Assembly: GCF_020595125.1 (NCBI RefSeq)
Contig: NZ_JACNMS010000003.1
Coordinates: 372,001-436,000 of the forward strand
Length of the DNA stretch: 64,000 bases
From: Jeotgalibacillus aurantiacus
GTDB lineage: Bacteria; Bacillota; Bacilli; Bacillales; Jeotgalibacillaceae
Reading direction: 5' to 3'
The notes under the pieces were generated by a model that saw only the letters and a list, made by a program, of their open reading frames with translations, searched no databases and was not told where the DNA came from. Below, piece after piece: positions 1-64,000 of this stretch (positions are counted from its first letter, which is position 1; every line of letters starts with the position of its first letter). The position numbers and the translations under genes were made by a program.

Positions 1-326
1 TTTATCACATTACAGAAGAACTCGGAAAGTCGGTCCCGCCGGCCCACACGATCTATGTTAATGGGGGACTGGCAAGATCCGATCAATGGCTTCAGTTAGT
101 GGCAGATATTTTCGGTAAAAAAGTGATCGTCACAGAAACGCATCACACAGCTGCTTGGGGAGCAGCCTGGACGGCGATGGTTGGTCTGGGCATGCAACAT
201 CATTATCAGGAGATTAAATCCACGCTTACTTTTCAGGAACCGGTCCTGCCGGATATGGAACAGCACCGATTCTATCAGGGGGTCTATGGCAGGTATAAGG
301 AGCGGGTGGCGTTGCGCATGAGGTAA
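1..326 (+). CDS. FGGY-family carbohydrate kinase, C-terminal end (partial; likely gluconokinase)
   Basis: Only the last about 107 codons are present; the frame is open from base 3 back through the window edge. The motif VNGGLARSDQWLQLVADIF followed by TAAWGAAW matches the C-terminal ATP-binding domain of FGGY kinases, where GG-x-ARS and the GAA segment line the nucleotide site. The family phosphorylates sugars or sugar acids such as gluconate or xylulose in the cytoplasm. Gluconokinase is my best guess from the TAAWGAAWTA stretch, but the substrate domain lies outside the window. The gene ends on a shared terminator with hmp, which converges on it. Confidence 0.8.
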   Translation, partial: YHITEELGKSVPPAHTIYVNGGLARSDQWLQLVADIFGKKVIVTETHHTAAWGAAWTAMVGLGMQHHYQEIKSTLTFQEPVLPDMEQHRFYQGVYGRYKERVALRMR

Positions 327-360
327 CGGGTTTGATTTCAGGGTAAAGCTCATACAAATA

Positions 361-391
361 GAGGCAGGAACAGTAACACTGCCCCTGCCTC
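361..391. terminator. Bidirectional terminator between sugar kinase and hmp
   Basis: GAGGCAGG at 361-368 pairs with CCTGCCTC at 384-391, and the stem extends inward through ACAGT/ACTG with a short loop. T-rich sequence lies on both sides, which suits two convergent genes. Confidence 0.75.
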
Positions 392-398
392 TTACTTA

Positions 399-1604
399 TT
401 ATCCGGCGGACACGGTCTCAAGCTCAAGCGCCGGTCCGAAAAATTCATGATGTATCTGATCTGAGGACAGTCCGCAGTCCTGCAATCCACGGATGACTGC
501 TTCCATAAATGGAGCCGGTCCGCACACATAAACGAGGCTGTCCTTATGAACAATTTCCTTTAATATCTCCGTTTTCAAATATCCTTCGAAATCACCGGAA
601 AGGCCCTTCTGTTCATAAATAACATAGCTTTCACCTGAAGAGAGTTTATTCATGGCGTTCTGTACTTCGCGCTCAAAAGCACGTACTTCTGCATTTCTTG
701 CTGCATGTATAAAAGTGACGCTTCTTCCGCTGTTATGTTCAGCAATGGATGTGAGCATGCTGAGCATTGGGGTGATGCCAACACCGCCGCTGATCAGTGT
801 AATCGGTGTCTGATCGTGAACATCTGCATAAAAATCACCGGCCGGCACACTCGCTTCAAGAGACTGCCCGACTTCCAGTTCGTCATGTAAATAGGTGGAG
901 ACTCTGCCGTTTGGCGTGTGATCCGCTTCTCTCTTCACCGAAATACGGTAATAGTCAGGTGTGTAAGCGCTTGAAAGACTGTACTGACGATTGAGCAAAA
1001 ATTTCTCATCATTGATTTGCATTCTGACGGTAATATACTGCCCGGGTTCATAGGAAGGCAGAGCCTGACCATCTTCAGGCTGAAGATAAAAAGATGTGAT
1101 CAGTGAGCTTTCCTGTTCTTTCTTGACGATGCGGAACGCTTTAAAGCCTTCCCAGCCGCCATCTTTTGATTCAGCATCCTCGTACATCTCTTTTTCAACA
1201 GAAATAAAGGCATCTGCAATAACACCATATGCTTCTGCCCACGCCGATAAAATGTCATCCGTTGCCACATCACCAAGCACATCCTTGATCGCTTTTAGTA
1301 AATACTCTCCAACGATTGGATAGTGCTCAGGCTTTACACCGAGGCTTCGGTGCTTATGCGCAATCCTTTTTACGGCAGGAATAATGGCTTCCAACTGATC
1401 GATATGGACCGCTGCTGCGTATACTGTATTAGCAAGGGCTGTCTGCTGTCGTCCCTGCTCCTGATTGGAATGATTAAAAATGTTTAACAGCTCTGGATGA
1501 GCCTCGAAAAGCATTTGATAAAAACGGGTTGTAATATCGGTTCCTTTGACCTCGAGTACAGGGACAGTCGCTTTAATCGTCCGGATCGTCTGTTCAGATA
1601 ACAT
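399..1604 (-). CDS. hmp: Flavohemoprotein (nitric oxide dioxygenase)
   Basis: A 401-residue flavohemoglobin that oxidises NO to nitrate with O2 and NAD(P)H in the cytoplasm. The globin domain fills residues 1-140 and carries the proximal-histidine region AHKHRSLGVKPEHYPIVG. The FAD domain follows, with RQYSLSS. The NAD domain has ISGGVGITPMLSML and ends with VYVCGPAPFM and EFFGPALEL. Length is normal for the family. I place the start at 1604 because GGAG sits 8 nt upstream; an upstream ATG at 1622 has no ribosome-binding site. It is transcribed divergently from nsrR, and two NsrR-like palindromes sit just upstream, so NO-relieved repression is expected. Confidence 0.96.
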   Translation of the reverse strand: MLSEQTIRTIKATVPVLEVKGTDITTRFYQMLFEAHPELLNIFNHSNQEQGRQQTALANTVYAAAVHIDQLEAIIPAVKRIAHKHRSLGVKPEHYPIVGEYLLKAIKDVLGDVATDDILSAWAEAYGVIADAFISVEKEMYEDAESKDGGWEGFKAFRIVKKEQESSLITSFYLQPEDGQALPSYEPGQYITVRMQINDEKFLLNRQYSLSSAYTPDYYRISVKREADHTPNGRVSTYLHDELEVGQSLEASVPAGDFYADVHDQTPITLISGGVGITPMLSMLTSIAEHNSGRSVTFIHAARNAEVRAFEREVQNAMNKLSSGESYVIYEQKGLSGDFEGYLKTEILKEIVHKDSLVYVCGPAPFMEAVIRGLQDCGLSSDQIHHEFFGPALELETVSAG

Positions 1605-1624
1605 CAATTCCACTCCAGTCATTA

Positions 1625-1647
1625 AAGATATATTTTAAATGCATCTT
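1625..1647. promoter_or_regulatory. NsrR operator 1 (hmp-proximal)
   Basis: A 23-bp near-palindrome with outer arms AAGAT and ATCTT and inner core ATTTTAAAT. It fits the Gram-positive NsrR consensus as I know it (AAGAT-x-x-ATTT-x-AAAT-x-x-ATCTT). It lies between the probable hmp promoter and the hmp start, a position that would block transcription. Confidence 0.8.
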
Positions 1648-1670
1648 TATCTTACTCCGTTGAGATATAA

Positions 1671-1693
1671 AAGCAATATATAAAATACATCTT
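1671..1693. promoter_or_regulatory. NsrR operator 2 (weaker, overlapping probable hmp -35)
   Basis: A second 23-bp site starts 46 bp from the first. It keeps the outer AAG...CATCTT arms but has a less symmetric core. It overlaps the candidate hmp -35 TTGCTT (read on the minus strand), whose -10 would be AAGATA after 17 bp. Confidence 0.6.
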
Positions 1694-1722
1694 TTGAAAA
1701 ACAGACACAAATGAGCAGGATA

Positions 1723-1752
1723 ATGACAGAAACAGCATACGGCTTGTATACT
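1723..1752 (+). promoter_or_regulatory. Probable sigma-A promoter of nsrR
   Basis: ATGACA at 1723-1728 and TATACT at 1747-1752 are separated by 18 bp and lie about 30 bp before the nsrR start. This is a good but unproven sigma-A match. Confidence 0.5.
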
Positions 1753-1781
1753 GAAATCAGACATAGAAAAGGTGGAAACGA

Positions 1782-2222
1782 ATGAAGCTGACACTATATA
1801 CAGATTATTCACTGAGGGTATTGATTTATCTGGGAGCAAGGGAGCAGGACGAGCTGTCGAACATACAGCAGATCGCGGATGCTTATTCCATTTCTAAAAA
1901 TCATCTGATGAAAGTCACGCATGAATTAGGAAAGCTTGGATATATTGAAACGATTCGAGGCCGTAACGGAGGAATCCGGTTGAAGCGGGCGAAGCAGGAT
2001 ATTAACATTGGCAAGGTTGTAAGGGAAACTGAGGATCATTTTCATCTGGTCGAATGCTTTGAACCTGGTGGAGGAAATTGTGTGATTTCTCCTGTATGTG
2101 GATTAAAACATGCCCTGGCTAAAGCACTTCAGGCTTATCTCTCTGTATTAGATGAATACACGCTCTCAGATTTAGTCAAAAACCCAACTGAATTAAATGC
2201 TCTTTTTGAGCAGCAAAACTGA
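1782..2222 (+). CDS. nsrR: Rrf2-family NO-sensing repressor NsrR
   Basis: A 146-residue winged-helix regulator that binds a [4Fe-4S] cluster; NO attack on the cluster releases DNA. The N-terminal helix-turn-helix (NIQQIADAYSISKNHLMKV) and wing (RGRNGGIRL) are typical. Three cysteines occur at positions 92, 100 and 106 (C-x7-C-x5-C), the cluster-ligand positions of NsrR, and Asp8, the fourth ligand in characterised NsrR, is also present. It has a good Shine-Dalgarno (AAAGGTGG) and sits back to back with hmp, its classic target. Rrf2 relatives such as IscR or CymR space their cysteines differently, so NsrR is secure. Confidence 0.95.
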   Translation: MKLTLYTDYSLRVLIYLGAREQDELSNIQQIADAYSISKNHLMKVTHELGKLGYIETIRGRNGGIRLKRAKQDINIGKVVRETEDHFHLVECFEPGGGNCVISPVCGLKHALAKALQAYLSVLDEYTLSDLVKNPTELNALFEQQN

Positions 2223-2254
2223 TCTCCTTCATAAAAATGGAGGTCAGTTTTTTG
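2217..2254 (+). terminator. nsrR terminator
   Basis: AAACTGA-CTCC pairs with GGAG-TCAGTTT around an AT-rich loop and is followed by a run of six Ts. It overlaps the nsrR stop codon. Confidence 0.8.
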
Positions 2255-2301
2255 TATGTTGAGCAATATGTTGCAATAAAGCATTTAGTAAGAACACATT
2301 T

Positions 2302-2328
2302 GTTTAAATTGATTTATAATAGGGGTAC
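2302..2328 (+). promoter_or_regulatory. Candidate promoter of the SDR/HemAT pair (sigma-B-like, overlapping a TATAAT)
   Basis: GTTTAA at 2302 followed after 14-15 bp by GGGGTA/GGGTAC resembles the general-stress sigma-B consensus. A perfect TATAAT at 2315-2320 lies inside the same stretch without a clear -35, so sigma-A use is equally possible. Confidence 0.4.
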
Positions 2329-2390
2329 AGGTAAAAAGAATTATTATTTATTTAGTCGTATAGATCTAAAAACAAGGATGGTGAAGGAAG

Positions 2391-3032
2391 ATGGCAACAT
2401 ATGCAGTGATTGGAGCGGGACCGGGTGTCAGTTATGAAACGGCTCGCAGATTCGGAAAAGAAGGATTTGAACTTGTACTTATGTCACGGTCAGAAGATAA
2501 ATTGAAAGAACTGGTGAACCAACTGAATGAGGAGGGTTTCAAAGCCTCTTATCAGGTAGCGGATGCGAATGATTCAGGCACAATAAAGAAAGCGATTACC
2601 TCATTATCTGAAATTGATGTACTTCATTATAATGCTTCAGTATTGGTTGAAGCTGATCTATTAACAGTGGAAGCAGAGCAGCTTGAAAAGGAATACCGCA
2701 TCGACGTGCTGGGCATTATTGAAGCTGTTCAGGGCGCAATGCCTAAGCTTAAAAAGTCCTCAAATGCTGCTGTTCTTTTGACAGGTGGAGGTCTTGCGTT
2801 AAACCCATCTGCCGGGCTGCCCGGTCTGTCTTTAGGTAAATCCGCGATGCGCTCACTCGGTTTTATGCTTCACGACCGTTTGAAAAAGGAAGGTGTATTT
2901 GCGGGAATGATCACGATCAACGGCATGGTTGAAAGAGGAACGGCACTTGATCCTGAAAATGCCGCTGAAGCGCTGTTTTCGTTATATCAAAATCAGGATC
3001 AGGTAGAAATTAAACTTGAATCAGATAAATAA
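2391..3032 (+). CDS. SDR-fold protein lacking the catalytic tyrosine
   Basis: A 213-residue Rossmann protein of the short-chain dehydrogenase superfamily. The N-terminal dinucleotide motif is IGAGPGVSYETARRFG, followed by a conserved acidic residue after strand 2 and an NAS motif in HYNASVL. Where classical SDRs have Tyr-x-x-x-Lys, this one reads LSLGKS, so lysine is kept but tyrosine is leucine. The protein is also shorter than the usual 240-260 residues, ending soon after the active-site helix. It may bind NAD(P) without classical oxidoreductase chemistry; substrate is unknown. It is 21 bp upstream of the globin-coupled transducer and probably co-transcribed with it. Confidence 0.75.
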   Translation: MATYAVIGAGPGVSYETARRFGKEGFELVLMSRSEDKLKELVNQLNEEGFKASYQVADANDSGTIKKAITSLSEIDVLHYNASVLVEADLLTVEAEQLEKEYRIDVLGIIEAVQGAMPKLKKSSNAAVLLTGGGLALNPSAGLPGLSLGKSAMRSLGFMLHDRLKKEGVFAGMITINGMVERGTALDPENAAEALFSLYQNQDQVEIKLESDK

Positions 3033-3053
3033 GACATTGAGAGAAGGTATACC

Positions 3054-4352
3054 ATGTTGTCGTTGAAGAGAAGAGAAAAGGTTTTGTATCAGTCATCCAT
3101 TCAGTACCCGGCGAAAAACGAAATTGTCACAACGATTAAACCCGAACTGAAGGATCGTCTGTATTATATGGGTTTCAAAGAGGAGTATCTGAAAACACTT
3201 AAGGAAATCAGCCCCGTGATGACCTCGATTCTTGATCAGGTGCTTGAGACCATACTGGATCATCTGATGAAGAGTCCGGAGATGGCGAAAATCTCAAGAG
3301 AGTCGTCAACGAGACAAAGGCTAAAGGATGTATTCGCTGATTACTTCAGAACGCTGTTGTCAGGCCAGATGGATGCCTCTTATTTTGCGATGCGTCAGCG
3401 TATGGGTGAAACGCATAACCGTTACGGTGTGCCGGTTACCTGGTTTCTAGCCACATATGCGTCCTTTCAGACATTGCTCGTTCCAAAATTAATCGAGCAT
3501 TTTCACCACGACCCAGAAGGTATGCAGCGTACGATTCTGGCTGTTTCTCATATCATGAATCTTGATTCTCAGCTTGTTGTGGATCATTACATGAATATCC
3601 GGCTCAATGAGATTCAAAAAGCAAACGAAGAAACGAAGCTCCTTCAGACAGAGATCTCTGCAGTCAGTCAGGAGGTCGCGGCATCTGTTGAACAGACGGA
3701 AAGAGCGATCCGTGATACGAATGAAAGAGCGGCTCAGGTTCTTGAGGCAACCGACCACACAGAGAAGTCCAGTAAAAATCTTGTCGGCCTGACCCGGGAA
3801 AATGAACGCCTGATGGACCAAATGGAGCAGCAGTTCATCCAGTCATCTATCCGGGTAGGGGAATCCGTTTCCGGTATGAGTCAGTTGAAGGAAACATCTG
3901 AGCAGATTATTAATATGACACGCGGCATCGAAGAAATTGCTGACCAGACGAACCTTCTCGCCTTGAATGCCTCCATAGAAGCAGCCCGTGCCGGTGAACA
4001 CGGTAAAGGCTTTGCCGTCGTCGCAAGCGAGGTGCGTAAGCTTGCTGAAAATGCCAAAGCATTAAGCGGAAAAATAAACGGGTTAATTGACAAAAACAAC
4101 GAAGGAATCCAGCAGCTTGTTTCACAGCTTCGGGACCTTGACCATGAAAATGATACGTCCAAAGAAACAGTTGTACAGGTGAAGAACGGTTTGACTACAT
4201 TTAAAATGGAAATGGAAAACTATCTCGACATGTTCGGCCGTAATAAGCAGGATTTGGAGAAGATCGTTTCATCTATTCAGGAAATCAGCCAGACAACAGC
4301 CGGATTATCAAGTGCCACTCATAACCTGCTCCGGAAAGCAGAGCAAATTTAA
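3054..4352 (+). CDS. hemAT: Globin-coupled methyl-accepting chemotaxis protein (HemAT-like aerotaxis transducer)
   Basis: A 432-residue soluble transducer with no membrane segment. Residues about 20-180 form a protoglobin sensor with probable proximal haem ligand His121 in the segment [13 protein letters not shown]. Residues about 200-430 are the coiled-coil signalling domain with the conserved hairpin tip [20 protein letters not shown]. HemAT proteins bind O2 and signal to CheA. At the position where Bacillus HemAT carries a distal-pocket tyrosine in its FYDHLL-like helix, this protein reads ILDHLM, so ligand stabilisation may differ. No che genes are in the window. It has its own hairpin terminator. 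Confidence 0.9.
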
Positions 4353-4358
4353 ACCTTT

Positions 4359-4389
4359 AACCAGCGACTCTCAAGAAGCGCTGGTTTTT
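4359..4389 (+). terminator. Terminator after the globin-coupled transducer
   Basis: AACCAGCG pairs with CGCTGGTT and is followed by TTTTTC. Confidence 0.8.
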
Positions 4390-4480
4390 CTATAGGGAAA
4401 ACACACCTGGTGCTCTGCATTTACATAAACCCGTAAGAACCGGGTATACACGTACTAAAAGTAATAAGGAGTTGCTGCAA

Positions 4481-5917
4481 ATGGAAAAGAGAAGACCAGT
4501 CGTTGCGTTGACAGGTGCAACGGGATACATAGGCGGTAATCTGCTGAAACAGATTCAGGAAAAAGCCGATGTGATTGCTTTATCCAGAAGTGGAGATGAT
4601 AAAGAAAACACAGATCACGTCACTTGGCGTTCCTGCGATTTTTTCTCTTTAAAGGATGCTGAAAAAGCACTTGAAGGAGCCGACTTTGCCATTTATCTGA
4701 TTCATTCCATGAAGCCTTCTGCGAAGCTGACTCAGGCAAGCTTTGAGGATATGGACGTTATTCTGGCCGATAACTTTGCCCGCGCAGCGAAAAAGCAGGG
4801 AATCAAGCAGATTATTTACTTAAGTGGCATCATTCCGGAAGGCGAGAAAAAGCTGAGCCGTCATCTGAAAAGCCGTCTTGAGGTTGAAAAGGTACTGAAA
4901 GCTTACGGAACCCCTGTAACCACAATCCGTGCTGGCTTAATTGTAGGGCCAAGCGGATCGTCCTTTCCTATTTTGGCTAAGCTGGCGAAGAGACTTCCAT
5001 TTATGCTTTTACCGAAATGGACAAGAACGAAGACGCATCCGATTGCCTTAAAGGATGTACTTCAATCCTTGAAGAGAACAGTTGGAAATAAAGAGGTTGA
5101 ACACCAATCGATTGATGTTGGTGGTCCGGAGGTTATGAGTTATAAGGAGATGATGATCAAAACAGCTGAAGTCATGGATCGATCTCCAAAGGTGATTGAT
5201 GTTCCTCTCATGACCGTGCAGTTATCGAGACTGTGGGTTATGCTGGTCACCGGCGCGCCAAAGGAAATGGTTTACCCGCTTGTAGAAAGTCTTGAACATC
5301 CAATGGTGGCGAGAAACAAAGTGGAAGGAATCAGTGATGGAAAGATCCCTTTTAAGGAAGCTGCGAAAACGGCTTTGGAAGAACAGGAAGATGACCTCAG
5401 CGTACCAGCTTACCTGAAGCCGAATCCGAAGGGAAAAGATGTGCGTTCCGTTCAGAGGGTCATGCTGCCAGAGGGGAAAAATGCATTATGGGCAGGTGAG
5501 GAATACTTGCAATGGCTCGCAACATTGGCGAAGCCTTTACTCTGGACGGATATGGATGATCAAAAAAGAGGAAAAATCCATCTGATTTCGAAAAAGAATC
5601 CACTGCTTGAGCTTACTTTTTCTCCTGACGAAAGTGATGAATTCAGGGCACTCTATCGCATTACAGGAGGCGCATTTGCTTCTGTTAGAGAAAACAGCAG
5701 AGGCAGAATTGAATTCAGACAAATCCCGGATACGCAGGAGTGTATCATCGCAATCCATGAATACGAACCGGCACTGCCATGGTTTATTTACCGGTATACG
5801 CAAGCCAATGTCCATTTAATTGTGATGTATTTATTTAAAAAATATCTGGAGCATTTAATGAAAAATGAACAGCATGAAGAGCAGGCCGGTGATCGAAAAG
5901 AGATTGCCGAAGCATAA
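4481..5917 (+). CDS. NAD(P)-binding SDR (NmrA-like) with C-terminal DUF2867-type domain
   Basis: A 478-residue two-domain protein. Residues 1-300 are an extended, NmrA-like SDR with nucleotide motif LTGATGYIGGNLL and a conserved YLSGI strand. Residues about 325-460 match the DUF2867-type SRPBCC-like domain: WAGEEYLQWL, LELTFSP, YRITGG, RGRIEF and ALPWFIYRYTQANVHLIVM. This fusion is recurrent in bacteria, but its substrate is unknown. The start is taken at 4481 because AAGGAG lies 9 nt upstream; an upstream in-frame TTG (4472) is worse placed. A small membrane-protein gene follows after 14 bp, suggesting an operon. Confidence 0.8.
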   Translation: MEKRRPVVALTGATGYIGGNLLKQIQEKADVIALSRSGDDKENTDHVTWRSCDFFSLKDAEKALEGADFAIYLIHSMKPSAKLTQASFEDMDVILADNFARAAKKQGIKQIIYLSGIIPEGEKKLSRHLKSRLEVEKVLKAYGTPVTTIRAGLIVGPSGSSFPILAKLAKRLPFMLLPKWTRTKTHPIALKDVLQSLKRTVGNKEVEHQSIDVGGPEVMSYKEMMIKTAEVMDRSPKVIDVPLMTVQLSRLWVMLVTGAPKEMVYPLVESLEHPMVARNKVEGISDGKIPFKEAAKTALEEQEDDLSVPAYLKPNPKGKDVRSVQRVMLPEGKNALWAGEEYLQWLATLAKPLLWTDMDDQKRGKIHLISKKNPLLELTFSPDESDEFRALYRITGGAFASVRENSRGRIEFRQIPDTQECIIAIHEYEPALPWFIYRYTQANVHLIVMYLFKKYLEHLMKNEQHEEQAGDRKEIAEA

Positions 5918-5931
5918 AGAGGTGAGAAGCA

Positions 5932-6126
5932 ATGAAAGGGAAATGGAAAGTTATTTTACTGGTGATCTCGATCTTTTTCTTCTTTCTGTTTGCCGTGAGT
6001 TTGTTAATGACAGCAAGTGTAGAAGGGTCAATTACCGGGTATCCTTTTGAACGGAATTTTCTGCTGAGTCTTGCGCTATTATTTATGGTTTTGTATATTG
6101 CTGCGAGGTTTAGGCGGAGGGAGTAA
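5932..6126 (+). CDS. Small two-helix membrane protein
   Basis: A 64-residue protein with two hydrophobic segments (about residues 6-26 and 41-58) and a basic C-terminal tail RFRRRE. AGGTGAG lies 7 nt before the ATG. It follows the SDR/DUF2867 gene after 14 bp and is probably co-transcribed. I do not recognise a family. Confidence 0.65.
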   Translation: MKGKWKVILLVISIFFFFLFAVSLLMTASVEGSITGYPFERNFLLSLALLFMVLYIAARFRRRE

Positions 6127-6169
6127 GAAGACATACATCGATTTTGTCAGGTTGTCGAATTTTTAAATC

Positions 6170-6224
6170 GTGCCAGGTCATTTCGTAGACTTCTGCCGCA
6201 GAAGTCTACGGAATGACCTGGCAC
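6170..6224. repeat. Dispersed palindrome family B, short form, copy 1
   Basis: A 55-bp almost perfect palindrome: GTGCCAGGTCATTTCGTAG opens the left arm and CTACGGAATGACCTGGCAC closes the right, with CTTCTGC/GCAGAAG at the centre. It lies downstream of the small membrane gene, which has no other obvious terminator, and may serve as one, although the T-run is poor. Other copies lie at 42400-42511 and 62101-62149. Confidence 0.85.
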
Positions 6225-6383
6225 TCTGAATGTAAGAACCATAAGAATATGGCTTTTGAAATACGTTAAACGGCTGTAAAACGAAGAGAAAAAAGATAAG
6301 AAAGAAAACACCATAACTAACGTGATAGGAATTAAATGTCTTGTTCATACACTTGAGTATTTTGGAAATCCAACACTCTGACA

Positions 6384-6406
6384 AAAACGACCGGCGTTGA
6401 CCGGTC
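6384..6406 (-). terminator. Terminator of the rpsN operon
   Basis: GACCGG at 6389-6394 pairs with CCGGTC at 6401-6406; read on the minus strand the stem is followed by TTTTTG. It lies 11 bp beyond the stop of the FAD oxidoreductase. Confidence 0.7.
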
Positions 6407-6416
6407 ATCTTTGTGC

Positions 6417-7568
6417 TTAAATGGCTGTGATTCTCTCGGCTGCTTTCATGGCACCGATAATATTACGTGAGGAGGGTCCGAGCTCAAGCTCTGCCAGTGG
6501 TCCTGAAACGTAAAGATGATCGCACCAGGAGAGGTCCTCTTTAACAACAGGAAAACCGCAATGTGCGCATTTCAGCTTCTGATCCTGGACCAAATCCCTG
6601 AGCCACGGTGTATCCATCAGCTCTCGTGAGAAGCCTGTAGCAAAATAAATCGTATTGGCTTCGATCTGTTTACCACTTTTCTGCTGCAATGTAAAAGTGC
6701 CTTGTTCATAGGTGAAGGCTTCTGTTTCATCAATGACCAATTGATAAGCCTGTTCTTTTTGCAGCCAGTGCAGGCGATTTTGAAGATCTGACGGAATGGA
6801 TCCGCGATGTCTGGCTTCTGTAATCGTGTCGCGTCTCAAACGATAATCGTTCAGCTTTTTGAAGCCGTCCATATATTTCGGGCCGAGCCAGCCGGGGTCA
6901 CTGTCAAAGGCATGCACGCGATAAGGGTGCCGGGTAATCTGCGTCACTTGTCCAGGGAACTCTTTGGAAAGCCGGATGACGAGATGTGCTGCGCTGATCC
7001 CGCCGCCAATGACCACGAATGGACCTTTGTTCGGAGGAGCCGCTTCAAACACATGGCTGACCTGAGCAGGAGCCATCTCTTTTGCTGTCTGACCCCAATC
7101 AGGTACATGTAATTTCCTGTTTGGTCCGGTCGCGATGACAAGATTCTCACTTTCAAAGGTGGCCTGATCTTTTAAGGTGACAAGCCATGCATGATTTTTT
7201 CGTATCACTTTTTCCGCCGTTCCCTGATACCAGCATTCCTTTAAAGTCGTCTCGCTGAACAGCTGATCGCAATGCTCATTGAATAAGTACAGGGAAGGCC
7301 TGCTGTAGATTCCGTAAAAATCAGTCTCTGTCCCGTGTTTTTTGCCGTAAGCTTTTAAGCTAAACGGATCAGTATCCAAGTGATGTACACCAGGAGAGCG
7401 GAGATAGGGCATATCAATAAATCCCGTCCGCTTTTTCCATTCCGCTAAAGGTTCAGCATTCGGATCAATGATTCTGATCTGATCAGGCGTGACCTTTTTC
7501 TTTTTTATTAAATGAGATGCGATCGTACTTCCGTGTATCCCGCCACCGAGAATAATCCACTTTAACAT
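6417..7568 (-). CDS. FAD/NAD(P)-binding oxidoreductase of unknown substrate
   Basis: A 383-residue flavoprotein with an N-terminal FAD motif ILGGGIHGSTIASHLI, a central ATGPN strand, a second dinucleotide site FVVIGGGISAAHLVIRL and a late ATGF motif (YFATGFSREL). This arrangement is that of FAD-dependent monooxygenase/oxidoreductases related to lysine/ornithine N-hydroxylases, but the substrate cannot be inferred. A CxxC (CAHC) lies near residue 335. It is the last gene of a three-gene run (rpsN, unknown, this gene) with gaps of 13 and 15 bp, so it is likely under the Zur box upstream of rpsN. Confidence 0.8.
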   Translation of the reverse strand: MLKWIILGGGIHGSTIASHLIKKKKVTPDQIRIIDPNAEPLAEWKKRTGFIDMPYLRSPGVHHLDTDPFSLKAYGKKHGTETDFYGIYSRPSLYLFNEHCDQLFSETTLKECWYQGTAEKVIRKNHAWLVTLKDQATFESENLVIATGPNRKLHVPDWGQTAKEMAPAQVSHVFEAAPPNKGPFVVIGGGISAAHLVIRLSKEFPGQVTQITRHPYRVHAFDSDPGWLGPKYMDGFKKLNDYRLRRDTITEARHRGSIPSDLQNRLHWLQKEQAYQLVIDETEAFTYEQGTFTLQQKSGKQIEANTIYFATGFSRELMDTPWLRDLVQDQKLKCAHCGFPVVKEDLSWCDHLYVSGPLAELELGPSSRNIIGAMKAAERITAI

Positions 7569-7583
7569 AGCTGGTATTCCTTC

Positions 7584-7943
7584 CTACATGGTAAATAAAA
7601 AATATTGTTTTTTATGCTGGTCGGACTCTCCGTAAAGCTGTTTCATTGCAGGAGTCCGGTCCTGCCATTTCACATTCTCAAGTTTTCGTCTCAGTTGAAA
7701 GTCAATATCAGATTCAATGACCCGCATTCGACGGATCACCTCTCCGAAGGACAGATTGAAATGCTGCGCTGCTTTTTGATGCGGAGCCTGCTCAACGAGT
7801 TTCTGCAAAAACTCGTCAGCTGTTTCGCAGTTTGCAGCAAGCTCATCCTCAAGCTCCACTACATACTGATACAATGCTCTTTTTTCTTCAGGCAGAGAAC
7901 GGACAATCTCTCTTGCCAATATCTCCATAAGATGAGTATTCAA
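7584..7943 (-). CDS. Conserved hypothetical protein with a possible helix-turn-helix
   Basis: A 119-residue soluble, mainly helical, charged protein. I do not recognise the family. The stretch HQKAAQHFNLSFGEVIRRMRVIE looks like the helix-turn-helix of sigma-factor or LuxR-type regulators, which is only suggestive. It starts with TTG at 7943; AAGGAG lies 9 nt upstream. It is sandwiched between the Zur-boxed rpsN and a FAD oxidoreductase with very short gaps, which implies expression when zinc is scarce. Confidence 0.65.
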   Translation of the reverse strand: MNTHLMEILAREIVRSLPEEKRALYQYVVELEDELAANCETADEFLQKLVEQAPHQKAAQHFNLSFGEVIRRMRVIESDIDFQLRRKLENVKWQDRTPAMKQLYGESDQHKKQYFLFTM

Positions 7944-7956
7944 TCAGATCTGCTCC

Positions 7957-8226
7957 TTACCAGCTGGACTTTTTAACTCCAGGAACCTGCCCCTTATGCG
8001 CATACTCACGGAATGCAATCCGGGACATTTTGAACTTTCTCATGTATCCGCGTGGGCGCCCCGTCACTTCACAGCGGTTTTTTAAACGGGAAGGTGCTGA
8101 ATCACGTGGTAGTTTCGCCAGCGCAGCATAATCCCCTTTTTCCTTCAGCTCACGACGAAGCTCTGCATACTTTTCAACCATCGCCTGACGCTTTTTCTCT
8201 TTTACAACTTTTGATTTCTTAGCCAT
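7957..8226 (-). CDS. rpsN: 30S ribosomal protein S14, zinc-independent paralogue
   Basis: An 89-residue S14 of the long, cysteine-free form: it lacks the two CxxC motifs of the short zinc-binding type and has [25 protein letters not shown], with one isolated cysteine. In Bacillus such copies (YhzA-like) are repressed by Zur and replace the zinc-containing S14 when zinc is limiting. A strong Zur-box match 20 bp upstream supports that role. It heads a three-gene run with an unknown protein and a FAD oxidoreductase. Confidence 0.95.
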
Positions 8227-8245
8227 TTATAATACTCTCCTTTAT

Positions 8246-8268
8246 TAAATCGTAATGGTTACGTTTTA
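8246..8268. promoter_or_regulatory. Zur box upstream of rpsN
   Basis: A 23-bp inverted repeat reading TAAATCGTAAT then GG then TTACGTTTTA on the plus strand. Against the Bacillus Zur consensus (TAAATCGTAAT-x-ATTACGATTTA, from memory) only two positions differ. It lies 19 bp before the rpsN start. Confidence 0.85.
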
Positions 8269-8322
8269 TGGAGATAAGTAAAACACATTTAAAATGAGAA
8301 TGCAAGAGGGAGGTAGAGAAAA

Positions 8323-8370
8323 GGTCTTTCCATGAGGTCTGGGGTAGACTTCATGGACAGACCCTTTTTT
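8323..8370. terminator. Long hairpin at the 3' end of the lipoprotein gene
   Basis: GGTCTTTCCATGAGGTCT at 8323-8340 is complementary, with two mismatches, to AGACTTCATGGACAGACC at 8346-8363. A T-run follows on the plus strand and TTTTC on the minus strand. It probably terminates the minus-strand lipoprotein gene. Confidence 0.65.
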
Positions 8371-8378
8371 TGTGGTGA

Positions 8379-8738
8379 TCAATCCAGATATTTCTTTAGA
8401 AGTTCGGACTGTTTTTCGGTTGTTTTGTGATAAAGCGTGGAGGTTTCATCTGATATTTCGAGTCTGCTGTGTTGAGTCCAGATGTTGTAGGTTGTTGTGT
8501 TGCCGTCTTTTTGAATGAGGATCGAATGCGAGTGGGGCTCTGCCCAGCTGACAACTTTGTTTTCCCATTCGATGGATTCAAGCATAAGTTGAATTGTAAG
8601 GATGTCCTGCTCATCTGTTAAAACGGTTAATTCATCTCTCTGGTCAATGGTGATTTGGCTGGCGGGTTCGATTTCATTGGCTTCATTTAAGCAGGCAGAT
8701 AGGAAGAGAGATAGTAATAGGATGAGAAGTTTTTTCAT
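8379..8738 (-). CDS. Small putative lipoprotein
   Basis: A 119-residue secreted protein with a lipoprotein signal peptide: MKKLLILLLSLFLSACLNE, where LSAC is the lipobox and the cysteine is about residue 16. The mature part is about 100 residues, acidic, and not assignable to a family by eye. GGGAGG lies 7 nt before the ATG. It is monocistronic, preceded by a 21-bp-phased repeat array and followed by a long hairpin. Confidence 0.7.
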   Translation of the reverse strand: MKKLLILLLSLFLSACLNEANEIEPASQITIDQRDELTVLTDEQDILTIQLMLESIEWENKVVSWAEPHSHSILIQKDGNTTTYNIWTQHSRLEISDETSTLYHKTTEKQSELLKKYLD

Positions 8739-8800
8739 GGCATATCCTCCCTTTGATTAAGTGGACGTTTGGTGTGGAGGAAAGTTCCATGGGCAGTGTT

Positions 8801-8996
8801 GCTGCGATACAATTCTGTTTTGAAACGATACAAATATGTTTTGAAACAGAACAATTCAAGAGGCGAACAGTACATTTCGGTTGGCTGGAAGGGCTAGCAA
8901 TACAATTAATTTTTGGAACGATACATAAATAATCCGGAACATTACAATAAAAAGTTGAATCGATTGAATAACTTCGCAGAACAGTACATATCCTGC
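8801..8996. repeat. 21-bp-phased intergenic array 1 (TACAA motif)
   Basis: The space between two minus-strand genes holds degenerate units whose core (ATACAA, GAACAA or GTACAT) starts at 8807, 8828, 8849, 8870, then after a 30-bp step at 8900, 8921, 8942, (8963 degenerate) and 8984. The best-preserved unit is GAACGATACAAATATGTTTT. Spacing is exactly 21 bp apart from the one step. No coding gene is supported here. Confidence 0.8.
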
Positions 8997-9010
8997 AGCC
9001 TCTTTCCACA

Positions 9011-9036
9011 CAAAAAAAGAGCGGATTTCTCCACTC
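9011..9036 (-). terminator. Terminator of the small oxidase-like gene
   Basis: On the minus strand GAGTGGA pairs with TCCGCTC around a GAAA loop and is followed by seven Ts. Confidence 0.85.
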
Positions 9037-9045
9037 TCTCGCCAA

Positions 9046-9429
9046 TTAATCCTCGTGCTTCATAAACAGTGCCATATAAGCAAATAAGATAAAGCTCAGA
9101 AGCAGCGTAACGCCACCGCCAATATAAACAATAAAGTAAAACGGCTGAGGGACATTAAAAATTTCCAAAATGAAACCTGATGTCAATCCGATTGTTCCAA
9201 TGATCGCCGTATAAACATGCAGGGCAGCAACTTTAACTGAAACAGGCTTGAAAATCCGGTAATACACTGCCCAGGCAAATAAAGAAAGCCAGCCAACAAC
9301 CAGGATATGCGCATGGGCTGCGCGGAAATTATAATCATATGAACCCGCCATATGACCGCCAATCCCGGCTCCAATTGCACCAAAAATCGCTGCGGTTCTG
9401 AGCAGTAACATACTATGCTTTTTATGCAT
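9046..9429 (-). CDS. Four-helix membrane protein resembling an oxidase subunit I fragment
   Basis: A 127-residue integral membrane protein with four hydrophobic helices (about residues 8-26, 40-58, 66-88 and 97-120). The stretch FRAAHAHILVVGWLSLFAW contains paired histidines in helix 2 that resemble haem-ligand helices of haem-copper oxidase or NnrS-like proteins. It could be a small haem-binding membrane protein; function is unproven. GAGGAG lies 9 nt before the ATG, and a terminator follows directly. Confidence 0.65.
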   Translation of the reverse strand: MHKKHSMLLLRTAAIFGAIGAGIGGHMAGSYDYNFRAAHAHILVVGWLSLFAWAVYYRIFKPVSVKVAALHVYTAIIGTIGLTSGFILEIFNVPQPFYFIVYIGGGVTLLLSFILFAYMALFMKHED

Positions 9430-9467
9430 TCACTCTCGCTCCTCTTTTTAAAGCTTACTCCCTTATT

Positions 9468-10301
9468 TTAGCGGTCAGACAGATACCGTGCAAAGCATCC
9501 CTGTGACGAAAGAGGGAACGATTCGCGCAGAATCTCATCTGTTGTCATGACCGTCAGTTTCTTTAATGTCCAACCATTTAGCAGTAAAGAGAAAATGATT
9601 TCTGCTCCAATGAAATATCCGATTCTGGAATAGTCAGCTTGAGGCTGTTTCGAAAAATAATGACGCATAAGATCCTCATTTAAAATAGCATTGAAGTCTT
9701 CTTGAAAAGACCATTTACAGGAAACGCAATGTTTCACTTCCTCTTTAGACATCATTAGACCTTCTGCTAGAGTCTCGTATGTAATGCTTTGATTATAGAT
9801 CATGAGAGGCGTTAATGCGGCAAGACCTTCTGCGATCATTAAGTCGATGACGCGAAATGATGCATGTTCAGAAAGAGCATGAAATCGTACCATGTGATTG
9901 AATTCATGTGGGATCAAAACGGATAAATTGGCATTCTCCAATCTTTCCAGACCGATATAAATAAATGGACGATCGGACGGCGGGGCTGCTCCGTCACTAT
10001 GTCCAAGACCAACGAGACAGAAGATAGATGACTCATGGTGAAATTCAAAAAAGTCCTGGCACAACTGAATCATTTTCCACAGATCGACTCGTTCCAGTTT
10101 CTTTTGACCAATGGTTGCATGAACACTCATTTCCATCCAATCGATTTTCTTAATCATAGGGTAAAGCTGCTGAAGGTCCGATTGATAAAGGTATTTGAAA
10201 AGAGAGTCAAAAACAGTTGCGTACTTTTTATAGTATTTTTTCCAGTTATTGTGCTCGATCACATCTTGCTGAAAATCCTCGTATCCGTTAATGATTTTCA
10301 T
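9468..10301 (-). CDS. DUF2268-type putative zinc metalloprotease
   Basis: A 277-residue cytoplasmic protein. The HExxH-type motif HEFNHMVRFH at about residue 140 and a downstream glutamate in MIAEGLAAL are the zinc-site features of the DUF2268 family, predicted Zn-dependent proteases. There is no signal peptide. The substrate is unknown. GGAGG lies 5 nt before the ATG. A palindrome-family-A element occupies the promoter side, between this gene and the divergent S41 peptidase gene. Confidence 0.75.
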   Translation of the reverse strand: MKIINGYEDFQQDVIEHNNWKKYYKKYATVFDSLFKYLYQSDLQQLYPMIKKIDWMEMSVHATIGQKKLERVDLWKMIQLCQDFFEFHHESSIFCLVGLGHSDGAAPPSDRPFIYIGLERLENANLSVLIPHEFNHMVRFHALSEHASFRVIDLMIAEGLAALTPLMIYNQSITYETLAEGLMMSKEEVKHCVSCKWSFQEDFNAILNEDLMRHYFSKQPQADYSRIGYFIGAEIIFSLLLNGWTLKKLTVMTTDEILRESFPLSSQGCFARYLSDR

Positions 10302-10315
10302 TTAATCCTCCAAGC

Positions 10316-10367
10316 GGGGACGGAGCGGGTGTTCTTTATTACAAAAAGGAACACCCGCTCCGTCCCC
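10316..10367. repeat. Dispersed palindrome family A, copy 1
   Basis: GGGGACGGAGCGGGTGTTC (10316-10334) and its exact reverse complement (10349-10367) flank a 14-bp loop. It sits in the shared upstream region of two divergent genes, so it is not a terminator here. Confidence 0.9.
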
Positions 10368-10439
10368 CTGATTTTGATATAATAGTAAGAATAGTATGAC
10401 ATATCCATCTGTCAAAATCTAAATCATAAGGAGATTGTT

Positions 10440-11717
10440 ATGTATTTAACTATGTTTGAAGAGGTTGTAAAGGTGATGCGCCGCGATTATTCTGGGTTTC
10501 TGGATAAGCAGGGGTGGGATCATCCGGATGTATATAAAGATAAAGTTAATGCGCTTGATCCTGAGTTACCGGAATCGCGGTCTGAGTTTGTGAGGCTGGT
10601 AAAGGATTATTTGCTGGATTTCAGGGATAGGCATGTTTCGTTTATTGCTACTGATCAGCAGGGGGCTCAACCTGAGTGGCCGGGGTTTAAAGTGAGAAGA
10701 CATCAGGCGTTTTTATACATAACAGAGTCAGAGGATGCGAGATTTAATAGAGGGGATAAAATCATCTCACTGGATGGTAAAAGCATTCCTGAGGCAGAAA
10801 AAGTGTATGCGAGACTGCTTTATCAGGAGAAAGAAGTGAGGCAGGACTGGAATCTGGTCATGAATGAAGTTGATGAAGTGGTGGTTGAAAACCATTTAGG
10901 TGAAAAGGATATTTATCCGGTTAAAACACAAAGGAAGCCGGTGTATGTACCTGAGTATTCCTCGAAGGAAATTGCACCCGGTATACATCTGATTAAACTG
11001 ACGGATTTCGGGAATCCGGATGCCGTTTATAATCTATTCAAAGAACATGAAGAGCAATATAAAGTCGCTCGTGCGCTGATCTTTGACGTTCGGATCAATT
11101 ATGGAGGCAGTGATGCGAGCTACTATCCTTTTATTCCTTTTGTTTTCGGTCAGAAGGAGGTAGATCCTTTTGAAATAAGTCCTGAGATGCTGTTCAATTG
11201 TACGGATGCGACCGCTGAACGACAGTTGAAGGAATTAAGGCAGGGTCTTGAAGTCATTGAGGAAAAAGAGACGCGAAAGATCCTGGAATTTCTTGAACAG
11301 CAATGGCAGGAGAAAAAAGGTAGTGGATTTCAGCGCTTTCCATTTGAAGAAGTGATGCCAATGCAAAAGCTTAGCGGCTATCAAAAACCTGAGCAGGTGT
11401 TTGTTTTATCCGACATCTGTTGTGGAAGCTCGGGTGATTCCTTTGTGGAAACGAGTAAATGGTCAGAAAAAGTAACCGTGATTGGTCGCTCGACAATGGG
11501 TATTAACGATTACAGCAATGTGACGTCAATCGATCTTGGAAACGGATTTGTGCTCGGGTATCCAACCTCCAAACTCGTGTATGAAAATCCGGAACATTAT
11601 CAGACCGGACGAGGGATCGAACCTCATGTTTACGTTGAATGGACGCCGGAGCATTTGGAGAGAGATGTAGATTTAGAGATGGTTTTGGATAGAGTGAAAA
11701 GCAAGGCCCGGTCATAA
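10440..11717 (+). CDS. S41-family (C-terminal processing-like) peptidase homologue
   Basis: A 425-residue protein without a signal peptide. A PDZ-like segment (GDKIISLDGKSIPEAEKVY) precedes an S41-type catalytic fold with VRINYGGSDASYY and VLSDICCGSSGDSFVE, where CGSSGDSF supplies the nucleophile serine region. The C-terminal STMGINDYSNV and YQTGRGIEPHVYV stretches match tail-specific proteases. Absence of an export signal suggests a cytoplasmic role, substrate unknown. AAGGAG lies 6 nt before the ATG; the gene stands alone and ends on its own terminator. Confidence 0.75.
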   Translation: MYLTMFEEVVKVMRRDYSGFLDKQGWDHPDVYKDKVNALDPELPESRSEFVRLVKDYLLDFRDRHVSFIATDQQGAQPEWPGFKVRRHQAFLYITESEDARFNRGDKIISLDGKSIPEAEKVYARLLYQEKEVRQDWNLVMNEVDEVVVENHLGEKDIYPVKTQRKPVYVPEYSSKEIAPGIHLIKLTDFGNPDAVYNLFKEHEEQYKVARALIFDVRINYGGSDASYYPFIPFVFGQKEVDPFEISPEMLFNCTDATAERQLKELRQGLEVIEEKETRKILEFLEQQWQEKKGSGFQRFPFEEVMPMQKLSGYQKPEQVFVLSDICCGSSGDSFVETSKWSEKVTVIGRSTMGINDYSNVTSIDLGNGFVLGYPTSKLVYENPEHYQTGRGIEPHVYVEWTPEHLERDVDLEMVLDRVKSKARS

Positions 11718-11735
11718 CGATCGGGTCTTACTTTT
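11707..11735 (+). terminator. Terminator of the S41 peptidase gene
   Basis: CCCGGTC pairs with GATCGGG (one G-U pair), the stop codon lies in the loop, and CTTTTT follows. Confidence 0.7.
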
Positions 11736-11826
11736 TGGATTTAATTTTACACTAAGTAATCAGCTGGCGAATAAAGAATTTAGACATCAAGAGTGCGTTT
11801 GCTTATTTGTGTGAATCGAATGGTTG

Positions 11827-12003
11827 TTTCTGTTGTTACGTTGTTTATTTCTGTTGCTAAGGGAGTTTTATTTGTCATATGACTTTTCTCCAAGACTCAA
11901 ATTGTTGATAACTCAGCCAGTTATTTTAATAGACGTTTCGTTTCTGTCGCAAGGAAGGTTACTTATGTCGCAAAGCAGTTTGTTTCTGTTGATGAGGAGA
12001 GTG
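11827..12003. repeat. 21-bp-phased intergenic array 2 (TTTCTGTTG motif)
   Basis: Units with core TTTCTGTTG or TTTCTGTCG start at 11827, 11848, 11869 (weak), then after 30 bp at 11899 (weak), 11920 (weak), 11941, 11962 and 11983. The rest of the 459-bp gap (11718-12176) holds the upstream gene's terminator and the leader of the next gene; I see nothing else in it. Confidence 0.75.
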
Positions 12004-12176
12004 ATGTCTAGCTCTTTATCTTTTTAAAAAACACCTGCCTTTTCACGCCATTTGCACTATCTGCCCGAATTAATGCTTTTTTCCTGACTTTTAAAAAGAG
12101 TGATCCATCAAAAAAACTGTCCCGTTTTCCCCACGTGATGTTTTTTAAGTCCTTTTGAAAGGAGGTGAAAGACAGC

Positions 12177-13391
12177 GTGCGTAAATGGGTAGTAACATTT
12201 TCGATGATGACTGGATTATTGATGGTTCCAGGTGCTGCTTCTGCTGAAGGACTGTTGTCGTCTGTGACGAATAGTTTGAGCGGCCAGGAGGAACAGTCTG
12301 AAGAGCAAAAAGAGACGTCTTCTTTGCTCGGTGACACGGTTTCTTCTGTCGTTGAAACGGTTGATGAAACAGTGGATCCAGTCGTGAAAACAGTGGAGGA
12401 AACGCTGCCTGATGTAAAGGTGGATGCCGGTGTGGCTGAAGTGGATACATCAGAAGGAATCAATGTAGAAACTCCTGTGGCGGATGCTTCTGTTTCTTCG
12501 GATGAGGGTATTGGTGTTGAAACCTCTGTAGCTGACGTAAATGTCTCGGCTGAAGAGGGAGTAAGTGTCGATAGCTCAGTAGCAGATGCTTCTGTATCTA
12601 CTGATCTCGAATTGAAGGCAGAAACACCAGTTGCAGATGCCAATGTTTCATTAGTTGAGGGAGTGGAAGTTGATACTTCTATTGCTGACGCGAGCGTTTC
12701 ACTCGATGAAGGTGTGAAGGTTGAAACGCCTGTTGCAGATGCAGACGTATCGCTAAATGAGGGGATCGAAGTGTCGACTCCTGTAGCTGATGCAACTGTA
12801 TCTGTAGAAGACAACATTGAGATTGAAACACCTGTAGCAGACGTGGAGGTAGTTGAGGAATCTCCTGCTGAAGCCACCCCTGCAGAGGAAACAGCAGCTC
12901 CTGTCATCCAAAATGAAACTGAGAGCAACACTTTTAAAGAAGAAAACAAATCCGATAACAATGAACAAAACATAACACCGGAAGTGGAAACTGAGCCTGT
13001 GCAAGCTGCATCAGCGCCAGTTGAACGGCCAGCTGTGACGGATACAGGTTTCACAGACGATAGTGATGTCGTTTTTGAGCCTGCGACACAGCAGGAAAAC
13101 GATGATGTGCGTTCAGAAAACCCTGATCAATCTTCAAACTTTACGATGCCGAAAGAGGCAACCGTAACAGCTTCCCCAACATTTAGCGGGGGTGGAGCTT
13201 CTTCCGGTCCTGCAAATGCAGTGGGAGGATCAGCAACGGCTGTAGCTGGCGTATTGTTTGACCAGACGTTCGTCATAGAGCAAGTGCAGATATCTGCCTA
13301 TTCAAGTGAACGTTTGTTGTTTGATCAATGGCTGAACGCGCCGCCGTCTCAACCACCGAAATCTTCTTCTTTTTTCGCTAATAGCATTTAA
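12177..13391 (+). CDS. Secreted acidic protein with 17-residue repeats
   Basis: A 404-residue exported protein. The start is GTG at 12177: AAGGAGGTG ends 9 nt before it. A signal peptide (RKWVVTFSMMTGLLMVPGAASA) ends in a signal-peptidase site. About residues 95-230 hold eight degenerate 17-residue repeats of the type VETPVADASVSLDEGVK. A low-complexity acidic linker and a short C-terminal region (SATAVAGVLFDQTFVIEQVQ) follow. No LPXTG, SLH or LysM anchor is visible. The next gene encodes another secreted acidic repeat protein, 31 bp downstream, so they are likely an operon. Family unknown; a surface or matrix role is only inference. Confidence 0.7.
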   Translation: MRKWVVTFSMMTGLLMVPGAASAEGLLSSVTNSLSGQEEQSEEQKETSSLLGDTVSSVVETVDETVDPVVKTVEETLPDVKVDAGVAEVDTSEGINVETPVADASVSSDEGIGVETSVADVNVSAEEGVSVDSSVADASVSTDLELKAETPVADANVSLVEGVEVDTSIADASVSLDEGVKVETPVADADVSLNEGIEVSTPVADATVSVEDNIEIETPVADVEVVEESPAEATPAEETAAPVIQNETESNTFKEENKSDNNEQNITPEVETEPVQAASAPVERPAVTDTGFTDDSDVVFEPATQQENDDVRSENPDQSSNFTMPKEATVTASPTFSGGGASSGPANAVGGSATAVAGVLFDQTFVIEQVQISAYSSERLLFDQWLNAPPSQPPKSSSFFANSI

Positions 13392-13422
13392 AAAAACGAA
13401 AAAAGAAGGAGAGAATATAATC

Positions 13423-15243
13423 ATGAAAAATACAGTTAAAGCATTTACAATCGCAGGAACCGTGGCATTTGGACTTTTAGTTGGAGGTCAGGCTGGACAG
13501 GCTGAAGACCGTGATGGCCTTTTAGGAGGCGATCTGCTTGATGATATCTCGATCATCGAATCTGAAGATGGCTCTGGTTCTCTATCCATTTTAAATGATC
13601 TTGGTCTGACAGGATCTGCAGATGAAGAAAACGAGGAAGTCAATGCAGGAGGAACAGCTGAAACAGACGTGAACCTTGACGCTGAAGGCTCCGGCGAGGA
13701 TGAAAATGTCTCATCAGATGCAGACGTTTCAAACGATGTAAATACAGATGTAACTGTAAATGAAGACGAAGTACAAGCTAACGCAGATGCACAAACAGAC
13801 GCATCAGTAGGCGTAACAGCTGAAGGTGAAGAAGAAAGTGCAGAAGTGATGGCGGACGCTTCAAACGATGTAAACACAGACGTAGTGGTAAACGAAGATG
13901 AAGTACAAGCTAATGCAGACGCACAGACAGACGCATCAGTAGGCGTAACAGCTGAGGGTGAAGAAGAAAGTGCAGAAGTAATGGCGGACGCTTCAAACGA
14001 TGTGAACACAGACGTAGTGGTAAATGAAGATGAAGTAGCAGCTAACGCAGATGCACAAACAGACGCATCAGTAGGCGTAACAGCTGAAGGTGAAGAAGAA
14101 AGTGCAGAAGTGATGGCGGACGCTTCAAACGATGTAAACACAGACGTAGTGGTAAACGAAGATGAAGTACAAGCTAATGCAGACGCACAGACAGACGCAT
14201 CAGTAGGCGTAACAGCTGAGGGTGAAGAAGAAAGTGCAGAAGTGATGGCAGATGCTTCAAACGATGTGAACACAGATGTAGTCGTAAACGAAGATGAAGT
14301 AGCAGCTAATGCAGATGCACAAACAGACGCATCACTTGGCCTGAAAGCTGAAGGTGAAGAAGAAAGTGCAGAAGTAATGGCGGACGCTTCAAATGATGTG
14401 AACACAGACGTAGTGGTAAATGAAGATGAAGTAGCAGCTAACGCAGATGCACAAACAGACGCATCACTTGGTCTAACAGCTGAGGGTGAAGAAGAAAGTG
14501 CAGAAGTAATGGCGGACGCTTCAAACGATGTGAACACAGACGTAGTGGTAAACGAAGATGAAGTAGCAGCTAATGCAGATGCACAGACAGACGCATCACT
14601 TGGTCTAGCAGCTGAGGGTGAAGAAGAAAGTGCGGAAGTAATGGCGGATGCTTCAAATGATCTGAATTCAGATTTCGTTGTAAATGAAGACGAAGTAAAA
14701 GCAAATGTTTCTAACGATACAACTGCAGGTTTTGGTGTGAAAGCTGAAGATGAAGAAAGCAGCTCTTTCCTTGGCGGAGAACTTTTCAACAACCTTGATG
14801 GTGCTTTTGAGTCAAATGATGACATGACATCAGGTTCATTAGATGCTGTAACTGGTGGAACAATTGGTGCAGGATTTGAAGATGAAGATTCAAAAACTGG
14901 ACTAAATGGTATTCTGGTTAACGATCTGTCTGGTTCTTTCGTAAGTGAAGAGGATGAAGATTTCATGTCTTCTCTTTCAAATGACACAAACCTTGGTCTG
15001 AATCTTACAAACGAAGATGAAGAAGATCGCTCTTCTTTATTTGCTGATGTAACGAATGCATTTGATCTTGGTCTATCTGAAGATGAGTTTGGTGTTGCTA
15101 CTGATCTTGGTGTAGCAACAGGACTTTCATCTGAAGATGATGACAATTCATTTGCATCAAATCTTGATCTTGGCCTTGGTTTAAACCTGATGCTTGTTGA
15201 TGAAAACAACAACCACAACGGTTCATTCCTGAGCCTACGATAA
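13423..15243 (+). CDS. Secreted, highly acidic protein with near-identical 44-residue repeats
   Basis: A 606-residue exported protein. The signal peptide MKNTVKAFTIAGTVAFGLLV ends near GQAGQA-ED. Residues 105-412 are seven almost identical 44-residue repeats (core NTDVVVNEDEV, QTDASVGVTAEGEEE, SAEVMADASND) followed by one decayed copy. The C-terminal third is rich in Asp, Glu, Ser and Gly with LGLNL-like motifs. The composition gives a very low pI and would favour cation or water binding; no enzyme fold, anchor or sorting motif is seen. It follows the 17-residue-repeat gene by 31 bp and ends on a strong terminator. Function unknown. Confidence 0.75.
   Translation: MKNTVKAFTIAGTVAFGLLVGGQAGQAEDRDGLLGGDLLDDISIIESEDGSGSLSILNDLGLTGSADEENEEVNAGGTAETDVNLDAEGSGEDENVSSDADVSNDVNTDVTVNEDEVQANADAQTDASVGVTAEGEEESAEVMADASNDVNTDVVVNEDEVQANADAQTDASVGVTAEGEEESAEVMADASNDVNTDVVVNEDEVAANADAQTDASVGVTAEGEEESAEVMADASNDVNTDVVVNEDEVQANADAQTDASVGVTAEGEEESAEVMADASNDVNTDVVVNEDEVAANADAQTDASLGLKAEGEEESAEVMADASNDVNTDVVVNEDEVAANADAQTDASLGLTAEGEEESAEVMADASNDVNTDVVVNEDEVAANADAQTDASLGLAAEGEEESAEVMADASNDLNSDFVVNEDEVKANVSNDTTAGFGVKAEDEESSSFLGGELFNNLDGAFESNDDMTSGSLDAVTGGTIGAGFEDEDSKTGLNGILVNDLSGSFVSEEDEDFMSSLSNDTNLGLNLTNEDEEDRSSLFADVTNAFDLGLSEDEFGVATDLGVATGLSSEDDDNSFASNLDLGLGLNLMLVDENNNHNGSFLSLR
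13735..14658 (+). repeat. Seven tandem 132-bp coding repeats
   Basis: Seven 132-bp units (44 codons each) run in frame, with a decayed eighth copy from 14659. Units differ mainly by synonymous changes and by V/L, Q/A and T/K/A substitutions, and units 2 and 4 share one variant pattern, as expected after recombination between copies. Copy number is likely to vary between strains. Confidence 0.9.
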
Positions 15244-15251
15244 GAAAAGTG

Positions 15252-15282
15252 ACCGGACTTCCTGAGGGAGGTCCGGTTTTTT
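15252..15282 (+). terminator. Terminator of the acidic repeat operon
   Basis: ACCGGAC-TTCC pairs with GGA-GTCCGGT around a short loop and is followed by six Ts. Confidence 0.85.
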
Positions 15283-15297
15283 AGGTTTAAAGGAATC

Positions 15298-15353
15298 TGG
15301 GGGACGGAGCGGGTGTTCATTTCCGGCAAAATGAACACCCGCTCCGTCCCCCA
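15298..15353. repeat. Dispersed palindrome family A, copy 2
   Basis: Arms of 23 bp, from TGGGGGACGGAGCGGGTG through TTCAT and its complement, flank a 10-bp loop. It lies between two convergent terminators, in a convergent gene pair. Confidence 0.9.
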
Positions 15354-15383
15354 AAAACCGGCCTCCCAAGTGGAAGGCCGGTT
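15353..15383 (-). terminator. Terminator of the Old Yellow Enzyme gene
   Basis: On the minus strand AACCGGCCT pairs with AGGCCGGTT and is followed by TTTTTGG, the Ts running to the edge of the family A element. Confidence 0.8.
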
Positions 15384-15402
15384 GATTAACCTATTCATGT
15401 TT

Positions 15403-15427
15403 AAAAAGGAACAGGCGCTCCGTCCCC
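15403..15427. repeat. Palindrome family A, single-arm remnant
   Basis: One 25-bp arm only: AAAAAGGAACAGGCGCTCC then GTCCCC. It is identical to the right arm of the copy at 18881-18932. Its last base overlaps the stop codon of the minus-strand Old Yellow Enzyme gene. Confidence 0.8.
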
Positions 15428-16554
15428 TAGGCGTTTTGGTGCTCTTTAACCGGGAACCAGCCTTTTGTGTTGACGATTGCTTTCCATAGCGGTTCTGGGA
15501 CGGTGAGTTTTTCACGGTCGTCGACGGATAAAGAGGTGCGGATGTCGCTTTCTTTGCCTGATTCGACTTTTTGTACCCAGTCCGGCTCGACGATGATTTC
15601 GCGGCCGAGTGCGATGAGTGGCACGCCTCCTGCCATGGCTTTGGCTACGTCGTCGGGTGTGTGCAGTGAGCCTACTCCGATGATTGGGATCTGGCTTCCG
15701 ACACGGTCGTGGACGAGCTGAACGCGTGATGCTGTATCTGCTTCGTCGCGCATAGAGCCCTGATGGAAGTCCTGTACGGATACGTGGAGATAGTCTAGGT
15801 CTTCTTTTGCAAGACGATCTACAAATGTTAACGTGTCTTCCATTGTGATACCAGGGTTTTCGCGTTCTTCCGGTGATAAACGGTAACCGACAATAAAGGA
15901 GTCATTGCCGAATTCCTTCACTGTTTTATTCACCTCATCAATGACCGCCAATGGGAATGTCATGCGCTTTTCAACGGATCCGCCCCATTTATCTTCACGG
16001 CGATTTGAATGTGGTGAGAAGAATTGCTGAATCAGGTAGGTGTTGGCGCCGTGAATTTCAACACCGTCAAAGCCTGCTTCAATCGCGCGGCGTGTTGCGT
16101 CGCCAAATGCTTTAATAATCGTTTCGATTTCATCATTTGTCAGCTCGCGTGGTGTCATTGCGCCTTCACGCTCCGGTGCGACTGCACTTGCGCTGACGGT
16201 CTGGTTATCCGGGAGCAATTCCGGCGGTGCCATACGGCCTGCGTGGAAAATTTGCAGGATCGCTTTTGCGCCTTCTCCTTTGATCGTGTCAGCAAGTAAT
16301 TTCAGGCTTGGTACAAGGTCGTCACGGTGTGCGCCGATTTCCCCGTGGAAGCCTTTGCCGTCATCCGTTACGTTTGCCACAGCAGTCAGCACAGTGCCAA
16401 CGCCGCCTGAACGCACGCGATAGTAGTCAAGTTCTTCCTGTGTGACTTCTCCATTATCTTTAGACGAAAAATTCGTCATCGGTGCCATGAACAATCTGTT
16501 TTTTAACGTTACGCCGTTTTTAAAGGTAAATGAATCTAAAAATGGTTTGCTCAT
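15427..16554 (-). CDS. NADH:flavin oxidoreductase / Old Yellow Enzyme family
   Basis: A 375-residue FMN-dependent TIM-barrel enzyme that reduces activated alkenes or similar substrates with NAD(P)H. Family motifs are NRLFMAPMTNFSS near the N-terminus, QIFHAGR, the substrate-binding FDGVEIHGANTYLIQQFFSP with SNRREDKWGGS, and the C-terminal FMN-phosphate region IIGVGSLHTPDD and ALGREI. No 4Fe-4S domain follows, so it is the short YqiG/YqjM-like type. I place the start at 16554 because AGGAGG lies 9 nt upstream; an ATG at 16563 directly abuts that sequence. Physiological substrate unknown. Confidence 0.9.
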   Translation of the reverse strand: MSKPFLDSFTFKNGVTLKNRLFMAPMTNFSSKDNGEVTQEELDYYRVRSGGVGTVLTAVANVTDDGKGFHGEIGAHRDDLVPSLKLLADTIKGEGAKAILQIFHAGRMAPPELLPDNQTVSASAVAPEREGAMTPRELTNDEIETIIKAFGDATRRAIEAGFDGVEIHGANTYLIQQFFSPHSNRREDKWGGSVEKRMTFPLAVIDEVNKTVKEFGNDSFIVGYRLSPEERENPGITMEDTLTFVDRLAKEDLDYLHVSVQDFHQGSMRDEADTASRVQLVHDRVGSQIPIIGVGSLHTPDDVAKAMAGGVPLIALGREIIVEPDWVQKVESGKESDIRTSLSVDDREKLTVPEPLWKAIVNTKGWFPVKEHQNA

Positions 16555-16642
16555 TTGAATCATCCTCCTGTTGAGTCAATCTGCTCCACATTATACGGGT
16601 TCTTTTCGACTCACTAAAGAAAGATGCTCACGGAATGTGCAA

Positions 16643-17599
16643 CTAAGGCTGATCATTCTTTTCCCATACCTTTAAAGACGGGTAAGGATCAAATGCCCAT
16701 TGTGTGCGGCCGTTTTCCATATACAGTCCGTAATGCATATGAGGAGGGAATTTGCCGCTTGTTCCTTCTTTCCCGTAACCGGAGCTGCCGACATACCCTA
16801 ACCGATCACCCGGTTTTACATAATTCCCTTTCTTTAACCCTTTTTCAAAACCGGACAGGTGGGCGTAGTAGTGATAGACGTTGTGAATATCACGGAGGCC
16901 GACACGCCAGCCGCCATAATCATTCCAGCCCAGCTCTTCGATTTTGCCATAGGTGGTGGCAAGAACAGGTGTCCCGTAGCCGGCAAATAAGTCCGTTCCT
17001 TCGTGCATTCTCCTGCCACCCCAGCCCCGTTTATCGCCCCATGTACTCCGGTAACTGTATTCATAGTTTTTAGCTAAAGGGAATACGTGCTGATAGAGAT
17101 CGAGTGAATTGAAGTGCTGATAGATCTCAGAAATGGTCATGACCTGCCGGATGCTTTCTTTTCTTTCGTAATAGTAGGTCATGGCCTGCTCGAAGGAGTC
17201 AAACTGTTGAATAAAGTCAGCCATTGACCCAAAGATATCCTCAGGATCATTCGGATCGGCTTTCCCATCACCATTTGCATCCAGCCCGATACCACCAAAA
17301 AAAGAAATAAAGTAAGGGGACAGGTTACTTTGATCAGGATGAAGGGGACCGAACCATTTATCGTCAGGGATGGTTAAAGAAAGAGGTCCCTCTTTTTTCT
17401 CAAGATCAGAACGCACCGGCTGAATATTGCGTTCAAACTGATCAACAGCAGCCAGGTAATACCACGGTACAGCCTGATGCTGATAAAGGTTGTAATAGCT
17501 TAATCGTTCCTTCAGCAGGTCCTCCCGCTTTGTTTCTTGAGCCAGCGCGGAGGCAGGGAATAAAAATATGAATACAATAAGCCATACTCCAATTTTCAA
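16643..17599 (-). CDS. lytH: M23 metallopeptidase, LytH-like L-Ala-D-Glu endopeptidase
   Basis: A 318-residue secreted peptidase. A signal peptide (GVWLIVFIFLFPASALA) is followed by a helical region with a calcium-loop-like DANGDGKADPNDPEDIF. The LytM/M23 catalytic domain (about residues 200-305) has zinc ligands in HEGTDLFA, HYYAHLSG and PHMHYGLY. In Bacillus LytH trims cortex and wall peptides late in sporulation; length and order agree. The start is TTG at 17599, preceded by GAGAGGTGA; a GTG at 17608 lies inside that ribosome site. The LytH name is based on recalled similarity, the M23 assignment on motifs. Confidence 0.8.
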   Translation of the reverse strand: MKIGVWLIVFIFLFPASALAQETKREDLLKERLSYYNLYQHQAVPWYYLAAVDQFERNIQPVRSDLEKKEGPLSLTIPDDKWFGPLHPDQSNLSPYFISFFGGIGLDANGDGKADPNDPEDIFGSMADFIQQFDSFEQAMTYYYERKESIRQVMTISEIYQHFNSLDLYQHVFPLAKNYEYSYRSTWGDKRGWGGRRMHEGTDLFAGYGTPVLATTYGKIEELGWNDYGGWRVGLRDIHNVYHYYAHLSGFEKGLKKGNYVKPGDRLGYVGSSGYGKEGTSGKFPPHMHYGLYMENGRTQWAFDPYPSLKVWEKNDQP

Positions 17600-17697
17600 T
17601 AAAATCACCTCTCGGGTAGTATGACCCGTTCAAAAAAGAATTATTGACCTGTGTTTTACCAGAATGCTTTTTATATTCCTGATCCTGCTAAATAGAA

Positions 17698-17735
17698 CAT
17701 GACACCTGTCATGAATGATCCCTTACACTCATGAC
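17698..17735 (+). promoter_or_regulatory. Probable DesR operator region upstream of des
   Basis: CATGACA-CC-TGTCATG (17698-17713) is a perfect inverted repeat, and a TCATGAC half-site follows at 17729-17735. A plausible -10 TATGAT lies at 17759-17764 with a weak -35, so the palindrome is just upstream of the promoter, as expected for an activator. Assignment to DesR rests on context. Confidence 0.6.
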
Positions 17736-17794
17736 TTATTTTTAAATGGGGAAAGCTTTATGATGAGGTCATAAGAGCAACAGAGGAGGAAATC

Positions 17795-18838
17795 ATGACG
17801 AAACAAAAGATTGCCGAGCTGCGTAAAAGTGTCTCTCCTTATGAAAAAACAGACTTAAAAGCAAGCGTCAGACAAATGATTAATACCATTCCACCGTTTT
17901 TTATATTATGGTTTTTAGCCTATCAGAGCCTTGAAATTTCTTATCTGCTGACATTAGGACTGGGGATCATTGCTGCAGGATTTGTAGTAAGAATTTTCAT
18001 CATCTTCCATGACTGCTGTCACGGGTCATTTTTTAAAAACAAAAAGCTGAATAACCTCGTCGGTACCATCACCGGCATTATTACGATGTTTCCGTATGAA
18101 AAGTGGAAGCGTGAACACTCGATCCACCACGCAACGAGCGGAAATCTTGATAAGCGTGGAACAGGTGACATCTGGATCATGACAGTGGAAGAATACAAAA
18201 AGGCATCGTGGAAAGAACGTTTATCTTATCGCCTATACCGTAATCCACTAGTGATGTTTGGTCTTGGACCAGTGTATTTGTTCCTTGTTACGAACCGGAT
18301 GAATCGTAGTGACGCAAGGAAAAAAGAGCGTAAAAATACGTATTTGACGAATATCTCAATTGTAGTGTTATATACATTGATGGTCCTTCTGGTCGGCTGG
18401 GAAGCGTTTCTGCTTGTACATGGCCCGATCATGTTCGTATCAGGGATGCTTGGCATCTGGCTGTTTTATGTACAGCATCAGTTCGAGGATTCTTACTTTG
18501 AAGACGAATCTGAATGGGATTATGTCAAAGCAGCGGTTGACGGCAGCTCCTATTACAAGCTTCCTAAAGTGCTTCAGTGGGTAACGGGCAACATCGGCTA
18601 CCACCATGTGCACCATCTGAGCCCGAGAGTGCCGAACTACCATCTTGAAAAAGCACACGAATCAACACCGCCATTACAAAAAGCAACAACGATTACCATG
18701 AAATCAAGTCTCGAATCCATCCGCTTCCGTCTGTACGACGAAACGCGCAAAACCTTTGTCAGCTTTAATGAAGTCAAACAGCAGCTGAAAAAAGAAAAAA
18801 TGCGCCTTGAAATGAGAAGGATGCAGACAAAACAATAA
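17795..18838 (+). CDS. des: Membrane phospholipid acyl desaturase (Des, delta-5 type)
   Basis: A 347-residue integral membrane di-iron desaturase that introduces a cis double bond into lipid acyl chains after a temperature drop. The three histidine boxes are intact: HDCCH (about residue 71), HSIHH (about 107) and HHVHH (about 270). Four hydrophobic helices surround them, and LDKRGTGDIW and YVQHQFEDSYFE also match B. subtilis Des closely. AGAGGAGG lies 6 nt before the ATG. The kinase and regulator genes desK and desR follow directly, with a hairpin terminator and a family A palindrome in between. Confidence 0.96.
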   Translation: MTKQKIAELRKSVSPYEKTDLKASVRQMINTIPPFFILWFLAYQSLEISYLLTLGLGIIAAGFVVRIFIIFHDCCHGSFFKNKKLNNLVGTITGIITMFPYEKWKREHSIHHATSGNLDKRGTGDIWIMTVEEYKKASWKERLSYRLYRNPLVMFGLGPVYLFLVTNRMNRSDARKKERKNTYLTNISIVVLYTLMVLLVGWEAFLLVHGPIMFVSGMLGIWLFYVQHQFEDSYFEDESEWDYVKAAVDGSSYYKLPKVLQWVTGNIGYHHVHHLSPRVPNYHLEKAHESTPPLQKATTITMKSSLESIRFRLYDETRKTFVSFNEVKQQLKKEKMRLEMRRMQTKQ

Positions 18839-18848
18839 TCGCTTTTGA

Positions 18849-18880
18849 AACCGCGTCCTGTTTTAGGATGCGGTTTTTTT
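18849..18880 (+). terminator. des terminator
   Basis: ACCGCGTCCT pairs with AGGATGCGGT around a four-T loop and is followed by a seven-T run that abuts the family A palindrome. Confidence 0.85.
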
Positions 18881-18932
18881 GGGGACGGAGCGCCTGTTCC
18901 TTTTTGCAAAAAGGAACAGGCGCTCCGTCCCC
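18881..18932. repeat. Dispersed palindrome family A, copy 3
   Basis: Two perfect 25-bp arms (GGGGACGGAGCGCCTG then TTCCTTTTT) are separated by only 2 bp (GC). The arm variant is CGCC/GGCG instead of CGGG/CCCG in copies 1 and 2. It lies between the des terminator and desK. Confidence 0.92.
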
Positions 18933-18969
18933 ATGTTATACTTATTCATAACAGAAAGGACGGAGCATC

Positions 18970-20103
18970 ATGCAAAACTGGTATAACATTTTCCCGAAGA
19001 ATACAGGCTTGAATATTTATATATGGATTATTTTCTGTATGCTGCCGTTTTATTTTATTTTCAGGTCATCTACCTGGCTTGAGATTTCGGTCGGTGTTTT
19101 GATGATTTTGATTTTCTTTGTTTCCTACCGCCTGACTTTTTTGACGAAGGGCTGGCTGAATTATGTTTGGGTAGGAATTGCGATTGCGATCAGTATTGCG
19201 ATGACGGTGCTGTTTGGCTTTGTTTATTTTGCGATATTTCTTTCTTTTATGATTGGTACGGTACAGAATAAGGTTGGTTTTTTTACACTTTACGGTATTT
19301 TGGTCGGCTCAACGATTGTGACGGTTAACATTGCTTTCTTCACGCAGGATCAGCTGTTTTTCACGCAGTTTCCGTTTGTGTTTATCAGTGTAATCGGTGT
19401 TATTTTACTGCCGATTAATTCGTATAACCGGATGAAGCGTCAGAAGCTCGAAGGTCAGCTGGAATACGCGCAGAAGCGGATTTCCGATCTGATGGTGATG
19501 GAGGAGCGTCAGCGGATAGCCCGTGACCTGCATGATACGCTCGGGCAGAAGCTATCGTTAATTGGTTTAAAAAGTGATCTGGCGAGTAAGCTGCTGGTTG
19601 CAAATCCTGAGTCTGCGAAAAATGAGCTGAAGGATATCCATCAGACAGCCCGCACCGCTTTAAAAGAAGTGCGTGAACTCGTGTCTGATATGAGGGGAAC
19701 AAAGCTTGAAGATGAAATTTATCATATACGTGAACTGCTCAATGCGGCCAGAATGAAAGTGGAGGTGAAGGGAGATCCTGCTTTGAAAAACGTTCCGCTT
19801 TTAGTGGAGAATGTAGTGAGTATGTGTGTAAAAGAAGCTGTAACGAATGTGGTGAAACACAGCAGTGCTACTCAGTGCCAGGTAGAAGTACAACAGCTAC
19901 CTAAGGAATTGCGCATCACAGTGGAGGATAACGGTAGCGGGTTTTCTACTGACCGTTTCTCAGAAGGTAACGGGATTCGCGGCATGAGGGAGCGACTGGA
20001 GTTTGTGAATGGATCGCTGGATATAAAAAATGGATTAGGCACGACGGTTATCATCAGTGTGCCAACCATTGTGAAGCACTCGTCTAAGGAGGAAACAGGA
20101 TGA
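18970..20103 (+). CDS. desK: Cold-sensing histidine kinase DesK
   Basis: A 377-residue HPK7-type kinase/phosphatase. Residues 1-155 hold four or five membrane helices that sense bilayer thickness. A linker leads to the dimerisation domain with the phospho-acceptor in RQRIARDLHDTLGQK (His about 188). The ATPase domain follows, with the N-box in CVKEAVTNVVKHS, DNGSGF and GIRGMRERL. The start at 18970 has GGACGGAG upstream. The gene overlaps desR by 4 bp (ATGA). It lies directly downstream of des, its known target in B. subtilis. Confidence 0.95.
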   Translation: MQNWYNIFPKNTGLNIYIWIIFCMLPFYFIFRSSTWLEISVGVLMILIFFVSYRLTFLTKGWLNYVWVGIAIAISIAMTVLFGFVYFAIFLSFMIGTVQNKVGFFTLYGILVGSTIVTVNIAFFTQDQLFFTQFPFVFISVIGVILLPINSYNRMKRQKLEGQLEYAQKRISDLMVMEERQRIARDLHDTLGQKLSLIGLKSDLASKLLVANPESAKNELKDIHQTARTALKEVRELVSDMRGTKLEDEIYHIRELLNAARMKVEVKGDPALKNVPLLVENVVSMCVKEAVTNVVKHSSATQCQVEVQQLPKELRITVEDNGSGFSTDRFSEGNGIRGMRERLEFVNGSLDIKNGLGTTVIISVPTIVKHSSKEETG

Positions 20104-20699
20104 TTCGGATTGTACTGGCGGAAGACCAAACGATGCTGCTTGGCGCGCTTGGTTCTCTGCTCGATTTAGAGGAGGATCTGCAGGTGGTCGGGAAAGCGAA
20201 AAATGGGGAAGAAGCCATTGAGATGGTTCGTTCGCTTCAGCCTGACGTCTGTATCATGGATATTGAAATGCCGTTAAAAACTGGACTTGATGCGGCTGAA
20301 GAGCTAAAGGATGAGCCGTGTAAAATCATCATTCTGACGACATTTGCCCGTCCGGGATATTTTGAACGGGCACGCAATGCAGGTGTCAGCGGGTATTTGC
20401 TGAAGGACAGTCCGAGTGAGGAGCTCGCGCGTTCGATCCGGACGATTATGGAAGGACGCAGAATTTATGCGCCGGAGCTCGTTGATATGGCGCTGACTGA
20501 ACCGAATCCGCTGACGGAGCGGGAGCAGGAGGTCATGGAGCTGATTGCTGAGGGTAAAACGACGAAGGAAATTGCGGGCACATTGTTTATTACGAATGGA
20601 ACGGTGCGGAATTATATTTCGGTGATCCTCGATAAGCTTGAGGTGTCGAACCGGATTGAAGCGATTTCGCGTTTTCGTGAGAAGGGCTGGTTTAAGTAG
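20100..20699 (+). CDS. desR: Response regulator DesR (NarL/LuxR family)
   Basis: A 199-residue regulator. The receiver domain (1-120) has acidic residues in LAEDQ, the phospho-acceptor aspartate in VCIMDIEMP (about residue 54) and a lysine in LLKDS. The C-terminal LuxR-type helix-turn-helix is LTEREQEVMELIAEGKTTKE through NGTVRNYISVIL. Phosphorylated by DesK in the cold, it activates des. AAGGAGG lies 8 nt before the start and the gene overlaps desK by 4 bp, so the two are translationally coupled. Confidence 0.95.
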   Translation: MIRIVLAEDQTMLLGALGSLLDLEEDLQVVGKAKNGEEAIEMVRSLQPDVCIMDIEMPLKTGLDAAEELKDEPCKIIILTTFARPGYFERARNAGVSGYLLKDSPSEELARSIRTIMEGRRIYAPELVDMALTEPNPLTEREQEVMELIAEGKTTKEIAGTLFITNGTVRNYISVILDKLEVSNRIEAISRFREKGWFK

Positions 20700-20764
20700 A
20701 CGTCTCTGTGAGGGGGCGTTTTTCTTTTAATCCAAAATCGCGCCGGGATCATCCTCCGCTCGCG

Positions 20765-20945
20765 GCCGGGGGTTCGAAGGATTTTAGTCGGGGTTCGCGG
20801 GATTTTGATGTTGTTTCGAAAGATTTGGTGTGTGGTTCGTGAGATTTTCGAGAAGGTTCGCAGGGTTTCGATCATGTTTCGTAAAATAAGGTCATTTGAC
20901 TTATCCGGATTAGGTTCGTTTCACAATTCCAATCGGGATTTTAGA
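20765..20945. repeat. 21-bp-phased intergenic array 3 (TTCG...GATTTT motif)
   Basis: Six consecutive units have their TTCG core at 20773, 20794, 20815, 20836, 20857 and 20878, exactly 21 bp apart, most followed after 2-3 bases by GATTT. Further degenerate copies lie at about 20915 and 20930. A typical unit is GGTTCGCGGGATTTTGATG. The array fills most of the 397-bp gap between desR and cydD; the rest is the cydD promoter region. Confidence 0.85.
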
Positions 20946-21036
20946 CAAAATTACATGTCTGAACACTGTACACATGCTGCGAATCCCTATGAGGTGAAAT
21001 TTCACGTATAATTCGTTATAATAAGACTAACTATAA

Positions 21037-21054
21037 TTGTGAAATACTTCACAT
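21037..21054. promoter_or_regulatory. Rex-like operator upstream of cydD
   Basis: TTGTGA-AATACT-TCACAT matches the Rex consensus TTGTGA-x6-TCACAA with one mismatch. It overlaps a TATAAT at 21032-21037, and a second TATAAT lies at 21017-21022, so binding would block promoters. A related palindrome with a shorter spacer (GTGA-AATT-TCAC) lies near 20994. Confidence 0.7.
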
Positions 21055-21096
21055 TTAAAAGATTCATGCCATTTCTGAGAATGGAGAGAGCTTAAA

Positions 21097-22824
21097 ATGA
21101 ACGAATTGGCTCGTTATGCGAGAGAGTATAAGGGGACGCTTATTCTGCTGGTTACGATTGCGATTTTGTCTGGTGCGAGTATTATTGCACAGGCTTATTT
21201 TATCGTGCGGATTGTGGATCAGATTTTTCTGCAGGATGCCGGTTGGAATGATGTGTTGCCGTTGTTTGGCTGGCTTGCTGTTGCGCTTGTAGCCCGTGCG
21301 ATGCTGACGTTTGCGAGTGGAAGAACGGGAGCGTGGATGGCTGCGAAGGTGAAACAGACGATCCGCGAGCAGCTGTTGGCTAAATATACGAGAAATCCTG
21401 TGCAGGCTTCTTTGCAGGGGCAGTCGGGAAGAAAGATCAGTGTGATGCTCGATGCGGTTGATGAGGTGGACAGCTATTTCAGCCGTTATATCCCGCAGGT
21501 GATCCAGACGTCGATTGTTCCGCTGATGATTTTGATTGTAGCTTTTACACAGGATTTAATTTCAGCGCTGATTCTGATGGTGACAGCGCCGTTTATCCCC
21601 CTGTTTTTTGTGATTATCGGAATTAAGACGCAGAAGAAATCTGAAGAGCAGATGGGACAGTTATCTGCTTTTTCCGGGACTTTTCTGGATACGCTTCAGG
21701 GACTGACAACGCTGAAGCTGTTTGGACAGTCTAAAAAACAGCGTGATGCGATTGAGGATAGCAGCTTTAAGTTCAGGGATGCCACGCTTGAGGTGTTGAA
21801 GGTGGCTTTCATTTCGTCACTGATGCTTGAGTATATTTCGATGCTTGGGGTTGGATTGATCGCGCTTGAACTTGGGTTGAGGCTCGTTCTTTTTGAAAGC
21901 GTGACCTTCTTTACGGCGTTTTTCCTGCTTGTTTTGGCGCCGGAATTTTATGTGGCGATTCGTGAGCTGGGTAGTGCTTTTCATACAGGACGCGGAAGTA
22001 TGGGAGCCGCAGCGCTCATTACGTCTGAGCTTGATCAAAAAGAGGATCGGGTGCAGTGGGGAGAACGTGTTTTAAGCGGTGATCAGCCTCCTGAAATTGT
22101 TTTTAAGGATGTTCAATTCCAATATGGTGAAAACGGCTTTAAACTCGGTCCTCTTAACGCGGGCATATCACCCTTTGAAAAATCTGCGCTGATTGGAAAG
22201 AGTGGATCGGGTAAAACGACAGCACTGCATTTATTAAGTGGTCTTGTCGCACCTTCTGATGGGACGATATTGGTTAATAACCGCCCGTTAAGTGAATATA
22301 CCGAGGATAGCTGGTTTTCTAAGCTGAGTTATATTTCCCAGCAGCCTTTTATTTTCTCTGGAACGCTTGCTGATAATATTGCGATCGGCAGCAACCGTCA
22401 TGCAACTCGTGAGGACATTAAGCTCGCAGCTGAAAAGGCAGGTCTCGGGGAATTGATTGTATCACTTGAAAAAGGACTTGATACGCCTGTTGGTGAAGCG
22501 GGCAGAGGGCTGTCAGGAGGAGAAAAGCAGCGTCTTGCTTTAGCCAGAGCCTTTTTGAAAAAGCCATCTGTGATTCTTTTCGATGAACCTACGACGGGTC
22601 TTGATTTGAAAACAGAAAGAATTTTAACGTCGTCCATGAAGGAGCTGGGTGAGCACGCAACCGTCATCACAGTTGCTCACAGATTGTATACGATCCGTCA
22701 GGCTGATCAGATCTTACTGCTTGAGGACGGAACATTATCAGCAAAAGGAACGCATGATGAACTGCTGAAATCAGCTTCCTATCGCGAAATGGTCAATGTT
22801 CAGCAAGGAGGAGTACCTCAATGA
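21097..22824 (+). CDS. cydD: Thiol reductant ABC exporter subunit CydD
   Basis: A 575-residue fused permease-ATPase half transporter. Six membrane helices occupy about residues 15-300, then the nucleotide domain with Walker A IGKSGSGKTTALH, signature LSGGEKQRLALARAFL and Walker B VILFDEPTTGLD. CydDC exports thiols such as glutathione or cysteine and is needed to assemble cytochrome bd oxidase. The gene overlaps cydC by 4 bp (ATGA). A Rex-like site upstream predicts induction at high NADH. cydAB are not in this window. Confidence 0.92.
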   Translation: MNELARYAREYKGTLILLVTIAILSGASIIAQAYFIVRIVDQIFLQDAGWNDVLPLFGWLAVALVARAMLTFASGRTGAWMAAKVKQTIREQLLAKYTRNPVQASLQGQSGRKISVMLDAVDEVDSYFSRYIPQVIQTSIVPLMILIVAFTQDLISALILMVTAPFIPLFFVIIGIKTQKKSEEQMGQLSAFSGTFLDTLQGLTTLKLFGQSKKQRDAIEDSSFKFRDATLEVLKVAFISSLMLEYISMLGVGLIALELGLRLVLFESVTFFTAFFLLVLAPEFYVAIRELGSAFHTGRGSMGAAALITSELDQKEDRVQWGERVLSGDQPPEIVFKDVQFQYGENGFKLGPLNAGISPFEKSALIGKSGSGKTTALHLLSGLVAPSDGTILVNNRPLSEYTEDSWFSKLSYISQQPFIFSGTLADNIAIGSNRHATREDIKLAAEKAGLGELIVSLEKGLDTPVGEAGRGLSGGEKQRLALARAFLKKPSVILFDEPTTGLDLKTERILTSSMKELGEHATVITVAHRLYTIRQADQILLLEDGTLSAKGTHDELLKSASYREMVNVQQGGVPQ

Positions 22825-24533
22825 GTGACCTGAGAATTGTGTTAAAGGAAATCGCCAGAGAGCGTAAGGATGTATGGTATTCAGTCCTGTTTGGCTTCCT
22901 TGGAGGTGCAACGACAGCTGGTCTGTTTGCCTCCAGTGGTTATTTGATTTCCAAAGCGGCACTAGTTCCGCCGGTGTATACTCTGGCTTTAATGATTGCC
23001 TTTTTAAAGGTATTCGGTCTTGCTAAAGCCGGTAGCCGATACGGGGAGCGCATATACTCGCACCGCGCGACGTTTAATATACTCGCCAGAATCAGGGTGA
23101 ATTTCTTTGAAAAGCTTGAGCCGCTTGCACCGGGTATTTTTCAGAAATTCCGTAGCGGTGATCTTCTGGCAAGGATCGTTGGAGATGTGGAAAGTCTTCA
23201 GAACTTTTTTCTCCGCGTTTACTATCCGCCGGTTGTGCTTGTGCTGATCTTCCTCAGTACGATGTTTTTCACCGCTTTTTATTCGATCTGGATTTCGGTG
23301 CTGTTTTTGGCAGGATTGCTGTTAACAGGTCTGATTCTCCCGGCACTTTTTGCGTTGCGCCGCAAGAAGCTTGAAGAAGAGGTGAGAGAGACGCGCGCTG
23401 CGTTATCAACCGATGCGGCTGAAGTGCTGTATGGTTTCAGGGATCTGAAAATTTATCAGCAGCTGGTTCAAAAGCAGGAAGCATTAAGACAGTCTGCTGC
23501 TTCCTATGTCAGCAACCAGGAAAAAACGGGCAGTCAGGGGATGCTGAATCAGTCGTTTAACCAGTCTGCCGGATTGCTTGTGTCTTGGGGTGTGCTTGCG
23601 ATGAGTGTGTATCTGGCGGTTAACGGAGAGCTGGATGCACTGTTTCTCGCCATGCTCGTCATGCTTGCACTGACTGTTTTTGAAAATGCGACGCCGATGG
23701 CTTTGTTGGCCAATCACTATGAAGATAGTCGTCATGCGGCTCAGCGGTTAAATGAGGTAACGGATATGAAGCCGGCTGAAGCCGTTGAACCTTTTCAGTC
23801 ACTGGAAAAAACGGTATTAGATCTTCAGTTCAAGGACGTATCCTACACATTTGAAGGGGAATCGCGTCCGGTTGTTGATTCTGTCAGCTTTTCACTTCCA
23901 GCCGGTTCAAAAACAGCGATTGTCGGGGCCAGCGGATCAGGTAAGTCGACCATTTTCCAACTCATTCTCGGCATTCTCCGGACAGATGAGGGGGAGGTAT
24001 CGATTGGCGGGAAGAATCTCAAAAATGTTCCGTCACAAGAGATTTGGCGTCACGCCAATGTGGTGATGCAGGAGAACCATTTCTTCTTTGGAACGATCCG
24101 TGATAATCTGATGATAGCAGGAGAGGGGCTTTCGGACGATGAGCTGAATGAAGCGCTGCACTTAATGGATCTGGCACGCTTTACGCTTGATGATCCTGTA
24201 CTTGAAAAAGGTGAAAACCTGTCAGGTGGGGAGCGTCAACGGCTGGCCATTGCCAGGGCGCTGCTGAAAGGGGATCGTCTGTGGCTGCTTGATGAGCCGA
24301 CTTCATCAGTTGACAGCGTGACGGAAAATAAGGTCATGTCAGCCTTATTTGAGAAAGCTGAAAATGATACACTGCTTTTGATCAGTCACCGTTTAACAGG
24401 ACTTGAACAGATGGATCGCATTCTCGTTATGGATCATGGAAAGCTTGTGGAGTCGGGTTCGTATCACGAGCTGATGGAGAAAAAAGGTGTGTTTTTTGAA
24501 ATGAAACAAATTGAGCAGGAAGTGTTTTTATAG
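22821..24533 (+). CDS. cydC: Thiol reductant ABC exporter subunit CydC
   Basis: A 570-residue partner of CydD with the same layout: membrane domain to about residue 310, then Walker A VGASGSGKSTIFQ, signature LSGGERQRLAIARALL and Walker B LWLLDEPTSSVD. The N-terminal stretch FASSGYLISKAALVPPVYTL is characteristic of CydC. AAGGAGG lies 10 nt before the ATG, inside the end of cydD. The two products form the heterodimeric exporter. Confidence 0.92.
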   Translation: MSDLRIVLKEIARERKDVWYSVLFGFLGGATTAGLFASSGYLISKAALVPPVYTLALMIAFLKVFGLAKAGSRYGERIYSHRATFNILARIRVNFFEKLEPLAPGIFQKFRSGDLLARIVGDVESLQNFFLRVYYPPVVLVLIFLSTMFFTAFYSIWISVLFLAGLLLTGLILPALFALRRKKLEEEVRETRAALSTDAAEVLYGFRDLKIYQQLVQKQEALRQSAASYVSNQEKTGSQGMLNQSFNQSAGLLVSWGVLAMSVYLAVNGELDALFLAMLVMLALTVFENATPMALLANHYEDSRHAAQRLNEVTDMKPAEAVEPFQSLEKTVLDLQFKDVSYTFEGESRPVVDSVSFSLPAGSKTAIVGASGSGKSTIFQLILGILRTDEGEVSIGGKNLKNVPSQEIWRHANVVMQENHFFFGTIRDNLMIAGEGLSDDELNEALHLMDLARFTLDDPVLEKGENLSGGERQRLAIARALLKGDRLWLLDEPTSSVDSVTENKVMSALFEKAENDTLLLISHRLTGLEQMDRILVMDHGKLVESGSYHELMEKKGVFFEMKQIEQEVFL

Positions 24534-24541
24534 AAAGAAGG

Positions 24542-24571
24542 GGACAACGGCGATCGCTGTTGTCCTTTTTT
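24542..24571 (+). terminator. cydDC terminator
   Basis: GGACAAC pairs with GTTGTCC, with the inner GCGATCGC also self-complementary; six Ts follow. Confidence 0.88.
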
Positions 24572-24698
24572 GTGTCGATCATCATTTACAACTGCACATT
24601 TAGCAGGCTGCGTTTTATGCATCAAAAGCAACCTCCTAAGAAAACCGATCAATGTTACAATAACCGCATAGAAGATTTGAACAGGAGACGAATGGATC

Positions 24699-26855
24699 AT
24701 GGCAGATTATTTTGAGAGAAAGCGGAAGGAAATCGGTGTGAACCTGAACAATGTGCAGAAGAAGGCAGTGCTGCATGGGGATGGTCCGTTACTCCTTCTG
24801 GCCTCACCCGGTTCAGGGAAAACAACAACGATTATGATGAGAATAGGACACCTGATTGAAGAGCGGGGTGTGGATCCGGCAAGAATCAAGGGAGTCACCT
24901 TCAGTAAAGCTGCTGCAGATGATATGAAGCAGCGTTTTACAAAAATGTTCCCAGCCCTTCCGGAAGTCGACTTTTCAACAATCCACAGTCTGGCGTTTTC
25001 AGTTGTCAGAGACTATTTAAAAAAGCAGAGGCGTTCATGGAAGCTGATCGAAGGGCCCGTTGAAGACCCGGCAGATTTTGCAGGGAATAAAAAAATGCTG
25101 CTGCGCAATCTGTTTCAGCGTTTCAATAAAGAAAATATCACGGATGATCAGCTTGAAGAACTGACGAACTATATCAGTTTTATCAAAAATAAGCTTGTGC
25201 CGCGGGCTAAATGGAATACTGTGAAATGCGAAGTAAAGCAGGCTGCTGAGATTGCAGAAGAATATGAACGTGTGAAGCAGCAGAATCCGGATCAGCTGAT
25301 GCTTGATTATGATGACATGCTGACGTTTGCCTTAGAGGCATTTAAATCAGATGCTTCACTATTGAAAAGCTACCAGTCCCGATTTGATCACGTTTTAACG
25401 GATGAAAGTCAGGACACCTCACTCGTTCAGCATGCGATTGTGGAAAAGCTGGTTGAGCGGCATCAGAATTTGTGTGTGGTGGCGGATGACGATCAGTCAA
25501 TCTACACGTGGAGAGCGGCTGAACCCCAGTATTTGCTGGATTTTAAAAAAGTATATCCGCAGGCGGAAGTGCTGATGATGGAGCAGAATTACCGCTCCAC
25601 ACCTGAGGTTGTCAACGCGGCCAATGAATTTATCAAGCATAATAAAAACCGTTATGAAAAAAATATGTTCACTGAAAATGAAGAGGGAGAGGCGGTCCGG
25701 ATCAGAGTGTTCCCGGATTATGAGGACCAGGCAGCGTATCTCGCACAGGAGCTTGCCAAGCTTGAAAACTACCGTGATGCAGCCGTCCTTTACCGTACAA
25801 ACAGTTCCTCGATTTTAATTATGAATGAGCTTGAACGCGCGCAGATTCCATTTTATATGAAGGATTCAGATGTGCGTTTCTTCAGTCACTGGATCGTGGA
25901 GGACATTCTGAACTTTATGCGGCTGACCTTTAACGATACAAAGGTGGAGCTGTTTGAAAAAATCTCGACGAAATGCCTCGGTTATGTCACCCGTCAGCAG
26001 CTGTTTGAGCTGAAAAAACAGCCTGAGGAAGGATCAGTTTTTGACCGGCTGCTTCAGTTGAACTCCTTAAAGGACTACCAGAAAAAGCAGCTGAATGGAT
26101 TAAAGCGGGCGTTTGACAGGATGAAGGGTGGAGAGCCGTACCGCGTGATCCGGATGATCCGCGAGCAGGCGGGATACGACCGGGCGCTTGAAAAGATGAG
26201 CGAAAATCTCGGTTTCTCATTGGAATATCTTCATGATGTGCTCGGCACCCTTGAACAGATTGCGCAGAAGGAAACCGGAATGGTCGCCTTTGCAAACCGC
26301 CTGAAGCATCTCGAATCCCTTTTAAAAACGTCGAAATTTAATAAACATCAGAATGCGGTGACCTTATCCACGCTCCACAGCTCAAAGGGGCTGGAGTTTA
26401 AAAAGGTGTATATGCTCGATTTGATCAGTGATGTCATCCCTTCTAAAAATGATGAAAAAGAGCAGAAGGCCGGGAACCGTGAGCCGATTGAAGAAGCGGC
26501 ACGACTGTTTTATGTCGGCATGACCCGAGCGGAGGAGGAGCTTGAGCTGCTTTCCTACAGAAACCGGGCCGGTAATACAACCAGACCCTCACCGTTCTTG
26601 CTCCGGGTAAATGAAATCATTCATCCAGCGGAGGAACAGCAGCAAATCGAAGAGTCACGAATCCCGCAAAACCCAAATGCGATCAGGAAAGTATCAGATC
26701 TTGAGGTAGGCCGTTTTGTGAAGCACCGCGTATTTGGAAAAGGAAGAATAGAAGGATTTACAGAAGACGGACTCGAAATAAAGTTCTCGAAAGGAACAAA
26801 AAGACTGGCACTGGACTTATGTTTAACGATGGGACTGCTCGAACCTGCAGAATAA
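24699..26855 (+). CDS. UvrD/PcrA-like ATP-dependent DNA helicase
   Basis: A 718-residue superfamily 1 helicase. Motif I is ASPGSGKTTTIMMRIG, Ia VTFSKAAADDM, II LTDESQDTS, III VADDDQSIYTWRAA, IV EQNYRSTPEVV, V LSTLHSSKGLEFK and VI FYVGMTRAEEEL. The C-terminal 60 residues (VKHRVFGKGRIEGFTEDGLE) resemble the Tudor-like tail of PcrA that contacts RNA polymerase. It is about the length of the YjcD-type paralogue rather than essential PcrA. A 48-codon zinc-ribbon gene follows after 12 bp. Precise repair role unknown. Confidence 0.9.
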   Translation: MADYFERKRKEIGVNLNNVQKKAVLHGDGPLLLLASPGSGKTTTIMMRIGHLIEERGVDPARIKGVTFSKAAADDMKQRFTKMFPALPEVDFSTIHSLAFSVVRDYLKKQRRSWKLIEGPVEDPADFAGNKKMLLRNLFQRFNKENITDDQLEELTNYISFIKNKLVPRAKWNTVKCEVKQAAEIAEEYERVKQQNPDQLMLDYDDMLTFALEAFKSDASLLKSYQSRFDHVLTDESQDTSLVQHAIVEKLVERHQNLCVVADDDQSIYTWRAAEPQYLLDFKKVYPQAEVLMMEQNYRSTPEVVNAANEFIKHNKNRYEKNMFTENEEGEAVRIRVFPDYEDQAAYLAQELAKLENYRDAAVLYRTNSSSILIMNELERAQIPFYMKDSDVRFFSHWIVEDILNFMRLTFNDTKVELFEKISTKCLGYVTRQQLFELKKQPEEGSVFDRLLQLNSLKDYQKKQLNGLKRAFDRMKGGEPYRVIRMIREQAGYDRALEKMSENLGFSLEYLHDVLGTLEQIAQKETGMVAFANRLKHLESLLKTSKFNKHQNAVTLSTLHSSKGLEFKKVYMLDLISDVIPSKNDEKEQKAGNREPIEEAARLFYVGMTRAEEELELLSYRNRAGNTTRPSPFLLRVNEIIHPAEEQQQIEESRIPQNPNAIRKVSDLEVGRFVKHRVFGKGRIEGFTEDGLEIKFSKGTKRLALDLCLTMGLLEPAE

Positions 26856-26867
26856 AGGGGTGTAAGC

Positions 26868-27014
26868 ATGCGAGAAGAAGTGGGGAAATGTGTACGCTGC
26901 GGGAAAACGGTGTATTGTGAAAATGGATTTTTAAATGGCGTAACAGAGGGGAACAAGCTATATTGTATAGGATGTGGTGAAGGTGCTGAAATGAATAAAA
27001 CGTCTTCACGATAA
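26868..27014 (+). CDS. 48-residue zinc-ribbon protein
   Basis: A short gene with a good ribosome site (AAAGGGG) 7 nt upstream. The product carries CVRCGKTVYC and, after 15 residues, CIGC, i.e. two CxxC knuckles plus an extra cysteine, a zinc-ribbon layout. It starts 12 bp after the helicase stop and is probably co-transcribed with it. Similar small ribbon proteins bind DNA, RNA or partner proteins; nothing more specific can be said. Confidence 0.7.
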   Translation: MREEVGKCVRCGKTVYCENGFLNGVTEGNKLYCIGCGEGAEMNKTSSR

Positions 27015-27137
27015 AAAAATATGAAGTATCAGAAGAAAGCTGTGAATGCACCTAGTGGTGTGTTCGCAGCTATTTTAATGGAGAATAGGCGGTATGGAGA
27101 CTGGTGATCAGGATGAATGAGCCTGCGGTGATTCAAG

Positions 27138-27345
27138 ATTCCTTCACAACCTTGAATGATTTCTTCTTTTCAGATTTTAATTCCTTCTTTCTGGAAAAAC
27201 ATTCGATCGTTTGAAAAATTAATTCTATCACTAGGTCCACTCGAGCAGCTTTTTCCTTCAAACACGGGTTGGATTCCATCACTTCTCAACCACAATTCCC
27301 TCACTTCACAGCTTGATTCCATCAAACCTCCACCACTTCCTGAAA
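27138..27345. repeat. 21-bp-phased intergenic array 4 (ATTCCATCA motif)
   Basis: Cores close to ATTCCATCA start at 27138, 27159, 27180, 27201, 27222, then after 30 bp at 27252, 27273, 27295 (one 22-bp step) and 27316, with a trace near 27336. The array lies between convergent genes. The rest of 27015-27483 holds a minus-strand terminator and nothing else I recognise. Confidence 0.85.
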
Positions 27346-27361
27346 AGACCTGTCCAACACC

Positions 27362-27390
27362 AAAAAGGCCCTGTCATTTAAGACAAGACC
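27362..27390 (-). terminator. Terminator of the aldehyde dehydrogenase gene
   Basis: On the minus strand GGTCTTGTC pairs fully, with two G-U pairs, with GACAGGGCC around a TTAAAT loop; five Ts follow. Confidence 0.75.
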
Positions 27391-27483
27391 CTTTCCAAAA
27401 ACATCACCAGCTCAATGCTCTTGACTAACCCAAGAAACAAGCCTCATCCCGTAACAGCACTGGTTCACAAAACACCAGTCACC

Positions 27484-28902
27484 TTATAATCCAACCGAAA
27501 TATACTTCGTTTCAAGATACTCTTCAATACCCTGATGACCGCCCTCACGACCGAGTCCGCTTTGCTTGAATCCGCCAAATGGCGCTTCAGGTGCGGAAGG
27601 GAGTCCATCGTTTAAGCCGACAATCCCGTATTCAAGTGCTTCTGAAATCCGGATGCCGGTCGAAAGGTTTTCTGTGAACACATAAGCAGCCAGACCGTAA
27701 ATGGAATCATTTGCACGCTCAATCGCTTCTTCTTCCGTTTTAAACACCGTAATAGGCGCCACAGGTCCAAACGTTTCTTCTTTCATGCAAAGCATGTCAT
27801 CTGTTACGCCGGATAAAACAGTCTGTTTATAAAACAGCCCGTCGCGGCGTTCTCCTCCTGTTTCTATGACAGCGCCTTTAGAGACAGCGTCCTGAATATG
27901 CTCATCCACTTTTTCAACAGCGTCTTCGTTAATAAGAGGACCAAGATCAACACCTTCTTCAAGCCCGTCACCAAGCGTTAAAGCTTCGACCTTTTCAGTA
28001 AAGCGTTTTGTGAACTCATCTGCAATTTTTTCGTGTACGTAAATGCGGTTCGCGCACACACAGGTCTGGCCGGCGTTCCGGAACTTTGTTGCAACGACAC
28101 CATCTACCGCTTTTTCAAGATCAGCATCATCCATCACAATCGCCGGGGCATGGCCGCCGAGCTCAAGCGAAATCTTTTTCATCGTATCCGCTGCGCCTTT
28201 CATCAGTGATTTTCCGACCTCGGTGGATCCAGTAAATGTGAGTTTGCGGACGCGCTCATCAGCTAGCCAGGCTTCACTGATATCAGAGGATTTACCTGTT
28301 ACAACATTGAGTACACCATCCGGAATACCGGCTTCTTTTGCTAACTCAACAAGTCTAATTGCTGTAATTGGCGTCATCCCGGCTGGTTTAATGACACAAG
28401 TACATCCCGCAGCAAGGGCAGGTCCGACTTTACGGGTGATCATGGCTGCCGGGAAATTCCACGGCGTAATTACTGCTGCTACACCAACCGGCTGTTTATG
28501 AACGAACAATCGCTTGCCATCTTTTGAAGAAGGAATCGTTTCTCCATAAATACGCTTGCCTTCTTCGGCAAACCATTTAATAAATCCGTTCGCATAACTG
28601 ATTTCACCAGCTGCTTCCTTTAGCGGTTTACCCTGCTCAATCGTCATCGTGCGTGCGAGATCATCAGTGTTCTCATCAATGAGATGGGCCCATTTCATTA
28701 ACAATTCGCTGCGTTCGTAGGCGGATTTTTTTGACCAGCTTTTGTAGGCTTCGTGTGCAGCATCGACTGCATGTTCCGCTTCTTCTTTACCACCCTGAGG
28801 AACTGTCGCGATTGTTTCACCGGTAGCCGGATTTACGACGTCAATCGTGTCGAGCTCCTGGCCTGTTTTCTGACCGTTGATGATGTGTGAATATGTATCC
28901 AT
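27484..28902 (-). CDS. gabD: NAD(P)-dependent succinate-semialdehyde dehydrogenase-like aldehyde dehydrogenase
   Basis: A 472-residue aldehyde dehydrogenase. The cofactor segment VITPWNFPAAMITRK, the FTGSTEVGK loop, general-base glutamate in LELGGHAPAIV, nucleophile cysteine in NAGQTCVCANR and C-terminal FGGFKQSGLGREGGHQGIEE are intact. The last motif is typical of GabD, which oxidises succinate semialdehyde to succinate. No GABA aminotransferase or other pathway gene adjoins, so the substrate is assigned by similarity only. AGGAGTG precedes the ATG. It is transcribed alone and ends on its own terminator. Confidence 0.88.
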   Translation of the reverse strand: MDTYSHIINGQKTGQELDTIDVVNPATGETIATVPQGGKEEAEHAVDAAHEAYKSWSKKSAYERSELLMKWAHLIDENTDDLARTMTIEQGKPLKEAAGEISYANGFIKWFAEEGKRIYGETIPSSKDGKRLFVHKQPVGVAAVITPWNFPAAMITRKVGPALAAGCTCVIKPAGMTPITAIRLVELAKEAGIPDGVLNVVTGKSSDISEAWLADERVRKLTFTGSTEVGKSLMKGAADTMKKISLELGGHAPAIVMDDADLEKAVDGVVATKFRNAGQTCVCANRIYVHEKIADEFTKRFTEKVEALTLGDGLEEGVDLGPLINEDAVEKVDEHIQDAVSKGAVIETGGERRDGLFYKQTVLSGVTDDMLCMKEETFGPVAPITVFKTEEEAIERANDSIYGLAAYVFTENLSTGIRISEALEYGIVGLNDGLPSAPEAPFGGFKQSGLGREGGHQGIEEYLETKYISVGL

Positions 28903-29036
28903 TGCAGATCACTCCTGTCTTTTAGTGTGTTCTTCCACTCTACCCTTTTCATTTTATCTTCAATCTTAAATCTCGTATCTGATAAAATACGTTATAATTT
29001 AGAAGGACGAATTATTTCGCTAAAGGAATGATGTGT

Positions 29037-29684
29037 GTGGAAACGTATAAAGTTAAATCAATTAATGTAGCTCGTGTGGAAACCTTAACGTTTGGCAGTA
29101 AAACTTTTGAAAGTGCATTGTTAAAAAGCCCGATAACAGAGGAAATGGTTGTAACCAAAACCGGCCTGGCTTCTGATGAACAGACGCCTGAGCATCACGG
29201 TGGAACGGAAAAAGCACTTTGTCTTTATCCGTATGATCATCATGACTTTTGGCGTGACTGGATGAGTATGAAAGAAGGGGAGTCGATGTTCGGTGAGAAC
29301 CTGACAACAGAAGGTCTTCTTGAGCGTGACACCTTTATCGGTGATCAGTTTCAATTTGGTGAAGCGGTCATTCAGGTAACGGAGCCGCGACAGCCTTGCT
29401 TTAAAATTGCCGCTAAATACGATAAGCCGGAGCTGATTGTCCGAATGCGCGATTCAGGCTATACAGGATTTTATTTCCGTGTATTAAAAGAAGGTACGGT
29501 AAAGCCGGGTGATGACCTGAAGCTGATTCAGCGTGATCCGGCAGGTGTAACGGTTCAGCATGTAAATGAGCTTTTATTTGCAAAAAAGCCGACAAAAGAA
29601 CAATATGAGAGGGTTCTGAGCGCACAAGCTTTATCCAAAACGCTCCGTCCTAAACTCGAGAAAAAGCTTTCAGCATTACATTAA
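29037..29684 (+). CDS. MOSC-domain protein (YiiM-like)
   Basis: A 215-residue protein with an N-terminal MOSC beta-barrel and a C-terminal 3-alpha domain. Conserved points are EHHGGTEKALCLYPYDHH, the TTEGL loop and the family cysteine in TEPRQPCFKIAAKY. MOSC proteins transfer sulfur or bind molybdenum cofactor; YiiM-type members reduce N-hydroxylated compounds in E. coli. The start is placed at GTG 29037, 9 nt after AAAGGA; ATGs at 29028 and 29031 abut that sequence. It heads a run with a DMT transporter and an esterase. Confidence 0.85.
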   Translation: METYKVKSINVARVETLTFGSKTFESALLKSPITEEMVVTKTGLASDEQTPEHHGGTEKALCLYPYDHHDFWRDWMSMKEGESMFGENLTTEGLLERDTFIGDQFQFGEAVIQVTEPRQPCFKIAAKYDKPELIVRMRDSGYTGFYFRVLKEGTVKPGDDLKLIQRDPAGVTVQHVNELLFAKKPTKEQYERVLSAQALSKTLRPKLEKKLSALH

Positions 29685-29707
29685 ACAGAGAGAAATCAGG
29701 TGAGGGT

Positions 29708-30622
29708 ATGACGCAATCCAATGCGTATGTTTGGCTCGTTTCAATTATGGTGGCATGGGGACTGAATGTGGTGGCATTAAAAGTGCTGGTCGAGGCATTT
29801 TCCCCGGTTGCCATGACTTCATTAAGAATTTTCACGGCAGGACTTGCCGTTATGGCAGTGCTCGCGATTCAGAAAAAGCTGGCAATCCCTTCGGCGAAGC
29901 AGCTTGGTATCATCGTGCTGATTGGATTGTTCAATATTGTGGGACATCATTATTTTTTATCAGTGGGACTTAAAGGAACGACTGCGGTGAATACCGGATT
30001 GATTCTTGGTCTGATTCCGATTCTGACCGCCATTGCGGCACTGATTTTCTTAAAAGCCTCGTTGACGCCGCTGAAAATAATGGGGATTCTGATCGGCTTT
30101 GGCGGTGTGGCACTCGTCATGATGGCGGGCAGTACCGGTGAATTCAGTATTGCTGCTGGAGACTGGTTCATTTTGCTCGCAGCCGTCACGCAGGCCATCA
30201 GCTTTGTACTGATTAAAAAAATGACGGTCGATCTGAACGTGATTGTATTAACGGGCTGGATGATGATCACCGGTTCTATTATTCTCGGGATTATCAGTCT
30301 GTTAACAGAGCCGTCTGGTTACGCGTCACTGCTGACCGGTGAAGGCTATCATTATGCCGTATTTTTTGCTTCAGCCTTTATCGCTACAGGGATTGGTCAC
30401 ATGATTTACAATAATGCGATTCGCCTGATTGGTCCGAGTGAAGCAGCGGTATTCACAAACCTCAATCTGCTGTTTTCGATTACCGGAGCTGCGATTTTAC
30501 TGAATGAACCAGTGTTCGTAGGACAAATCGTCGGATTTTTGTTAATTGTAGCAGGTGTACTAAGCGGCAGTGGAGCGGTTGATCACTGGATTCGAAGCCG
30601 GCAGTTAAAAAGGGGAGTGTAG
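29708..30622 (+). CDS. EamA/DMT-family transporter
   Basis: A 304-residue inner-membrane protein with ten predicted helices arranged as two EamA repeats (about residues 7-138 and 150-287). Typical features are the early glycine/tryptophan-rich helix WLVSIMVAWGLNVVALK and IYNNAIRLIGPSEAAVFTNL in the second repeat. Substrates of this family (metabolites, amino acids, drugs) cannot be read from sequence. It lies 23 bp after the MOSC gene and 3 bp before the esterase gene. Confidence 0.88.
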   Translation: MTQSNAYVWLVSIMVAWGLNVVALKVLVEAFSPVAMTSLRIFTAGLAVMAVLAIQKKLAIPSAKQLGIIVLIGLFNIVGHHYFLSVGLKGTTAVNTGLILGLIPILTAIAALIFLKASLTPLKIMGILIGFGGVALVMMAGSTGEFSIAAGDWFILLAAVTQAISFVLIKKMTVDLNVIVLTGWMMITGSIILGIISLLTEPSGYASLLTGEGYHYAVFFASAFIATGIGHMIYNNAIRLIGPSEAAVFTNLNLLFSITGAAILLNEPVFVGQIVGFLLIVAGVLSGSGAVDHWIRSRQLKRGV

Positions 30623-30625
30623 ACA

Positions 30626-31405
30626 GTGGCATTGATTACTTGCCGTTTTTATTCAGATGTACTCGGAATGACGACAACAATGACCGTCATTTTACCACAA
30701 AAAACACACAATCAGATTGGCATGAAGTCTGATGCCAAAGAGAGCGAACGGCATCCTGTATTGTACTTACTGCACGGTCTTTCAGATGATGACTCGATCT
30801 GGACGCGGAGAACCTCTATTGAACGGTATGTTTCTGAAATGGGGATAGCGGTTGTCATGCCGCAGGTTCAGCGCAGCTTTTATACGGATATGCATTATGG
30901 TATGAAGTACTGGACCTTTATCAGTGAAGAGCTGCCGACTATTGCACGGTCATTATTTCCACTGTCAGCGAAACGGGAGGAAAACTTCGTGGCCGGATTA
31001 TCCATGGGTGGATACGGGGCTTTTAAGCTGGCCCTTAGAAAACCGGAGCAATTCGCAGCTGCAGCCAGTTTATCCGGGGTGCTGGATATCAATGCCTATA
31101 AAGATCGTGCAGCATCCTTCGTTATGAATGACTACCAGTTGATTTTTGGAGATATAGGACCACGTAACACAGAAGACGATCTGTTCTACCTTTTAGAACA
31201 GTCAGACGTAAACCAGCTTCCTGCCCTTTATCAATGCTGCGGAACAGACGACCTGTTGTTCAAAGGCAATCAGACCTTTGCCGCGCTGCTTCAAGAGAAG
31301 AATGCTGCTCTTGATTACGAGGAAAATGAAGGAGAAAGCCACACCTGGGCGTACTGGGATAAAAAAATCCAGGACGTTTTAAAGTGGCTTCCGCTCAAGC
31401 ACTAA
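30626..31405 (+). CDS. Alpha/beta-hydrolase esterase (tributyrin esterase / esterase D type)
   Basis: A 259-residue serine esterase without a signal peptide. The oxyanion segment is LYLLHGLSDDDSIW, the nucleophile elbow GLSMGGYGAFKLALR, the acid region CCGTDDLLF and the histidine SHTWAYWD. It resembles the EstA/esterase D family that cleaves short-chain esters. The start is GTG at 30626, its ribosome site AGGGGAG lying in the end of the preceding gene, so it is translationally linked to the transporter. Confidence 0.85.
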   Translation: MALITCRFYSDVLGMTTTMTVILPQKTHNQIGMKSDAKESERHPVLYLLHGLSDDDSIWTRRTSIERYVSEMGIAVVMPQVQRSFYTDMHYGMKYWTFISEELPTIARSLFPLSAKREENFVAGLSMGGYGAFKLALRKPEQFAAAASLSGVLDINAYKDRAASFVMNDYQLIFGDIGPRNTEDDLFYLLEQSDVNQLPALYQCCGTDDLLFKGNQTFAALLQEKNAALDYEENEGESHTWAYWDKKIQDVLKWLPLKH

Positions 31406-31425
31406 AAGCAAGGCTTGTTTAAAAG

Positions 31426-31460
31426 AAACCGTACTCATCAGTGGTGTTTCAGTACGGTTT
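31426..31460 (+). terminator. Terminator after the esterase operon
   Basis: AAACCGTACT at 31426-31435 pairs perfectly with AGTACGGTTT at 31451-31460, followed by an A/T-rich tail. Confidence 0.7.
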
Positions 31461-31497
31461 ATATATGTATTTTGTTCTATAAAAACATATAGAGGGG

Positions 31498-31532
31498 AAG
31501 GGCCAAGCGAAGGTTGGCCCTTGCCCGGTTTT
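31498..31532. terminator. Hairpin between the esterase operon and the small membrane gene
   Basis: AAGGGCCAA at 31498-31506 pairs with TTGGCCCTT at 31514-31522. It lies between convergent genes and has Ts a few bases downstream on the plus strand. Confidence 0.6.
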
Positions 31533-31537
31533 TATTT

Positions 31538-31810
31538 TTAATACGTTGAATTAGAAGAAAACGCAATTCCAAGAATCATAAATAAAACAAATAAAAGAAT
31601 ATAAAGTCCAACAAAAATAGCAGCTAAAATCAGCGAAGCCCTGGAATAATATTTCTTCTGACTCGTATCCCCACCAAAAGCCCACACAAACAATAACACA
31701 ATATTCACAATCGGAATTGCCAGCAGCAATAAAGTAATCAGCCAATCCTTCGTGCGCATTTCTTTTTGCGGATAGCTGGTCTGGTGGTCCGTCATCGTAT
31801 GTTCATTCAT
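31538..31810 (-). CDS. Small two-helix membrane protein
   Basis: A 90-residue protein. A polar N-terminus precedes KDWLITLLLLAIPIVNIVLL (helix 1, about residues 21-44), a loop GGDTSQKKYYSRASL, and a second helix (about 59-84). The I-P-I-V-N-I motif followed by W-A-F-G is common to a family of small Firmicute membrane proteins of unknown function. AAGGAG lies 9 nt before the ATG. It stands alone. Confidence 0.65.
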   Translation of the reverse strand: MNEHTMTDHQTSYPQKEMRTKDWLITLLLLAIPIVNIVLLFVWAFGGDTSQKKYYSRASLILAAIFVGLYILLFVLFMILGIAFSSNSTY

Positions 31811-31946
31811 CTATATCCACTCCTTTCTCTCAGATTGCACTATTATCCTCTATCTTCAAAAATATATCAATATATGACAAAAAAGATCAATTCTTTTAGT
31901 TAAAACATTTCATAGACCGAAAGAACTAATTTTTTTCGTTTATTTG

Positions 31947-31971
31947 GTTTTGATTAAAAATGTACGGGTAA
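31947..31971 (+). promoter_or_regulatory. Candidate sigma-B-like promoter of the chemoreceptor gene
   Basis: GTTTTG and GGGTAA separated by 13 bp, 57 bp before the start. The match is partial and untested. Confidence 0.3.
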
Positions 31972-32027
31972 TATAGCTTTAGTTCTAAAGTTTTATATTA
32001 TTCCGAAAATTGAAAGGGTGGTTGAAG

Positions 32028-33731
32028 ATGAAATGGTATCGTAATTTGTCGATTGGCGGAAAGTATTCGGTAGCAGTTCTGTCAGCGGTTTTACTATTTG
32101 TTGTAACGGCAGTCGTTTTATTTGTCCAGATGAAAGGCATCGAAGAAGATACAGCAGCAATGGACCGGCGCAGTGAACGGGCAGTAACAGCTGTTTATCT
32201 TGGAGGGATATTCAGAGCAATGGATGTCCGGGTCGCGGATTATGTGAACTCGGGAGATAATTCCTACATAGAGGAATATCAGGAAGAGAGCACAACTTTT
32301 GATTCGTATGCTGCTTCTGTACTGGAAACGACAACAAATGAAAACCAGTCGGCCATTTTAAATGACGTGATTGGAAGTAAGGAACAAATGGATCTCAACT
32401 TTGAAAACGAGATTATTCCTAATTACACAGGTGAAGCGAATCCTGCTTTAGATGCTGCCCGGGAAACTTCACAGCAGCTGAGAGCTTCTGTTACAGGAAG
32501 TCTGGAAGAGCTTGCAGGCATGGTCATTGCAGATAGCACAGTTGCGTCTGAAAGCGCGAAATCTTCTGTTGCCACAGGAATAACAGTGATGCTGGCAGCA
32601 GTTGGACTATCTATTCTTATCAGTCTTACGCTGCTTATGCTAATCACCCGCCATGTAAAAAGAAATCTGAAGAGTGCAGTTGTCATGGCAGAAGAGATTG
32701 CAAATGGAAACCTTGCTGTTGAGGATATTGCTTATCAAAGCAAAGATGAAGTGGGGCAATTAGGCATTGCTTTTAATACGATGAAAGCCAAGCTGCATGT
32801 TCTGCTTTCTCAGGCTACAGGAGTCGCAGGAACTGTGACAGATCAGAGTGAAATGCTGAATCAGTATTCTTCTGAAGTGCAGGAAGGAAGTCATCAGATT
32901 GCCACGACGATGGAGGAGATGTCGAGCGGTGCTGAAGAACAGGCTCATGCAGCATCAGGGCTTGCTGAAAAGATGAACGAGTTTATCTCTGTTATTAACC
33001 GAGTGGAACTCAGTCAGCTGGAAGTGAAGGAGAGCTCTGTTTCAATGCTTGGTATTACCAGTAAGGGTAGCGAAGCAATGACGGAGTCTGTCGGTCAAAT
33101 GTCGGAAATTGATCAAAAAATGAGAGATTCCCTTGGCATGGTTAAAGGGCTGGATGAAAAAACAGATGATATTGCAAAATTGACTGAAGTCATTCAGCAA
33201 ATTGCGGATCAAACAAACCTTCTAGCGCTTAATGCTGCGATTGAAGCAGCGCGTGCAGGTGAACATGGAAAAGGATTCGCGGTTGTTGCGGATGAAGTGA
33301 GAAAGCTTGCTGAAGGAGTGGCCCAATCCATTTCCGATATAACATCCATCGTCAGCGGAATCCAGAGTGAAGCGAAAAATGTAGTATTGTCGCTTGAGGA
33401 AGGGTATCAGATGGTTTCAGACGGGACTGAAAAAATCTCCTATACAGGAGAACTTTTCGGGGAGTTGAAATTGACCATTGCCAACGTAACCGACCAGGTG
33501 GCCAATATGTCAGATTCTATTACAACAGTGATTGAATCGACAAAAGAAATGAATTCTTCAATTGAAAGCATAGCCTCTGTTTCCGAGGAATCTGCAGCGG
33601 GTGTTGAAGAGGTTTCAGCCACATCCCAGCAGTCCAGTGCCTCAATGGAGGAAGTCTCGAGGAGTGCTAAATCCTTAAAAGATGAAGCAGTGGAATTAAG
33701 CACGTTACTCGGTCAATTTAAATTAGCTTAA
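32028..33731 (+). CDS. Membrane methyl-accepting chemotaxis protein
   Basis: A 567-residue chemoreceptor. Membrane helices at about residues 12-32 and 180-205 flank a four-helix-bundle sensor of about 145 residues. A HAMP domain (about 206-260) is followed by the coiled-coil signalling domain with tip [20 protein letters not shown] and [11 protein letters not shown]. It would relay an extracellular signal to CheA. The start is 32028, with AAAGGGTGG 6 nt upstream. It stands alone and ends on a strong terminator. Ligand unknown. Confidence 0.92.
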
Positions 33732-33744
33732 TTGAAATGTTAAA

Positions 33745-33791
33745 AAAAGCAAACCGGATCAGGCTCATTCAGCTGTCACCGGTTTGCTTTT
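33745..33791 (+). terminator. Terminator of the chemoreceptor gene
   Basis: AAAAGCAAACCGG is the exact complement of CCGGTTTGCTTTT across a 21-bp loop. Confidence 0.85.
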
Positions 33792-33869
33792 GATTTCATG
33801 TATTTATCATCCAACTTTTATCACCAAAAATGTTACAATCAGATCAAAATAATCTTTGGGGTGACTGAA

Positions 33870-34346
33870 ATGGGTGAATGGACAAAAGGAATTGAAATAA
33901 AAGCACCGATCGATTTTGTCTGGAAGTACTTTGATGGCTCAGTAAAAGATATGAAAAAAATCATGCCGCAGGTCGTCGAGCATGTTGAGGTTAAAAAGAC
34001 GGAAGAGGGCACGGGGTCAGTATACAGACAGAAATATAAAGAGGGTAAGCGGGTCATGGAGTATGATGTTGAAACACTTAATTATGAAGATGGTGAAGAT
34101 AAAAAGGTTTTAAAGGTCGGCTTCACACTCGGATCATTATTTGATATTACCGCTTTATACGAATTAATCAAAATTGATGATGAGACGACATACTTCCGCT
34201 ATACGACAACCAATGAACCGTTGAAATGGTATGTGAGAATGTTCCTTTTATTTGCGTCGGACCGTTCCGTGAGCAAGTTCACACAGCGTGTTAAATTCGT
34301 GGCAGAAGAGGAATATGGGGATTCTAAAGCGGAGGCGGGCGTTTAG
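33870..34346 (+). CDS. SRPBCC-fold protein with a repeat-derived C-terminus
   Basis: A 158-residue protein of the SRPBCC (polyketide cyclase/START-like) fold: IEIKAPIDFVWKYF opens the fold, and VYRQKYKEGKRVMEYDVETL and TYFRYTTTNEPLKWY form later strands. Such proteins bind hydrophobic ligands; this one's is unknown. The start is 33870, with GGGGTGA 6 nt upstream. The last six codons (KAEAGV) and the stop lie inside a family C repeat at 34326-34470, so the natural end has probably been replaced by the repeat insertion. Confidence 0.75.
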   Translation: MGEWTKGIEIKAPIDFVWKYFDGSVKDMKKIMPQVVEHVEVKKTEEGTGSVYRQKYKEGKRVMEYDVETLNYEDGEDKKVLKVGFTLGSLFDITALYELIKIDDETTYFRYTTTNEPLKWYVRMFLLFASDRSVSKFTQRVKFVAEEEYGDSKAEAGV

Positions 34347-34470
34347 GGACGTACAAACTGGACTGGCCACGACCGAGATAAAGGAAACACGGCTGAGTAA
34401 GCTGATGTTGACTTATCGGACGAGGGGAAGGGAAGTTTGCTAGTCCCTTCCCGAAGTAGCTGGACAACGG
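34326..34470 (-). repeat. Dispersed structured repeat family C, long subtype
   Basis: The reverse complement of this 145-bp stretch aligns with the unit at 60630-60781: it shares the CTAAACGCCCGCCTCCGCTTT end, CCAGTTTGTACGTCCC, GTGTTTCCTTTATCT, GATAAGTCAACATC and AGCAAACTTCCC. It overlaps the last 21 bp of the SRPBCC gene and supplies its stop codon. Confidence 0.9.
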
Positions 34471-34593
34471 AAAGGAACGGTCTGGCACGTTAGATAAAAT
34501 CAACATCTTTGCATCATGATTTTTTCATGGTGCTTTTTCGTGTCGAAAAACAAATAGGGCTGTATTTATTTATGCAGATTTTTACTCGTCCAG

Positions 34594-34618
34594 GTTAACA
34601 AGGAATGTCACAGGGTAA
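34594..34618 (+). promoter_or_regulatory. Candidate sigma-B-like promoter of the LTA-synthase-like gene
   Basis: GTTAAC and GGGTAA separated by 13 bp, 34 bp before the GTG start. It is close to the sigma-B consensus but unproven. Confidence 0.35.
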
Positions 34619-34652
34619 ATAATATAGAGATATTTCCGGGAGGAGGGGTGCC

Positions 34653-36512
34653 GTGAAGAAGAACAAGATTCAGTCGATTGACTATATCGTTTTTATTTTT
34701 CTGCTCCTGTTAAAAATGTCACTTGTTGGACTGATGACAAGCACTTTTTACGGGTTTCATCTGTTTTTTGTAAGCTTGGGCTCTCTCTTACTTTTGACTG
34801 TATGGACATTATGGATCAGCCCTTCGAAACGCAGATGGGTTTTATTTTTTCTCAGTATTGGCTTTACCGTGCTCATTCTTTCAAATGTTTGGTATTACCG
34901 CTATTTTAGTGATTTTTTATCGGTCGCTCTTTTAATACAGATTCCGCAGATGGGCGAGGTTGGCGGCGGTTTAAGAGATTTGATCTATCCGATTGATTTT
35001 CTATTGTTTCTCGATGTGATGCTGATCGGCATTTATCTGATAATTGACCGTAAGAGATCTTTTAACACTTTGCCGCGCAGAGCTAAGAATCAATCTGTGA
35101 TTATCACGGCAACAGCGGGTGTAATTTTTATTGCTGCTCCTCTATTAGTGAGTGCAAGTGACAGGGATGAATGGCTCGTTCAGGATTCACTCTCCAATAT
35201 GCGTACGTATTTCAAAGCTGGAATGATGGGACATCATGTAATTGATATTGGCCGGGAAATTAATGATCAGTGGATTGAGAAGAAACAATTAACGGCTGCT
35301 CAGGAAAGGGAACTTCAGCAGTTTTTTGACAGTAACCGTGATCAGCCGGTTGATCAGACGTTCCAGGACAAGCCGAATGTCATCATTATTCAACTGGAAT
35401 CGTTTCAGACATCGGTGATTGACCAGGAGATTGACGGGCAGGCAATTACACCATTTATTAACGAATTCAAAAAAGAAGTTCTTTATTTTCCGAATTTTTA
35501 TCACCAGACTCATCAGGGGCGCACTTCTGATGCTGAATTTTTACTGAATACGTCTTTTTATCCACTGAAAGCAGGCTCTGTTTATACGAGATATCCGGAT
35601 CATTCCTATGACTCACTGCCTGAGAAGATGGACAGCCTGGGGTATGAGACGGCAGCCTTTCATGCATTTAAACGTGATTTCTGGAATCGTGATGATGTTT
35701 ACAAAAACTTCGGTTTTGATCATTTTTACAGCATTGCTGATTTTCCGGATGGAGAGGTAATTGGTCTTACATTAAATGACAAAGATTTCTTTTTATCTTC
35801 TGTTGATCGGATGATGAAAATGGAAGAGCCTTTTTATTCGTTTCTGGTCGCGCTGACGAGTCATACACCTTATGATTTTCCTGAAGATAAAAAAGTATTG
35901 GATTTAAGAAGTCTGGAAGAAGAAATCATTCAAAATTATTATCACAATATACATTTTGTTGATCAGGCGTTTGGTGCTCTGGTGGAACGGTTAAAAGAGG
36001 AAAACCTGTGGGACAACGCGTTGGTTGTTGCATATGGTGATCATGACAGTGGTCTGCAGGAGCCTGGTAGGGATATGGCTGAAATGGCTGAAGCAGAGTC
36101 AGTTACAGACTATTTGAACCTCGGGAGAAAAGTGCCTCTTTTCATGAAGCTTCCGGATATGGATTCCGGAGAAGTGATCAGCACAACAGGCGGGACGATT
36201 GATATTGCACCGACGATTCTCTCATTGCTCGGTGAAGAAAAAGGGTACATGATTGGTGATAATCTGTTGGATGATAAACCGAATCTGACCGTTTTTCGCG
36301 ATGGATCCTATTTATACGATGGGTACTACTATCAGGCTGATCTGACGACTGAAAGAGAGAATGGTAAGTGTTATAGCCTGGACACGGAGGAACAGACAGC
36401 TCGTACAAATTGTTCGCCGGTTTTATATGAAGCGGCTTCCCAGCTTCGGATGTCTGATTTGATTATTAAGAAAAATGCAGTTGGTCAGCTGAAGGGAGAA
36501 ACAGTGGAATGA
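34653..36512 (+). CDS. Lipoteichoic-acid-synthase-family sulfatase
   Basis: A 619-residue membrane enzyme. Five helices (about residues 8-180) are followed by an extracellular alkaline-phosphatase/sulfatase domain. The metal site is visible: NVIIIQLESFQTS near residue 246, then HQGRTSDAEFLLNTS with the catalytic threonine typical of LtaS, SLGYETAAFHAF, LTSHTPYDFP and AYGDHDSG. LtaS-type enzymes polymerise glycerol phosphate from phosphatidylglycerol; this may be LtaS or a paralogue. The start is GTG with GGAGGAGGGG upstream. A DUF1206 membrane-protein gene follows after 16 bp, probably in the same operon. Confidence 0.88.
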   Translation: MKKNKIQSIDYIVFIFLLLLKMSLVGLMTSTFYGFHLFFVSLGSLLLLTVWTLWISPSKRRWVLFFLSIGFTVLILSNVWYYRYFSDFLSVALLIQIPQMGEVGGGLRDLIYPIDFLLFLDVMLIGIYLIIDRKRSFNTLPRRAKNQSVIITATAGVIFIAAPLLVSASDRDEWLVQDSLSNMRTYFKAGMMGHHVIDIGREINDQWIEKKQLTAAQERELQQFFDSNRDQPVDQTFQDKPNVIIIQLESFQTSVIDQEIDGQAITPFINEFKKEVLYFPNFYHQTHQGRTSDAEFLLNTSFYPLKAGSVYTRYPDHSYDSLPEKMDSLGYETAAFHAFKRDFWNRDDVYKNFGFDHFYSIADFPDGEVIGLTLNDKDFFLSSVDRMMKMEEPFYSFLVALTSHTPYDFPEDKKVLDLRSLEEEIIQNYYHNIHFVDQAFGALVERLKEENLWDNALVVAYGDHDSGLQEPGRDMAEMAEAESVTDYLNLGRKVPLFMKLPDMDSGEVISTTGGTIDIAPTILSLLGEEKGYMIGDNLLDDKPNLTVFRDGSYLYDGYYYQADLTTERENGKCYSLDTEEQTARTNCSPVLYEAASQLRMSDLIIKKNAVGQLKGETVE

Positions 36513-36528
36513 AAGGAGAAATAACAAC

Positions 36529-37371
36529 ATGGGACAGGCAACGTTAAAAGCAAACAGTACAAAGGAAGAAGTAAAGCCATGGATTCGCCGTCTTGGCCGT
36601 TTTGGATATATGGCAAAAGGAACGGTTTATATGATCGTTGGTATCCTTGCGCTAATGGCCGCACTTGGAGTAGGTGGCGGTGAAACGACAGATACAACCG
36701 GTGCGCTGCAGCAGGTCGCGACGATTCCGTTCGGTGAAACGCTGTTGTGGATTGTGGGTATAGGTTTGTTTTTTTATATCATTTGGGAGCTGATTCGCGC
36801 ATTTTTTGATCCTCAGCAAAAAGGTACGGACGCTAAAGGTTTGGGTATTCGCGCGGGTTATGTCATCAGTGCGGTTATTTATGGTGGTCTGGCAACATCA
36901 GCTATTCAGATTGCGATGAATGCAGGAAGCAGTGGTGGGAATTCTGAACAAACCCTGTCCGCTACGCTGCTTGGTCAACCATTCGGTCAGTGGATGATTG
37001 GTCTCATTGGTGCCGGCGTCATCGGGTATGGAATTTATCAGCTTTATGCAGGTTATAAAGAAAAATTCATGCGTAAATTTATTTTAAAGGACATGAATCA
37101 GCACGAGAAAAAAGTGGCGAAAAATGCCGGGAAGTTAGGACTGATTGCCAGAGGGATTGTGCTTGCCATGGTCGGCTTCTTCTTTATACAGACAGCCTAT
37201 ACTGCCAACCCGGATGAAGCGAAAGGGCTTGATGGTGCTCTGGGGGAAATAGCCTCCCAGCCATACGGGATGGTGTTGCTTGGTTTGGCAGCAGCAGGTC
37301 TGATTTTATATGGTGTGTATGAGATCATTCGTGGACGTTATGCCAGAATGAATTTTGGGAAAGATGAGTAG
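36529..37371 (+). CDS. DUF1206 membrane protein
   Basis: A 280-residue protein with six hydrophobic helices in three repeats, each opening with an R-x-G-x-x-A-K/R-G-x-V/I-type motif (LGRFGYMAKGTVYMIVG, GIRAGYVISAVIYGGLA and GLIARGIVLAMVGFFF), as in DUF1206 proteins. Function unknown. AAAGGAG precedes the ATG, and the gene follows the LTA-synthase-like gene by 16 bp. It ends on a hairpin terminator. Confidence 0.85.
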   Translation: MGQATLKANSTKEEVKPWIRRLGRFGYMAKGTVYMIVGILALMAALGVGGGETTDTTGALQQVATIPFGETLLWIVGIGLFFYIIWELIRAFFDPQQKGTDAKGLGIRAGYVISAVIYGGLATSAIQIAMNAGSSGGNSEQTLSATLLGQPFGQWMIGLIGAGVIGYGIYQLYAGYKEKFMRKFILKDMNQHEKKVAKNAGKLGLIARGIVLAMVGFFFIQTAYTANPDEAKGLDGALGEIASQPYGMVLLGLAAAGLILYGVYEIIRGRYARMNFGKDE

Positions 37372-37401
37372 GAAGGACACTTTTACGCGGTAATGCTTAC
37401 A

Positions 37402-37441
37402 AAATCATATCCGCCACTTCAATAGCGGATATGATTTCTTT
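37402..37441 (+). terminator. Terminator of the LTA-synthase-like/DUF1206 operon
   Basis: AAATCATATCCGC pairs exactly with GCGGATATGATTT, followed by CTTTT. Confidence 0.88.
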
Positions 37442-37481
37442 TATGATAAGGTGGAAGAAGAAACCATAAGGGGGAATTCAT

Positions 37482-38861
37482 ATGCAATCTCAAACACGCG
37501 CTATTGTACAGGAATCATTAAATGCACTCATGGAGGATACTAATTTTCTTCCTGACCTTACAAACGGGCCAAGAGAGAAAGCGTTTTCATCTCTTGCTGC
37601 TGTTTTATCTACTCCGAATAAAATACATAAATCCTTTCTGCGCATTGTATTAGAGCGTGGGGAGATCGTCAGAATTCCTGCTTTTCGTGTCCAGCACAAT
37701 AATGCATTAGGACCCTATAAGGGTGGGATTCGTTTTCATGAATCAGTAAATGAGGAAGAGGTGATCAACCTCGCATTTTTAATGACACTGAAAAATTCCC
37801 TGCATGATGTGCCTTTTGGAGGGGGAAAAGGCGGGGTCATTGTAAATCCGAGAGAGTTTACACCAAAAGAATTAAACCTGATTTCCAAGAAATATGTTCA
37901 ATATTTTGCTGATGTCATTGGCCCGGATAAGGACATTCCTGCTCCGGATATGGGAAGCGGCGAGCGGGAAATGGACTGGATGATGGCTGAATACAAAAAT
38001 ATAAAGCCTGGTGAACCTTACCGTGGAAGCTTCACGGGGAAAAGTGTGATTAATGGAGGGTCTTTGGGGCGCAGAGAAGCTACCGGAAAAGGCGTCTATT
38101 TTACCTTCCGTTATATGATACATGAGTTTATTCAGCACAATCAGGAGTGGCTGAAAAAAACAAATAACGTTTTTGCTAAAACAGCGCTGGATCTTTATGA
38201 AAAGCCTTTGAGTATTGCTGTTCAGGGGTTTGGAAATGTAGGTTCCGTCACGGCCCTTGAAGCGTATCAGTGTCAAAAACTCCAAAATAAAGTGATTGCC
38301 GTAAGCGACCGGAATTGTACGCTGTTTCATCAGGACGGGCTGGACATTCCGTCACTCGTGCAGTTTACAGCTAAAAACAACGGTGATCTTCCGTATACAG
38401 ACGAGATGCTGAAGGAGAGCGGCGTGACAGCCGAAATTCTTCATCGGGATGAAGTTTTAAGCATAGATTGTGATGTGCTGATGCTGGCAGCTCTTGAGGA
38501 TCAGATTCATCAGTCCAATAAAGAGCAGATTAAAGCAAAAGTGATCGTAGAGGGGGCGAATGCACCTGTTACAGCAGATGCAGATGCTTATTTAAATGAA
38601 AAGGGCACGATCATTATTCCGGATATTCTTGCCAATGCCGGAGGGGTTATTGTGTCTTACTTTGAGTGGCTGCAGGGACGTGAAACACAGTTTTACAATG
38701 AAGATGAGATTTATCGTAAGCTATTTACAAAGATGGAAGGAACCATGGCGACGATTCTGCCAAAGTTTTTTGGGGATCCGCATTCTCTTCGTCAAAACTG
38801 TTATATCCATTCAGTTATGAAGCTTTCCCTGATTTTATATAAACAGGGTAAATTATATTAA
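37482..38861 (+). CDS. Glu/Leu/Phe/Val-family dehydrogenase, glutamate dehydrogenase-like
   Basis: A 459-residue enzyme of the amino-acid dehydrogenase family, which interconverts an amino acid and its 2-oxo acid with NAD(P). The catalytic-lysine region is VPFGGGKGGVIVNP, the substrate aspartate lies in DIPAPDMGSGEREMDW, and the Rossmann motif is QGFGNVGSVTALEA. The C-terminal ILANAGGVIVSYFEWLQ is also typical. Length slightly exceeds Bacillus GudB/RocG (about 425) because of an extra segment around residues 215-240. Glutamate is the likely but unproven substrate. AAGGGGG precedes the ATG. It is monocistronic. Confidence 0.85.
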   Translation: MQSQTRAIVQESLNALMEDTNFLPDLTNGPREKAFSSLAAVLSTPNKIHKSFLRIVLERGEIVRIPAFRVQHNNALGPYKGGIRFHESVNEEEVINLAFLMTLKNSLHDVPFGGGKGGVIVNPREFTPKELNLISKKYVQYFADVIGPDKDIPAPDMGSGEREMDWMMAEYKNIKPGEPYRGSFTGKSVINGGSLGRREATGKGVYFTFRYMIHEFIQHNQEWLKKTNNVFAKTALDLYEKPLSIAVQGFGNVGSVTALEAYQCQKLQNKVIAVSDRNCTLFHQDGLDIPSLVQFTAKNNGDLPYTDEMLKESGVTAEILHRDEVLSIDCDVLMLAALEDQIHQSNKEQIKAKVIVEGANAPVTADADAYLNEKGTIIIPDILANAGGVIVSYFEWLQGRETQFYNEDEIYRKLFTKMEGTMATILPKFFGDPHSLRQNCYIHSVMKLSLILYKQGKLY

Positions 38862-38865
38862 AAAG

Positions 38866-38894
38866 AAGGACAGCCGGGTCGGATGGCTGTCCTT
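38866..38894 (+). terminator. Terminator of the glutamate dehydrogenase-like gene
   Basis: AAGGACAGCC pairs with GGCTGTCCTT around a 9-nt loop and is followed by TTAAA. Confidence 0.8.
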
Positions 38895-38984
38895 TAAACG
38901 TTGGGTTTGAAAAGTCCTTTACTTTTCAAGGTATATGAAAGGGGAAACAGATATTACAGGCTTACCAATCCTGTAAAAGACAAA

Positions 38985-40262
38985 TTAGTTAACTTTTGCG
39001 AAACCAAATCCTGATGCATAGTCATCACCATATGCAGCACCATATCCGCCAAGGATATCATTTGCGCGTGCACGATTTTGAAGATTAGCACGAAGCTGAG
39101 TGTGTGACCAGCCTGGGTTAGATGCCCAAACCTTCGCAGCAAGTCCAGCTACGTGAGGTGTTGCCATTGATGTACCGCTGATTGTGTTGTAACCGCCACC
39201 TGGCCATGTAGAGTAGATCGATGCACCCGGTGCTGAGATTTCAACGTCGCCCTGCTGGATCACGTAGTCACCATCAGTAGCAGAGTATCCACGGGAAGAG
39301 AAGTTCGCTACACGGTATGTACCGTTTTGCTGAACATTTTCAAGAGCCGCAACAGCTACTGCATTTGTCAGTGCACCAGGGTATCCGATTGTTCCTTCAC
39401 GGTATCCTGAGTTACCAGCAGCAGCTACAACAAGAACACCTTTGCTGTATGCATAGTTAACAGCGTTGGTAATTAGAGAATCCTGTCCGGCTGAACCAAG
39501 TGACATGTTAATGACAGTTTTAGTCCCTGTAGCTGTTGCCTGATCCGCTGCATGACGAATGGCTGCAGCAATATCATCAGAATAACCGGAACCGCTGTCA
39601 CCGAGTACTTTGTATGCCCACAGATCAGCCTGTGGTGCAACACCGTAAATACCGGCCTGGTCGCTTCCGCCGTCAGCTAGTGCTGAACCTGCTACGTGAG
39701 TACCGTGACCATTTACATCGTTACAGCTTCCATTTACAAGACCTGATGCAGTTGTAAAGTCTTTACACTGCTCAACAGTATTCACCAGGTCATAGTGAGC
39801 TGTGTAAACACCAGTATCTAATACTGCGATGTTAACACCTGCTCCACCAGAAGTTGTTGTTTGATTTGGATTGTTATAGATTGCTTTAATTCCCCAAGGT
39901 GTCTGCTGAGTAGGATATTCTCCAGCCATTGTTTCAAATTCAGAAGCACGGACATCTGTCTCAATTTCAACCTGCTGAACTTTTGACACTTTGAAGTTTT
40001 TATTCTTTTGCAGTGCCTGGAACTGCTTTTCGTTCATTTCAGTAGAGAAGCCGTTCTCTGAAAGTTCCCAGCGAACCTCATACTGATCTTTCAATGAATT
40101 TGCAGAACTTTTGGCAGCAGCATTATTTCCTACTGCTTCAACATACACACGGAACGTTTCTCCCCCATTTCCGTTGTCTGCCGGAGCAGCACTCGCGCCT
40201 GCAGGTAAAGCCAAGCTGGCAGCAAGCAATAAACTTAATGCAACACTCTTAGACTTTTTCAT
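38985..40262 (-). CDS. Secreted subtilisin-like serine protease (S8)
   Basis: A 425-residue preproprotease. A signal peptide (KKSKSVALSLLLAASLALPAGASA) is followed by a propeptide with inhibitor-I9-like features (FRVYVEAVGNNAAAKSS, VEIETDVRASEFET) and a mature S8 domain from about residue 120. The catalytic triad is intact: Asp in AVLDTGVYTAH, His in NGHGTHVAGSALA, Ser in ISGTSMATPHVAGLAAK, with AAAGNSG as oxyanion region. Two cysteines flank KDFTTASGLVNGS, possibly a disulfide. The start is 40262, with AAGGAG 8 nt upstream. It is a standalone extracellular protease gene. Confidence 0.93.
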   Translation of the reverse strand: MKKSKSVALSLLLAASLALPAGASAAPADNGNGGETFRVYVEAVGNNAAAKSSANSLKDQYEVRWELSENGFSTEMNEKQFQALQKNKNFKVSKVQQVEIETDVRASEFETMAGEYPTQQTPWGIKAIYNNPNQTTTSGGAGVNIAVLDTGVYTAHYDLVNTVEQCKDFTTASGLVNGSCNDVNGHGTHVAGSALADGGSDQAGIYGVAPQADLWAYKVLGDSGSGYSDDIAAAIRHAADQATATGTKTVINMSLGSAGQDSLITNAVNYAYSKGVLVVAAAGNSGYREGTIGYPGALTNAVAVAALENVQQNGTYRVANFSSRGYSATDGDYVIQQGDVEISAPGASIYSTWPGGGYNTISGTSMATPHVAGLAAKVWASNPGWSHTQLRANLQNRARANDILGGYGAAYGDDYASGFGFAKVN

Positions 40263-40595
40263 TCTTTCGACTCCTTTTTCTTGGTATTTTGTGAACAACT
40301 TTATCCTATCAAAGGTTTAAACATTTGGTTATCGGGAAAATTCTGATGCTTTTTTAGACAGGGAAGCGCACTTTTTGATAGATATAACCTCCTAATGGGT
40401 GTTTAAAATTGAATATTCTGTAAATAATAGATCTTTTATGATACGACAGGGCGGTCATTTTACATGGAGCCCCGAAAAAATTTTGGGAAAAATGGCGAAC
40501 ATTCTATTAAAACAACTAATTTCCAAGAATAAATAATTTGATAAGTAAATAAATGGTACAATAATAGTCAGGTAAACATGTTAGGAGAGATAAAA
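40263..40595. other. Divergent intergenic region with no gene
   Basis: This 333-bp AT-rich gap separates the divergent protease and S66 peptidase genes. A plausible -10 (TACAAT) lies near 40557 for the S66 gene, but no strong -35 or named operator is seen for either gene. Confidence 0.5.
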
Positions 40596-41609
40596 TTGAT
40601 ACATTATCCAACACTAAAGTCACCAGCGGCTATTGGCATTACTGCACCATCATCAGGTGTTCAGGAAGAACTGCACCATCTGATTGATCAATCGATTGAG
40701 AGAATGGAAGAAAGAGGTTTCAGCGTGGTATGCGGTGAGACGGTCTGGACACAGGACAAATCTGCTTCCGCTCCGGCTGCTCAAAGAGCGAAAGAGCTGA
40801 ATCAAATGCTAAAGGACCCTTCCATCGACCTGATTATCCCGCCGTGGGGTGGACAGTTACTGATTGAAATACTTGAATATACGGATATGAAAAAAATAGA
40901 TAAGAAGTGGATCCTCGGCTATTCAGACACAAGCGTGCTGTTACTGGCCCTAACACTGAAAACGGGAATGGCAACGGCGCACGGTGTCAATCTTATCGAT
41001 CTTCGGGGTGAAAAAACAGATGATGTAACAGCTAAATGGAGAGACGTCTTATCCACTGAAGAGGGTGGTACGGTTGAACAATACTCTTCTGAGAAATATC
41101 AGAGAGAATGGGATCATGAAAATCCAACTGATGTGGTTTATCACCTGAATGAACCGACAGAGTGGAAATCAATTGCCTGCCGGGGTGAATCCTTTTCAGG
41201 TCGATTGCTTGGCGGATGTATTGATGTAATTCAACACCTGGTAGGCACGCCATATGGCGATGTGGAAGGATTCAGGAAAAACTTTATTGGTGATGATCCA
41301 ATCGTATGGTACTTTGAAAACTGTGAATTGAATACGGCCAGTGTCAGAAGAGCAATGGTGCAGATGAAGCTTGCAGGATGGTTTGACAATTGCTCCGGTA
41401 TTCTTTTCGGAAGAAGCAGTGCAAATGATCGGGTTGAAAATTATGAAATTGAAGATGTTTATAAAGCATTAAGCGAAGAGCTGTCCATTCCAGTTGTGTA
41501 TGATATCGATTGTGGTCATGTTCCGCCTCAGGTTACGTTCATTAATGGTGCATGGGCTGATGTAGAAGTGGAAAACGGGAAAGGTAAAGTGCGTCAGACT
41601 TTTAAATAG
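40596..41609 (+). CDS. S66-family peptidase (LD-carboxypeptidase / MccF-like)
   Basis: A 337-residue cytoplasmic serine peptidase. The N-terminal AIGITAPSSGVQEELHHL, WGGQLLIEILEY and WILGYSDTSVLLLAL (containing the nucleophile serine) match MccF/LD-carboxypeptidases; the C-terminal DIDCGHVPPQ contains the catalytic histidine, and WYFENCEL the glutamate. Relatives cleave murein tetrapeptides or the peptide antibiotic microcin C; the real substrate is unknown. The start is TTG at 40596, 9 nt after AGGAG; the ATG at 40578 lies before that site. A DUF1648 gene follows after 7 bp. Confidence 0.85.
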   Translation: MIHYPTLKSPAAIGITAPSSGVQEELHHLIDQSIERMEERGFSVVCGETVWTQDKSASAPAAQRAKELNQMLKDPSIDLIIPPWGGQLLIEILEYTDMKKIDKKWILGYSDTSVLLLALTLKTGMATAHGVNLIDLRGEKTDDVTAKWRDVLSTEEGGTVEQYSSEKYQREWDHENPTDVVYHLNEPTEWKSIACRGESFSGRLLGGCIDVIQHLVGTPYGDVEGFRKNFIGDDPIVWYFENCELNTASVRRAMVQMKLAGWFDNCSGILFGRSSANDRVENYEIEDVYKALSEELSIPVVYDIDCGHVPPQVTFINGAWADVEVENGKGKVRQTFK

Positions 41610-41616
41610 AGGTGGT

Positions 41617-42126
41617 ATGAGTTTGTTACATCAAAACAGACCCGTTGTCTCTATTAAACAATCATTAGGGGAAAAGCTGTTCAGTGCTGTATCGATTGCC
41701 TGTTTATTACTGGCTGTAGGATACTTGATATTGTCCTGGAAGGAGCTTCCTGAACAGGTTCCCCTTCATTTCAATGCATCTGGTGAGGCTGACCGATACG
41801 GTTCGAAAGCCACGGTGGTTATTCTTCCGGTTTTGGGGTTATTGATATGGGGAGGACTGACAGCGTTAGAGAGGGTTCCACATACATACAATTATCTGGT
41901 GAAAATCACTGAAGAAAATGCAGACAAGCAGTATCGGATCGGCGTATGGATGATCAACGTCACCAAAAATCTTTCCGTGCTATTATTTGCTTATTTGATT
42001 TATGAAACAGTCATGATGGGTAAACAGGAATCAGAGCAGTTGACAGCCGGCATTTTACCGGCTTTTCTGATTCTGATTTTCGGCACACTTGCCTGGGCCA
42101 TTTTTCGAATGGTGAAAAATAAGTAA
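41617..42126 (+). CDS. DUF1648-domain membrane protein
   Basis: A 169-residue membrane protein with helices at about residues 20-38, 60-77, 112-130 and 142-160. LPEQVPLHFNASGEADRYGSK after helix 1 is the DUF1648 signature, shared with SdpI-type immunity proteins. It starts 7 bp after the S66 peptidase stop and is followed by a very small membrane ORF. Function unknown. Confidence 0.8.
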   Translation: MSLLHQNRPVVSIKQSLGEKLFSAVSIACLLLAVGYLILSWKELPEQVPLHFNASGEADRYGSKATVVILPVLGLLIWGGLTALERVPHTYNYLVKITEENADKQYRIGVWMINVTKNLSVLLFAYLIYETVMMGKQESEQLTAGILPAFLILIFGTLAWAIFRMVKNK

Positions 42127-42135
42127 AAGGAGGCG

Positions 42136-42246
42136 TTGAAGCTGTTTTTCGGTGGAAGTGCAGTTCCTGATGGTTTTTACGTTATCGCTGGAATATTAAT
42201 GATTTTGTTTATGGTGCTTGTTTATCATTGGACAGATACAGATTAA
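42136..42246 (+). CDS. Possible 34-36-residue single-helix membrane peptide
   Basis: A short ORF directly after the DUF1648 gene encodes one strong hydrophobic helix (GFYVIAGILMILFMVLVYHW) between a polar start and an acidic tail. AAAGGAGG is present, but only 2 nt before the TTG; a CTG at 42142 would be better spaced. It ends just before the operon terminator. Plausible but unproven. Confidence 0.5.
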   Translation: MKLFFGGSAVPDGFYVIAGILMILFMVLVYHWTDTD

Positions 42247-42250
42247 AAAA

Positions 42251-42290
42251 GCAGGAGTCAGCTCTTAATTGGAGTTGCTCCTGTTTTTTG
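42251..42290 (+). terminator. Terminator of the S66/DUF1648 operon
   Basis: CAGGAG with an inner imperfect stem pairs with CTCCTG, followed by six Ts. Confidence 0.75.
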
Positions 42291-42399
42291 TATAAAGAGA
42301 GGTTATACAACGGTCTTTGTGGTTTTGTATGCAAAATTCTTCAGGGATGAAGTCTGTCCCTTATGAGTAAGCAGTGCTAATTGATATTCCATACAAAAA

Positions 42400-42511
42400 G
42401 TGCAGGGTCATTCCGTAGACTCCTGCGGCAGAGAAGCGACAGGTGAGACAGATGTGCGTAGCACAGCTGGCTCACCGCGCGGCCGCGGAAAGCGAAGGAA
42501 TGACCCTGCAC
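42400..42511. repeat. Dispersed palindrome family B, long form, copy 2
   Basis: GTGCAGGGTCATTCC (42400-42414) and GGAATGACCCTGCAC (42497-42511) are exact complements. They enclose an 82-bp GC-rich insert that includes CGTAGACTCCTGCGGC, ACAGGTGAGAC, GGCTCACCGCGC and GCGGAAAGCGAAG. From memory the insert resembles a widespread Bacillaceae intergenic repeat. It lies just downstream of the minus-strand cyclophilin gene. Confidence 0.88.
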
Positions 42512-42543
42512 GGTTTTAAATAGACAGTTTACTGAAAAAGAGT

Positions 42544-42978
42544 TTACCCGTTAACTCGGATTTCGTTGATGCCTGCGCCTTGCTCCATTGTTTGAGCATG
42601 CTCAAGTCCTTCTGTTACTTTACCGAATACAGTGTGAACGCCGTCAAGGTGCGGCTGTGATTCGTGAACGATGAAGAACTGGCTGCCGCCTGTGTCCTTA
42701 CCGGCATGCGCCATTGACAGTGAACCTGGCACGTGACGGTGCGGGTTGCCTTCTGTTTCACACTTGATTGTGTATCCAGGGCCGCCTGTACCATTTTTAT
42801 TCGGGCATCCTCCCTGGCTTACGAAGCCCGGAATCACACGGTGGAAATTAAGTCCATCGTAAAAGCCCTCGTTTGCTAATTTTTCGAAGTTCGCAACTGT
42901 ACCAGGTGCTTCTTCCGGATATAGTTCAAATGAAATTTTCTGTCCATTCGTTAAATCAATGTAACCAGTCTTTGCCAT
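42544..42978 (-). CDS. ppiB: Peptidyl-prolyl cis-trans isomerase, cyclophilin type
   Basis: A 144-residue cytoplasmic cyclophilin. The active-site elements are [35 protein letters not shown] and [11 protein letters not shown], including the catalytic Arg and Phe residues. It accelerates proline isomerisation during folding. Length matches Bacillus PpiB. The start is 42978, with AAGGGAGTG upstream; an ATG at 42987 lies inside that region. It is monocistronic; the family B palindrome beyond its stop is the only nearby hairpin. Confidence 0.94.
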
Positions 42979-43138
42979 TGTGAGCACTCCCTTATTCTAA
43001 ATGTTTAACCAGTTTTCATCTTACCATGATCTCCAAAAAGAAGAAAAGAAAGACCCTTTATGGATGAAATAACCTCTGCGTTTTCTCGTGCTGATTTAAG
43101 GGAAATTGTATGGAAATATGATCCATAGGAGGGTTCGG

Positions 43139-44059
43139 ATGGTTGAACAGACACTTCGTATGTTTTTTACAACACTTGCTTACAATAAACCACTTATAAA
43201 AACGGCAAGAAAAGCGGGTATGGACCTAGGTGGATCTTATTTCGTAGGAGGAGAATATACAGATGAAATGATTAGTCAGGTAAAAGAGTTGAACGAAAAA
43301 GGAATTGGAGTGACCATTGACTGTCTTGGTGAATTTGTTAAAACAGAAGAAGACACTGCCTATTATGTGGACAATGCGATCGCTGCCATTCACGCGATTC
43401 GTGATCATCATCTGCATGGACAGATTTCACTGAAGCTCTATTCGGTTGGACTTGAATTAGATCGGGAGCTCACCGTGCAAAATATGAAGAATATTTTGAA
43501 TGAAGCTTCGGGCTGTGATGTATTTGTCACGATCAATATGGAAGAATATAAAAACTGTGAGGCGATTGTTTCGATATTTGAAGAGCTGAGATCTCATTAT
43601 GAGAATATCGGTCTTGCGCTTCAGGCGAATTTATTCCGGACAGAGCAGGATTTAAAAAGACTTCATTCCTTGTCCCCAGCGATCCGCTTTGTTAAAGGGG
43701 CTTATAAGGAATCAGAAGATGTTGATATGAATGATAAAAGTCATGTTGATGAAAATTATAAAAAGCTCGTCAAACAGCATCTGCTGAACGGATTTTACAC
43801 GCAGGCTGCAACACATGACAATGACATGATTGATTTTGTCAAACAGGTTGTAAAGGAATACCGTATTCCTCCTGATCAGTACGAGTTTCAAATGCTTCAG
43901 GGTATAAGAGACAAAAAGCAGGAAGAACTGGCGGCAGAGGGTCATAAAATGGTCGTATATGTACCTTTCGGCAAGGACTGGTATACGTATTTCATGAAAA
44001 GACTGGCAGAGCGCCCGGCCAATATCGGCTTCACCGTCATGTCTATGTTCAGACGATAG
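43139..44059 (+). CDS. putB: Proline dehydrogenase
   Basis: A 306-residue FAD enzyme of the monofunctional PutB/FadM type, which oxidises proline to pyrroline-5-carboxylate at the membrane face. Typical segments are GVTIDCLGEFV, VTINMEEYK, LALQANLFRTEQDL, RFVKGAYKE, ATHDNDMIDFV and FQMLQGIRDKKQEELAAEGH. The start is 43139, with AGGAGG 6 nt upstream. No P5C dehydrogenase gene adjoins, so the second step is encoded elsewhere. Confidence 0.92.
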   Translation: MVEQTLRMFFTTLAYNKPLIKTARKAGMDLGGSYFVGGEYTDEMISQVKELNEKGIGVTIDCLGEFVKTEEDTAYYVDNAIAAIHAIRDHHLHGQISLKLYSVGLELDRELTVQNMKNILNEASGCDVFVTINMEEYKNCEAIVSIFEELRSHYENIGLALQANLFRTEQDLKRLHSLSPAIRFVKGAYKESEDVDMNDKSHVDENYKKLVKQHLLNGFYTQAATHDNDMIDFVKQVVKEYRIPPDQYEFQMLQGIRDKKQEELAAEGHKMVVYVPFGKDWYTYFMKRLAERPANIGFTVMSMFRR

Positions 44060-44117
44060 AATAGAATCATTCAAAACAGGACATCCTGCTAAAGAAAATG
44101 GCAGGAGGTTCAGTATA

Positions 44118-44666
44118 ATGACAAAATATACAGCGGGTCTTATTTTAAGTGGGATTTTCGTCTTTATCGGCGGCTGTCAAATGAATATGGAGCAGGCAAT
44201 GCCGGTATTAAGTGAAAAATCTGTTGAGTCAAAATTGTTAAATGCAGATGGTCAATCAGTAGGTACAGCAATATTAAAGGAAACATCAGAAGGAGTTTCG
44301 ATTCATTTACAGGCTAAAAATCTTGAGCCGGGTGAAAAAGCGGTTCATATCCATGAAAAGGGAAGCTGTGTTCCGCCTGACTTTGAATCAGCGGGCGGAC
44401 ATTTTAATCCGGAGAAAAAGCAGCATGGTTTTAATAATCCAAAAGGTTTTCATGCAGGTGATCTGCCGAATCTTGAAGTAGATGCAGATGGAACCATTAA
44501 CCTCAGTTTGAAGGTTAAAGCTGTCACGCTTGAAAAAGGAAGTCCACATTCACTTCTTGATGAGGATGGGAGTGCGATCGTGATTCATGAACGGGCAGAT
44601 GATTACGAAACGGATCCGGCCGGAAATGCAGGAAAAAGGATCGTCTGTGGTGAGATTAAGGGGTAG
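44118..44666 (+). CDS. sodC: Cu/Zn superoxide dismutase-family lipoprotein
   Basis: A 182-residue extracytoplasmic lipoprotein: the signal peptide ends in FIGGC, the cysteine at about residue 21. The SodC fold is marked by VHIHEKGSC, GGHFNP, KQHGFNN, HAGDLPN, IVIHERADDY and GNAGKRIVCGEI. All metal-ligand positions seem occupied: His residues for copper (two in HIH, one in GGH, one in IVIH) and His/Asp for zinc (QHG, FHAGD). As I recall, the B. subtilis relative YojM lacks copper ligands, so this version may be an active enzyme. AGGAGG lies upstream; a weak terminator follows. Confidence 0.88.
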   Translation: MTKYTAGLILSGIFVFIGGCQMNMEQAMPVLSEKSVESKLLNADGQSVGTAILKETSEGVSIHLQAKNLEPGEKAVHIHEKGSCVPPDFESAGGHFNPEKKQHGFNNPKGFHAGDLPNLEVDADGTINLSLKVKAVTLEKGSPHSLLDEDGSAIVIHERADDYETDPAGNAGKRIVCGEIKG

Positions 44667-44675
44667 TATCAGAAG

Positions 44676-44711
44676 AGCTGTTCAGGTAATAGAGCTGAAT
44701 GGCTTTTTTTA
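44676..44711 (+). terminator. Terminator of the SodC-like gene
   Basis: AGCTGTTCAG pairs with CTGAATGGCT using two G-U pairs, followed by seven Ts. Confidence 0.7.
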
Positions 44712-44831
44712 ATGGGTTTGCTGGAGTAATCGTGTGTTGATTCTTTTTTTGTTGCCGCGATTTTTGTTGTATTAAGAGATTAATCGCTACCGCGGAAGGT
44801 ATATGGGGTGGCGACTTTGGTTTGCAGGTGT

Positions 44832-45325
44832 GGAGTAGTTCATAAGTCACTGAACTAACGAATTTTCGCCGTACCTCACAAACTCGCCGCCTAAGCTGAC
44901 GAACTTCGCGTCTAACCTGACGAACTGCCTGCATGAACTCACGAATTCATCGGATAAGCTCACAAACCTGTCCGCGAACCTCTAATGTGTTGGCGGATTC
45001 TGTCTCGTGGTGTGAGGAGTAGTCCATAAGTCACTGAATTGGCGAATTCTCGTGGGACCTCACAAACCCGCCGCCTAAGCTGACGAACTTCGCGTCTAAC
45101 CTGACGAACTGCCTGCATGAACTCACGAATTCATCGGATAAGCTCACAAACCTGTCCGCGAACCTCTAATGTGTTGGCGGTTTCTGTTTCGTGGTGTGAG
45201 GAGTAGTCCATAAGTCACTGAACTGACGAATTCTCGTGGGACCTCACAAACCCGCCGCCTAAGCTGACGAACTTCGCGTCCAACCTGACGAACTCCGCGC
45301 ATGAGCTCACGAATTCCGCCGTTAA
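44832..45325. repeat. 21-bp-phased intergenic array 5 in three 184-bp higher-order copies
   Basis: Cores such as CTGACGAACT or CTCACAAAC start at 44855, 44875, 44896, 44917, 44938, 44959 and 44980 (one 20-bp then 21-bp steps). The whole block, with the spacer GAGTAGTCCATAAGTCAC, recurs 184 bp later twice: CTCACAAAC is at 44875, 45059 and 45243. Copies 1 and 2 are nearly identical; copy 3 diverges at its end. It fills most of the 725-bp gap between the SodC-like gene and the sucrose regulator gene. Confidence 0.9.
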
Positions 45326-45391
45326 CCTGGCATCACGCCAAAATCTCAAATATGATATTATGATACAAACATTGTTACCGGAGAGGATTTT

Positions 45392-46378
45392 ATGAAAGTT
45401 ACGATTAATGATATTGCAAGTCGTGCCGGGGTGGCAAAAAGTACGGTTTCCCGGTATTTAAATGGGGGAAGAATAAGCGCGGCGACGAGTGAAAAGATTA
45501 AGCTTGTGATTGAGGAGCACGATTATGAGCCGAACTCGTTTGCCAGAAGTCTTAAGTCAAAGAAAACGGGATTTGTCGGCGTGGTTGCACCTGCGTTGGA
45601 TTCGTTTGTGACGTCAAAAACGTTAATCCGGATTGATGATGAACTGAGGGAGCAGGGATATACGACGCTTATTATTAATACGAGTCATTCTATTGAACGT
45701 GAGCTTGAAAGTCTGCAGAATCTGCAGCGGCAAAAGGTGGATGGGATGATTTTGTTTGCGACGGAGCTGACGCCTCAGCATTTTGAGCTGATGGAACGGT
45801 TGACAGTTCCATTGCTGATTATTGGGCAGGAAACGGATCGTACACATTGCATCGTGTTTGATGACTACAAAGCGGGTTATGAGATGGGACGTTACGTTGC
45901 TTCTGCCGGGCATAAGGAGATCTCATTTTTGGGCGTCCAGGAAGAGGATGTTGCAGTTGGCGTCAGAAGAAAAGAGGGCGTCATAGCCGGTTGTAAAGAA
46001 AATGGGGCGGAAACTGTGTCGTTTTTCAGAGGGAGCTTTGATTTTCAAAGTGCGATGAAGGCTGCGAAAGAGCAATTTTCTAACACATCTTCTACCGCGC
46101 TGATTTGTGCAACGGATACGATTGCGCTTGGCGCGATGAGAGTGGCAAGAGAGCTTGGGTACCGGGTTCCGGAAGATATTTCGATCAGCGGGTTTGGGGG
46201 ATATACCGTGTCGGCGATGATTCATCCGTCTCTTACGACCATAGAATTTGACCATCAGGAAACAGGGGTGCTTGCTGCTTCTACAATGGAGAAATTGATT
46301 ATTGGAGAAGAGGTTGAAAAGCTTCAGAGACCAAGCTTTTCCATTCGTGAAGGAGAAAGTGTAAAAGGAAAAAAATAG
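45392..46378 (+). CDS. scrR: LacI-family sucrose operon repressor
   Basis: A 328-residue LacI-family regulator. The N-terminal helix-turn-helix and hinge read VTINDIASRAGVAKSTVSRY and NGGRISAATSEKI; a periplasmic-binding-protein-like effector domain follows (GVVAPALDSFV, ICATDTIALGAMRVARELG, TIEFDHQETGVLAA). It lies directly upstream of the sucrose PTS and hydrolase genes, whose promoter carries three matching palindromic operators, so it most likely represses them and, with no terminator between, may also be partly linked to them. The effector is probably a sucrose or fructose phosphate. Confidence 0.9.
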   Translation: MKVTINDIASRAGVAKSTVSRYLNGGRISAATSEKIKLVIEEHDYEPNSFARSLKSKKTGFVGVVAPALDSFVTSKTLIRIDDELREQGYTTLIINTSHSIERELESLQNLQRQKVDGMILFATELTPQHFELMERLTVPLLIIGQETDRTHCIVFDDYKAGYEMGRYVASAGHKEISFLGVQEEDVAVGVRRKEGVIAGCKENGAETVSFFRGSFDFQSAMKAAKEQFSNTSSTALICATDTIALGAMRVARELGYRVPEDISISGFGGYTVSAMIHPSLTTIEFDHQETGVLAASTMEKLIIGEEVEKLQRPSFSIREGESVKGKK

Positions 46379-46386
46379 CGCTTACA
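46373..46386 (-). promoter_or_regulatory. Putative cre (CcpA) site 1
   Basis: On the minus strand TGTAAGCGCTATTT fits the cre consensus TGWAARCGYTWNCW at 13 of 14 positions. It overlaps the end of scrR, just upstream of the sucrose promoter. Confidence 0.6.
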
Positions 46387-46392
46387 AAAGGC

Positions 46393-46421
46393 TTGCATTT
46401 TTAAACGAAATGTTTTAGACT
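46393..46421 (+). promoter_or_regulatory. Probable promoter of the sucrose PTS/hydrolase genes
   Basis: TTGCAT at 46393 and TAGACT at 46416 are separated by 17 bp. Operators begin 5 bp further on. Confidence 0.55.
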
Positions 46422-46426
46422 CATTT

Positions 46427-46497
46427 GTGGAACCGGTTCTATGAAAACGCTTCAGAAACTGGTTCCTAAAAAATACTTATATTTGGAACCGGTTCCA
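46427..46497. promoter_or_regulatory. Three ScrR operators with an embedded cre site
   Basis: GGAACCGGTTCTAT (46429-46442), GAAACTGGTTCC (46455-46466) and the perfect palindrome TGGAACCGGTTCCA (46484-46497) lie within 71 bp between promoter and sacP. Centre spacings are about 26 and 30 bp, near whole DNA turns. TGAAAACGCTTCAG (46442-46455) between operators 1 and 2 resembles a cre site. This predicts joint control by ScrR and CcpA. Confidence 0.8.
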
Positions 46498-46531
46498 CAT
46501 TAAAGCCGGATCTGTTGAAAGGAGAAACCTC

Positions 46532-47965
46532 ATGAGTGGGAAACTTCAAAAATACGAACCAACCGTGAAAGAAGTCATCCGGTTAATTGGTGGCAAGGAA
46601 AATATTCAAGGTGCTGCCCATTGTGCAACGAGACTTCGAATTGTGACAAACGACCAGGAGAAAATTTCTCTTAAGGAAATTGAACAGCTTGACCACGTTA
46701 AGGGAGCATTTATTGCAGGTGACCAGCTTCAGATTATTTTTGGAGCAGGTACGGTTAATGACGTTTATAAAGTATTCCAGCAGGAAGCAGGCATGGAAGA
46801 TATGTCATTAAGTGACGTGAAAGGTGCCTCTGCTAAAAAGCAGAACGCTTTCCAGCGCGGAATTAAAGCATTATCTGATGTGTTTGTTCAGATCATCCCG
46901 GGACTGCTCGCAGCAGCTCTATTAATGGGGATTACAGGTCTATTAAGTCAGCCTGGCGTATTTGCAGAGCAATCTGTTGTTGAAATGTACCCTGCGATTA
47001 CAGGGATTAATCGATTCCTGTCAATCATGGCGACAGGTATCTTTACGATTTTACCATTGCTGGTAGTTTGGTCAGCGACAAAGCGTTTTGGAGGAAATCC
47101 TGTTTTAGGTCTTGTTATTGGTGCGATCATGCTTCACCCGGAATTAGGAAATGCCTTTGAGGTTGCTGCGGGAAATGTTGAAGCAGAAAATATTAATATT
47201 CTTGGCCTTAATATCGAGCTTGTAGGATTCCAGGGTGGAATCATTGTAGCCCTTCTAATGGGTCTTGTTGTGGCGAAGCTTGATCAGTTCTTTACACGTG
47301 TTGTACCAGATATCATTAAGCTTTTCCTTGTGCCGTTCCTGACTGTCACGCTATCAGGATTACTGTTATTTGTGATTGTTGGTCCGCTTGGACGTTTCCT
47401 TGCAGACGGATTAACATCAAGCCTTCTTTGGGCAACTGAAAATCTTGGTGTTGTCGGATTTGTTATTTTTGCAGGTGTTCAGCAGGTTGTCGTCATTACA
47501 GGTCTTCACCACGTCATTGGCGCGGTAGAGGCACAGTTGATTGCCGACACTGGATTAAACTTTATTATGCCATTGATGTCTGTTGCGCTTATGGGACAGG
47601 GTGGAGCTGTACTTGGTTATCTGTACCTTCGCTGGAATGATAAAAAGGCACGCCAGATCGGAATCTCATCTTTTGGATCGATTTTATTCGGAATTTCAGA
47701 ACCGGCACTGTTCGGTATTAATGTACGCTATAAATTCCCGTTAATTGCAGGCTGTATCGCGAGTGCGTTTGCAGGTGCTTACGTATTCTTCCTGAATATT
47801 AATGCGCTTGGATTCGGTGCAACAGCAGTACCTGGTATTGCTATCGTTTCAACGACTGGCGGTGGACACTTACACTACGTAATTGCCAACGTATTTGCGC
47901 TTGTTTTAGGAGCGATTTTCACTGCGATTTACGGAAAGGTGAAAAAACCAAGCTTTGATGTATAA
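46532..47965 (+). CDS. sacP: Sucrose-specific PTS permease, EIIBC
   Basis: A 477-residue PTS transporter. The EIIB domain (1-85) has the phosphocysteine in AAHCATRLRIV (about Cys31); the EIIC domain (about 105-470) has ten or so helices with GLHHVIGAVEAQ, FGISEPALFGINVRYKFPL and the late AISTTGGGHLH-like VSTTGGGHLHY. No EIIA domain is fused, so EIIA is supplied by another PTS protein, as in B. subtilis SacP. AAAGGAG precedes the ATG. It forms an operon with sucrose-6-phosphate hydrolase 14 bp downstream. Confidence 0.93.
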   Translation: MSGKLQKYEPTVKEVIRLIGGKENIQGAAHCATRLRIVTNDQEKISLKEIEQLDHVKGAFIAGDQLQIIFGAGTVNDVYKVFQQEAGMEDMSLSDVKGASAKKQNAFQRGIKALSDVFVQIIPGLLAAALLMGITGLLSQPGVFAEQSVVEMYPAITGINRFLSIMATGIFTILPLLVVWSATKRFGGNPVLGLVIGAIMLHPELGNAFEVAAGNVEAENINILGLNIELVGFQGGIIVALLMGLVVAKLDQFFTRVVPDIIKLFLVPFLTVTLSGLLLFVIVGPLGRFLADGLTSSLLWATENLGVVGFVIFAGVQQVVVITGLHHVIGAVEAQLIADTGLNFIMPLMSVALMGQGGAVLGYLYLRWNDKKARQIGISSFGSILFGISEPALFGINVRYKFPLIAGCIASAFAGAYVFFLNINALGFGATAVPGIAIVSTTGGGHLHYVIANVFALVLGAIFTAIYGKVKKPSFDV

Positions 47966-47979
47966 AGAGGAGGACCATT

Positions 47980-49455
47980 ATGACGACCCGCTATTTTGAA
48001 CCGAAATACCGGACCATTTTAGAGGCAAAAGAGGGAGAGCTCGAAGCCTTAGCGAATAAATCAGCCTATGATCTGTGGAAGCCTGTGTATCACATTCATC
48101 CACAGTACGGACTGCTGAATGATCCGAATGGACTGGCCTGGTTCAAAGGCCGTTACCATGTGTTTTACCAGTGGTACCCGTATGGTGCTTATCATGGAAT
48201 GAAGCACTGGGCACACGTTTCATCTGAGAATCTTGCTGAATTTGAACGTCACCCGGTTGCGATTACACCGGTTGAGGATTATGAGTCACATGGTGCCTAC
48301 TCAGGTGCTTCCCTGCAGGTCGGCGATGAACTGTATTTATTTTATACAGGGAATGTGAAGTACGATAAGGAAGCGCGTGACGCCCATCAGTGTCTGGCGA
48401 TCATGAATGAGGCCGGTGAGATCCGTAAATATGAAAAGAATCCTCTTATTGAAGGGGTTCCTGAGGGGTACACAGGACACGTTCGTGACCCGAAGGTATT
48501 TGAGCAAAACGGAACGTATTATATGCTGTTAGGGGCTCAGCGTGAAAATAAGACGGGTGCGATTATCGTCTATCAGTCACCTGATGCACTGAACTGGTCA
48601 TTTTATGGTGAGCTTTCAGTCAATATTGACCTTGAGGGGTATATGTGGGAGTGCCCGGATTACTTCGAGCTGGAGGGGAAAGATTATTTAATCTTCTCCC
48701 CGCAGGGCATCGATCCTTCCGGTGAAAACTACCATAACGTTTTTAATACGGTGTATGCTGCCGGAACGCTTAATATTGAAAAGCTTCAGTTTGAAGTGGA
48801 AGAATATCATGAACTTGATAAGGGCTTTGATTTTTATGCACCGCAGAGCTTTGAAGCTGATGGAAAACGTCTGCTCTACGGCTGGGCCGGTGTTGGAGAG
48901 GTTAACTTCCCGACGGACGAAAATGCCTGGGCACACTGTCTGACCCTGCCGCGTGAGCTTGTCCGTAAAGGCAACAGACTGCTTCAGCGTCCTGCTGATT
49001 CGCTGTCATTACTTCAGGGTGAGCTTCTTGCTGAGGGATCGACGCAAGGCGCTGGTCAAGAAGCATTACTGGACAATACGACTGCGAAAGCATTCAGAGC
49101 ATTGATCAGCACCACGTCAACGTCTGATATGAGCGTGCAGCTTTTTGAATCGGAAAATGAACATTTTGAGATCCGTTATGATCATGATGCTAAAAAAGTG
49201 ACAGTGGACCGTTCGGGAATGACGCATGTGGTGGAAGCGGCATTCGGGACAACCCGTGAAGTTACGCTCGAAAACGGTCTTTCTGAAATTGAGGTTCTGG
49301 TTGATCACAGTATTGCAGAGATCTTTGTCAATGGAGGAGAAGCAGTCTTCACCTGCAGAGTATTCCCTCTAAACGAAGAGAAGAAAGTGGCAATTACAAG
49401 CAATAGTAAAACCAATTACGGGATTTATTCAATGAAACGCGGTATCAGCCGCTGA
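47980..49455 (+). CDS. sacA: Sucrose-6-phosphate hydrolase (GH32)
   Basis: A 491-residue glycoside hydrolase family 32 enzyme that splits sucrose-6-phosphate, made by the PTS, into glucose-6-phosphate and fructose. The five-bladed propeller has the nucleophile in LLNDPNGLAWFKG, the transition-state stabiliser in VRDPKVFEQNG and the acid/base in WECPDYFEL; a C-terminal beta-sandwich includes LVDHSIAEIFVNGGEAVFT. AGAGGAGG precedes the ATG. It is cytoplasmic and co-transcribed with sacP. Confidence 0.95.
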   Translation: MTTRYFEPKYRTILEAKEGELEALANKSAYDLWKPVYHIHPQYGLLNDPNGLAWFKGRYHVFYQWYPYGAYHGMKHWAHVSSENLAEFERHPVAITPVEDYESHGAYSGASLQVGDELYLFYTGNVKYDKEARDAHQCLAIMNEAGEIRKYEKNPLIEGVPEGYTGHVRDPKVFEQNGTYYMLLGAQRENKTGAIIVYQSPDALNWSFYGELSVNIDLEGYMWECPDYFELEGKDYLIFSPQGIDPSGENYHNVFNTVYAAGTLNIEKLQFEVEEYHELDKGFDFYAPQSFEADGKRLLYGWAGVGEVNFPTDENAWAHCLTLPRELVRKGNRLLQRPADSLSLLQGELLAEGSTQGAGQEALLDNTTAKAFRALISTTSTSDMSVQLFESENEHFEIRYDHDAKKVTVDRSGMTHVVEAAFGTTREVTLENGLSEIEVLVDHSIAEIFVNGGEAVFTCRVFPLNEEKKVAITSNSKTNYGIYSMKRGISR

Positions 49456-49462
49456 TCATAAG

Positions 49463-49509
49463 GACTGTCGTGCAAGTCAGATAGACTGACTGCCGGCAGT
49501 CTTTTTTTG
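49463..49509 (+). terminator. Terminator of the sucrose operon
   Basis: GACTG...AGTCA pairs with TGACT...CAGTC in a bulged stem followed by seven Ts. Confidence 0.75.
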
Positions 49510-49556
49510 TTTCCGGATATTGAAAGTGGGAAAAGAGAAGCAAGGAGGTTGATCTT

Positions 49557-50003
49557 ATGCCATTTGATTATGACCTGGATTTCGATTCAATTGATTTTCG
49601 TGAAAAGCCCGAGCTATACAGAGTAGGTCGTGGAGAGCAGGGTGTCTTATTAGTGGAGCCCTACAAAGGTGAAATACTGCCCCACTGGCGGTTTAAAACA
49701 CCGGAGGAGGCAAAAGAATCATCAGAAAAGATTTATGAAATGTTTTTAGCCTATAAAAAAGAAGACGATTTTGTCGGAATGGATATGGCGAGGAAATTCA
49801 TTCAGATGGGATATACGAGAGCCAGACGTTATGCCAATTACAAAGGTGGCAGAAAATACGACAAGAGCGGAGAAGTAAATGACCGTGAAATAGATGAAGA
49901 AAAAGTGCAGTCTGCCTCAATTTTTGAAGAGAAGTGGAAAATCGTAAGGGAAGATGAGGAATATCTGGAGAAAAAGAAACACCATCAAAAGAAGTATGGA
50001 TAG
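49557..50003 (+). CDS. DUF4385 protein
   Basis: A 148-residue soluble protein. FDYDLDFDSIDFREKPELYR followed by VGRGEQGVLLVEPYKGEILP and HWRFKTPEEA matches DUF4385 as I know it. The centre has a conserved MARKFIQMGYTRARRYANYK and the C-terminus is highly charged. Function unknown. AAGGAGG precedes the ATG. It stands alone after the sucrose operon. Confidence 0.75.
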   Translation: MPFDYDLDFDSIDFREKPELYRVGRGEQGVLLVEPYKGEILPHWRFKTPEEAKESSEKIYEMFLAYKKEDDFVGMDMARKFIQMGYTRARRYANYKGGRKYDKSGEVNDREIDEEKVQSASIFEEKWKIVREDEEYLEKKKHHQKKYG

Positions 50004-50071
50004 CGCGAATAAAGAACTAAAAAATATTTATAAAATTCTGAAAAATAGTGCAGAGGTCTATATATATGCGT

Positions 50072-50077
50072 TATAAT
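50072..50077 (+). promoter_or_regulatory. Probable -10 of the EAL gene
   Basis: A perfect TATAAT 40 bp upstream of the EAL-protein start, without a good -35. Confidence 0.35.
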
Positions 50078-50116
50078 GAAAGTATTACAGTATGGCGTTG
50101 AAGGGAATGAGCCCGA

Positions 50117-50998
50117 ATGAATGTCGCTTACATGCAGCCAAAGGTGAAAAATCTGTCATCTCAAAAGAAAATTACGTTCTTTCCCCTTGCTCCTGAAGAA
50201 GGTCAAACAGGTGATCAGGATATTTTGTCGAGGCTGAAGCTGTCCTTTAGTGAAGAGATCCGGAGAGCCATACGCAATAACGAATTTAAACTGTATTATC
50301 AGCCGCAGTTCCATGTCGAATCCGGCGCATTAGCAGGTGCGGAGGCATTTATTCGATGGCATCATCCGGACCGCGGGATCCTTTTTCCTGAGAATTTTAT
50401 TTCACAGGCGGAATATTCAGGTCAGATTATGGACGTTGGACGCTGGGGTCTTCATGAGCTGTTTCATCAGCAGGCTAAGTGGAAAGACCAGGGAGCGGAA
50501 CTGATCAACATTGCAACGAATATTTCAGGCATTCAATTTGTGAATCGTTCACTGATCAGTGAAGTCAGCCATTTTCTTGATGTGTATAAGGTAGATCCTG
50601 CTTACATCTCTATTGAGCTTACAGAACGTCTTGAAGTCGATCTGGATGTTTGGACACGTCAGGTTACGGACCTGAAAAACCTTGGTATAAAAATTTCACT
50701 CGATGATTTTGGTACCGGATATAATACATTTCCCCAGTTGATTAACGTTTCTGTTGATTTTGTGAAAATTGATCGGCGTTTTATTCAGCAGATGACGACC
50801 TCAGAAAGAGCGGCATCTGTTGTGGAATCTCTCATAAAGCTTTCAGGATCTCTCGGGTGTACGGCTATAGCAGAAGGGGTGGAGAGTGCTGGTCAGCTCG
50901 AGAAAATTAGACAATTCGGGGGCAAAGTGACACAGGGCTTCTATCATGAAGCTGCTCTACCCGCAGATGAATTTTTTTTAAAATACCTTTCGAAATAA
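50117..50998 (+). CDS. EAL-domain c-di-GMP phosphodiesterase
   Basis: A 293-residue cytoplasmic protein: a 45-residue leader and a stand-alone EAL domain (about 50-290). The signature reads AEAFIRW (EAF instead of EAL), but the metal and catalytic residues appear intact: Asn in NIATNISG, Glu in ISIELTERLE, the DDFGTG loop, Lys in VDFVKIDRRF and Glu in AIAEGVES. It should linearise c-di-GMP. No sensor domain is fused. It precedes the HD-GYP/cyclase cluster, separated by a terminator and a divergent gene. Confidence 0.88.
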   Translation: MNVAYMQPKVKNLSSQKKITFFPLAPEEGQTGDQDILSRLKLSFSEEIRRAIRNNEFKLYYQPQFHVESGALAGAEAFIRWHHPDRGILFPENFISQAEYSGQIMDVGRWGLHELFHQQAKWKDQGAELINIATNISGIQFVNRSLISEVSHFLDVYKVDPAYISIELTERLEVDLDVWTRQVTDLKNLGIKISLDDFGTGYNTFPQLINVSVDFVKIDRRFIQQMTTSERAASVVESLIKLSGSLGCTAIAEGVESAGQLEKIRQFGGKVTQGFYHEAALPADEFFLKYLSK

Positions 50999-51001
50999 AA
51001 T

Positions 51002-51069
51002 AACTGTCCCGATAAAAAGATTAAGAGGATGATTCCTCCTGATTAATCTTTTCATTCGGGACAGTTTTT
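51002..51069. terminator. Bidirectional terminator between EAL and DUF3307 genes
   Basis: AACTGTCCCG pairs with CGGGACAGTT, and an inner AAAGATTAA/TTAATCTTT stem extends it; TTTTTC follows on the plus strand. Confidence 0.85.
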
Positions 51070-51075
51070 CATTAC

Positions 51076-51420
51076 TTATAAATACAATGCGATGGCCAGA
51101 ATAATAAGGTGAAAAATTTGATCTACAACGATCGTCAGCCATTTATCAGGGCCTGCAGGTGTTTGCATCATGCGCTTTACCCACCAGCGTACAAATTTTT
51201 GCCGATCCAGTATGACATGCGTTACAAAAATAAAGAGATATGCGACTAAAGACATAACACCGAAAGTCATCCAGGATACAATTAAAATCGTTATCGTATA
51301 AACGAAACAGTGCGTTAGTAAAGGAATCCACTCTGTGCTTTTTTTTGAAGCCATCCAGCCTGTTTGAAACAAAAAGTCTCCAATTAAATGTGCTAAAAAC
51401 AAAAAAGAAAATGGATTCAT
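51076..51420 (-). CDS. DUF3307 membrane protein
   Basis: A 114-residue protein with three or four hydrophobic helices. FLFLAHLIGDFLFQTGWMASKK near the N-terminus and the internal FVTHVILDRQKFVRWW are the DUF3307 signature, with conserved H/D residues inside helices. Function unknown. The start is 51420, with AAAGGTGAT upstream; an ATG at 51435 lies ahead of that site. It is divergent from the HD-GYP gene across a palindromic promoter region. Confidence 0.8.
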   Translation of the reverse strand: MNPFSFLFLAHLIGDFLFQTGWMASKKSTEWIPLLTHCFVYTITILIVSWMTFGVMSLVAYLFIFVTHVILDRQKFVRWWVKRMMQTPAGPDKWLTIVVDQIFHLIILAIALYL

Positions 51421-51456
51421 ATAATCACCTTTCATGGACCATTTTGACTATTTTTA

Positions 51457-51479
51457 TATGATATAATTACTATATCATA
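51457..51479. promoter_or_regulatory. Perfect palindrome in the divergent promoter of the signalling operon
   Basis: TATGATATA and TATATCATA are exact inverted 9-bp arms around ATTAC. It contains TATAAT and TATCAT hexamers, with a TTGACT at 51444-51449. It may be an operator for the HD-GYP operon or the DUF3307 gene; the binding protein is unknown. Confidence 0.45.
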
Positions 51480-51531
51480 CTTAAATTCTATTCGTCTTTA
51501 GGATTTTTTTACTTGCTTGGAGGTGCGAAAG

Positions 51532-52677
51532 ATGAATAACCGCCAACCGTTTTCCTCAGACATACCAGCAGAGGATTTGTTAAAAATCATTTTTGAATAT
51601 GCATCAAAACTGGCTCATGAAAATGATCTGGATACGCTTCATATATTAATGGCGGAAATGGGCAAAAAGCTGACGATGGCAGATCGATGTACTTTGTGGA
51701 TTGCTGATCCTCACGAAAGAAAACTGTGGACGAAGGTCGCTCACGGTATAGACAGGATTGAAATTCCTCTTTCTTCAGGCCTTGTTGGAAGCTCCTATCA
51801 GTCAGGAGAGACGATTATTATTCACGACGCCTATACAGATAGCAGGTTCAATCCGGATATTGATAAGAAAAGTGGATACCTTACAAAGTCAATATTATGT
51901 ATCCCTATAAGAAATGCTGATAAAGAAATCATTGGCGTATATCAGGCAGTTAATAAGCAAAGTTATCCCTCCATCTTTTCTGAAAAGGATATTACTTATC
52001 TTTCTCTTGCTGCCACATATACAGGCCAATCGATTGAAAAAGCAATACTCTATTCTGAATTAGTAGAATCGCAGAAAGAAGTTATTTACACAATGGGATC
52101 AATTGGTGAGAGCCGTTCAGCCGAAACAGGAAACCATGTAAAAAGGGTCGCTAAGTACTCCTATATTATCGCCCGAGGCGCAGGTTTATCTGAGGAAGAA
52201 GCGAGCCTGATAGAGTTAGCGAGTCCCATGCACGATATCGGCAAAGTAAGCATCCCGGACGCTATTTTAAATAAACCCGGTAAACTTACGAACGAAGAAT
52301 TCGCTGTAATGAAGCAACACACATTAACAGGCTATTCTATTTTTAAAAATTCTAAAAGAAAAATATTGCAGGCTGCAGCCGTTATCGCAAAGACTCATCA
52401 CGAAAAGTGGAATGGAAAAGGCTACCCTGAAGGTTTGTCTGGAGAAGAAATCCCTCTGTACGGCAGAATAGTTGCCATTGCTGATGTGTTTGATGCACTG
52501 GCAACTGAAAGACCGTACAAAAAAGCCTGGCCACTTGAAGAAATTCTGAATTTAATTAATCAGGAAAAAGGGAAGCATTTTGATCCTCAGCTAGTAGACG
52601 TCTTTTTTGATCAGCTGCCGAAGATTCTGGAGATTAGATCACTTTATGCTGAAAAGCCGGAGAGGATGAGCGGTTAA
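51532..52677 (+). CDS. GAF / HD-GYP c-di-GMP phosphodiesterase
   Basis: A 381-residue cytoplasmic protein. A GAF sensor domain (about 30-170; MADRCTLWIADPHERKLW, GLVGSSYQSGETI) is joined by a helix to a complete HD-GYP domain (about 185-375): SRSAETGNHVKRVA, HDIGKVSIPD with the HD pair, KPGKLTNEEF, HHEKWNGKGYPEGL with the GYP motif, and AIADVFDALATERPYKKAW. It should hydrolyse c-di-GMP to GMP or pGpG. The start is 51532, with GGAGGTG 6 nt upstream. Its stop abuts the cyclase start with no gap, so the genes are translationally linked. Confidence 0.92.
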   Translation: MNNRQPFSSDIPAEDLLKIIFEYASKLAHENDLDTLHILMAEMGKKLTMADRCTLWIADPHERKLWTKVAHGIDRIEIPLSSGLVGSSYQSGETIIIHDAYTDSRFNPDIDKKSGYLTKSILCIPIRNADKEIIGVYQAVNKQSYPSIFSEKDITYLSLAATYTGQSIEKAILYSELVESQKEVIYTMGSIGESRSAETGNHVKRVAKYSYIIARGAGLSEEEASLIELASPMHDIGKVSIPDAILNKPGKLTNEEFAVMKQHTLTGYSIFKNSKRKILQAAAVIAKTHHEKWNGKGYPEGLSGEEIPLYGRIVAIADVFDALATERPYKKAWPLEEILNLINQEKGKHFDPQLVDVFFDQLPKILEIRSLYAEKPERMSG

Positions 52678-54540
52678 ATGAATGAAAAAGTGTATGAATT
52701 TAAAAAAATCTATCCAATGGATAAAGAGACTGCCTGGGAACTGATGTCAAATACAGATCATTTAAATCGGGTTTCAGGTGTATTTACCGTTCATTTCTCA
52801 AATGCTGAATATCATGACTCTACATTATACAGAACAGCAAAGGCAAAGGCTGCAGGATTTGTACCGTTAGAGTGGGTTGAGCATCCTTTTGAATGGGTGA
52901 AAAATGAATTTTATTCTGTAGAACGGGTGTATAGAAGCGGACCAATCAAACGGTTTCATTGGACCATTTCATTTGAAAATGTAAGTAGATCTGAAGCGGA
53001 TCCGCAGGTTGAGCTTACATTTACAGGAAAGTTCACACCTGCAAATCTGCTGGGGCTTTTAGCTATTCCTACATCAGCTGTCAATTCGATTAAAGAAATC
53101 ATGAAATATTTGGATAAATGTCTGGAAGCAAATCAGCAGTCAAGCATCAATATTCTGCCGGTACACGGAAAAGTTGAGCTGGATGAAATGCAACTTTCCA
53201 AAAAAAGTGCACGCTTATTGACTTTTCATCAAAATCCGGATCAGGTAAATCTTTTAATGAATCATTTAACAAGTGCCAGTGATGATGAAGTGCTGGATAT
53301 GCAGCCTTATTATCTGGCTGATCGGTGGAGTATAAATCGATCAGATGCTTTATATCTTTTTTTACATGCTGTGAAGAGTGGTCTGCTGAATCAGTCATGG
53401 AATTTGATGTGTCCGAATTGCCGGGCAGCAAAGAATTCTGTTTCTGCCATGAACCAGCTGGTTGATCAGGTGCATTGTGACCTGTGTGGAGTAGATTATG
53501 AAATGACCCTCGACCGTTACGTTGAAATGCGATTTTCTGTACATCCATCTGTCAGAAAAGCAAGGAATCAAGTCTATTGTCTGAGCGGACCATCAAGAAG
53601 TCCACATATTCTTTCACAAAAAAGAATTGCTCCAGGTGAGACTTCGTTTATTCAATATCCTGTTAAACAAGGGGATCTTCGTCTAAGAGTATTAAAGTTC
53701 AATCATTCTATTAAACTGGATCAGAACCAGCATCCTGATCAGCCTTCTGCTGTTTATCATGACACAGGATGGGATACTGATAACCTCCATATAAATAAAA
53801 ATGGCGGAGCACTGCAAATTTCAAATCAGACTGACAAGGAGATTGTCGTCTTAATAGAGAAAATGGAATGGGATCATTATGCGATCACAGGTGCTTCTAT
53901 TGCGACCCTTCAAATCTATCGCGATCTGTTTTCTAATGAAGTATTATCACCGGATCAGCAGATTGGTGTAGAAACCGTTACCGTTCTTTTCAGTGATTTG
54001 AAGGGATCTACGGCATTGTATGAATCAGTTGGTGATGCAAACGCTTATCATCAGGTGCATCAGCATTTCAATTACTTAAAAAAGCATGTGGCTGCTAACA
54101 GCGGTGGCATTGTTAAAACAATAGGCGATTCAATCATGGCTGTTTTCTTAAAGAAAGAAGATGCTTTAAGGGCTGCCATTTCGATTCAGACGGGTCTTCA
54201 CGAGTTCAATAAAGACAGTCAGACTTCCCTTAAGATAAAGCTCGGCTTATTTTCCGGCCCTGTTATTGCGGTCAATGCAAATGATATCCTTGATTATTTT
54301 GGAAGGACGGTTAATATTTCAGCGAGAATTCAGCAAAAAAGCGAAGGCGAAGATATCGTGCTGACAACATCAGATTTTGCGGAGCTTTCAGAGGTTTTTT
54401 CCAGTCATCAGTTTAAAACAGAAAAGCTGACAACGAAGCTTGCAGGGATTCATGAAAAAGCTGAATTGGTGAGAATCTTTGAGTTAGGTAATGAAGCAAC
54501 GGGTGCTTTAAATGAGGCAGCTGCTGCTCAGGAAAATTAA
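52678..54540 (+). CDS. Class III adenylate/guanylate cyclase with SRPBCC and DUF5939-like regions
   Basis: A 620-residue soluble protein. Residues 1-150 form an SRPBCC ligand-binding fold (FKKIYPMDKETAWELMSNTD). Residues about 170-420 are DUF5939-like with a zinc-ribbon-like pair CPNCRAA and CDLCGVDYEM. The C-terminal class III catalytic domain (about 430-600) has a metal site in VTVLFSDLKGST, KTIGDSIMAVF with the second aspartate and specificity lysine, and LDYFGRTVNISARIQ with transition-state Asn and Arg. It should make cAMP (or cGMP). It follows HD-GYP directly and precedes a receiver and a hybrid kinase. Confidence 0.9.
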   Translation: MNEKVYEFKKIYPMDKETAWELMSNTDHLNRVSGVFTVHFSNAEYHDSTLYRTAKAKAAGFVPLEWVEHPFEWVKNEFYSVERVYRSGPIKRFHWTISFENVSRSEADPQVELTFTGKFTPANLLGLLAIPTSAVNSIKEIMKYLDKCLEANQQSSINILPVHGKVELDEMQLSKKSARLLTFHQNPDQVNLLMNHLTSASDDEVLDMQPYYLADRWSINRSDALYLFLHAVKSGLLNQSWNLMCPNCRAAKNSVSAMNQLVDQVHCDLCGVDYEMTLDRYVEMRFSVHPSVRKARNQVYCLSGPSRSPHILSQKRIAPGETSFIQYPVKQGDLRLRVLKFNHSIKLDQNQHPDQPSAVYHDTGWDTDNLHINKNGGALQISNQTDKEIVVLIEKMEWDHYAITGASIATLQIYRDLFSNEVLSPDQQIGVETVTVLFSDLKGSTALYESVGDANAYHQVHQHFNYLKKHVAANSGGIVKTIGDSIMAVFLKKEDALRAAISIQTGLHEFNKDSQTSLKIKLGLFSGPVIAVNANDILDYFGRTVNISARIQQKSEGEDIVLTTSDFAELSEVFSSHQFKTEKLTTKLAGIHEKAELVRIFELGNEATGALNEAAAAQEN

Positions 54541-54554
54541 GTGAGGTGCAGACA

Positions 54555-54920
54555 ATGAAAAAACTGCTCATTGCAGATGACGAAGACATACTCAGAATGC
54601 TGATTGAGGATACATTGGAGGAGCTGCCATTTGTCATTTCGGAGGTGACAAACGGCAGGGAGGCATATGAACGTCTGAACGAAGAAACCTTTGATTATCT
54701 GATTCTGGATTACATGATGCCCGAGATGACAGGTTATGAAGTGCTTGAGAAACTGTCAGATGATATCAAGAGGACAATAACGATTATTATGCTGACTGCT
54801 AAAACCCAAAAAGAGGATCAGGAAGCGCTGATGCAGGCTGGTGCAGATTATTTTATTTCCAAACCATTCAGCCCGATCGAATTGGCTGATTTTATGGAGG
54901 GGCTGTTAAATGAAGGGTAA
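54555..54920 (+). CDS. Single-domain response regulator receiver
   Basis: A 121-residue CheY-like receiver without an output domain. The acidic pocket is LLIADDED, the phospho-acceptor Asp52 lies in LILDYMMPEMTG, the conserved Thr in MLTAKTQ and Lys in FISKPFSPIE. It probably shuttles phosphate or binds a partner such as the cyclase or the hybrid kinase. The start is 54555, with TGAGGTG 6 nt upstream. It overlaps the hybrid kinase gene by 11 bp. Confidence 0.92.
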   Translation: MKKLLIADDEDILRMLIEDTLEELPFVISEVTNGREAYERLNEETFDYLILDYMMPEMTGYEVLEKLSDDIKRTITIIMLTAKTQKEDQEALMQAGADYFISKPFSPIELADFMEGLLNEG

Positions 54921-57900
54921 CTCTATCAGAAAAACCTTTTTAAACTTGACTGCTACCGTTTTAATCCCGGTGTTGCTCGTTACAGCGGGTCTTTTTATTT
55001 ATTTAAGTATAGAAAACCAGGAGATTGAAGAAGAGCAGGCTGCACTTCAGGAAAAAAGCGAAGCCATCGTAGAGCTCGAGGAGAGTGTTCGAGGAATTTT
55101 CTTTAGAGCGAGAGGCTATTATGCTTTTAAGCTGGATGCAGAAAGACAGCAGTTGGATCAGGAGATAGACAGATACGCAGTAGCGGTTGAATCAGTGGAA
55201 GGTCTTGCATTGACTGATTCAGAAAGGCAGATTATTAATGAGCTAGATGCCTTTATGACCACCTATTTTAATGAGTTGCTTCCAACAGCGCTGGAATACG
55301 TTGAAAATGATGACTATGTGTCTTTGCAGACGTATTCTGCAAGTGGAGTGAACGAGACAGTCAATGAATTTCTTTTTTATGCACAGGATTTGAGAGATCA
55401 AAACCGGGTGCTTACTCAGGAGTCAATCGAGGAAACGCTTCACCATAACCTTCTCACCTTTTTACTGTTCGGCGGTGTGATGTTGCTGTTACTCGTCATT
55501 CTGCTCTTTCTTATGCGTAAAATACTGCGGTCCATTATCAGACCGATAGAAAATTTAACAGAGGCTTCGGTTGCACTGCAGCAGGGGAAGGAATATGAGC
55601 TTGATCAGGTGCTTATAAAAGCAAATGGGGAAGTAGGCGTGCTGATTAATGCCTTTGATGCGATGAAGCGTTCCATTTCCTACAAAGAGGACGAATTAAA
55701 TGCACAAAACGAAGAGTTAGTAGCCCAGCAGGAAGCACTGCATGAACAGCAGGATCAATTGAGAGACCAGCTACGGCAAATTGAAGCAACCTCACAGGCA
55801 CTCGACAGAACGCTTATGGTGATTACAGTTAATTCAAATCGTATTATTACGAAAGCCAATCGCGTTATTTGTGAAAAGCTAGGTTACGCTGATGATGAGC
55901 TTCAAGGAAAAACGACGAGAATTTTTCGCACAGGAAGCCGCCCGGATTCTTACTTTGAGCAAATGTGGCAGCAGTTGAATTTCGGCATGATTTTCAATGC
56001 TGACGTACAATTGCGCAAAAAAGATGGAGGCGTCGTCTACGCAAATATGGCCATGGTGCCTTATTTGGATGAAACGGGTCATGCGTATGAATTTATAATG
56101 ATTGCGCAGGATATTTCCCATTCAAAGCTGGCAGAAGAAGAGCTGAATAGGACCCTGCAGATTACGAAAGAGACGAAGGAACAGCTGGAACTTTACAATG
56201 ATCTGAATCAGTCTCTCGTATCTACTTTTAATAAATATGAATTTCTGGACAACACGATAGCGTATTTAAATAAAATGTATGAGTTTGACCGCAGTATGCT
56301 CTATTTGGCGGACCGGAGTGTATATTCCGCTTACAATGTGACAACAGAGCGGATTAATGAAATTTTAAAAGAACCCTTTGATTTTACCAATGCTATTAAG
56401 GGGCTGACAATTCGTAAAAAGTTATCTCCATCTTATGACCAGACACTGAATGATGTACCTGAGTATACGTACGAACTAAAGACTGTTGTAGCCAACAACG
56501 AAGGAAAAACGCTGGCAGTATTCAGAGCTGAACGGGCTGGTAATTCATTTTCGGAGAAAGAGTGCGAAGAGCTGACAGGTATTTTTAACAGAATTTCGAT
56601 TGCGTTTGACCGGATTCTTGCGTACGAGGAAATTGAATATTCACGTCAGCTTAATCAGGAAATCATTGATAACATGACTGAGGGATTACAGCTTGTTGAC
56701 CGTGACGGCTGTATGATTCAGCACAATAAACCATTATGCGAAATGCTTGGGCAGCCTTATACGAATAAAAGTATGGATTGTGAATCCTGGCTCAGTGTTG
56801 TAACGAATTCTGTTGAAGAATCGGGGTTGCTTATAACTTTCTTTAAAGCAGCATATTCGGAGGACATTGAGGGAGTCAAAACCATTCGTTATACGACGAA
56901 AGAGGAACAGCCTAAAGTCATTGATATATATGCGACCACTATTTACAGGGGCTCAAAGGGAGTCGGGACGATTTTTGTTTACCGTGATATTACGCGTGAT
57001 TATGAAGTCGACCGGATGAAGTCAGAGCTTGTCAGCACCGTCAGCCACGAACTGAGGACACCGTTGTCCAGCGTTCTCGGGTTTACGGAGCTGTTATTAA
57101 CAAAAGAAGTTAAACCGGAAAAGCAAAAGCGCTACATTCAAACCATTCATAAAGAAGCGAGAAGGCTAACGAATCTGATCAATGATTTTCTTGATCTTCA
57201 ACGGATGGAGTCCGGACGTCAGGAATATCACATGGAGCAGGTTCAACTGAATGAGATTATTTTGAAAACGATCGAAAGTCTTCAGGTGCCGCCTTCCCAT
57301 CATCTGATCTTTAACGATGAGGCACCATTAACTGTCGTAAAAGCAGATTCAGACAGGCTGACTCAGGTTCTGACGAATTTAATCAGCAACGCCATTAAGT
57401 TTTCGCCGGACGGTGGGGACGTTCTGATTAAAACGAAAAGCAGCCCATCAGGGTTAACGGTTTCCGTTCAGGATCAGGGACTTGGTATTCCAAAGGACCA
57501 GCTGCAGGGGCTGTTCCAGAAGTTCAAACGGATTGATAACAGTGAAAGAAGGAAGATTGGTGGAACGGGCCTCGGCCTCGCAATCTGTAAAGAAATTATT
57601 AATCATCACGACGGCACGATCTGGGTAGAATCTTCTGAAGGCACAGGATCTGTATTCTCGTTTACCTTACCGGTGGACCAGGAGGCGGAAGTAGCCGCAG
57701 GTACAGCAGAAGTGACTGAGGGGGATGAACAGGCCCGTATCCTCATACTCGAGGATGACCTGAGTCTTGCCTTGCTATTATCGGATGAACTTAAATCCAA
57801 AGGGTATTCGGTCGTACATCACCTTGATCCGAAACGGGCGGTCGAAGATGTGAAGCAGAGGCATATTACGGCAGTGGTGGTGGACCTTTCCCTAAGTGGT

Positions 57901-58095
57901 GATCTCGATGGCTGGGATGTTATTGAGGAGTTGAGGAATGATGCGGAAACATCCTCTATACCGATCGTGATTTCATCTGCTCTGGATCGTGATTATGAGA
58001 AAATGAGAAAATACAAGATTGAACATTATCTGGTCAAACCGTATCCTCCCGAAGCATTATCAAAAGTCATTATAATGGGTGAGGACAGGACTTAG
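54910..58095 (+). CDS. Hybrid sensor histidine kinase with HAMP, PAS, GAF-like, PAS and receiver domains
   Basis: A 1061-residue membrane sensor. Helices at about residues 13-32 and 182-204 enclose an extracellular helical sensor. HAMP (205-258), a coiled coil, PAS (about 297-415), a GAF-like region (about 430-590) and a second PAS (about 600-700) follow. The kinase core has His713 in STVSHELRTPLSS, the N-box LTNLISNAIKFSP, DQGLGI and GGTGLGLAI. A C-terminal receiver (about 945-1055) carries Asp992 in VVVDLSLSG and Lys in YLVKPYPPE. It overlaps the receiver gene by 11 bp and ends the operon that starts with HD-GYP. Confidence 0.93.
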   Translation: MKGNSIRKTFLNLTATVLIPVLLVTAGLFIYLSIENQEIEEEQAALQEKSEAIVELEESVRGIFFRARGYYAFKLDAERQQLDQEIDRYAVAVESVEGLALTDSERQIINELDAFMTTYFNELLPTALEYVENDDYVSLQTYSASGVNETVNEFLFYAQDLRDQNRVLTQESIEETLHHNLLTFLLFGGVMLLLLVILLFLMRKILRSIIRPIENLTEASVALQQGKEYELDQVLIKANGEVGVLINAFDAMKRSISYKEDELNAQNEELVAQQEALHEQQDQLRDQLRQIEATSQALDRTLMVITVNSNRIITKANRVICEKLGYADDELQGKTTRIFRTGSRPDSYFEQMWQQLNFGMIFNADVQLRKKDGGVVYANMAMVPYLDETGHAYEFIMIAQDISHSKLAEEELNRTLQITKETKEQLELYNDLNQSLVSTFNKYEFLDNTIAYLNKMYEFDRSMLYLADRSVYSAYNVTTERINEILKEPFDFTNAIKGLTIRKKLSPSYDQTLNDVPEYTYELKTVVANNEGKTLAVFRAERAGNSFSEKECEELTGIFNRISIAFDRILAYEEIEYSRQLNQEIIDNMTEGLQLVDRDGCMIQHNKPLCEMLGQPYTNKSMDCESWLSVVTNSVEESGLLITFFKAAYSEDIEGVKTIRYTTKEEQPKVIDIYATTIYRGSKGVGTIFVYRDITRDYEVDRMKSELVSTVSHELRTPLSSVLGFTELLLTKEVKPEKQKRYIQTIHKEARRLTNLINDFLDLQRMESGRQEYHMEQVQLNEIILKTIESLQVPPSHHLIFNDEAPLTVVKADSDRLTQVLTNLISNAIKFSPDGGDVLIKTKSSPSGLTVSVQDQGLGIPKDQLQGLFQKFKRIDNSERRKIGGTGLGLAICKEIINHHDGTIWVESSEGTGSVFSFTLPVDQEAEVAAGTAEVTEGDEQARILILEDDLSLALLLSDELKSKGYSVVHHLDPKRAVEDVKQRHITAVVVDLSLSGDLDGWDVIEELRNDAETSSIPIVISSALDRDYEKMRKYKIEHYLVKPYPPEALSKVIIMGEDRT

Positions 58096-58128
58096 AAACG
58101 CAAAGTGCTGAGGTTAAGGAACACGGGA

Positions 58129-58169
58129 AGCCGGGACGATACTCACATAGAGTCGTTCCGGCTTTTTTG
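58129..58169 (+). terminator. Terminator of the signalling operon
   Basis: AGCCGG-ACGA pairs with TCGT-CCGGCT across a 13-nt loop, followed by six Ts. Confidence 0.85.
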
Positions 58170-58217
58170 AATGAATGAGAGCACGGCGATATCACACCGC
58201 TGTATGTCCAACATTTT

Positions 58218-58631
58218 TTAAAGCGTAGGGCGTCCTGACTGATGCTCATAATTCCGTTTGATCATACCGGTTGAACGCTGGAGATCAAATGTGTCGTAGT
58301 AAGGCTGAAGCTCTTCATCACACATCAAATCAATCATATACAAATCATCAAGCTCATTTAGCATGCGTTTGACAAGCTCTTTGCCAATGCCCTGCTTTTT
58401 GTAGTCAGGCAGTACCTCTAAAAGTGGAATATAAGCAGAAAGAATGCCATCACTGATCGCGGTAATAAAACCGGTAACCTGATTGGTCTCTTCTTCAATG
58501 GCGACCACGATCCGGTAACTGTTCTGCAGGATTTGCAGGTGTTTTTCGCGGGATGGCGGATTAGGCCACCCGTCAAAGAAACCTTCTAACATGGCAGGGG
58601 TAATCCCTTCAGTGGATGTTTGATAAAGCAT
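58218..58631 (-). CDS. GNAT-family N-acetyltransferase
   Basis: A 137-residue acetyltransferase. The acetyl-CoA loop is VLPDYKKQGIGKELVKRML (Q-x-x-G-x-G/A type: KQGIGKEL), preceded by VTGFITAISDGILSAYIPLLEV. The substrate is unknown. I place the start at 58631, 10 nt after AAGGAGG; ATGs at 58640 and 58637 are too close to that sequence. Confidence 0.85.
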   Translation of the reverse strand: MLYQTSTEGITPAMLEGFFDGWPNPPSREKHLQILQNSYRIVVAIEEETNQVTGFITAISDGILSAYIPLLEVLPDYKKQGIGKELVKRMLNELDDLYMIDLMCDEELQPYYDTFDLQRSTGMIKRNYEHQSGRPTL

Positions 58632-58802
58632 GAACATCATTCCTCCTTATATGTGGACAGTCATTAAAGAGCTAACCCGGCTCAAAAGTAAAATTCGACA
58701 AAAAGAAATAAAATCCTTTTTCAATGCCAATGCCGCGATCTGCAATTGACCGTTCCGTTTCAGTCACCGGTCTGTCATAGTAAAAGTAAAAGGGGAGTGA
58801 TC

Positions 58803-59765
58803 ATGATGAAAACAGCTATGTTAAGCAGATGGCACGTACACGCAGATGATTATGTAAAAGAAGCGCTGGCACATCCTGAGATTGATGTTTGTGCAGTGTG
58901 GGATGAAGATGCCAAAAGAGGTCAGGACTGGGCAGATGAACTCGGTGTCCCATTCTATGAGAGGCTGGATGATCTTCTTGAACGTACTGAAATAGAAGCG
59001 GTCATCGTGGATACACCGACTGTTATGCATAAAGAGGTCATCATAAAAGCTGCGAATAAGGGAAAACATATCTTTTCAGAAAAAGTGTTAGGGCTTTCAG
59101 TGAAAGAGTGTGAGGAGATCTTTGCCGCGGTAGATGCAGCAGGTGTTCATCTCATGTTATCTCTGCCAAGGCTCTCAGCTGATTATTATCTTTATGGACA
59201 GAAGCTTGCTGATGAAGGAAAGCTTGGGAAGCTGACTTCATTTCGATGCAGAGTGTCCCATAATGGAGCTGTTCCGACGAAAGAAAATCCACATGGCTGG
59301 CTTCCGGAAGCTTTTCTGAAAAAAGAAGAAACATCAGGTGGCGCCCTCATTGATCTTGGTGCCCATCCGATTTACCTCGCTAACCGGTTTGGTGGCAAAG
59401 TAAAAGAAGTGAAGGCGTTATTTCAAACGGTGTATAAAAGCGAAGTAGACGAGCTTGCAGCAGTACTGGTGTCATATGACAGCGGATTAATGGCCGTGAT
59501 CGAAACCGATTTTGTTTCAAGCGGACTGTTCCATCTGGAGCTTCGGGGGACGGAAGGGAATTATCTTGTAGAAGGTAAAAAGGGGCGTATGCAAAACGCT
59601 GAAACCGGTGGTGATTGGATAGAACCTGAGCTTCCAGCATCTGCACCAAGTGCAATGGAGCAGTGGGTCAACCAGGTTAAAAGAGGTGCAGAACCACTCA
59701 TCACAAGAGAAGACATGCTCAGACTGACTGAAGTGAATGAGCGGGCTTACAGAGGAAGGGAATAG
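58803..59765 (+). CDS. Gfo/Idh/MocA-family NAD(P)-dependent oxidoreductase
   Basis: A 320-residue enzyme. The Rossmann domain (1-120) ends with the conserved EKVLGLSVKECEEIF (EKP-type lysine motif with V for P); the substrate domain includes GGALIDLGAHPIYLANRFGG with the catalytic D-x-x-x-H arrangement. Family members oxidise sugars, inositols or related compounds; the substrate is unknown. The N-terminus lacks a clear GxGxxG, reading LSRWHVHADDY instead. GGGGAG lies 5 nt before the ATG; a second ATG follows at 58806. An acetyltransferase gene follows after 11 bp. Confidence 0.85.
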   Translation: MMKTAMLSRWHVHADDYVKEALAHPEIDVCAVWDEDAKRGQDWADELGVPFYERLDDLLERTEIEAVIVDTPTVMHKEVIIKAANKGKHIFSEKVLGLSVKECEEIFAAVDAAGVHLMLSLPRLSADYYLYGQKLADEGKLGKLTSFRCRVSHNGAVPTKENPHGWLPEAFLKKEETSGGALIDLGAHPIYLANRFGGKVKEVKALFQTVYKSEVDELAAVLVSYDSGLMAVIETDFVSSGLFHLELRGTEGNYLVEGKKGRMQNAETGGDWIEPELPASAPSAMEQWVNQVKRGAEPLITREDMLRLTEVNERAYRGRE

Positions 59766-59776
59766 GAGGAGAGAAT

Positions 59777-60334
59777 TTGGAACCGTTTTTTACAGAGAGA
59801 TTGGTTATGAGACCTTATACGCTCAATGATTATGAGGAATACATCAGACAAATGGAGCGGAGGAAGCATTCTCAGCATCAATATGATGAAGGTTACATAG
59901 ACATGAAGGGCTTCACAAAAGAGATGTTTCAGGAAAAGCTTGATCGTTTCCAACGATGGGCAGAAGACGATCACGTTTATGTGTGGGCTCTATTTAAAAA
60001 AGAAAATGGAGAATTAATTGGTCACACAGATCTTATGGTTTTGAGCAGGGGAGATACGCAATGGGGTGTCACAGGTTATGCGCTTCACAACCAGTTCTGG
60101 GGAGAAGGATTTGGAACAGAAGCCCTTAAAGGACTCACAAACATTGCATTTGAAAAGCTGAAGCTTCATCGTCTTGAAGCCCAGATCAATCTAGATAATG
60201 AAGCGTCAATCAAAACGGCAAAACGAGCAGGTTTTGAATATGAATGTGTCCGTAAAAACTTTCTTTTCGAAAACGGCTGCTGGACGGATCACGTCATTTA
60301 TGTAAAAACAAAAACGGAAACGAGCGCAGTTTAA
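59777..60334 (+). CDS. RimJ/RimL-type GNAT acetyltransferase
   Basis: A 185-residue acetyltransferase. FTERLVMRPYTLNDYEEYIR opens the fold, WGVTGYALHNQFWGEGFGTEAL carries the acetyl-CoA pyrophosphate loop, and LEAQINLDNEASIKTAKRAGF is the typical late helix. RimL-like enzymes acetylate protein N-termini or small amines; the substrate is unknown. The start is TTG at 59777, with AGGAGGAG upstream. It is probably co-transcribed with the Gfo/Idh/MocA gene. Its stop codon lies in the loop of its own terminator. Confidence 0.87.
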   Translation: MEPFFTERLVMRPYTLNDYEEYIRQMERRKHSQHQYDEGYIDMKGFTKEMFQEKLDRFQRWAEDDHVYVWALFKKENGELIGHTDLMVLSRGDTQWGVTGYALHNQFWGEGFGTEALKGLTNIAFEKLKLHRLEAQINLDNEASIKTAKRAGFEYECVRKNFLFENGCWTDHVIYVKTKTETSAV

Positions 60335-60352
60335 GCGTTCGTTTCCGTTTTT
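60310..60352 (+). terminator. Terminator of the oxidoreductase/acetyltransferase operon
   Basis: AAAACGGAAACGA-CGC pairs with GCG-TCGTTTCCGTTTT style arms around the stop codon, with a five-T tail that runs into the family C repeats. Confidence 0.88.
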
Positions 60353-60353
60353 C

Positions 60354-60907
60354 TTGGTGTCTAGCTGCGGCGACTAGCCCCTCGAGGTCATAAGTCAAAG
60401 ATGAACGCGGGCAAAGGTCAGCCCTCTTTTCATCTTCGCCTTATGCTTGTCGGGGCTGGACGAGTCGCCTCCGCTTTTCTTCATGTCCAGCTCCGGTTCG
60501 CAGCGGCTAGTGCGCTTCCCTCAGCTCATTTCGATAAGTCAACATCAGCTCACTTCGTTCGCTGTGTTTCCTTTATCTTAATCGCTTCAGTCCACCGCAT
60601 ACGCCGCTAAACGCGAACCTCCGCTTTTCCCGATGTCTAGCTCCACCGGGCAGGGACTAGCAAACTTCCCGTCCTCTCGTTCGATAAGTCAACATCGGAT
60701 CGCTAACGCTCTCCGTGTTTCCTTTATCTTCGTCGAGGACAGTCCAGTTTGTACGTCCCTAAACGCCCGCCTCCGCTTTTCTTGGTGTCTAGCTGCGGCG
60801 ACTAGCCCCTCGAGGTCATAAGTCAAAGATGAACGAGGGCGAAGGTCAGCCCTCTTTTCATCTTCGCCTTATGCTTGTCGGGGCTGGACGAGTCGCCTCC
60901 GCTTTTC
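60354..60907 (+). repeat. Four tandem family C repeat units (short-long-long-short)
   Basis: Units at 60354-60479 (126 bp), 60480-60629 (150 bp), 60630-60781 (152 bp) and 60782-60907 (126 bp), each starting near TGTCTAGCT and ending CCTCCGCTTTTC. The two outer short units differ at only two bases. Short units fold on paper as nested stems (CATAAG/CTTATG, AAGATGAA/TTCATCTT, GGCGACT/AGTCGCC). Long units contain GATAAGTCAACATC and GTGTTTCCTTTATCTT. The last unit overlaps the 3' end of the minus-strand membrane-protein gene. Confidence 0.92.
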
Positions 60908-61247
60908 TGTTACGATTTCTTTTAAAATCCAGCCAGATCCCGATCACAATCGCAATCCACAAAAATGGCTGATCAATACTAAGGGGTGTTTCGGTCTCCC
61001 CGCCAATCAGCTGAAGAAAAATCACCAGTGCTGCAAAATAAATCGTCACCGGCAGACCCGTCAGTTCGTCCCGCTTTGAAATAGCAGGATCAAATGTCAC
61101 AATAGAAACGATCAGAAACAGGCCAAATAAACCAAACAAAAACGGTATTGAAAATGGCGTACTGCCTGGAAAGAAAAACATAACAAATACCAGTGTCAAT
61201 GACGCCAATGTAAGCAATGAACTAATGCGGTTAACCCATAATTTCAT
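60858..61247 (-). CDS. Four-helix membrane protein with a repeat-derived C-terminal tail
   Basis: A 129-residue membrane protein with helices at about residues 8-26, 33-50, 66-84 and 91-107; family unknown. After the last helix comes a basic cytoplasmic-type tail DFKRNRNRKAEATRPAP. Its last 16-17 residues and the TGA stop are encoded inside the final family C unit (60858-60907), so the original C-terminus was probably replaced. GGAGGGTG precedes the ATG. It is transcribed alone, convergent with the acetyltransferase operon. Confidence 0.65.
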   Translation of the reverse strand: MKLWVNRISSLLTLASLTLVFVMFFFPGSTPFSIPFLFGLFGLFLIVSIVTFDPAISKRDELTGLPVTIYFAALVIFLQLIGGETETPLSIDQPFLWIAIVIGIWLDFKRNRNRKAEATRPAPTSIRRR

Positions 61248-61305
61248 GAAACACCCTCCTCCTGTTCAGTATAGAAGAACGGGTCACAATGTGTAAACAA
61301 ATCTC

Positions 61306-61334
61306 TTGACTACATACCTATAGGGGTATATATT
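61306..61334 (+). promoter_or_regulatory. Sigma-A promoter with embedded CsoR/CstR-like operator
   Basis: TTGACT (61306) and TATATT (61329) are separated by exactly 17 bp. The spacer contains the near-palindrome ATACC-TATAG-GGGTAT (61314-61329), close to operators of the CsoR/CstR/RcnR repressor family. It drives two rhodanese-type genes, which points to the persulfide sensor CstR. Confidence 0.75.
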
Positions 61335-61364
61335 AATTTTGTACAAACGAAAGGCGGGAAAGCA

Positions 61365-61736
61365 GTGGAACTGATTTTACTTTTATTGTTATTATTCAGC
61401 ATTTCATTTTACAGACGATATGCACCAGTCAAAGGCGTAGAATGCGTACCTGAAGATCACTTGTCTGAACCGGATCATCAAGTGATTGATCTGCGTGAAT
61501 ACAATGATCCAACCACACGCAGTCAAACAAGCTTTCAACATATTCCCTATGCTTATTTAAAGCGTTTTTATAAAGAAATTCCCCATAAAGAAATCCATGT
61601 CATTGCATCTGATGAAGTGGATCTGAAACTGGGCATCCGCTTTTTAAAGAGTAAAGGATTCCAGGTGAAGAAAATGACATTACTAGCGCCTGCAAAGTCA
61701 GGCGTGTACAAATTAAAAAAATGTGGAGGGTACTAA
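61365..61736 (+). CDS. Membrane-anchored rhodanese-fold protein lacking the catalytic cysteine
   Basis: A 123-residue protein: a hydrophobic N-terminal helix (LILLLLLLFSISF) anchors a rhodanese-like domain (QVIDLREYND, IPYAYLKRFYKEIPHKEIHV, LKSKGFQVKKMTLLAPA). Where active rhodaneses have CxxGxR, this one reads IASDEVDLKLG, so no sulfur-carrying cysteine is present in the loop; the only cysteines are near the N-terminus (ECVP) and the C-terminus (KKCGGY). The start is GTG at 61365. An active rhodanese gene follows at once. It may be a docking or regulatory partner. Confidence 0.7.
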   Translation: MELILLLLLLFSISFYRRYAPVKGVECVPEDHLSEPDHQVIDLREYNDPTTRSQTSFQHIPYAYLKRFYKEIPHKEIHVIASDEVDLKLGIRFLKSKGFQVKKMTLLAPAKSGVYKLKKCGGY

Positions 61737-61737
61737 C

Positions 61738-62025
61738 GTGAAAAATATTTCACCGGCAGATGTAGAAAAAAGTTATGCTGAATTAAACGTGCTCGATGTG
61801 CGTGAAACAGAAGAAATAAAATCAGGGAAGATCCCCGGAGCCGTAAATATTCCCCTTGGTCTGATCGAATTCCGCAAGCAGGAACTCGACAAATCAAAAG
61901 AATACGTAGTCGTCTGCCAGGCAGGAGGCCGCAGTGCAAAAGCGACTCAATACCTGGAGGACCAGGGCTATCAAGTGACAAACATGACCGGCGGCATGAA
62001 CAACTGGCAGGGGCCGGTTGAATAA
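61738..62025 (+). CDS. Single-domain rhodanese sulfurtransferase
   Basis: A 95-residue cytoplasmic rhodanese. VLDVRETEEIKSGKIPGAVN is the first signature and the active loop VVCQAGGRSAKA carries the persulfide-forming cysteine; MTGGMNNWQGPVE ends the fold. It transfers sulfane sulfur between thiols. The start is GTG at 61738, 8 nt after GGAGG; its stop-start junction with the previous gene is 1 bp. The CstR-like operator upstream suggests induction by sulfide or persulfide. Confidence 0.92.
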   Translation: MKNISPADVEKSYAELNVLDVRETEEIKSGKIPGAVNIPLGLIEFRKQELDKSKEYVVVCQAGGRSAKATQYLEDQGYQVTNMTGGMNNWQGPVE

Positions 62026-62100
62026 TTTCAATAATATATAATTCGTTTCTATTCTTTTTTGACCTTGTAAAAACAGAATAAAGTGGAGATATCAAACAAA

Positions 62101-62149
62101 GTGCCGGGTCATTCCGAAGCTGGACACCAGCGGAGGATGTCCCCGGCAC
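62101..62149. repeat. Dispersed palindrome family B, degenerate copy 3
   Basis: GTGCCGGGTCATTCCGAAGC opens and GGATGTCCCCGGCAC closes a 49-bp element; the outer CCGGCAC arms match and the inner arms have decayed. It lies between the convergent rhodanese and 2-hydroxyacid dehydrogenase genes. Confidence 0.75.
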
Positions 62150-62156
62150 GATTATT

Positions 62157-63110
62157 TTAATATCCTTTATCATAATCCACTAAATTAACAGGCAACAATT
62201 GCTGATCCAAAAACGACTCCGCATTCTTCAGAAAAATATCCTCAATCACCCTGTTGTTATAATGCTCCGTCGAACCGGCCGTATGAGGTGTAATCATCAC
62301 ATTCTCCATCTCCCATAAAGGACTATCCTCCGGCAGAGGTTCCTTTTCAAAGACATCCAGACCCGCTCCGGCAATTTCGCTTGATTGAAGGGCACGAGTA
62401 AGAGCAGATTCATCGATGATCTCACCCCGTCCAATGTTAACAAGAAAACTGCTTTCCTTCATTTTTGAAAAATGAGCGGATGTAAACAGCTGATTCGTCT
62501 CATCAGTCAAAGGCAGCGTAATCACTACATAATCGCACTCAGGGAGAATCTCTAACAGATTGTCGAGTGTATACATTTCATCAAAATATTCTTCGTTTTC
62601 TCCGCTTCTCCTGAATCCTTTTACCGTCATCCCAAATGCTTTTGCGATTTTTGCTGTTTCTTTTCCAATGGCACCGGCACCGAGCAGTCCTACTGTTTTA
62701 CCGTGCAGTTCAAGAGACAGCCCGGCGTGATGCCAGGTTTTTGATTGCTGATGCCGTGTGTACGCATTGATTTTCCTTGTCCAGCCGAGCATGAGTGAGA
62801 AGATGGTCTCAGAAATCGGGTAAGCATGGACACCATTGGCACTCGTCAATATAATATCCCGCTTCTTGAACTCGTCCAGAGGATGTTTATCGACCCCCGC
62901 ACTCCAGGACTGAACCCATTTTAACGAGTGAGCGTCCTGCAGATAGGGTGTCATCGCATTTTTCCAGCCAGCAATGACTGCTGCGTCTTTTATGTAAGGT
63001 CCCCATTGCTCTTCATCTTTTCCTGTAATGATGTTCCACCCATTAAACGTTTGTTTTACTTTCTCAACCAGCTCTTCTTCAAGGTTTTGCGCAATAACGA
63101 CTGTATTCAT
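62157..63110 (-). CDS. D-2-hydroxyacid dehydrogenase
   Basis: A 317-residue NAD(P)-dependent enzyme that reduces 2-oxo acids to D-2-hydroxy acids. The Rossmann motif is VGLLGAGAIGKETAKIAKAF; catalytic residues appear as Arg in LVNIGRGEIIDE, Glu in LDVFEKEPLPED and His in VMITPHTAGSTEHYN. It resembles the glyoxylate/hydroxypyruvate reductase branch; the exact substrate is unknown. AGGAGGAG precedes the ATG. A phosphodiesterase gene ends 11 bp upstream, so the two are probably co-transcribed. Confidence 0.9.
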   Translation of the reverse strand: MNTVVIAQNLEEELVEKVKQTFNGWNIITGKDEEQWGPYIKDAAVIAGWKNAMTPYLQDAHSLKWVQSWSAGVDKHPLDEFKKRDIILTSANGVHAYPISETIFSLMLGWTRKINAYTRHQQSKTWHHAGLSLELHGKTVGLLGAGAIGKETAKIAKAFGMTVKGFRRSGENEEYFDEMYTLDNLLEILPECDYVVITLPLTDETNQLFTSAHFSKMKESSFLVNIGRGEIIDESALTRALQSSEIAGAGLDVFEKEPLPEDSPLWEMENVMITPHTAGSTEHYNNRVIEDIFLKNAESFLDQQLLPVNLVDYDKGY

Positions 63111-63121
63111 TCGATCTCCTC

Positions 63122-63616
63122 CTATTTTTCTTTATAAAAAACAAGTTCCACACTGATTGCTTCCTGAATCGTAATGACCGCAAATGAATAGTGCTGCTGC
63201 CTTCTTTTATCTGTAGCTGAACCGGGATTAAGTATGATAGGGCGCTGGTCATCTCTTAAAACAGGGATATGAGAATGACCGAACAGAATCAGATCCACAT
63301 CTTCATGTTCAAATGCCTGGAGCGCACGCTTTTCGGTTGTTTGTCCTTTTCCATAACCGTGCACAACACCGATTTTTTTATTCCCTGCCTCTACAATTCT
63401 CCTGGCGGGGAAAAGCGCTGTGATCTCATCAGTGTCTGTATTTCCTGTGACACCATAAACCGGCGCATAGGATGACAGCTCGTCAAAAACGGCTTTTGTA
63501 TTCCAGTCACCTGCGTGCAGAATCAGATCTGCATCCTCTAATTCTTTTACAAGTGGAAGGGGGAGGTGCTTCGCCATCCTTGGCATATGTGTATCAGATA
63601 AAGCAATCACCTTCAA
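63122..63616 (-). CDS. YfcE/MJ0936-type metallophosphoesterase
   Basis: A 164-residue calcineurin-like phosphodiesterase. The metal ligands are visible in order: ALSDTHMP, ILHAGDWNT, VTGNTDTDE, VVHGYGKG and FGHSHIPV, followed by ILNPGSATDKRR. Family members hydrolyse phosphodiesters in vitro; the natural substrate is unknown. The start is TTG at 63616, 9 nt after AAAGGG; an upstream GTG at 63625 lies within that ribosome site. It is the first gene of a probable two-gene operon with the hydroxyacid dehydrogenase. Confidence 0.9.
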   Translation of the reverse strand: MKVIALSDTHMPRMAKHLPLPLVKELEDADLILHAGDWNTKAVFDELSSYAPVYGVTGNTDTDEITALFPARRIVEAGNKKIGVVHGYGKGQTTEKRALQAFEHEDVDLILFGHSHIPVLRDDQRPIILNPGSATDKRRQQHYSFAVITIQEAISVELVFYKEK

Positions 63617-63698
63617 AACATTCACCCCTTTGAAATTTTCATGTTAAACTTACATTAATTATCATGTAACTTAATCGTTGAGTAAAGGGGATCGTTTT

Positions 63699-64000
63699 AT
63701 GCATTTATACCAGGGGGAGGCTGAACGCCGATCTGACGGGCAGAAGGTTTCATATACTGTCGACAGAGTTCAACCTGATCAAATAGAAGAATTCAAAGCG
63801 TTTCAGGCAGGTATTTCCGAATCTCTGGAAGACCCGGCTTCTCTTCAGCCGCTGACTGATGAAGAAATCCAATATGTATTTGATGGCGGCGGGATCGTGA
63901 TTGCTGCTTCAGTAGAAGGTAAAATAATCGCTGTGCGCGTCCTGTTGTATCCAGGAGATGATGAAGAAAATCTGGGCCGGGATCTCGAGCTTTCCTACGA
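63699..64000 (+). CDS. GNAT-like acetyltransferase, N-terminal part (partial)
   Basis: The first 100 codons of a gene running off the window. The product begins MHLYQGEAERRSDGQKVSYT, and later VFDGGGIVIAASVEGKIIAV with LLYPGDDEENLGRDLELSY resembles the beta strands and loop of a GNAT subfamily in Bacilli. The acetyl-CoA loop lies beyond the window, so the call is tentative. AAAGGGG lies 8 nt before the ATG. Confidence 0.6.
   Translation, partial: MHLYQGEAERRSDGQKVSYTVDRVQPDQIEEFKAFQAGISESLEDPASLQPLTDEEIQYVFDGGGIVIAASVEGKIIAVRVLLYPGDDEENLGRDLELSY

Follow-up and report, generated by a model that had tools for sequence, protein, structure and literature searches.

Five phased arrays in the window

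The window, by which we mean the whole 64,000-bp stretch of Jeotgalibacillus aurantiacus DNA analysed here, carries intergenic arrays of short direct repeats at 8.80-9.00, 11.83-12.00, 20.77-20.95, 27.14-27.35 and 44.83-45.33 kb. An earlier note on this DNA had placed five arrays in these gaps, and all five were found there (Table 1). Motif scans were run with fixed patterns; the first fitted motif models had drifted, A into B and G into E. The window arrays scored 11-50 against at most 8.3 in eight block-shuffled windows, with family patterns that derive partly from these five arrays themselves, and array 2 was the weakest (score 11.2). By a stricter pattern scan eight sites were called in array 1, one slot being missed, and likewise eight in array 4.

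Table 1. Positions of arrays, leader boxes and a relic-like unit within the window; intervals between sites are in bp.
Feature	Positions	Strand	Core or box	Layout or remark
Array 1, family A	8802..8989	+	GAACRRTACAA	class 2, nine slots: 21,21,21,30,21,21,21,21
Array 2, family B	11828..11995	-	CTAWCRACARAA (minus strand)	class 2, decayed sites: 42,21,21,30,21,21
Single relic-like D unit	15290..15297		AAGGAATC	G004 has a D array there (L107:1095-1206)
Array 3, family C	20771..20889	+	GGTTCG..GGATTT	six sites, 21 bp; sixth weak
Array 4, family D	27137..27327	+	GATTCCHTCWYTT	class 2, nine slots: 21,21,21,21,30,21,22,21
Leader box, first E array	44836..44851	+	TAGTTCATAAGTCACT	similar box precedes most E arrays elsewhere
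Array 5a, family E	44854..44968	+	CTSACRAAY	class 1, six sites: 20,21,21,21,21
Leader box, second E array	45020..45035	+	TAGTCCATAAGTCACT	pattern scan
Array 5b, family E	45038..45152	+		six sites: 20,21,21,21,21
Leader box, third E array	45204..45219	+	TAGTCCATAAGTCACT	pattern scan
Array 5c, family E	45222..45315	+		five recognisable sites: 20,21,21,21

Array 5 proved to be three arrays within a 184-bp tandem repeat, not a single array, and recent tandem copying of whole arrays was seen at several other loci as well. Orthologous arrays are present in the sister genome G004 for array 3 and for array 4, which sits in a convergent gap, and E arrays also occur there at the place orthologous to the array 5 locus; the G004 contig begins at about 13.9 kb of the window, and this comparison covers arrays 3-5. 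The window scan also returned a few small extras barely above their own limits, namely a chain of three D-like sites at 33076-33130 (9.0 against 8.3), F-like sites standing alone at two places, and array 3 itself when read as G-like.

Period, core families and the two layouts

Lag 21 had the highest z among lags 5-69 in intergenic DNA, a result independent of the core patterns. Against 20 dinucleotide shuffles, the lag-21 value was 0.284 versus 0.263 in the window (36 gaps, z 5.8) and 0.290 versus 0.264 in a 400-kb genome sample (200 gaps, z 19.7), in which the runner-up lag reached only z 9.9; the excess over shuffled intergenic DNA on which the earlier note had staked its case is thus present in the genome sample. 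Local peaks in noncoding DNA at lags 15-30 numbered 36 at lag 21, one at lag 22 and none at the remaining lags.

The spacing is not the uniform 21 bp that had been described, as the window arrays of families A, B and D each have one 30/31-bp interval, that of D also has one of 22 bp and E begins with 20 bp. Most adjacent B intervals of up to 70 bp (79/90) measure 21, 30, 31, 42, 51 or 63 bp, near whole turns of the helix, and the other 11 (18, 24, 25, 59 and 60 bp) fall off whole turns. Sites within an array also share one polarity: none of 195 intergenic sites of families A, D, E, F and G, and 5 of 143 B sites, had an opposite-strand site within 150 bp (the C pattern, at 61/256 sites, is too loose to inform). 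Both results lend support to the proposal that all cores face one side of the DNA.

The cores are about 10 bp long and degenerate. They are not private to each array, as first thought, but form families scattered over the genome, exemplified by 26 B copies and by 36 E matches that include the window array. The view that period is kept while sequence is not holds in a stronger form, since site number and interval pattern also recur with different cores. Within one family the layout is nearly constant, and two layouts were recognised: class 1, with six sites at 21-bp spacing, and class 2, with 7-9 sites including one 30/31-bp interval. For class 2, nine slots were present in all four A arrays drawn, the window layout being matched by three other A arrays (L024), and in 7/7 D arrays; the 30/31 interval occurred in all 13 B regions, six of which had a 5+3 layout. 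The 26 B copies (25 in G000, one in G004) are those in the loci scanned, found with the 5+3 layout imposed, tandem copies counted singly and the decayed window copy excluded. For class 1, E has six sites in 24 of 29 rows (22/26 without the duplicated locus L008), and in family H of a sister species 40 of the 47 arrays have six sites, no more and no fewer. Both layouts reappear, built on other cores, in a further Jeotgalibacillus species: in G007, three of the four class 2 arrays with core GGTCACNTC (on the other strand TGACCYGAAATTT, one family) run 21,21,21,30/31,21,21,21, and the fourth differs slightly. By eye, a hairpin was suspected in the 30-bp unit of B.

Conservation follows the cores. 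In 11 ortholog pairs, drawn from loci chosen for carrying arrays, core identity was 0.877 (660 positions) against 0.673 for linkers (605 positions); dispersed B copies likewise keep their cores with linkers near random. A leader box, TAGGTCAAATTACACT, is common to several class 1 families and was seen in E and H; it was looked for at C and F arrays and none was seen. Of 36 Jeotgalibacillus places with the leader, 19 were viewed and all 19 precede a 21-bp array, compared with none of eight places matching the pattern in other genera. The search pattern has no match in G000, where a variant box occurs instead.

Gene context and chromosome position

Arrays avoid divergent gaps: they occupy 10 of 33 convergent, 17 of 139 tandem and 2 of 53 divergent gaps, a scarcity that could reflect simple tolerance of inserts. 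Gene orientation varies by family, H lying mostly sense and A and B mostly antisense to their neighbours, so that a single polar roadblock would not suit every family. A co-oriented gene lies upstream of H arrays in 31/37 cases, and 27 of the 47 H arrays have a T6 in the 100 bp upstream of them, against 2.3 expected. The DNA downstream of H arrays is C/A-rich and G-poor, and the keto skew flips at these arrays, compared with about zero in control gaps that themselves include gaps carrying arrays. The flip is weaker in B (+0.13/-0.09) and in other genera (+0.13/-0.07; 23 of 30 loci used, seven dropped as probably coding, with the kept L291 having a 175-aa open frame). The Bacillus Chi sequence is AGCGG; a Chi-like motif in the array flanks was rejected, as AGCGG was not among their top k-mers, and the upstream flanks were dominated by T-runs.

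In two Jeotgalibacillus genomes the region around the replication terminus is poor in arrays, with exceptions. Contig C2 of G000 had no array in eight interior stretches, compared with 56 in the other 604 kb sampled, where 6 of 28 stretches were likewise without one. In G007, 19 lag-21 arrays lie in the origin half and none in the terminus half; the exceptions there are a chain of four sites at 2.51 Mb and, at 1.06 and 2.48 Mb, 2 of 21 exact H places. Replication fork direction gave no strict rule, 19 of 27 G007 array places among those listed being co-oriented with the fork.

A putative docking platform and its alternatives

We infer protein binding at the arrays, oligomerisation of the bound protein and an insulating or architectural role. 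The arrays would be docking sites for a putative head-to-tail protein on one face of the DNA, acting between transcription units, a reading whose chances we consider evenly balanced; a protein filament or a chromatin protein may be what occupies them. A sequence-specific DNA-binding protein would sit head to tail along one helix face and assemble to a set size, six protomers in class 1 and seven to nine in class 2. The class 1 complex would be accompanied in several families by the leader box, and that of class 2 would accommodate about one extra helical turn in mid-array. Once loaded, an array would act between transcription units, as an insulator or in DNA architecture, and mostly away from the terminus region. 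Cores would differ because the binding protein or proteins differ in specificity or change it fast, and array geometry would be kept because the complex is kept. No binder was found, and reading the ORFs near an array cluster in L187 gave no obvious gene for one. Expansions of ParB (ParB_N, two copies in 11 of 12 genomes and three in the twelfth) and of LexA paralogues (LexA-type families, 1-3 copies) were rejected as sources of the binder.

The arrays could instead be mobile elements of a non-autonomous kind, inserting near terminators and moved by a protein that recognises the phased cores; each set of clade-specific cores would then mark a burst of its own. This is unlikely, although families are clade-restricted (2 of the 12 Jeotgalibacillus genomes contain the B three-unit pattern), a D array is present in G004 at the place where the window holds the relic alone, and both the T6 runs upstream of H arrays and the tandem repetition of whole arrays would suit such elements. 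Unlike a transposon or MITE, B has neither a terminal inverted repeat nor a conserved flank, its column information dropping to about zero beyond the outermost sites, and H arrays keep the leader on one side only. Moreover, dead copies would not be expected to keep cores over near-random linkers, or to show more conserved cores than linkers between orthologs, and the layouts recur with different cores. The original proposal would have been undone by arrays that are decay products of one known transposon or satellite; no sign of this came from the search for terminal repeats in B or from the plasmid and phage comparisons given below for E and B, and Rfam 15 at gathering score gave no match within the window.

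Action in RNA, with the repeated motifs of read-through transcripts loading Rho or another RNA-binding ring, for instance, would fit the co-oriented gene preceding H arrays and the C/A-rich, G-poor DNA after them, and 20 H arrays folded singly gave a mean z of -0.8 against mononucleotide shuffles. We regard it as improbable. RNAalifold returned no pairs in 29 aligned H copies, and flanks of 37 H arrays paired no better with their own partners than with swapped ones (-37.5 against -37.7 kcal/mol), on which grounds pairing of the G-rich flank upstream with the C-rich flank downstream as a stem was rejected. The mostly antisense placement of A and B also speaks against it, and the 30/31 intervals suggest turns of DNA.

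Neutral local satellites, functionless and arising by slippage, are very improbable: recent tandem copying of whole arrays at array 5 and elsewhere is of that kind, but slippage would copy linkers too, whereas here each unit has a linker of its own, and it is the cores and the layout that persist between species.

The iterons at Rep-type plasmid origins run head to tail along one helix face at a spacing of about two turns, and the arrays share with them direct repeats in helical phase, several per array and in many specificities. Chromosomal phased initiator sites titrating plasmid or phage replication initiators are nevertheless highly improbable. An E array had no match in 72,556 plasmids and B arrays had none in plasmids or 50,697 phages, and a plasmid or phage origin was rejected for these queries. 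No Rep-type Pfam domain was found in ten window flanking proteins, three of which matched nothing in Pfam. Unlike iterons, the arrays number tens per chromosome, in several families per genome, with no rep gene beside those checked.

Peptide-coding heptad repeats (21 bp being seven codons), or decayed coiled-coil genes, are barely credible even though the main intervals (21, 30, 42, 51 and 63) are divisible by three, four window arrays coincide in part with ORFs of 87-120 aa, 7 of 30 pattern matches in other genera look coding, and the best frame is open in 35/47 H and 23/29 E arrays against 22.2 and 13.3 with linkers redrawn from pooled bases. Under permuted columns H shows no excess (29 against 26.8 of 37; 47/200 shuffles reach it) and B and E retain a slight one, inflated by related copies (6 and 10 of 200 shuffles reach it). 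Intervals of 20, 22 and 31 bp break the frame, stops persist in 12/47 H and 6/29 E arrays, and the frames open in H and in E do not share a register with respect to GAAC; no single open frame was found to be maintained across array copies. Annotations of Bacillaceae genomes include spurious heptad-repeat peptides, and phased arrays may be their source.

If docking by a protein is the right reading, the arrays reveal that Bacillales have a system which organises the chromosome or acts as an insulator. More tentatively, and at rather less than even chances, Bacillales may carry undescribed nucleoprotein elements whose target sequence can change freely but which inherit a geometry (about 6 x 21 bp, or 7-9 sites hinged by a 30/31-bp interval), a polarity and, in part, a leader; a widespread family of phased binders would then co-evolve with tens of sites per genome and mark transcription-unit borders. 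What is conserved here is how many sites there are, how they are spaced and which way they point, and repeat families are normally recognised by sequence; because the relation between arrays rests on layout, sequence-based annotation misses the links between families. If a binder exists, the arrays would also offer a case of its co-evolving with tens of genomic sites, and their layouts are ready-made binding probes with built-in phase controls.

The sites of RacA (ram) and ParB (parS) are inverted repeats of one sequence in the origin region; they too are chromosomal and away from the terminus, whereas the arrays are direct, phased and clade-specific, with all sites of an array pointing one way. 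LytTR regulators, as possible binders, recognise a pair of 9-bp direct repeats set about 21 bp from each other ahead of a promoter; that spacing would suit the arrays, but their six or more sites and their avoidance of divergent gaps would not. CRISPR loci combine spacers and cas genes with repeats longer than 20 bp that are almost identical; the array cores, by contrast, are short and degenerate, and no cas domain was found in the ten flanking window proteins.

In the literature covered, open-access with few subscription papers, no description of fixed-number 21-bp phased intergenic arrays was found. RemA of Bacillus wraps DNA upstream of promoters with 7-bp protected regions at 3-bp intervals (PMC8481266), and resembles the putative array oligomer as a fixed-size protein oligomer on poorly conserved periodic repeats. 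It was rejected as the binder, as its period is about 10 bp (PMC8481266) and that of the arrays 21 bp; lag 10 is absent from the 14 highest-z lags in the window and in the 400-kb sample.

STAR elements of Staphylococcus (PMC3532100) are intergenic direct repeats at many loci, likewise without an assigned function, with a 14-bp motif and 40-44 bp spacers at gapR, a start signature before the repeats at that locus, lineage-conserved spacers and 1-7 copies that expand and contract. The arrays, unlike the elements described there, have ~10-bp cores per 21 bp, two layouts, clade-changing cores and, judged between loci, a near-fixed site number in Jeotgalibacillus (H, as above), and their cores stand 20-22 bp apart with one 30/31 interval in class 2, not at the STAR spacing of about 40 bp or more. 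The TAACTGA direct repeats of Beggiatoaceae are also abundant, intergenic and strain-specific in their paths; the main genome studied has this heptamer in 2-6 copies, for the most part directly ahead of start codons (PMC4679880), unlike phased cores with linkers that avoid divergent gaps. Elsewhere in the order, similar 21-bp CGAA arrays occur in other genera with a less fixed unit number, exactly six units being present in only 7 of 23 loci outside the genus.

Twenty-one-base-pair arrays and their core families

All five 21-bp arrays described in the window by the earlier note were present, and an excess of lag 21 (intergenic autocorrelation at 21 bp) over shuffled intergenic DNA was found both in the window and in a genome sample. 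Among lags 5-69, lag 21 had the top z in the intergenic DNA of the window (5.8; 36 gaps) and again in a 400-kb systematic genome sample (19.7; 200 gaps; runner-up lag, 9.9), with 20 dinucleotide shuffles per data set. Local noncoding peaks fell at lag 21 in 36 cases and at lag 22 in one, with none at the remaining lags from 15 to 30. With the threshold loosened, 464 kb yielded 50 arrays, 44 noncoding and 6 within genes. Some arrays are overlapped by ORFs of 87-120 aa, which an annotation might list as hypothetical proteins (table). The window's genome is close to Jeotgalibacillus sp. R-1-5s-1, with 95% identity for a single ABC-transporter protein (L065) in a comparison that may leave out records of the window's own genome.

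The private core that the same note had assigned to each array was not borne out, as the cores instead form families with copies across the genome. Its proposal of a conserved period with variable sequence held in that site number and interval pattern recur with different cores, but failed in that the spacing is not uniformly 21 bp (30/31, 22 and 20 occur). Site drawings gave nearly one layout per core family, arrays 1-5 belonging to families A-E respectively. Family A had nine slots in 4/4 arrays (21,21,21,30,21,21,21,21), and family D nine in 7/7, including one 30 and one 22 interval. A 30 or 31 interval was present in all 13 family B regions, six of which had a 5+3 layout (21,21,21,21,30/31,21,21), a slot sometimes missing; the remaining regions had slots added, lost or shifted at one end. 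Families C, E and F mostly had six sites 20-21 bp apart, some drawn arrays having four or five, and family G was weak.

Twenty-six B copies were collected with the 5+3 layout imposed, 23 of them below 80% identity; the cores carried ~1-1.6 bits and the linkers mostly 0.1-0.3 bits, conservation was almost nil beyond the first and last site, and among the 23 the long interval was 30 in 18 and 31 in 5. Adjacent B intervals of at most 70 bp were 21, 30, 31, 42, 51 or 63 (~2 to 6 helical turns) in 79 of 90 cases, and 18, 24, 25, 59 or 60 in the other 11. The sites share a common polarity: an opposite-strand site lay within 150 bp of 0/195 intergenic A, D, E, F and G sites, of 5/143 B sites and of 61/256 C sites, the C pattern being loose. 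Entire arrays also occur as tandem triplicates with periods of ~184-251 bp at five places (table).

Coordinates of tandem-triplicate arrays and of ORFs overlapping arrays
Feature	Location	Strand	Length class
Tandem-triplicate array	L009:8604-9260		
Tandem-triplicate array	L009:15681-16300		
Tandem-triplicate array	L014:17744-18400		
Tandem-triplicate array	L011:18144-18693		
Tandem-triplicate array	window 44828-45316		
ORF overlapping array	window 8683-9045	-	87-120 aa
ORF overlapping array	window 20612-20875	-	87-120 aa
ORF overlapping array	window 27156-27428	+	87-120 aa
ORF overlapping array	window 44656-44934	-	87-120 aa

Conservation among Jeotgalibacillus species and the leader box

The main core of the six-site arrays (class 1) in the Jeotgalibacillus genome G007 was TTCTAMGAAC, the core of family H. 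Its two-unit pattern occurred at 117 places in G007, 57 in G009, 54 in G006, 10 in G008, 5 in G011 and none in the genome of the window (reversed control, 0-1). Exactly six sites were found in 40 of the 47 H arrays in loci retrieved around these places (G007, 25/27; G009, 15/20). Class 2, having 7-9 sites and one 30/31-bp interval, is also present in G007: three of four sampled arrays of the family GGTCACNTC (other strand TGACCYGAAATTT) read 21,21,21,30/31,21,21,21, and an array with core TTGAGTGC read 21,21,21,31,21. Geometry is kept among Jeotgalibacillus species and core sequence is not.

Comparison of 11 orthologous array pairs from G007 and G009 gave an identity of 0.877 for cores (660 positions) and 0.673 for linkers (605 positions), versus 0.756 and 0.405 in random pairs; the flanking DNA was 86.5% identical. 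These pairs are uninformative on gain and loss, because every locus was selected for carrying an array. Window arrays 3, 4 and 5 are all present in the sister genome G004, which has an extra D array where the window has a unit-like relic only. G005 also carries a 21-bp array where array 3 lies in the window, but it is weaker (0.48) and its core is different, GCTTCGAT; no array was found there in the remaining nine genomes of the genus. Between a helicase gene and array 4, G004 has ~900 bp (L107:12806-13727), coding-like by eye, that is absent from window 26980-27138.

Alignment of 39 H copies revealed a box immediately before site 1, TAGGTCAAATTACACT. Most E arrays of the window's genome and G004, among them all three E arrays of the window, are preceded by this box or by a related form, for example TAGTCCATAAGTCACT; two G arrays have boxes resembling it, and it is absent from C and F arrays. 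Among 397 genomes of the order, a degenerate leader was present in 6 of the 12 from Jeotgalibacillus (36 places); outside the genus 8 of 385 genomes had it, a chance-level count (reversed control, also 8/385). A 21-bp array followed it at 19/19 Jeotgalibacillus places inspected (one interrupted by Ns) and at 0/8 places in other genera. The cores behind it depend on the clade (CTSACRAAY, TTCTAMGAAC, ACGTCGAAC, ATCTCCTGAAC, AAGTGGCGAAC) and mostly retain GAAC or a near form. In one six-site array of G011 (L225, G011:C15, ~130.9 kb) two core types alternate after the same leader, which may offer a view of how the core changes.

Distribution along the chromosome and beyond the genus

The 3.52-Mb contig of G007 starts 1.6 kb ahead of a dnaA domain. 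Among the matches listed, its 21 array places with exact two-unit matches fell between 34 and 1057 kb or between 2479 and 3331 kb along the 3,516-kb sequence, 19 of them in the origin half (binomial P ~1e-4). All 19 lag-21 arrays of the G007 sample were also in the origin half, from which 50 kb of noncoding DNA was sampled, versus 31 kb from the terminus half; a four-site chain at 2.51 Mb, missed by the lag scan, is an exception. The second G007 contig (603 kb) had 1 array in 100 kb. In the window's genome, no array lay in eight stretches from the interior of contig C2, where noncoding length, clustering ignored, predicts ~8; two of these stretches correspond to G007 positions 1.5 Mb and 1.7 Mb. 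The rest of the sample (604 kb) held 56, yet 6 of its 28 stretches were array-free. That two genomes have few arrays near the terminus hints at a connection with chromosome organisation. In two genomes of other genera, G204 and G179, the positions among the matches listed seem scattered. One sampled stretch, L267 (G000:C1:900001-920000), was called noncoding over 12.3 of 20 kb and perhaps holds rRNA genes.

By eye, G021 and Salipaludibacillus keqinensis have six-unit 21-bp arrays, and further Salipaludibacillus, G002 and G019 have looser arrays, with different cores. Five CGAA motifs at 21 bp occurred in 93/299 genomes (47/116 genera) versus 41/299 for the reversed control, coding repeats contributing to both counts. 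Of 30 loci inspected, 7 were coding-like; the other 23 had 5-8 units in 17 cases (exactly six in 7) and 10-17 units in 6, with cores varying by genus and weak flank skew (+0.13/-0.07). We infer that these belong to the same system as the Jeotgalibacillus arrays.

Gene context and a possible docking site

Arrays occupied 10/33 convergent, 17/139 tandem and 2/53 divergent gaps of at least 100 bp in the window's genome. Of the 37 H arrays with both neighbour genes called, 31 lie downstream of a co-oriented gene ('++' 19 and '+-' 12, versus '--' 4 and '-+' 2), and in 27/47 H arrays the 100 bp upstream contain a T6 run (2.3 expected), as if the arrays were placed behind terminators. Families A and B are mainly antisense to their neighbours (3/3 and 7/11 tandem cases; three of the four B exceptions come from a single locus). 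In each of the four gap classes, two of which are small, strand composition flips at H arrays: the upstream side is GT-rich (+0.18 to +0.35) and the downstream side AC-rich (-0.25 to -0.53), with control gaps at -0.10 to +0.02. The skew decays within ~150 bp before the array and ~70 bp after it. Upstream and downstream skews were +0.30/-0.15 for E and +0.13/-0.09 for B.

Coding was rejected as the main reading. The best frame was open in 35/47 H and 23/29 E arrays, versus 22.2 and 13.3 with linkers redrawn from pooled bases, but the H excess was lost when columns were permuted among copies (29 vs 26.8 of 37), any interval of 20, 22 or 31 shifts the reading frame, and the H and E open frames are in unlike register. 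The slight excess left in B and E (reached by 6 and 10 of 200 shuffles) can stem from related copies.

We consider it an even call that each array is the docking site of a candidate protein oligomer on one face of the DNA. An oligomer of set size would occupy one such face, which fits intervals exact to ~1 base, near-whole-turn alternatives, single polarity, near-fixed number and stronger conservation of cores than of linkers; an insulating or architectural role would agree with their position between transcription units. The skew might arise by mutation of exposed single strands, were polymerases to stall on either side of a bound array. No expansion was seen of the ParB-type and LexA-type families as candidate binders.

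No published description of such arrays was found in searches of the open-access literature. The nearest described kind, STAR elements, differs in spacing, variable copy number and fixed motif (PMC3532100), TAACTGA repeats are a single heptamer repeated mainly ahead of start codons (PMC4679880), and RemA has a 10-bp period rather than 21 bp (PMC8481266). The arrays are rated a new class of element because layout, not sequence, defines them; if the binder were an ordinary regulator, they would no longer be a category of their own.

Two other kinds of repeat were observed in the window. Within a 606-aa open frame (13423-15243, +), a 132-bp unit is repeated in tandem 7.5 times (13723-14707), and dispersed repeats at 34326-34502 and 60332-60909 match several G004 places in pieces of ~100-450 bp at 83-99% identity.
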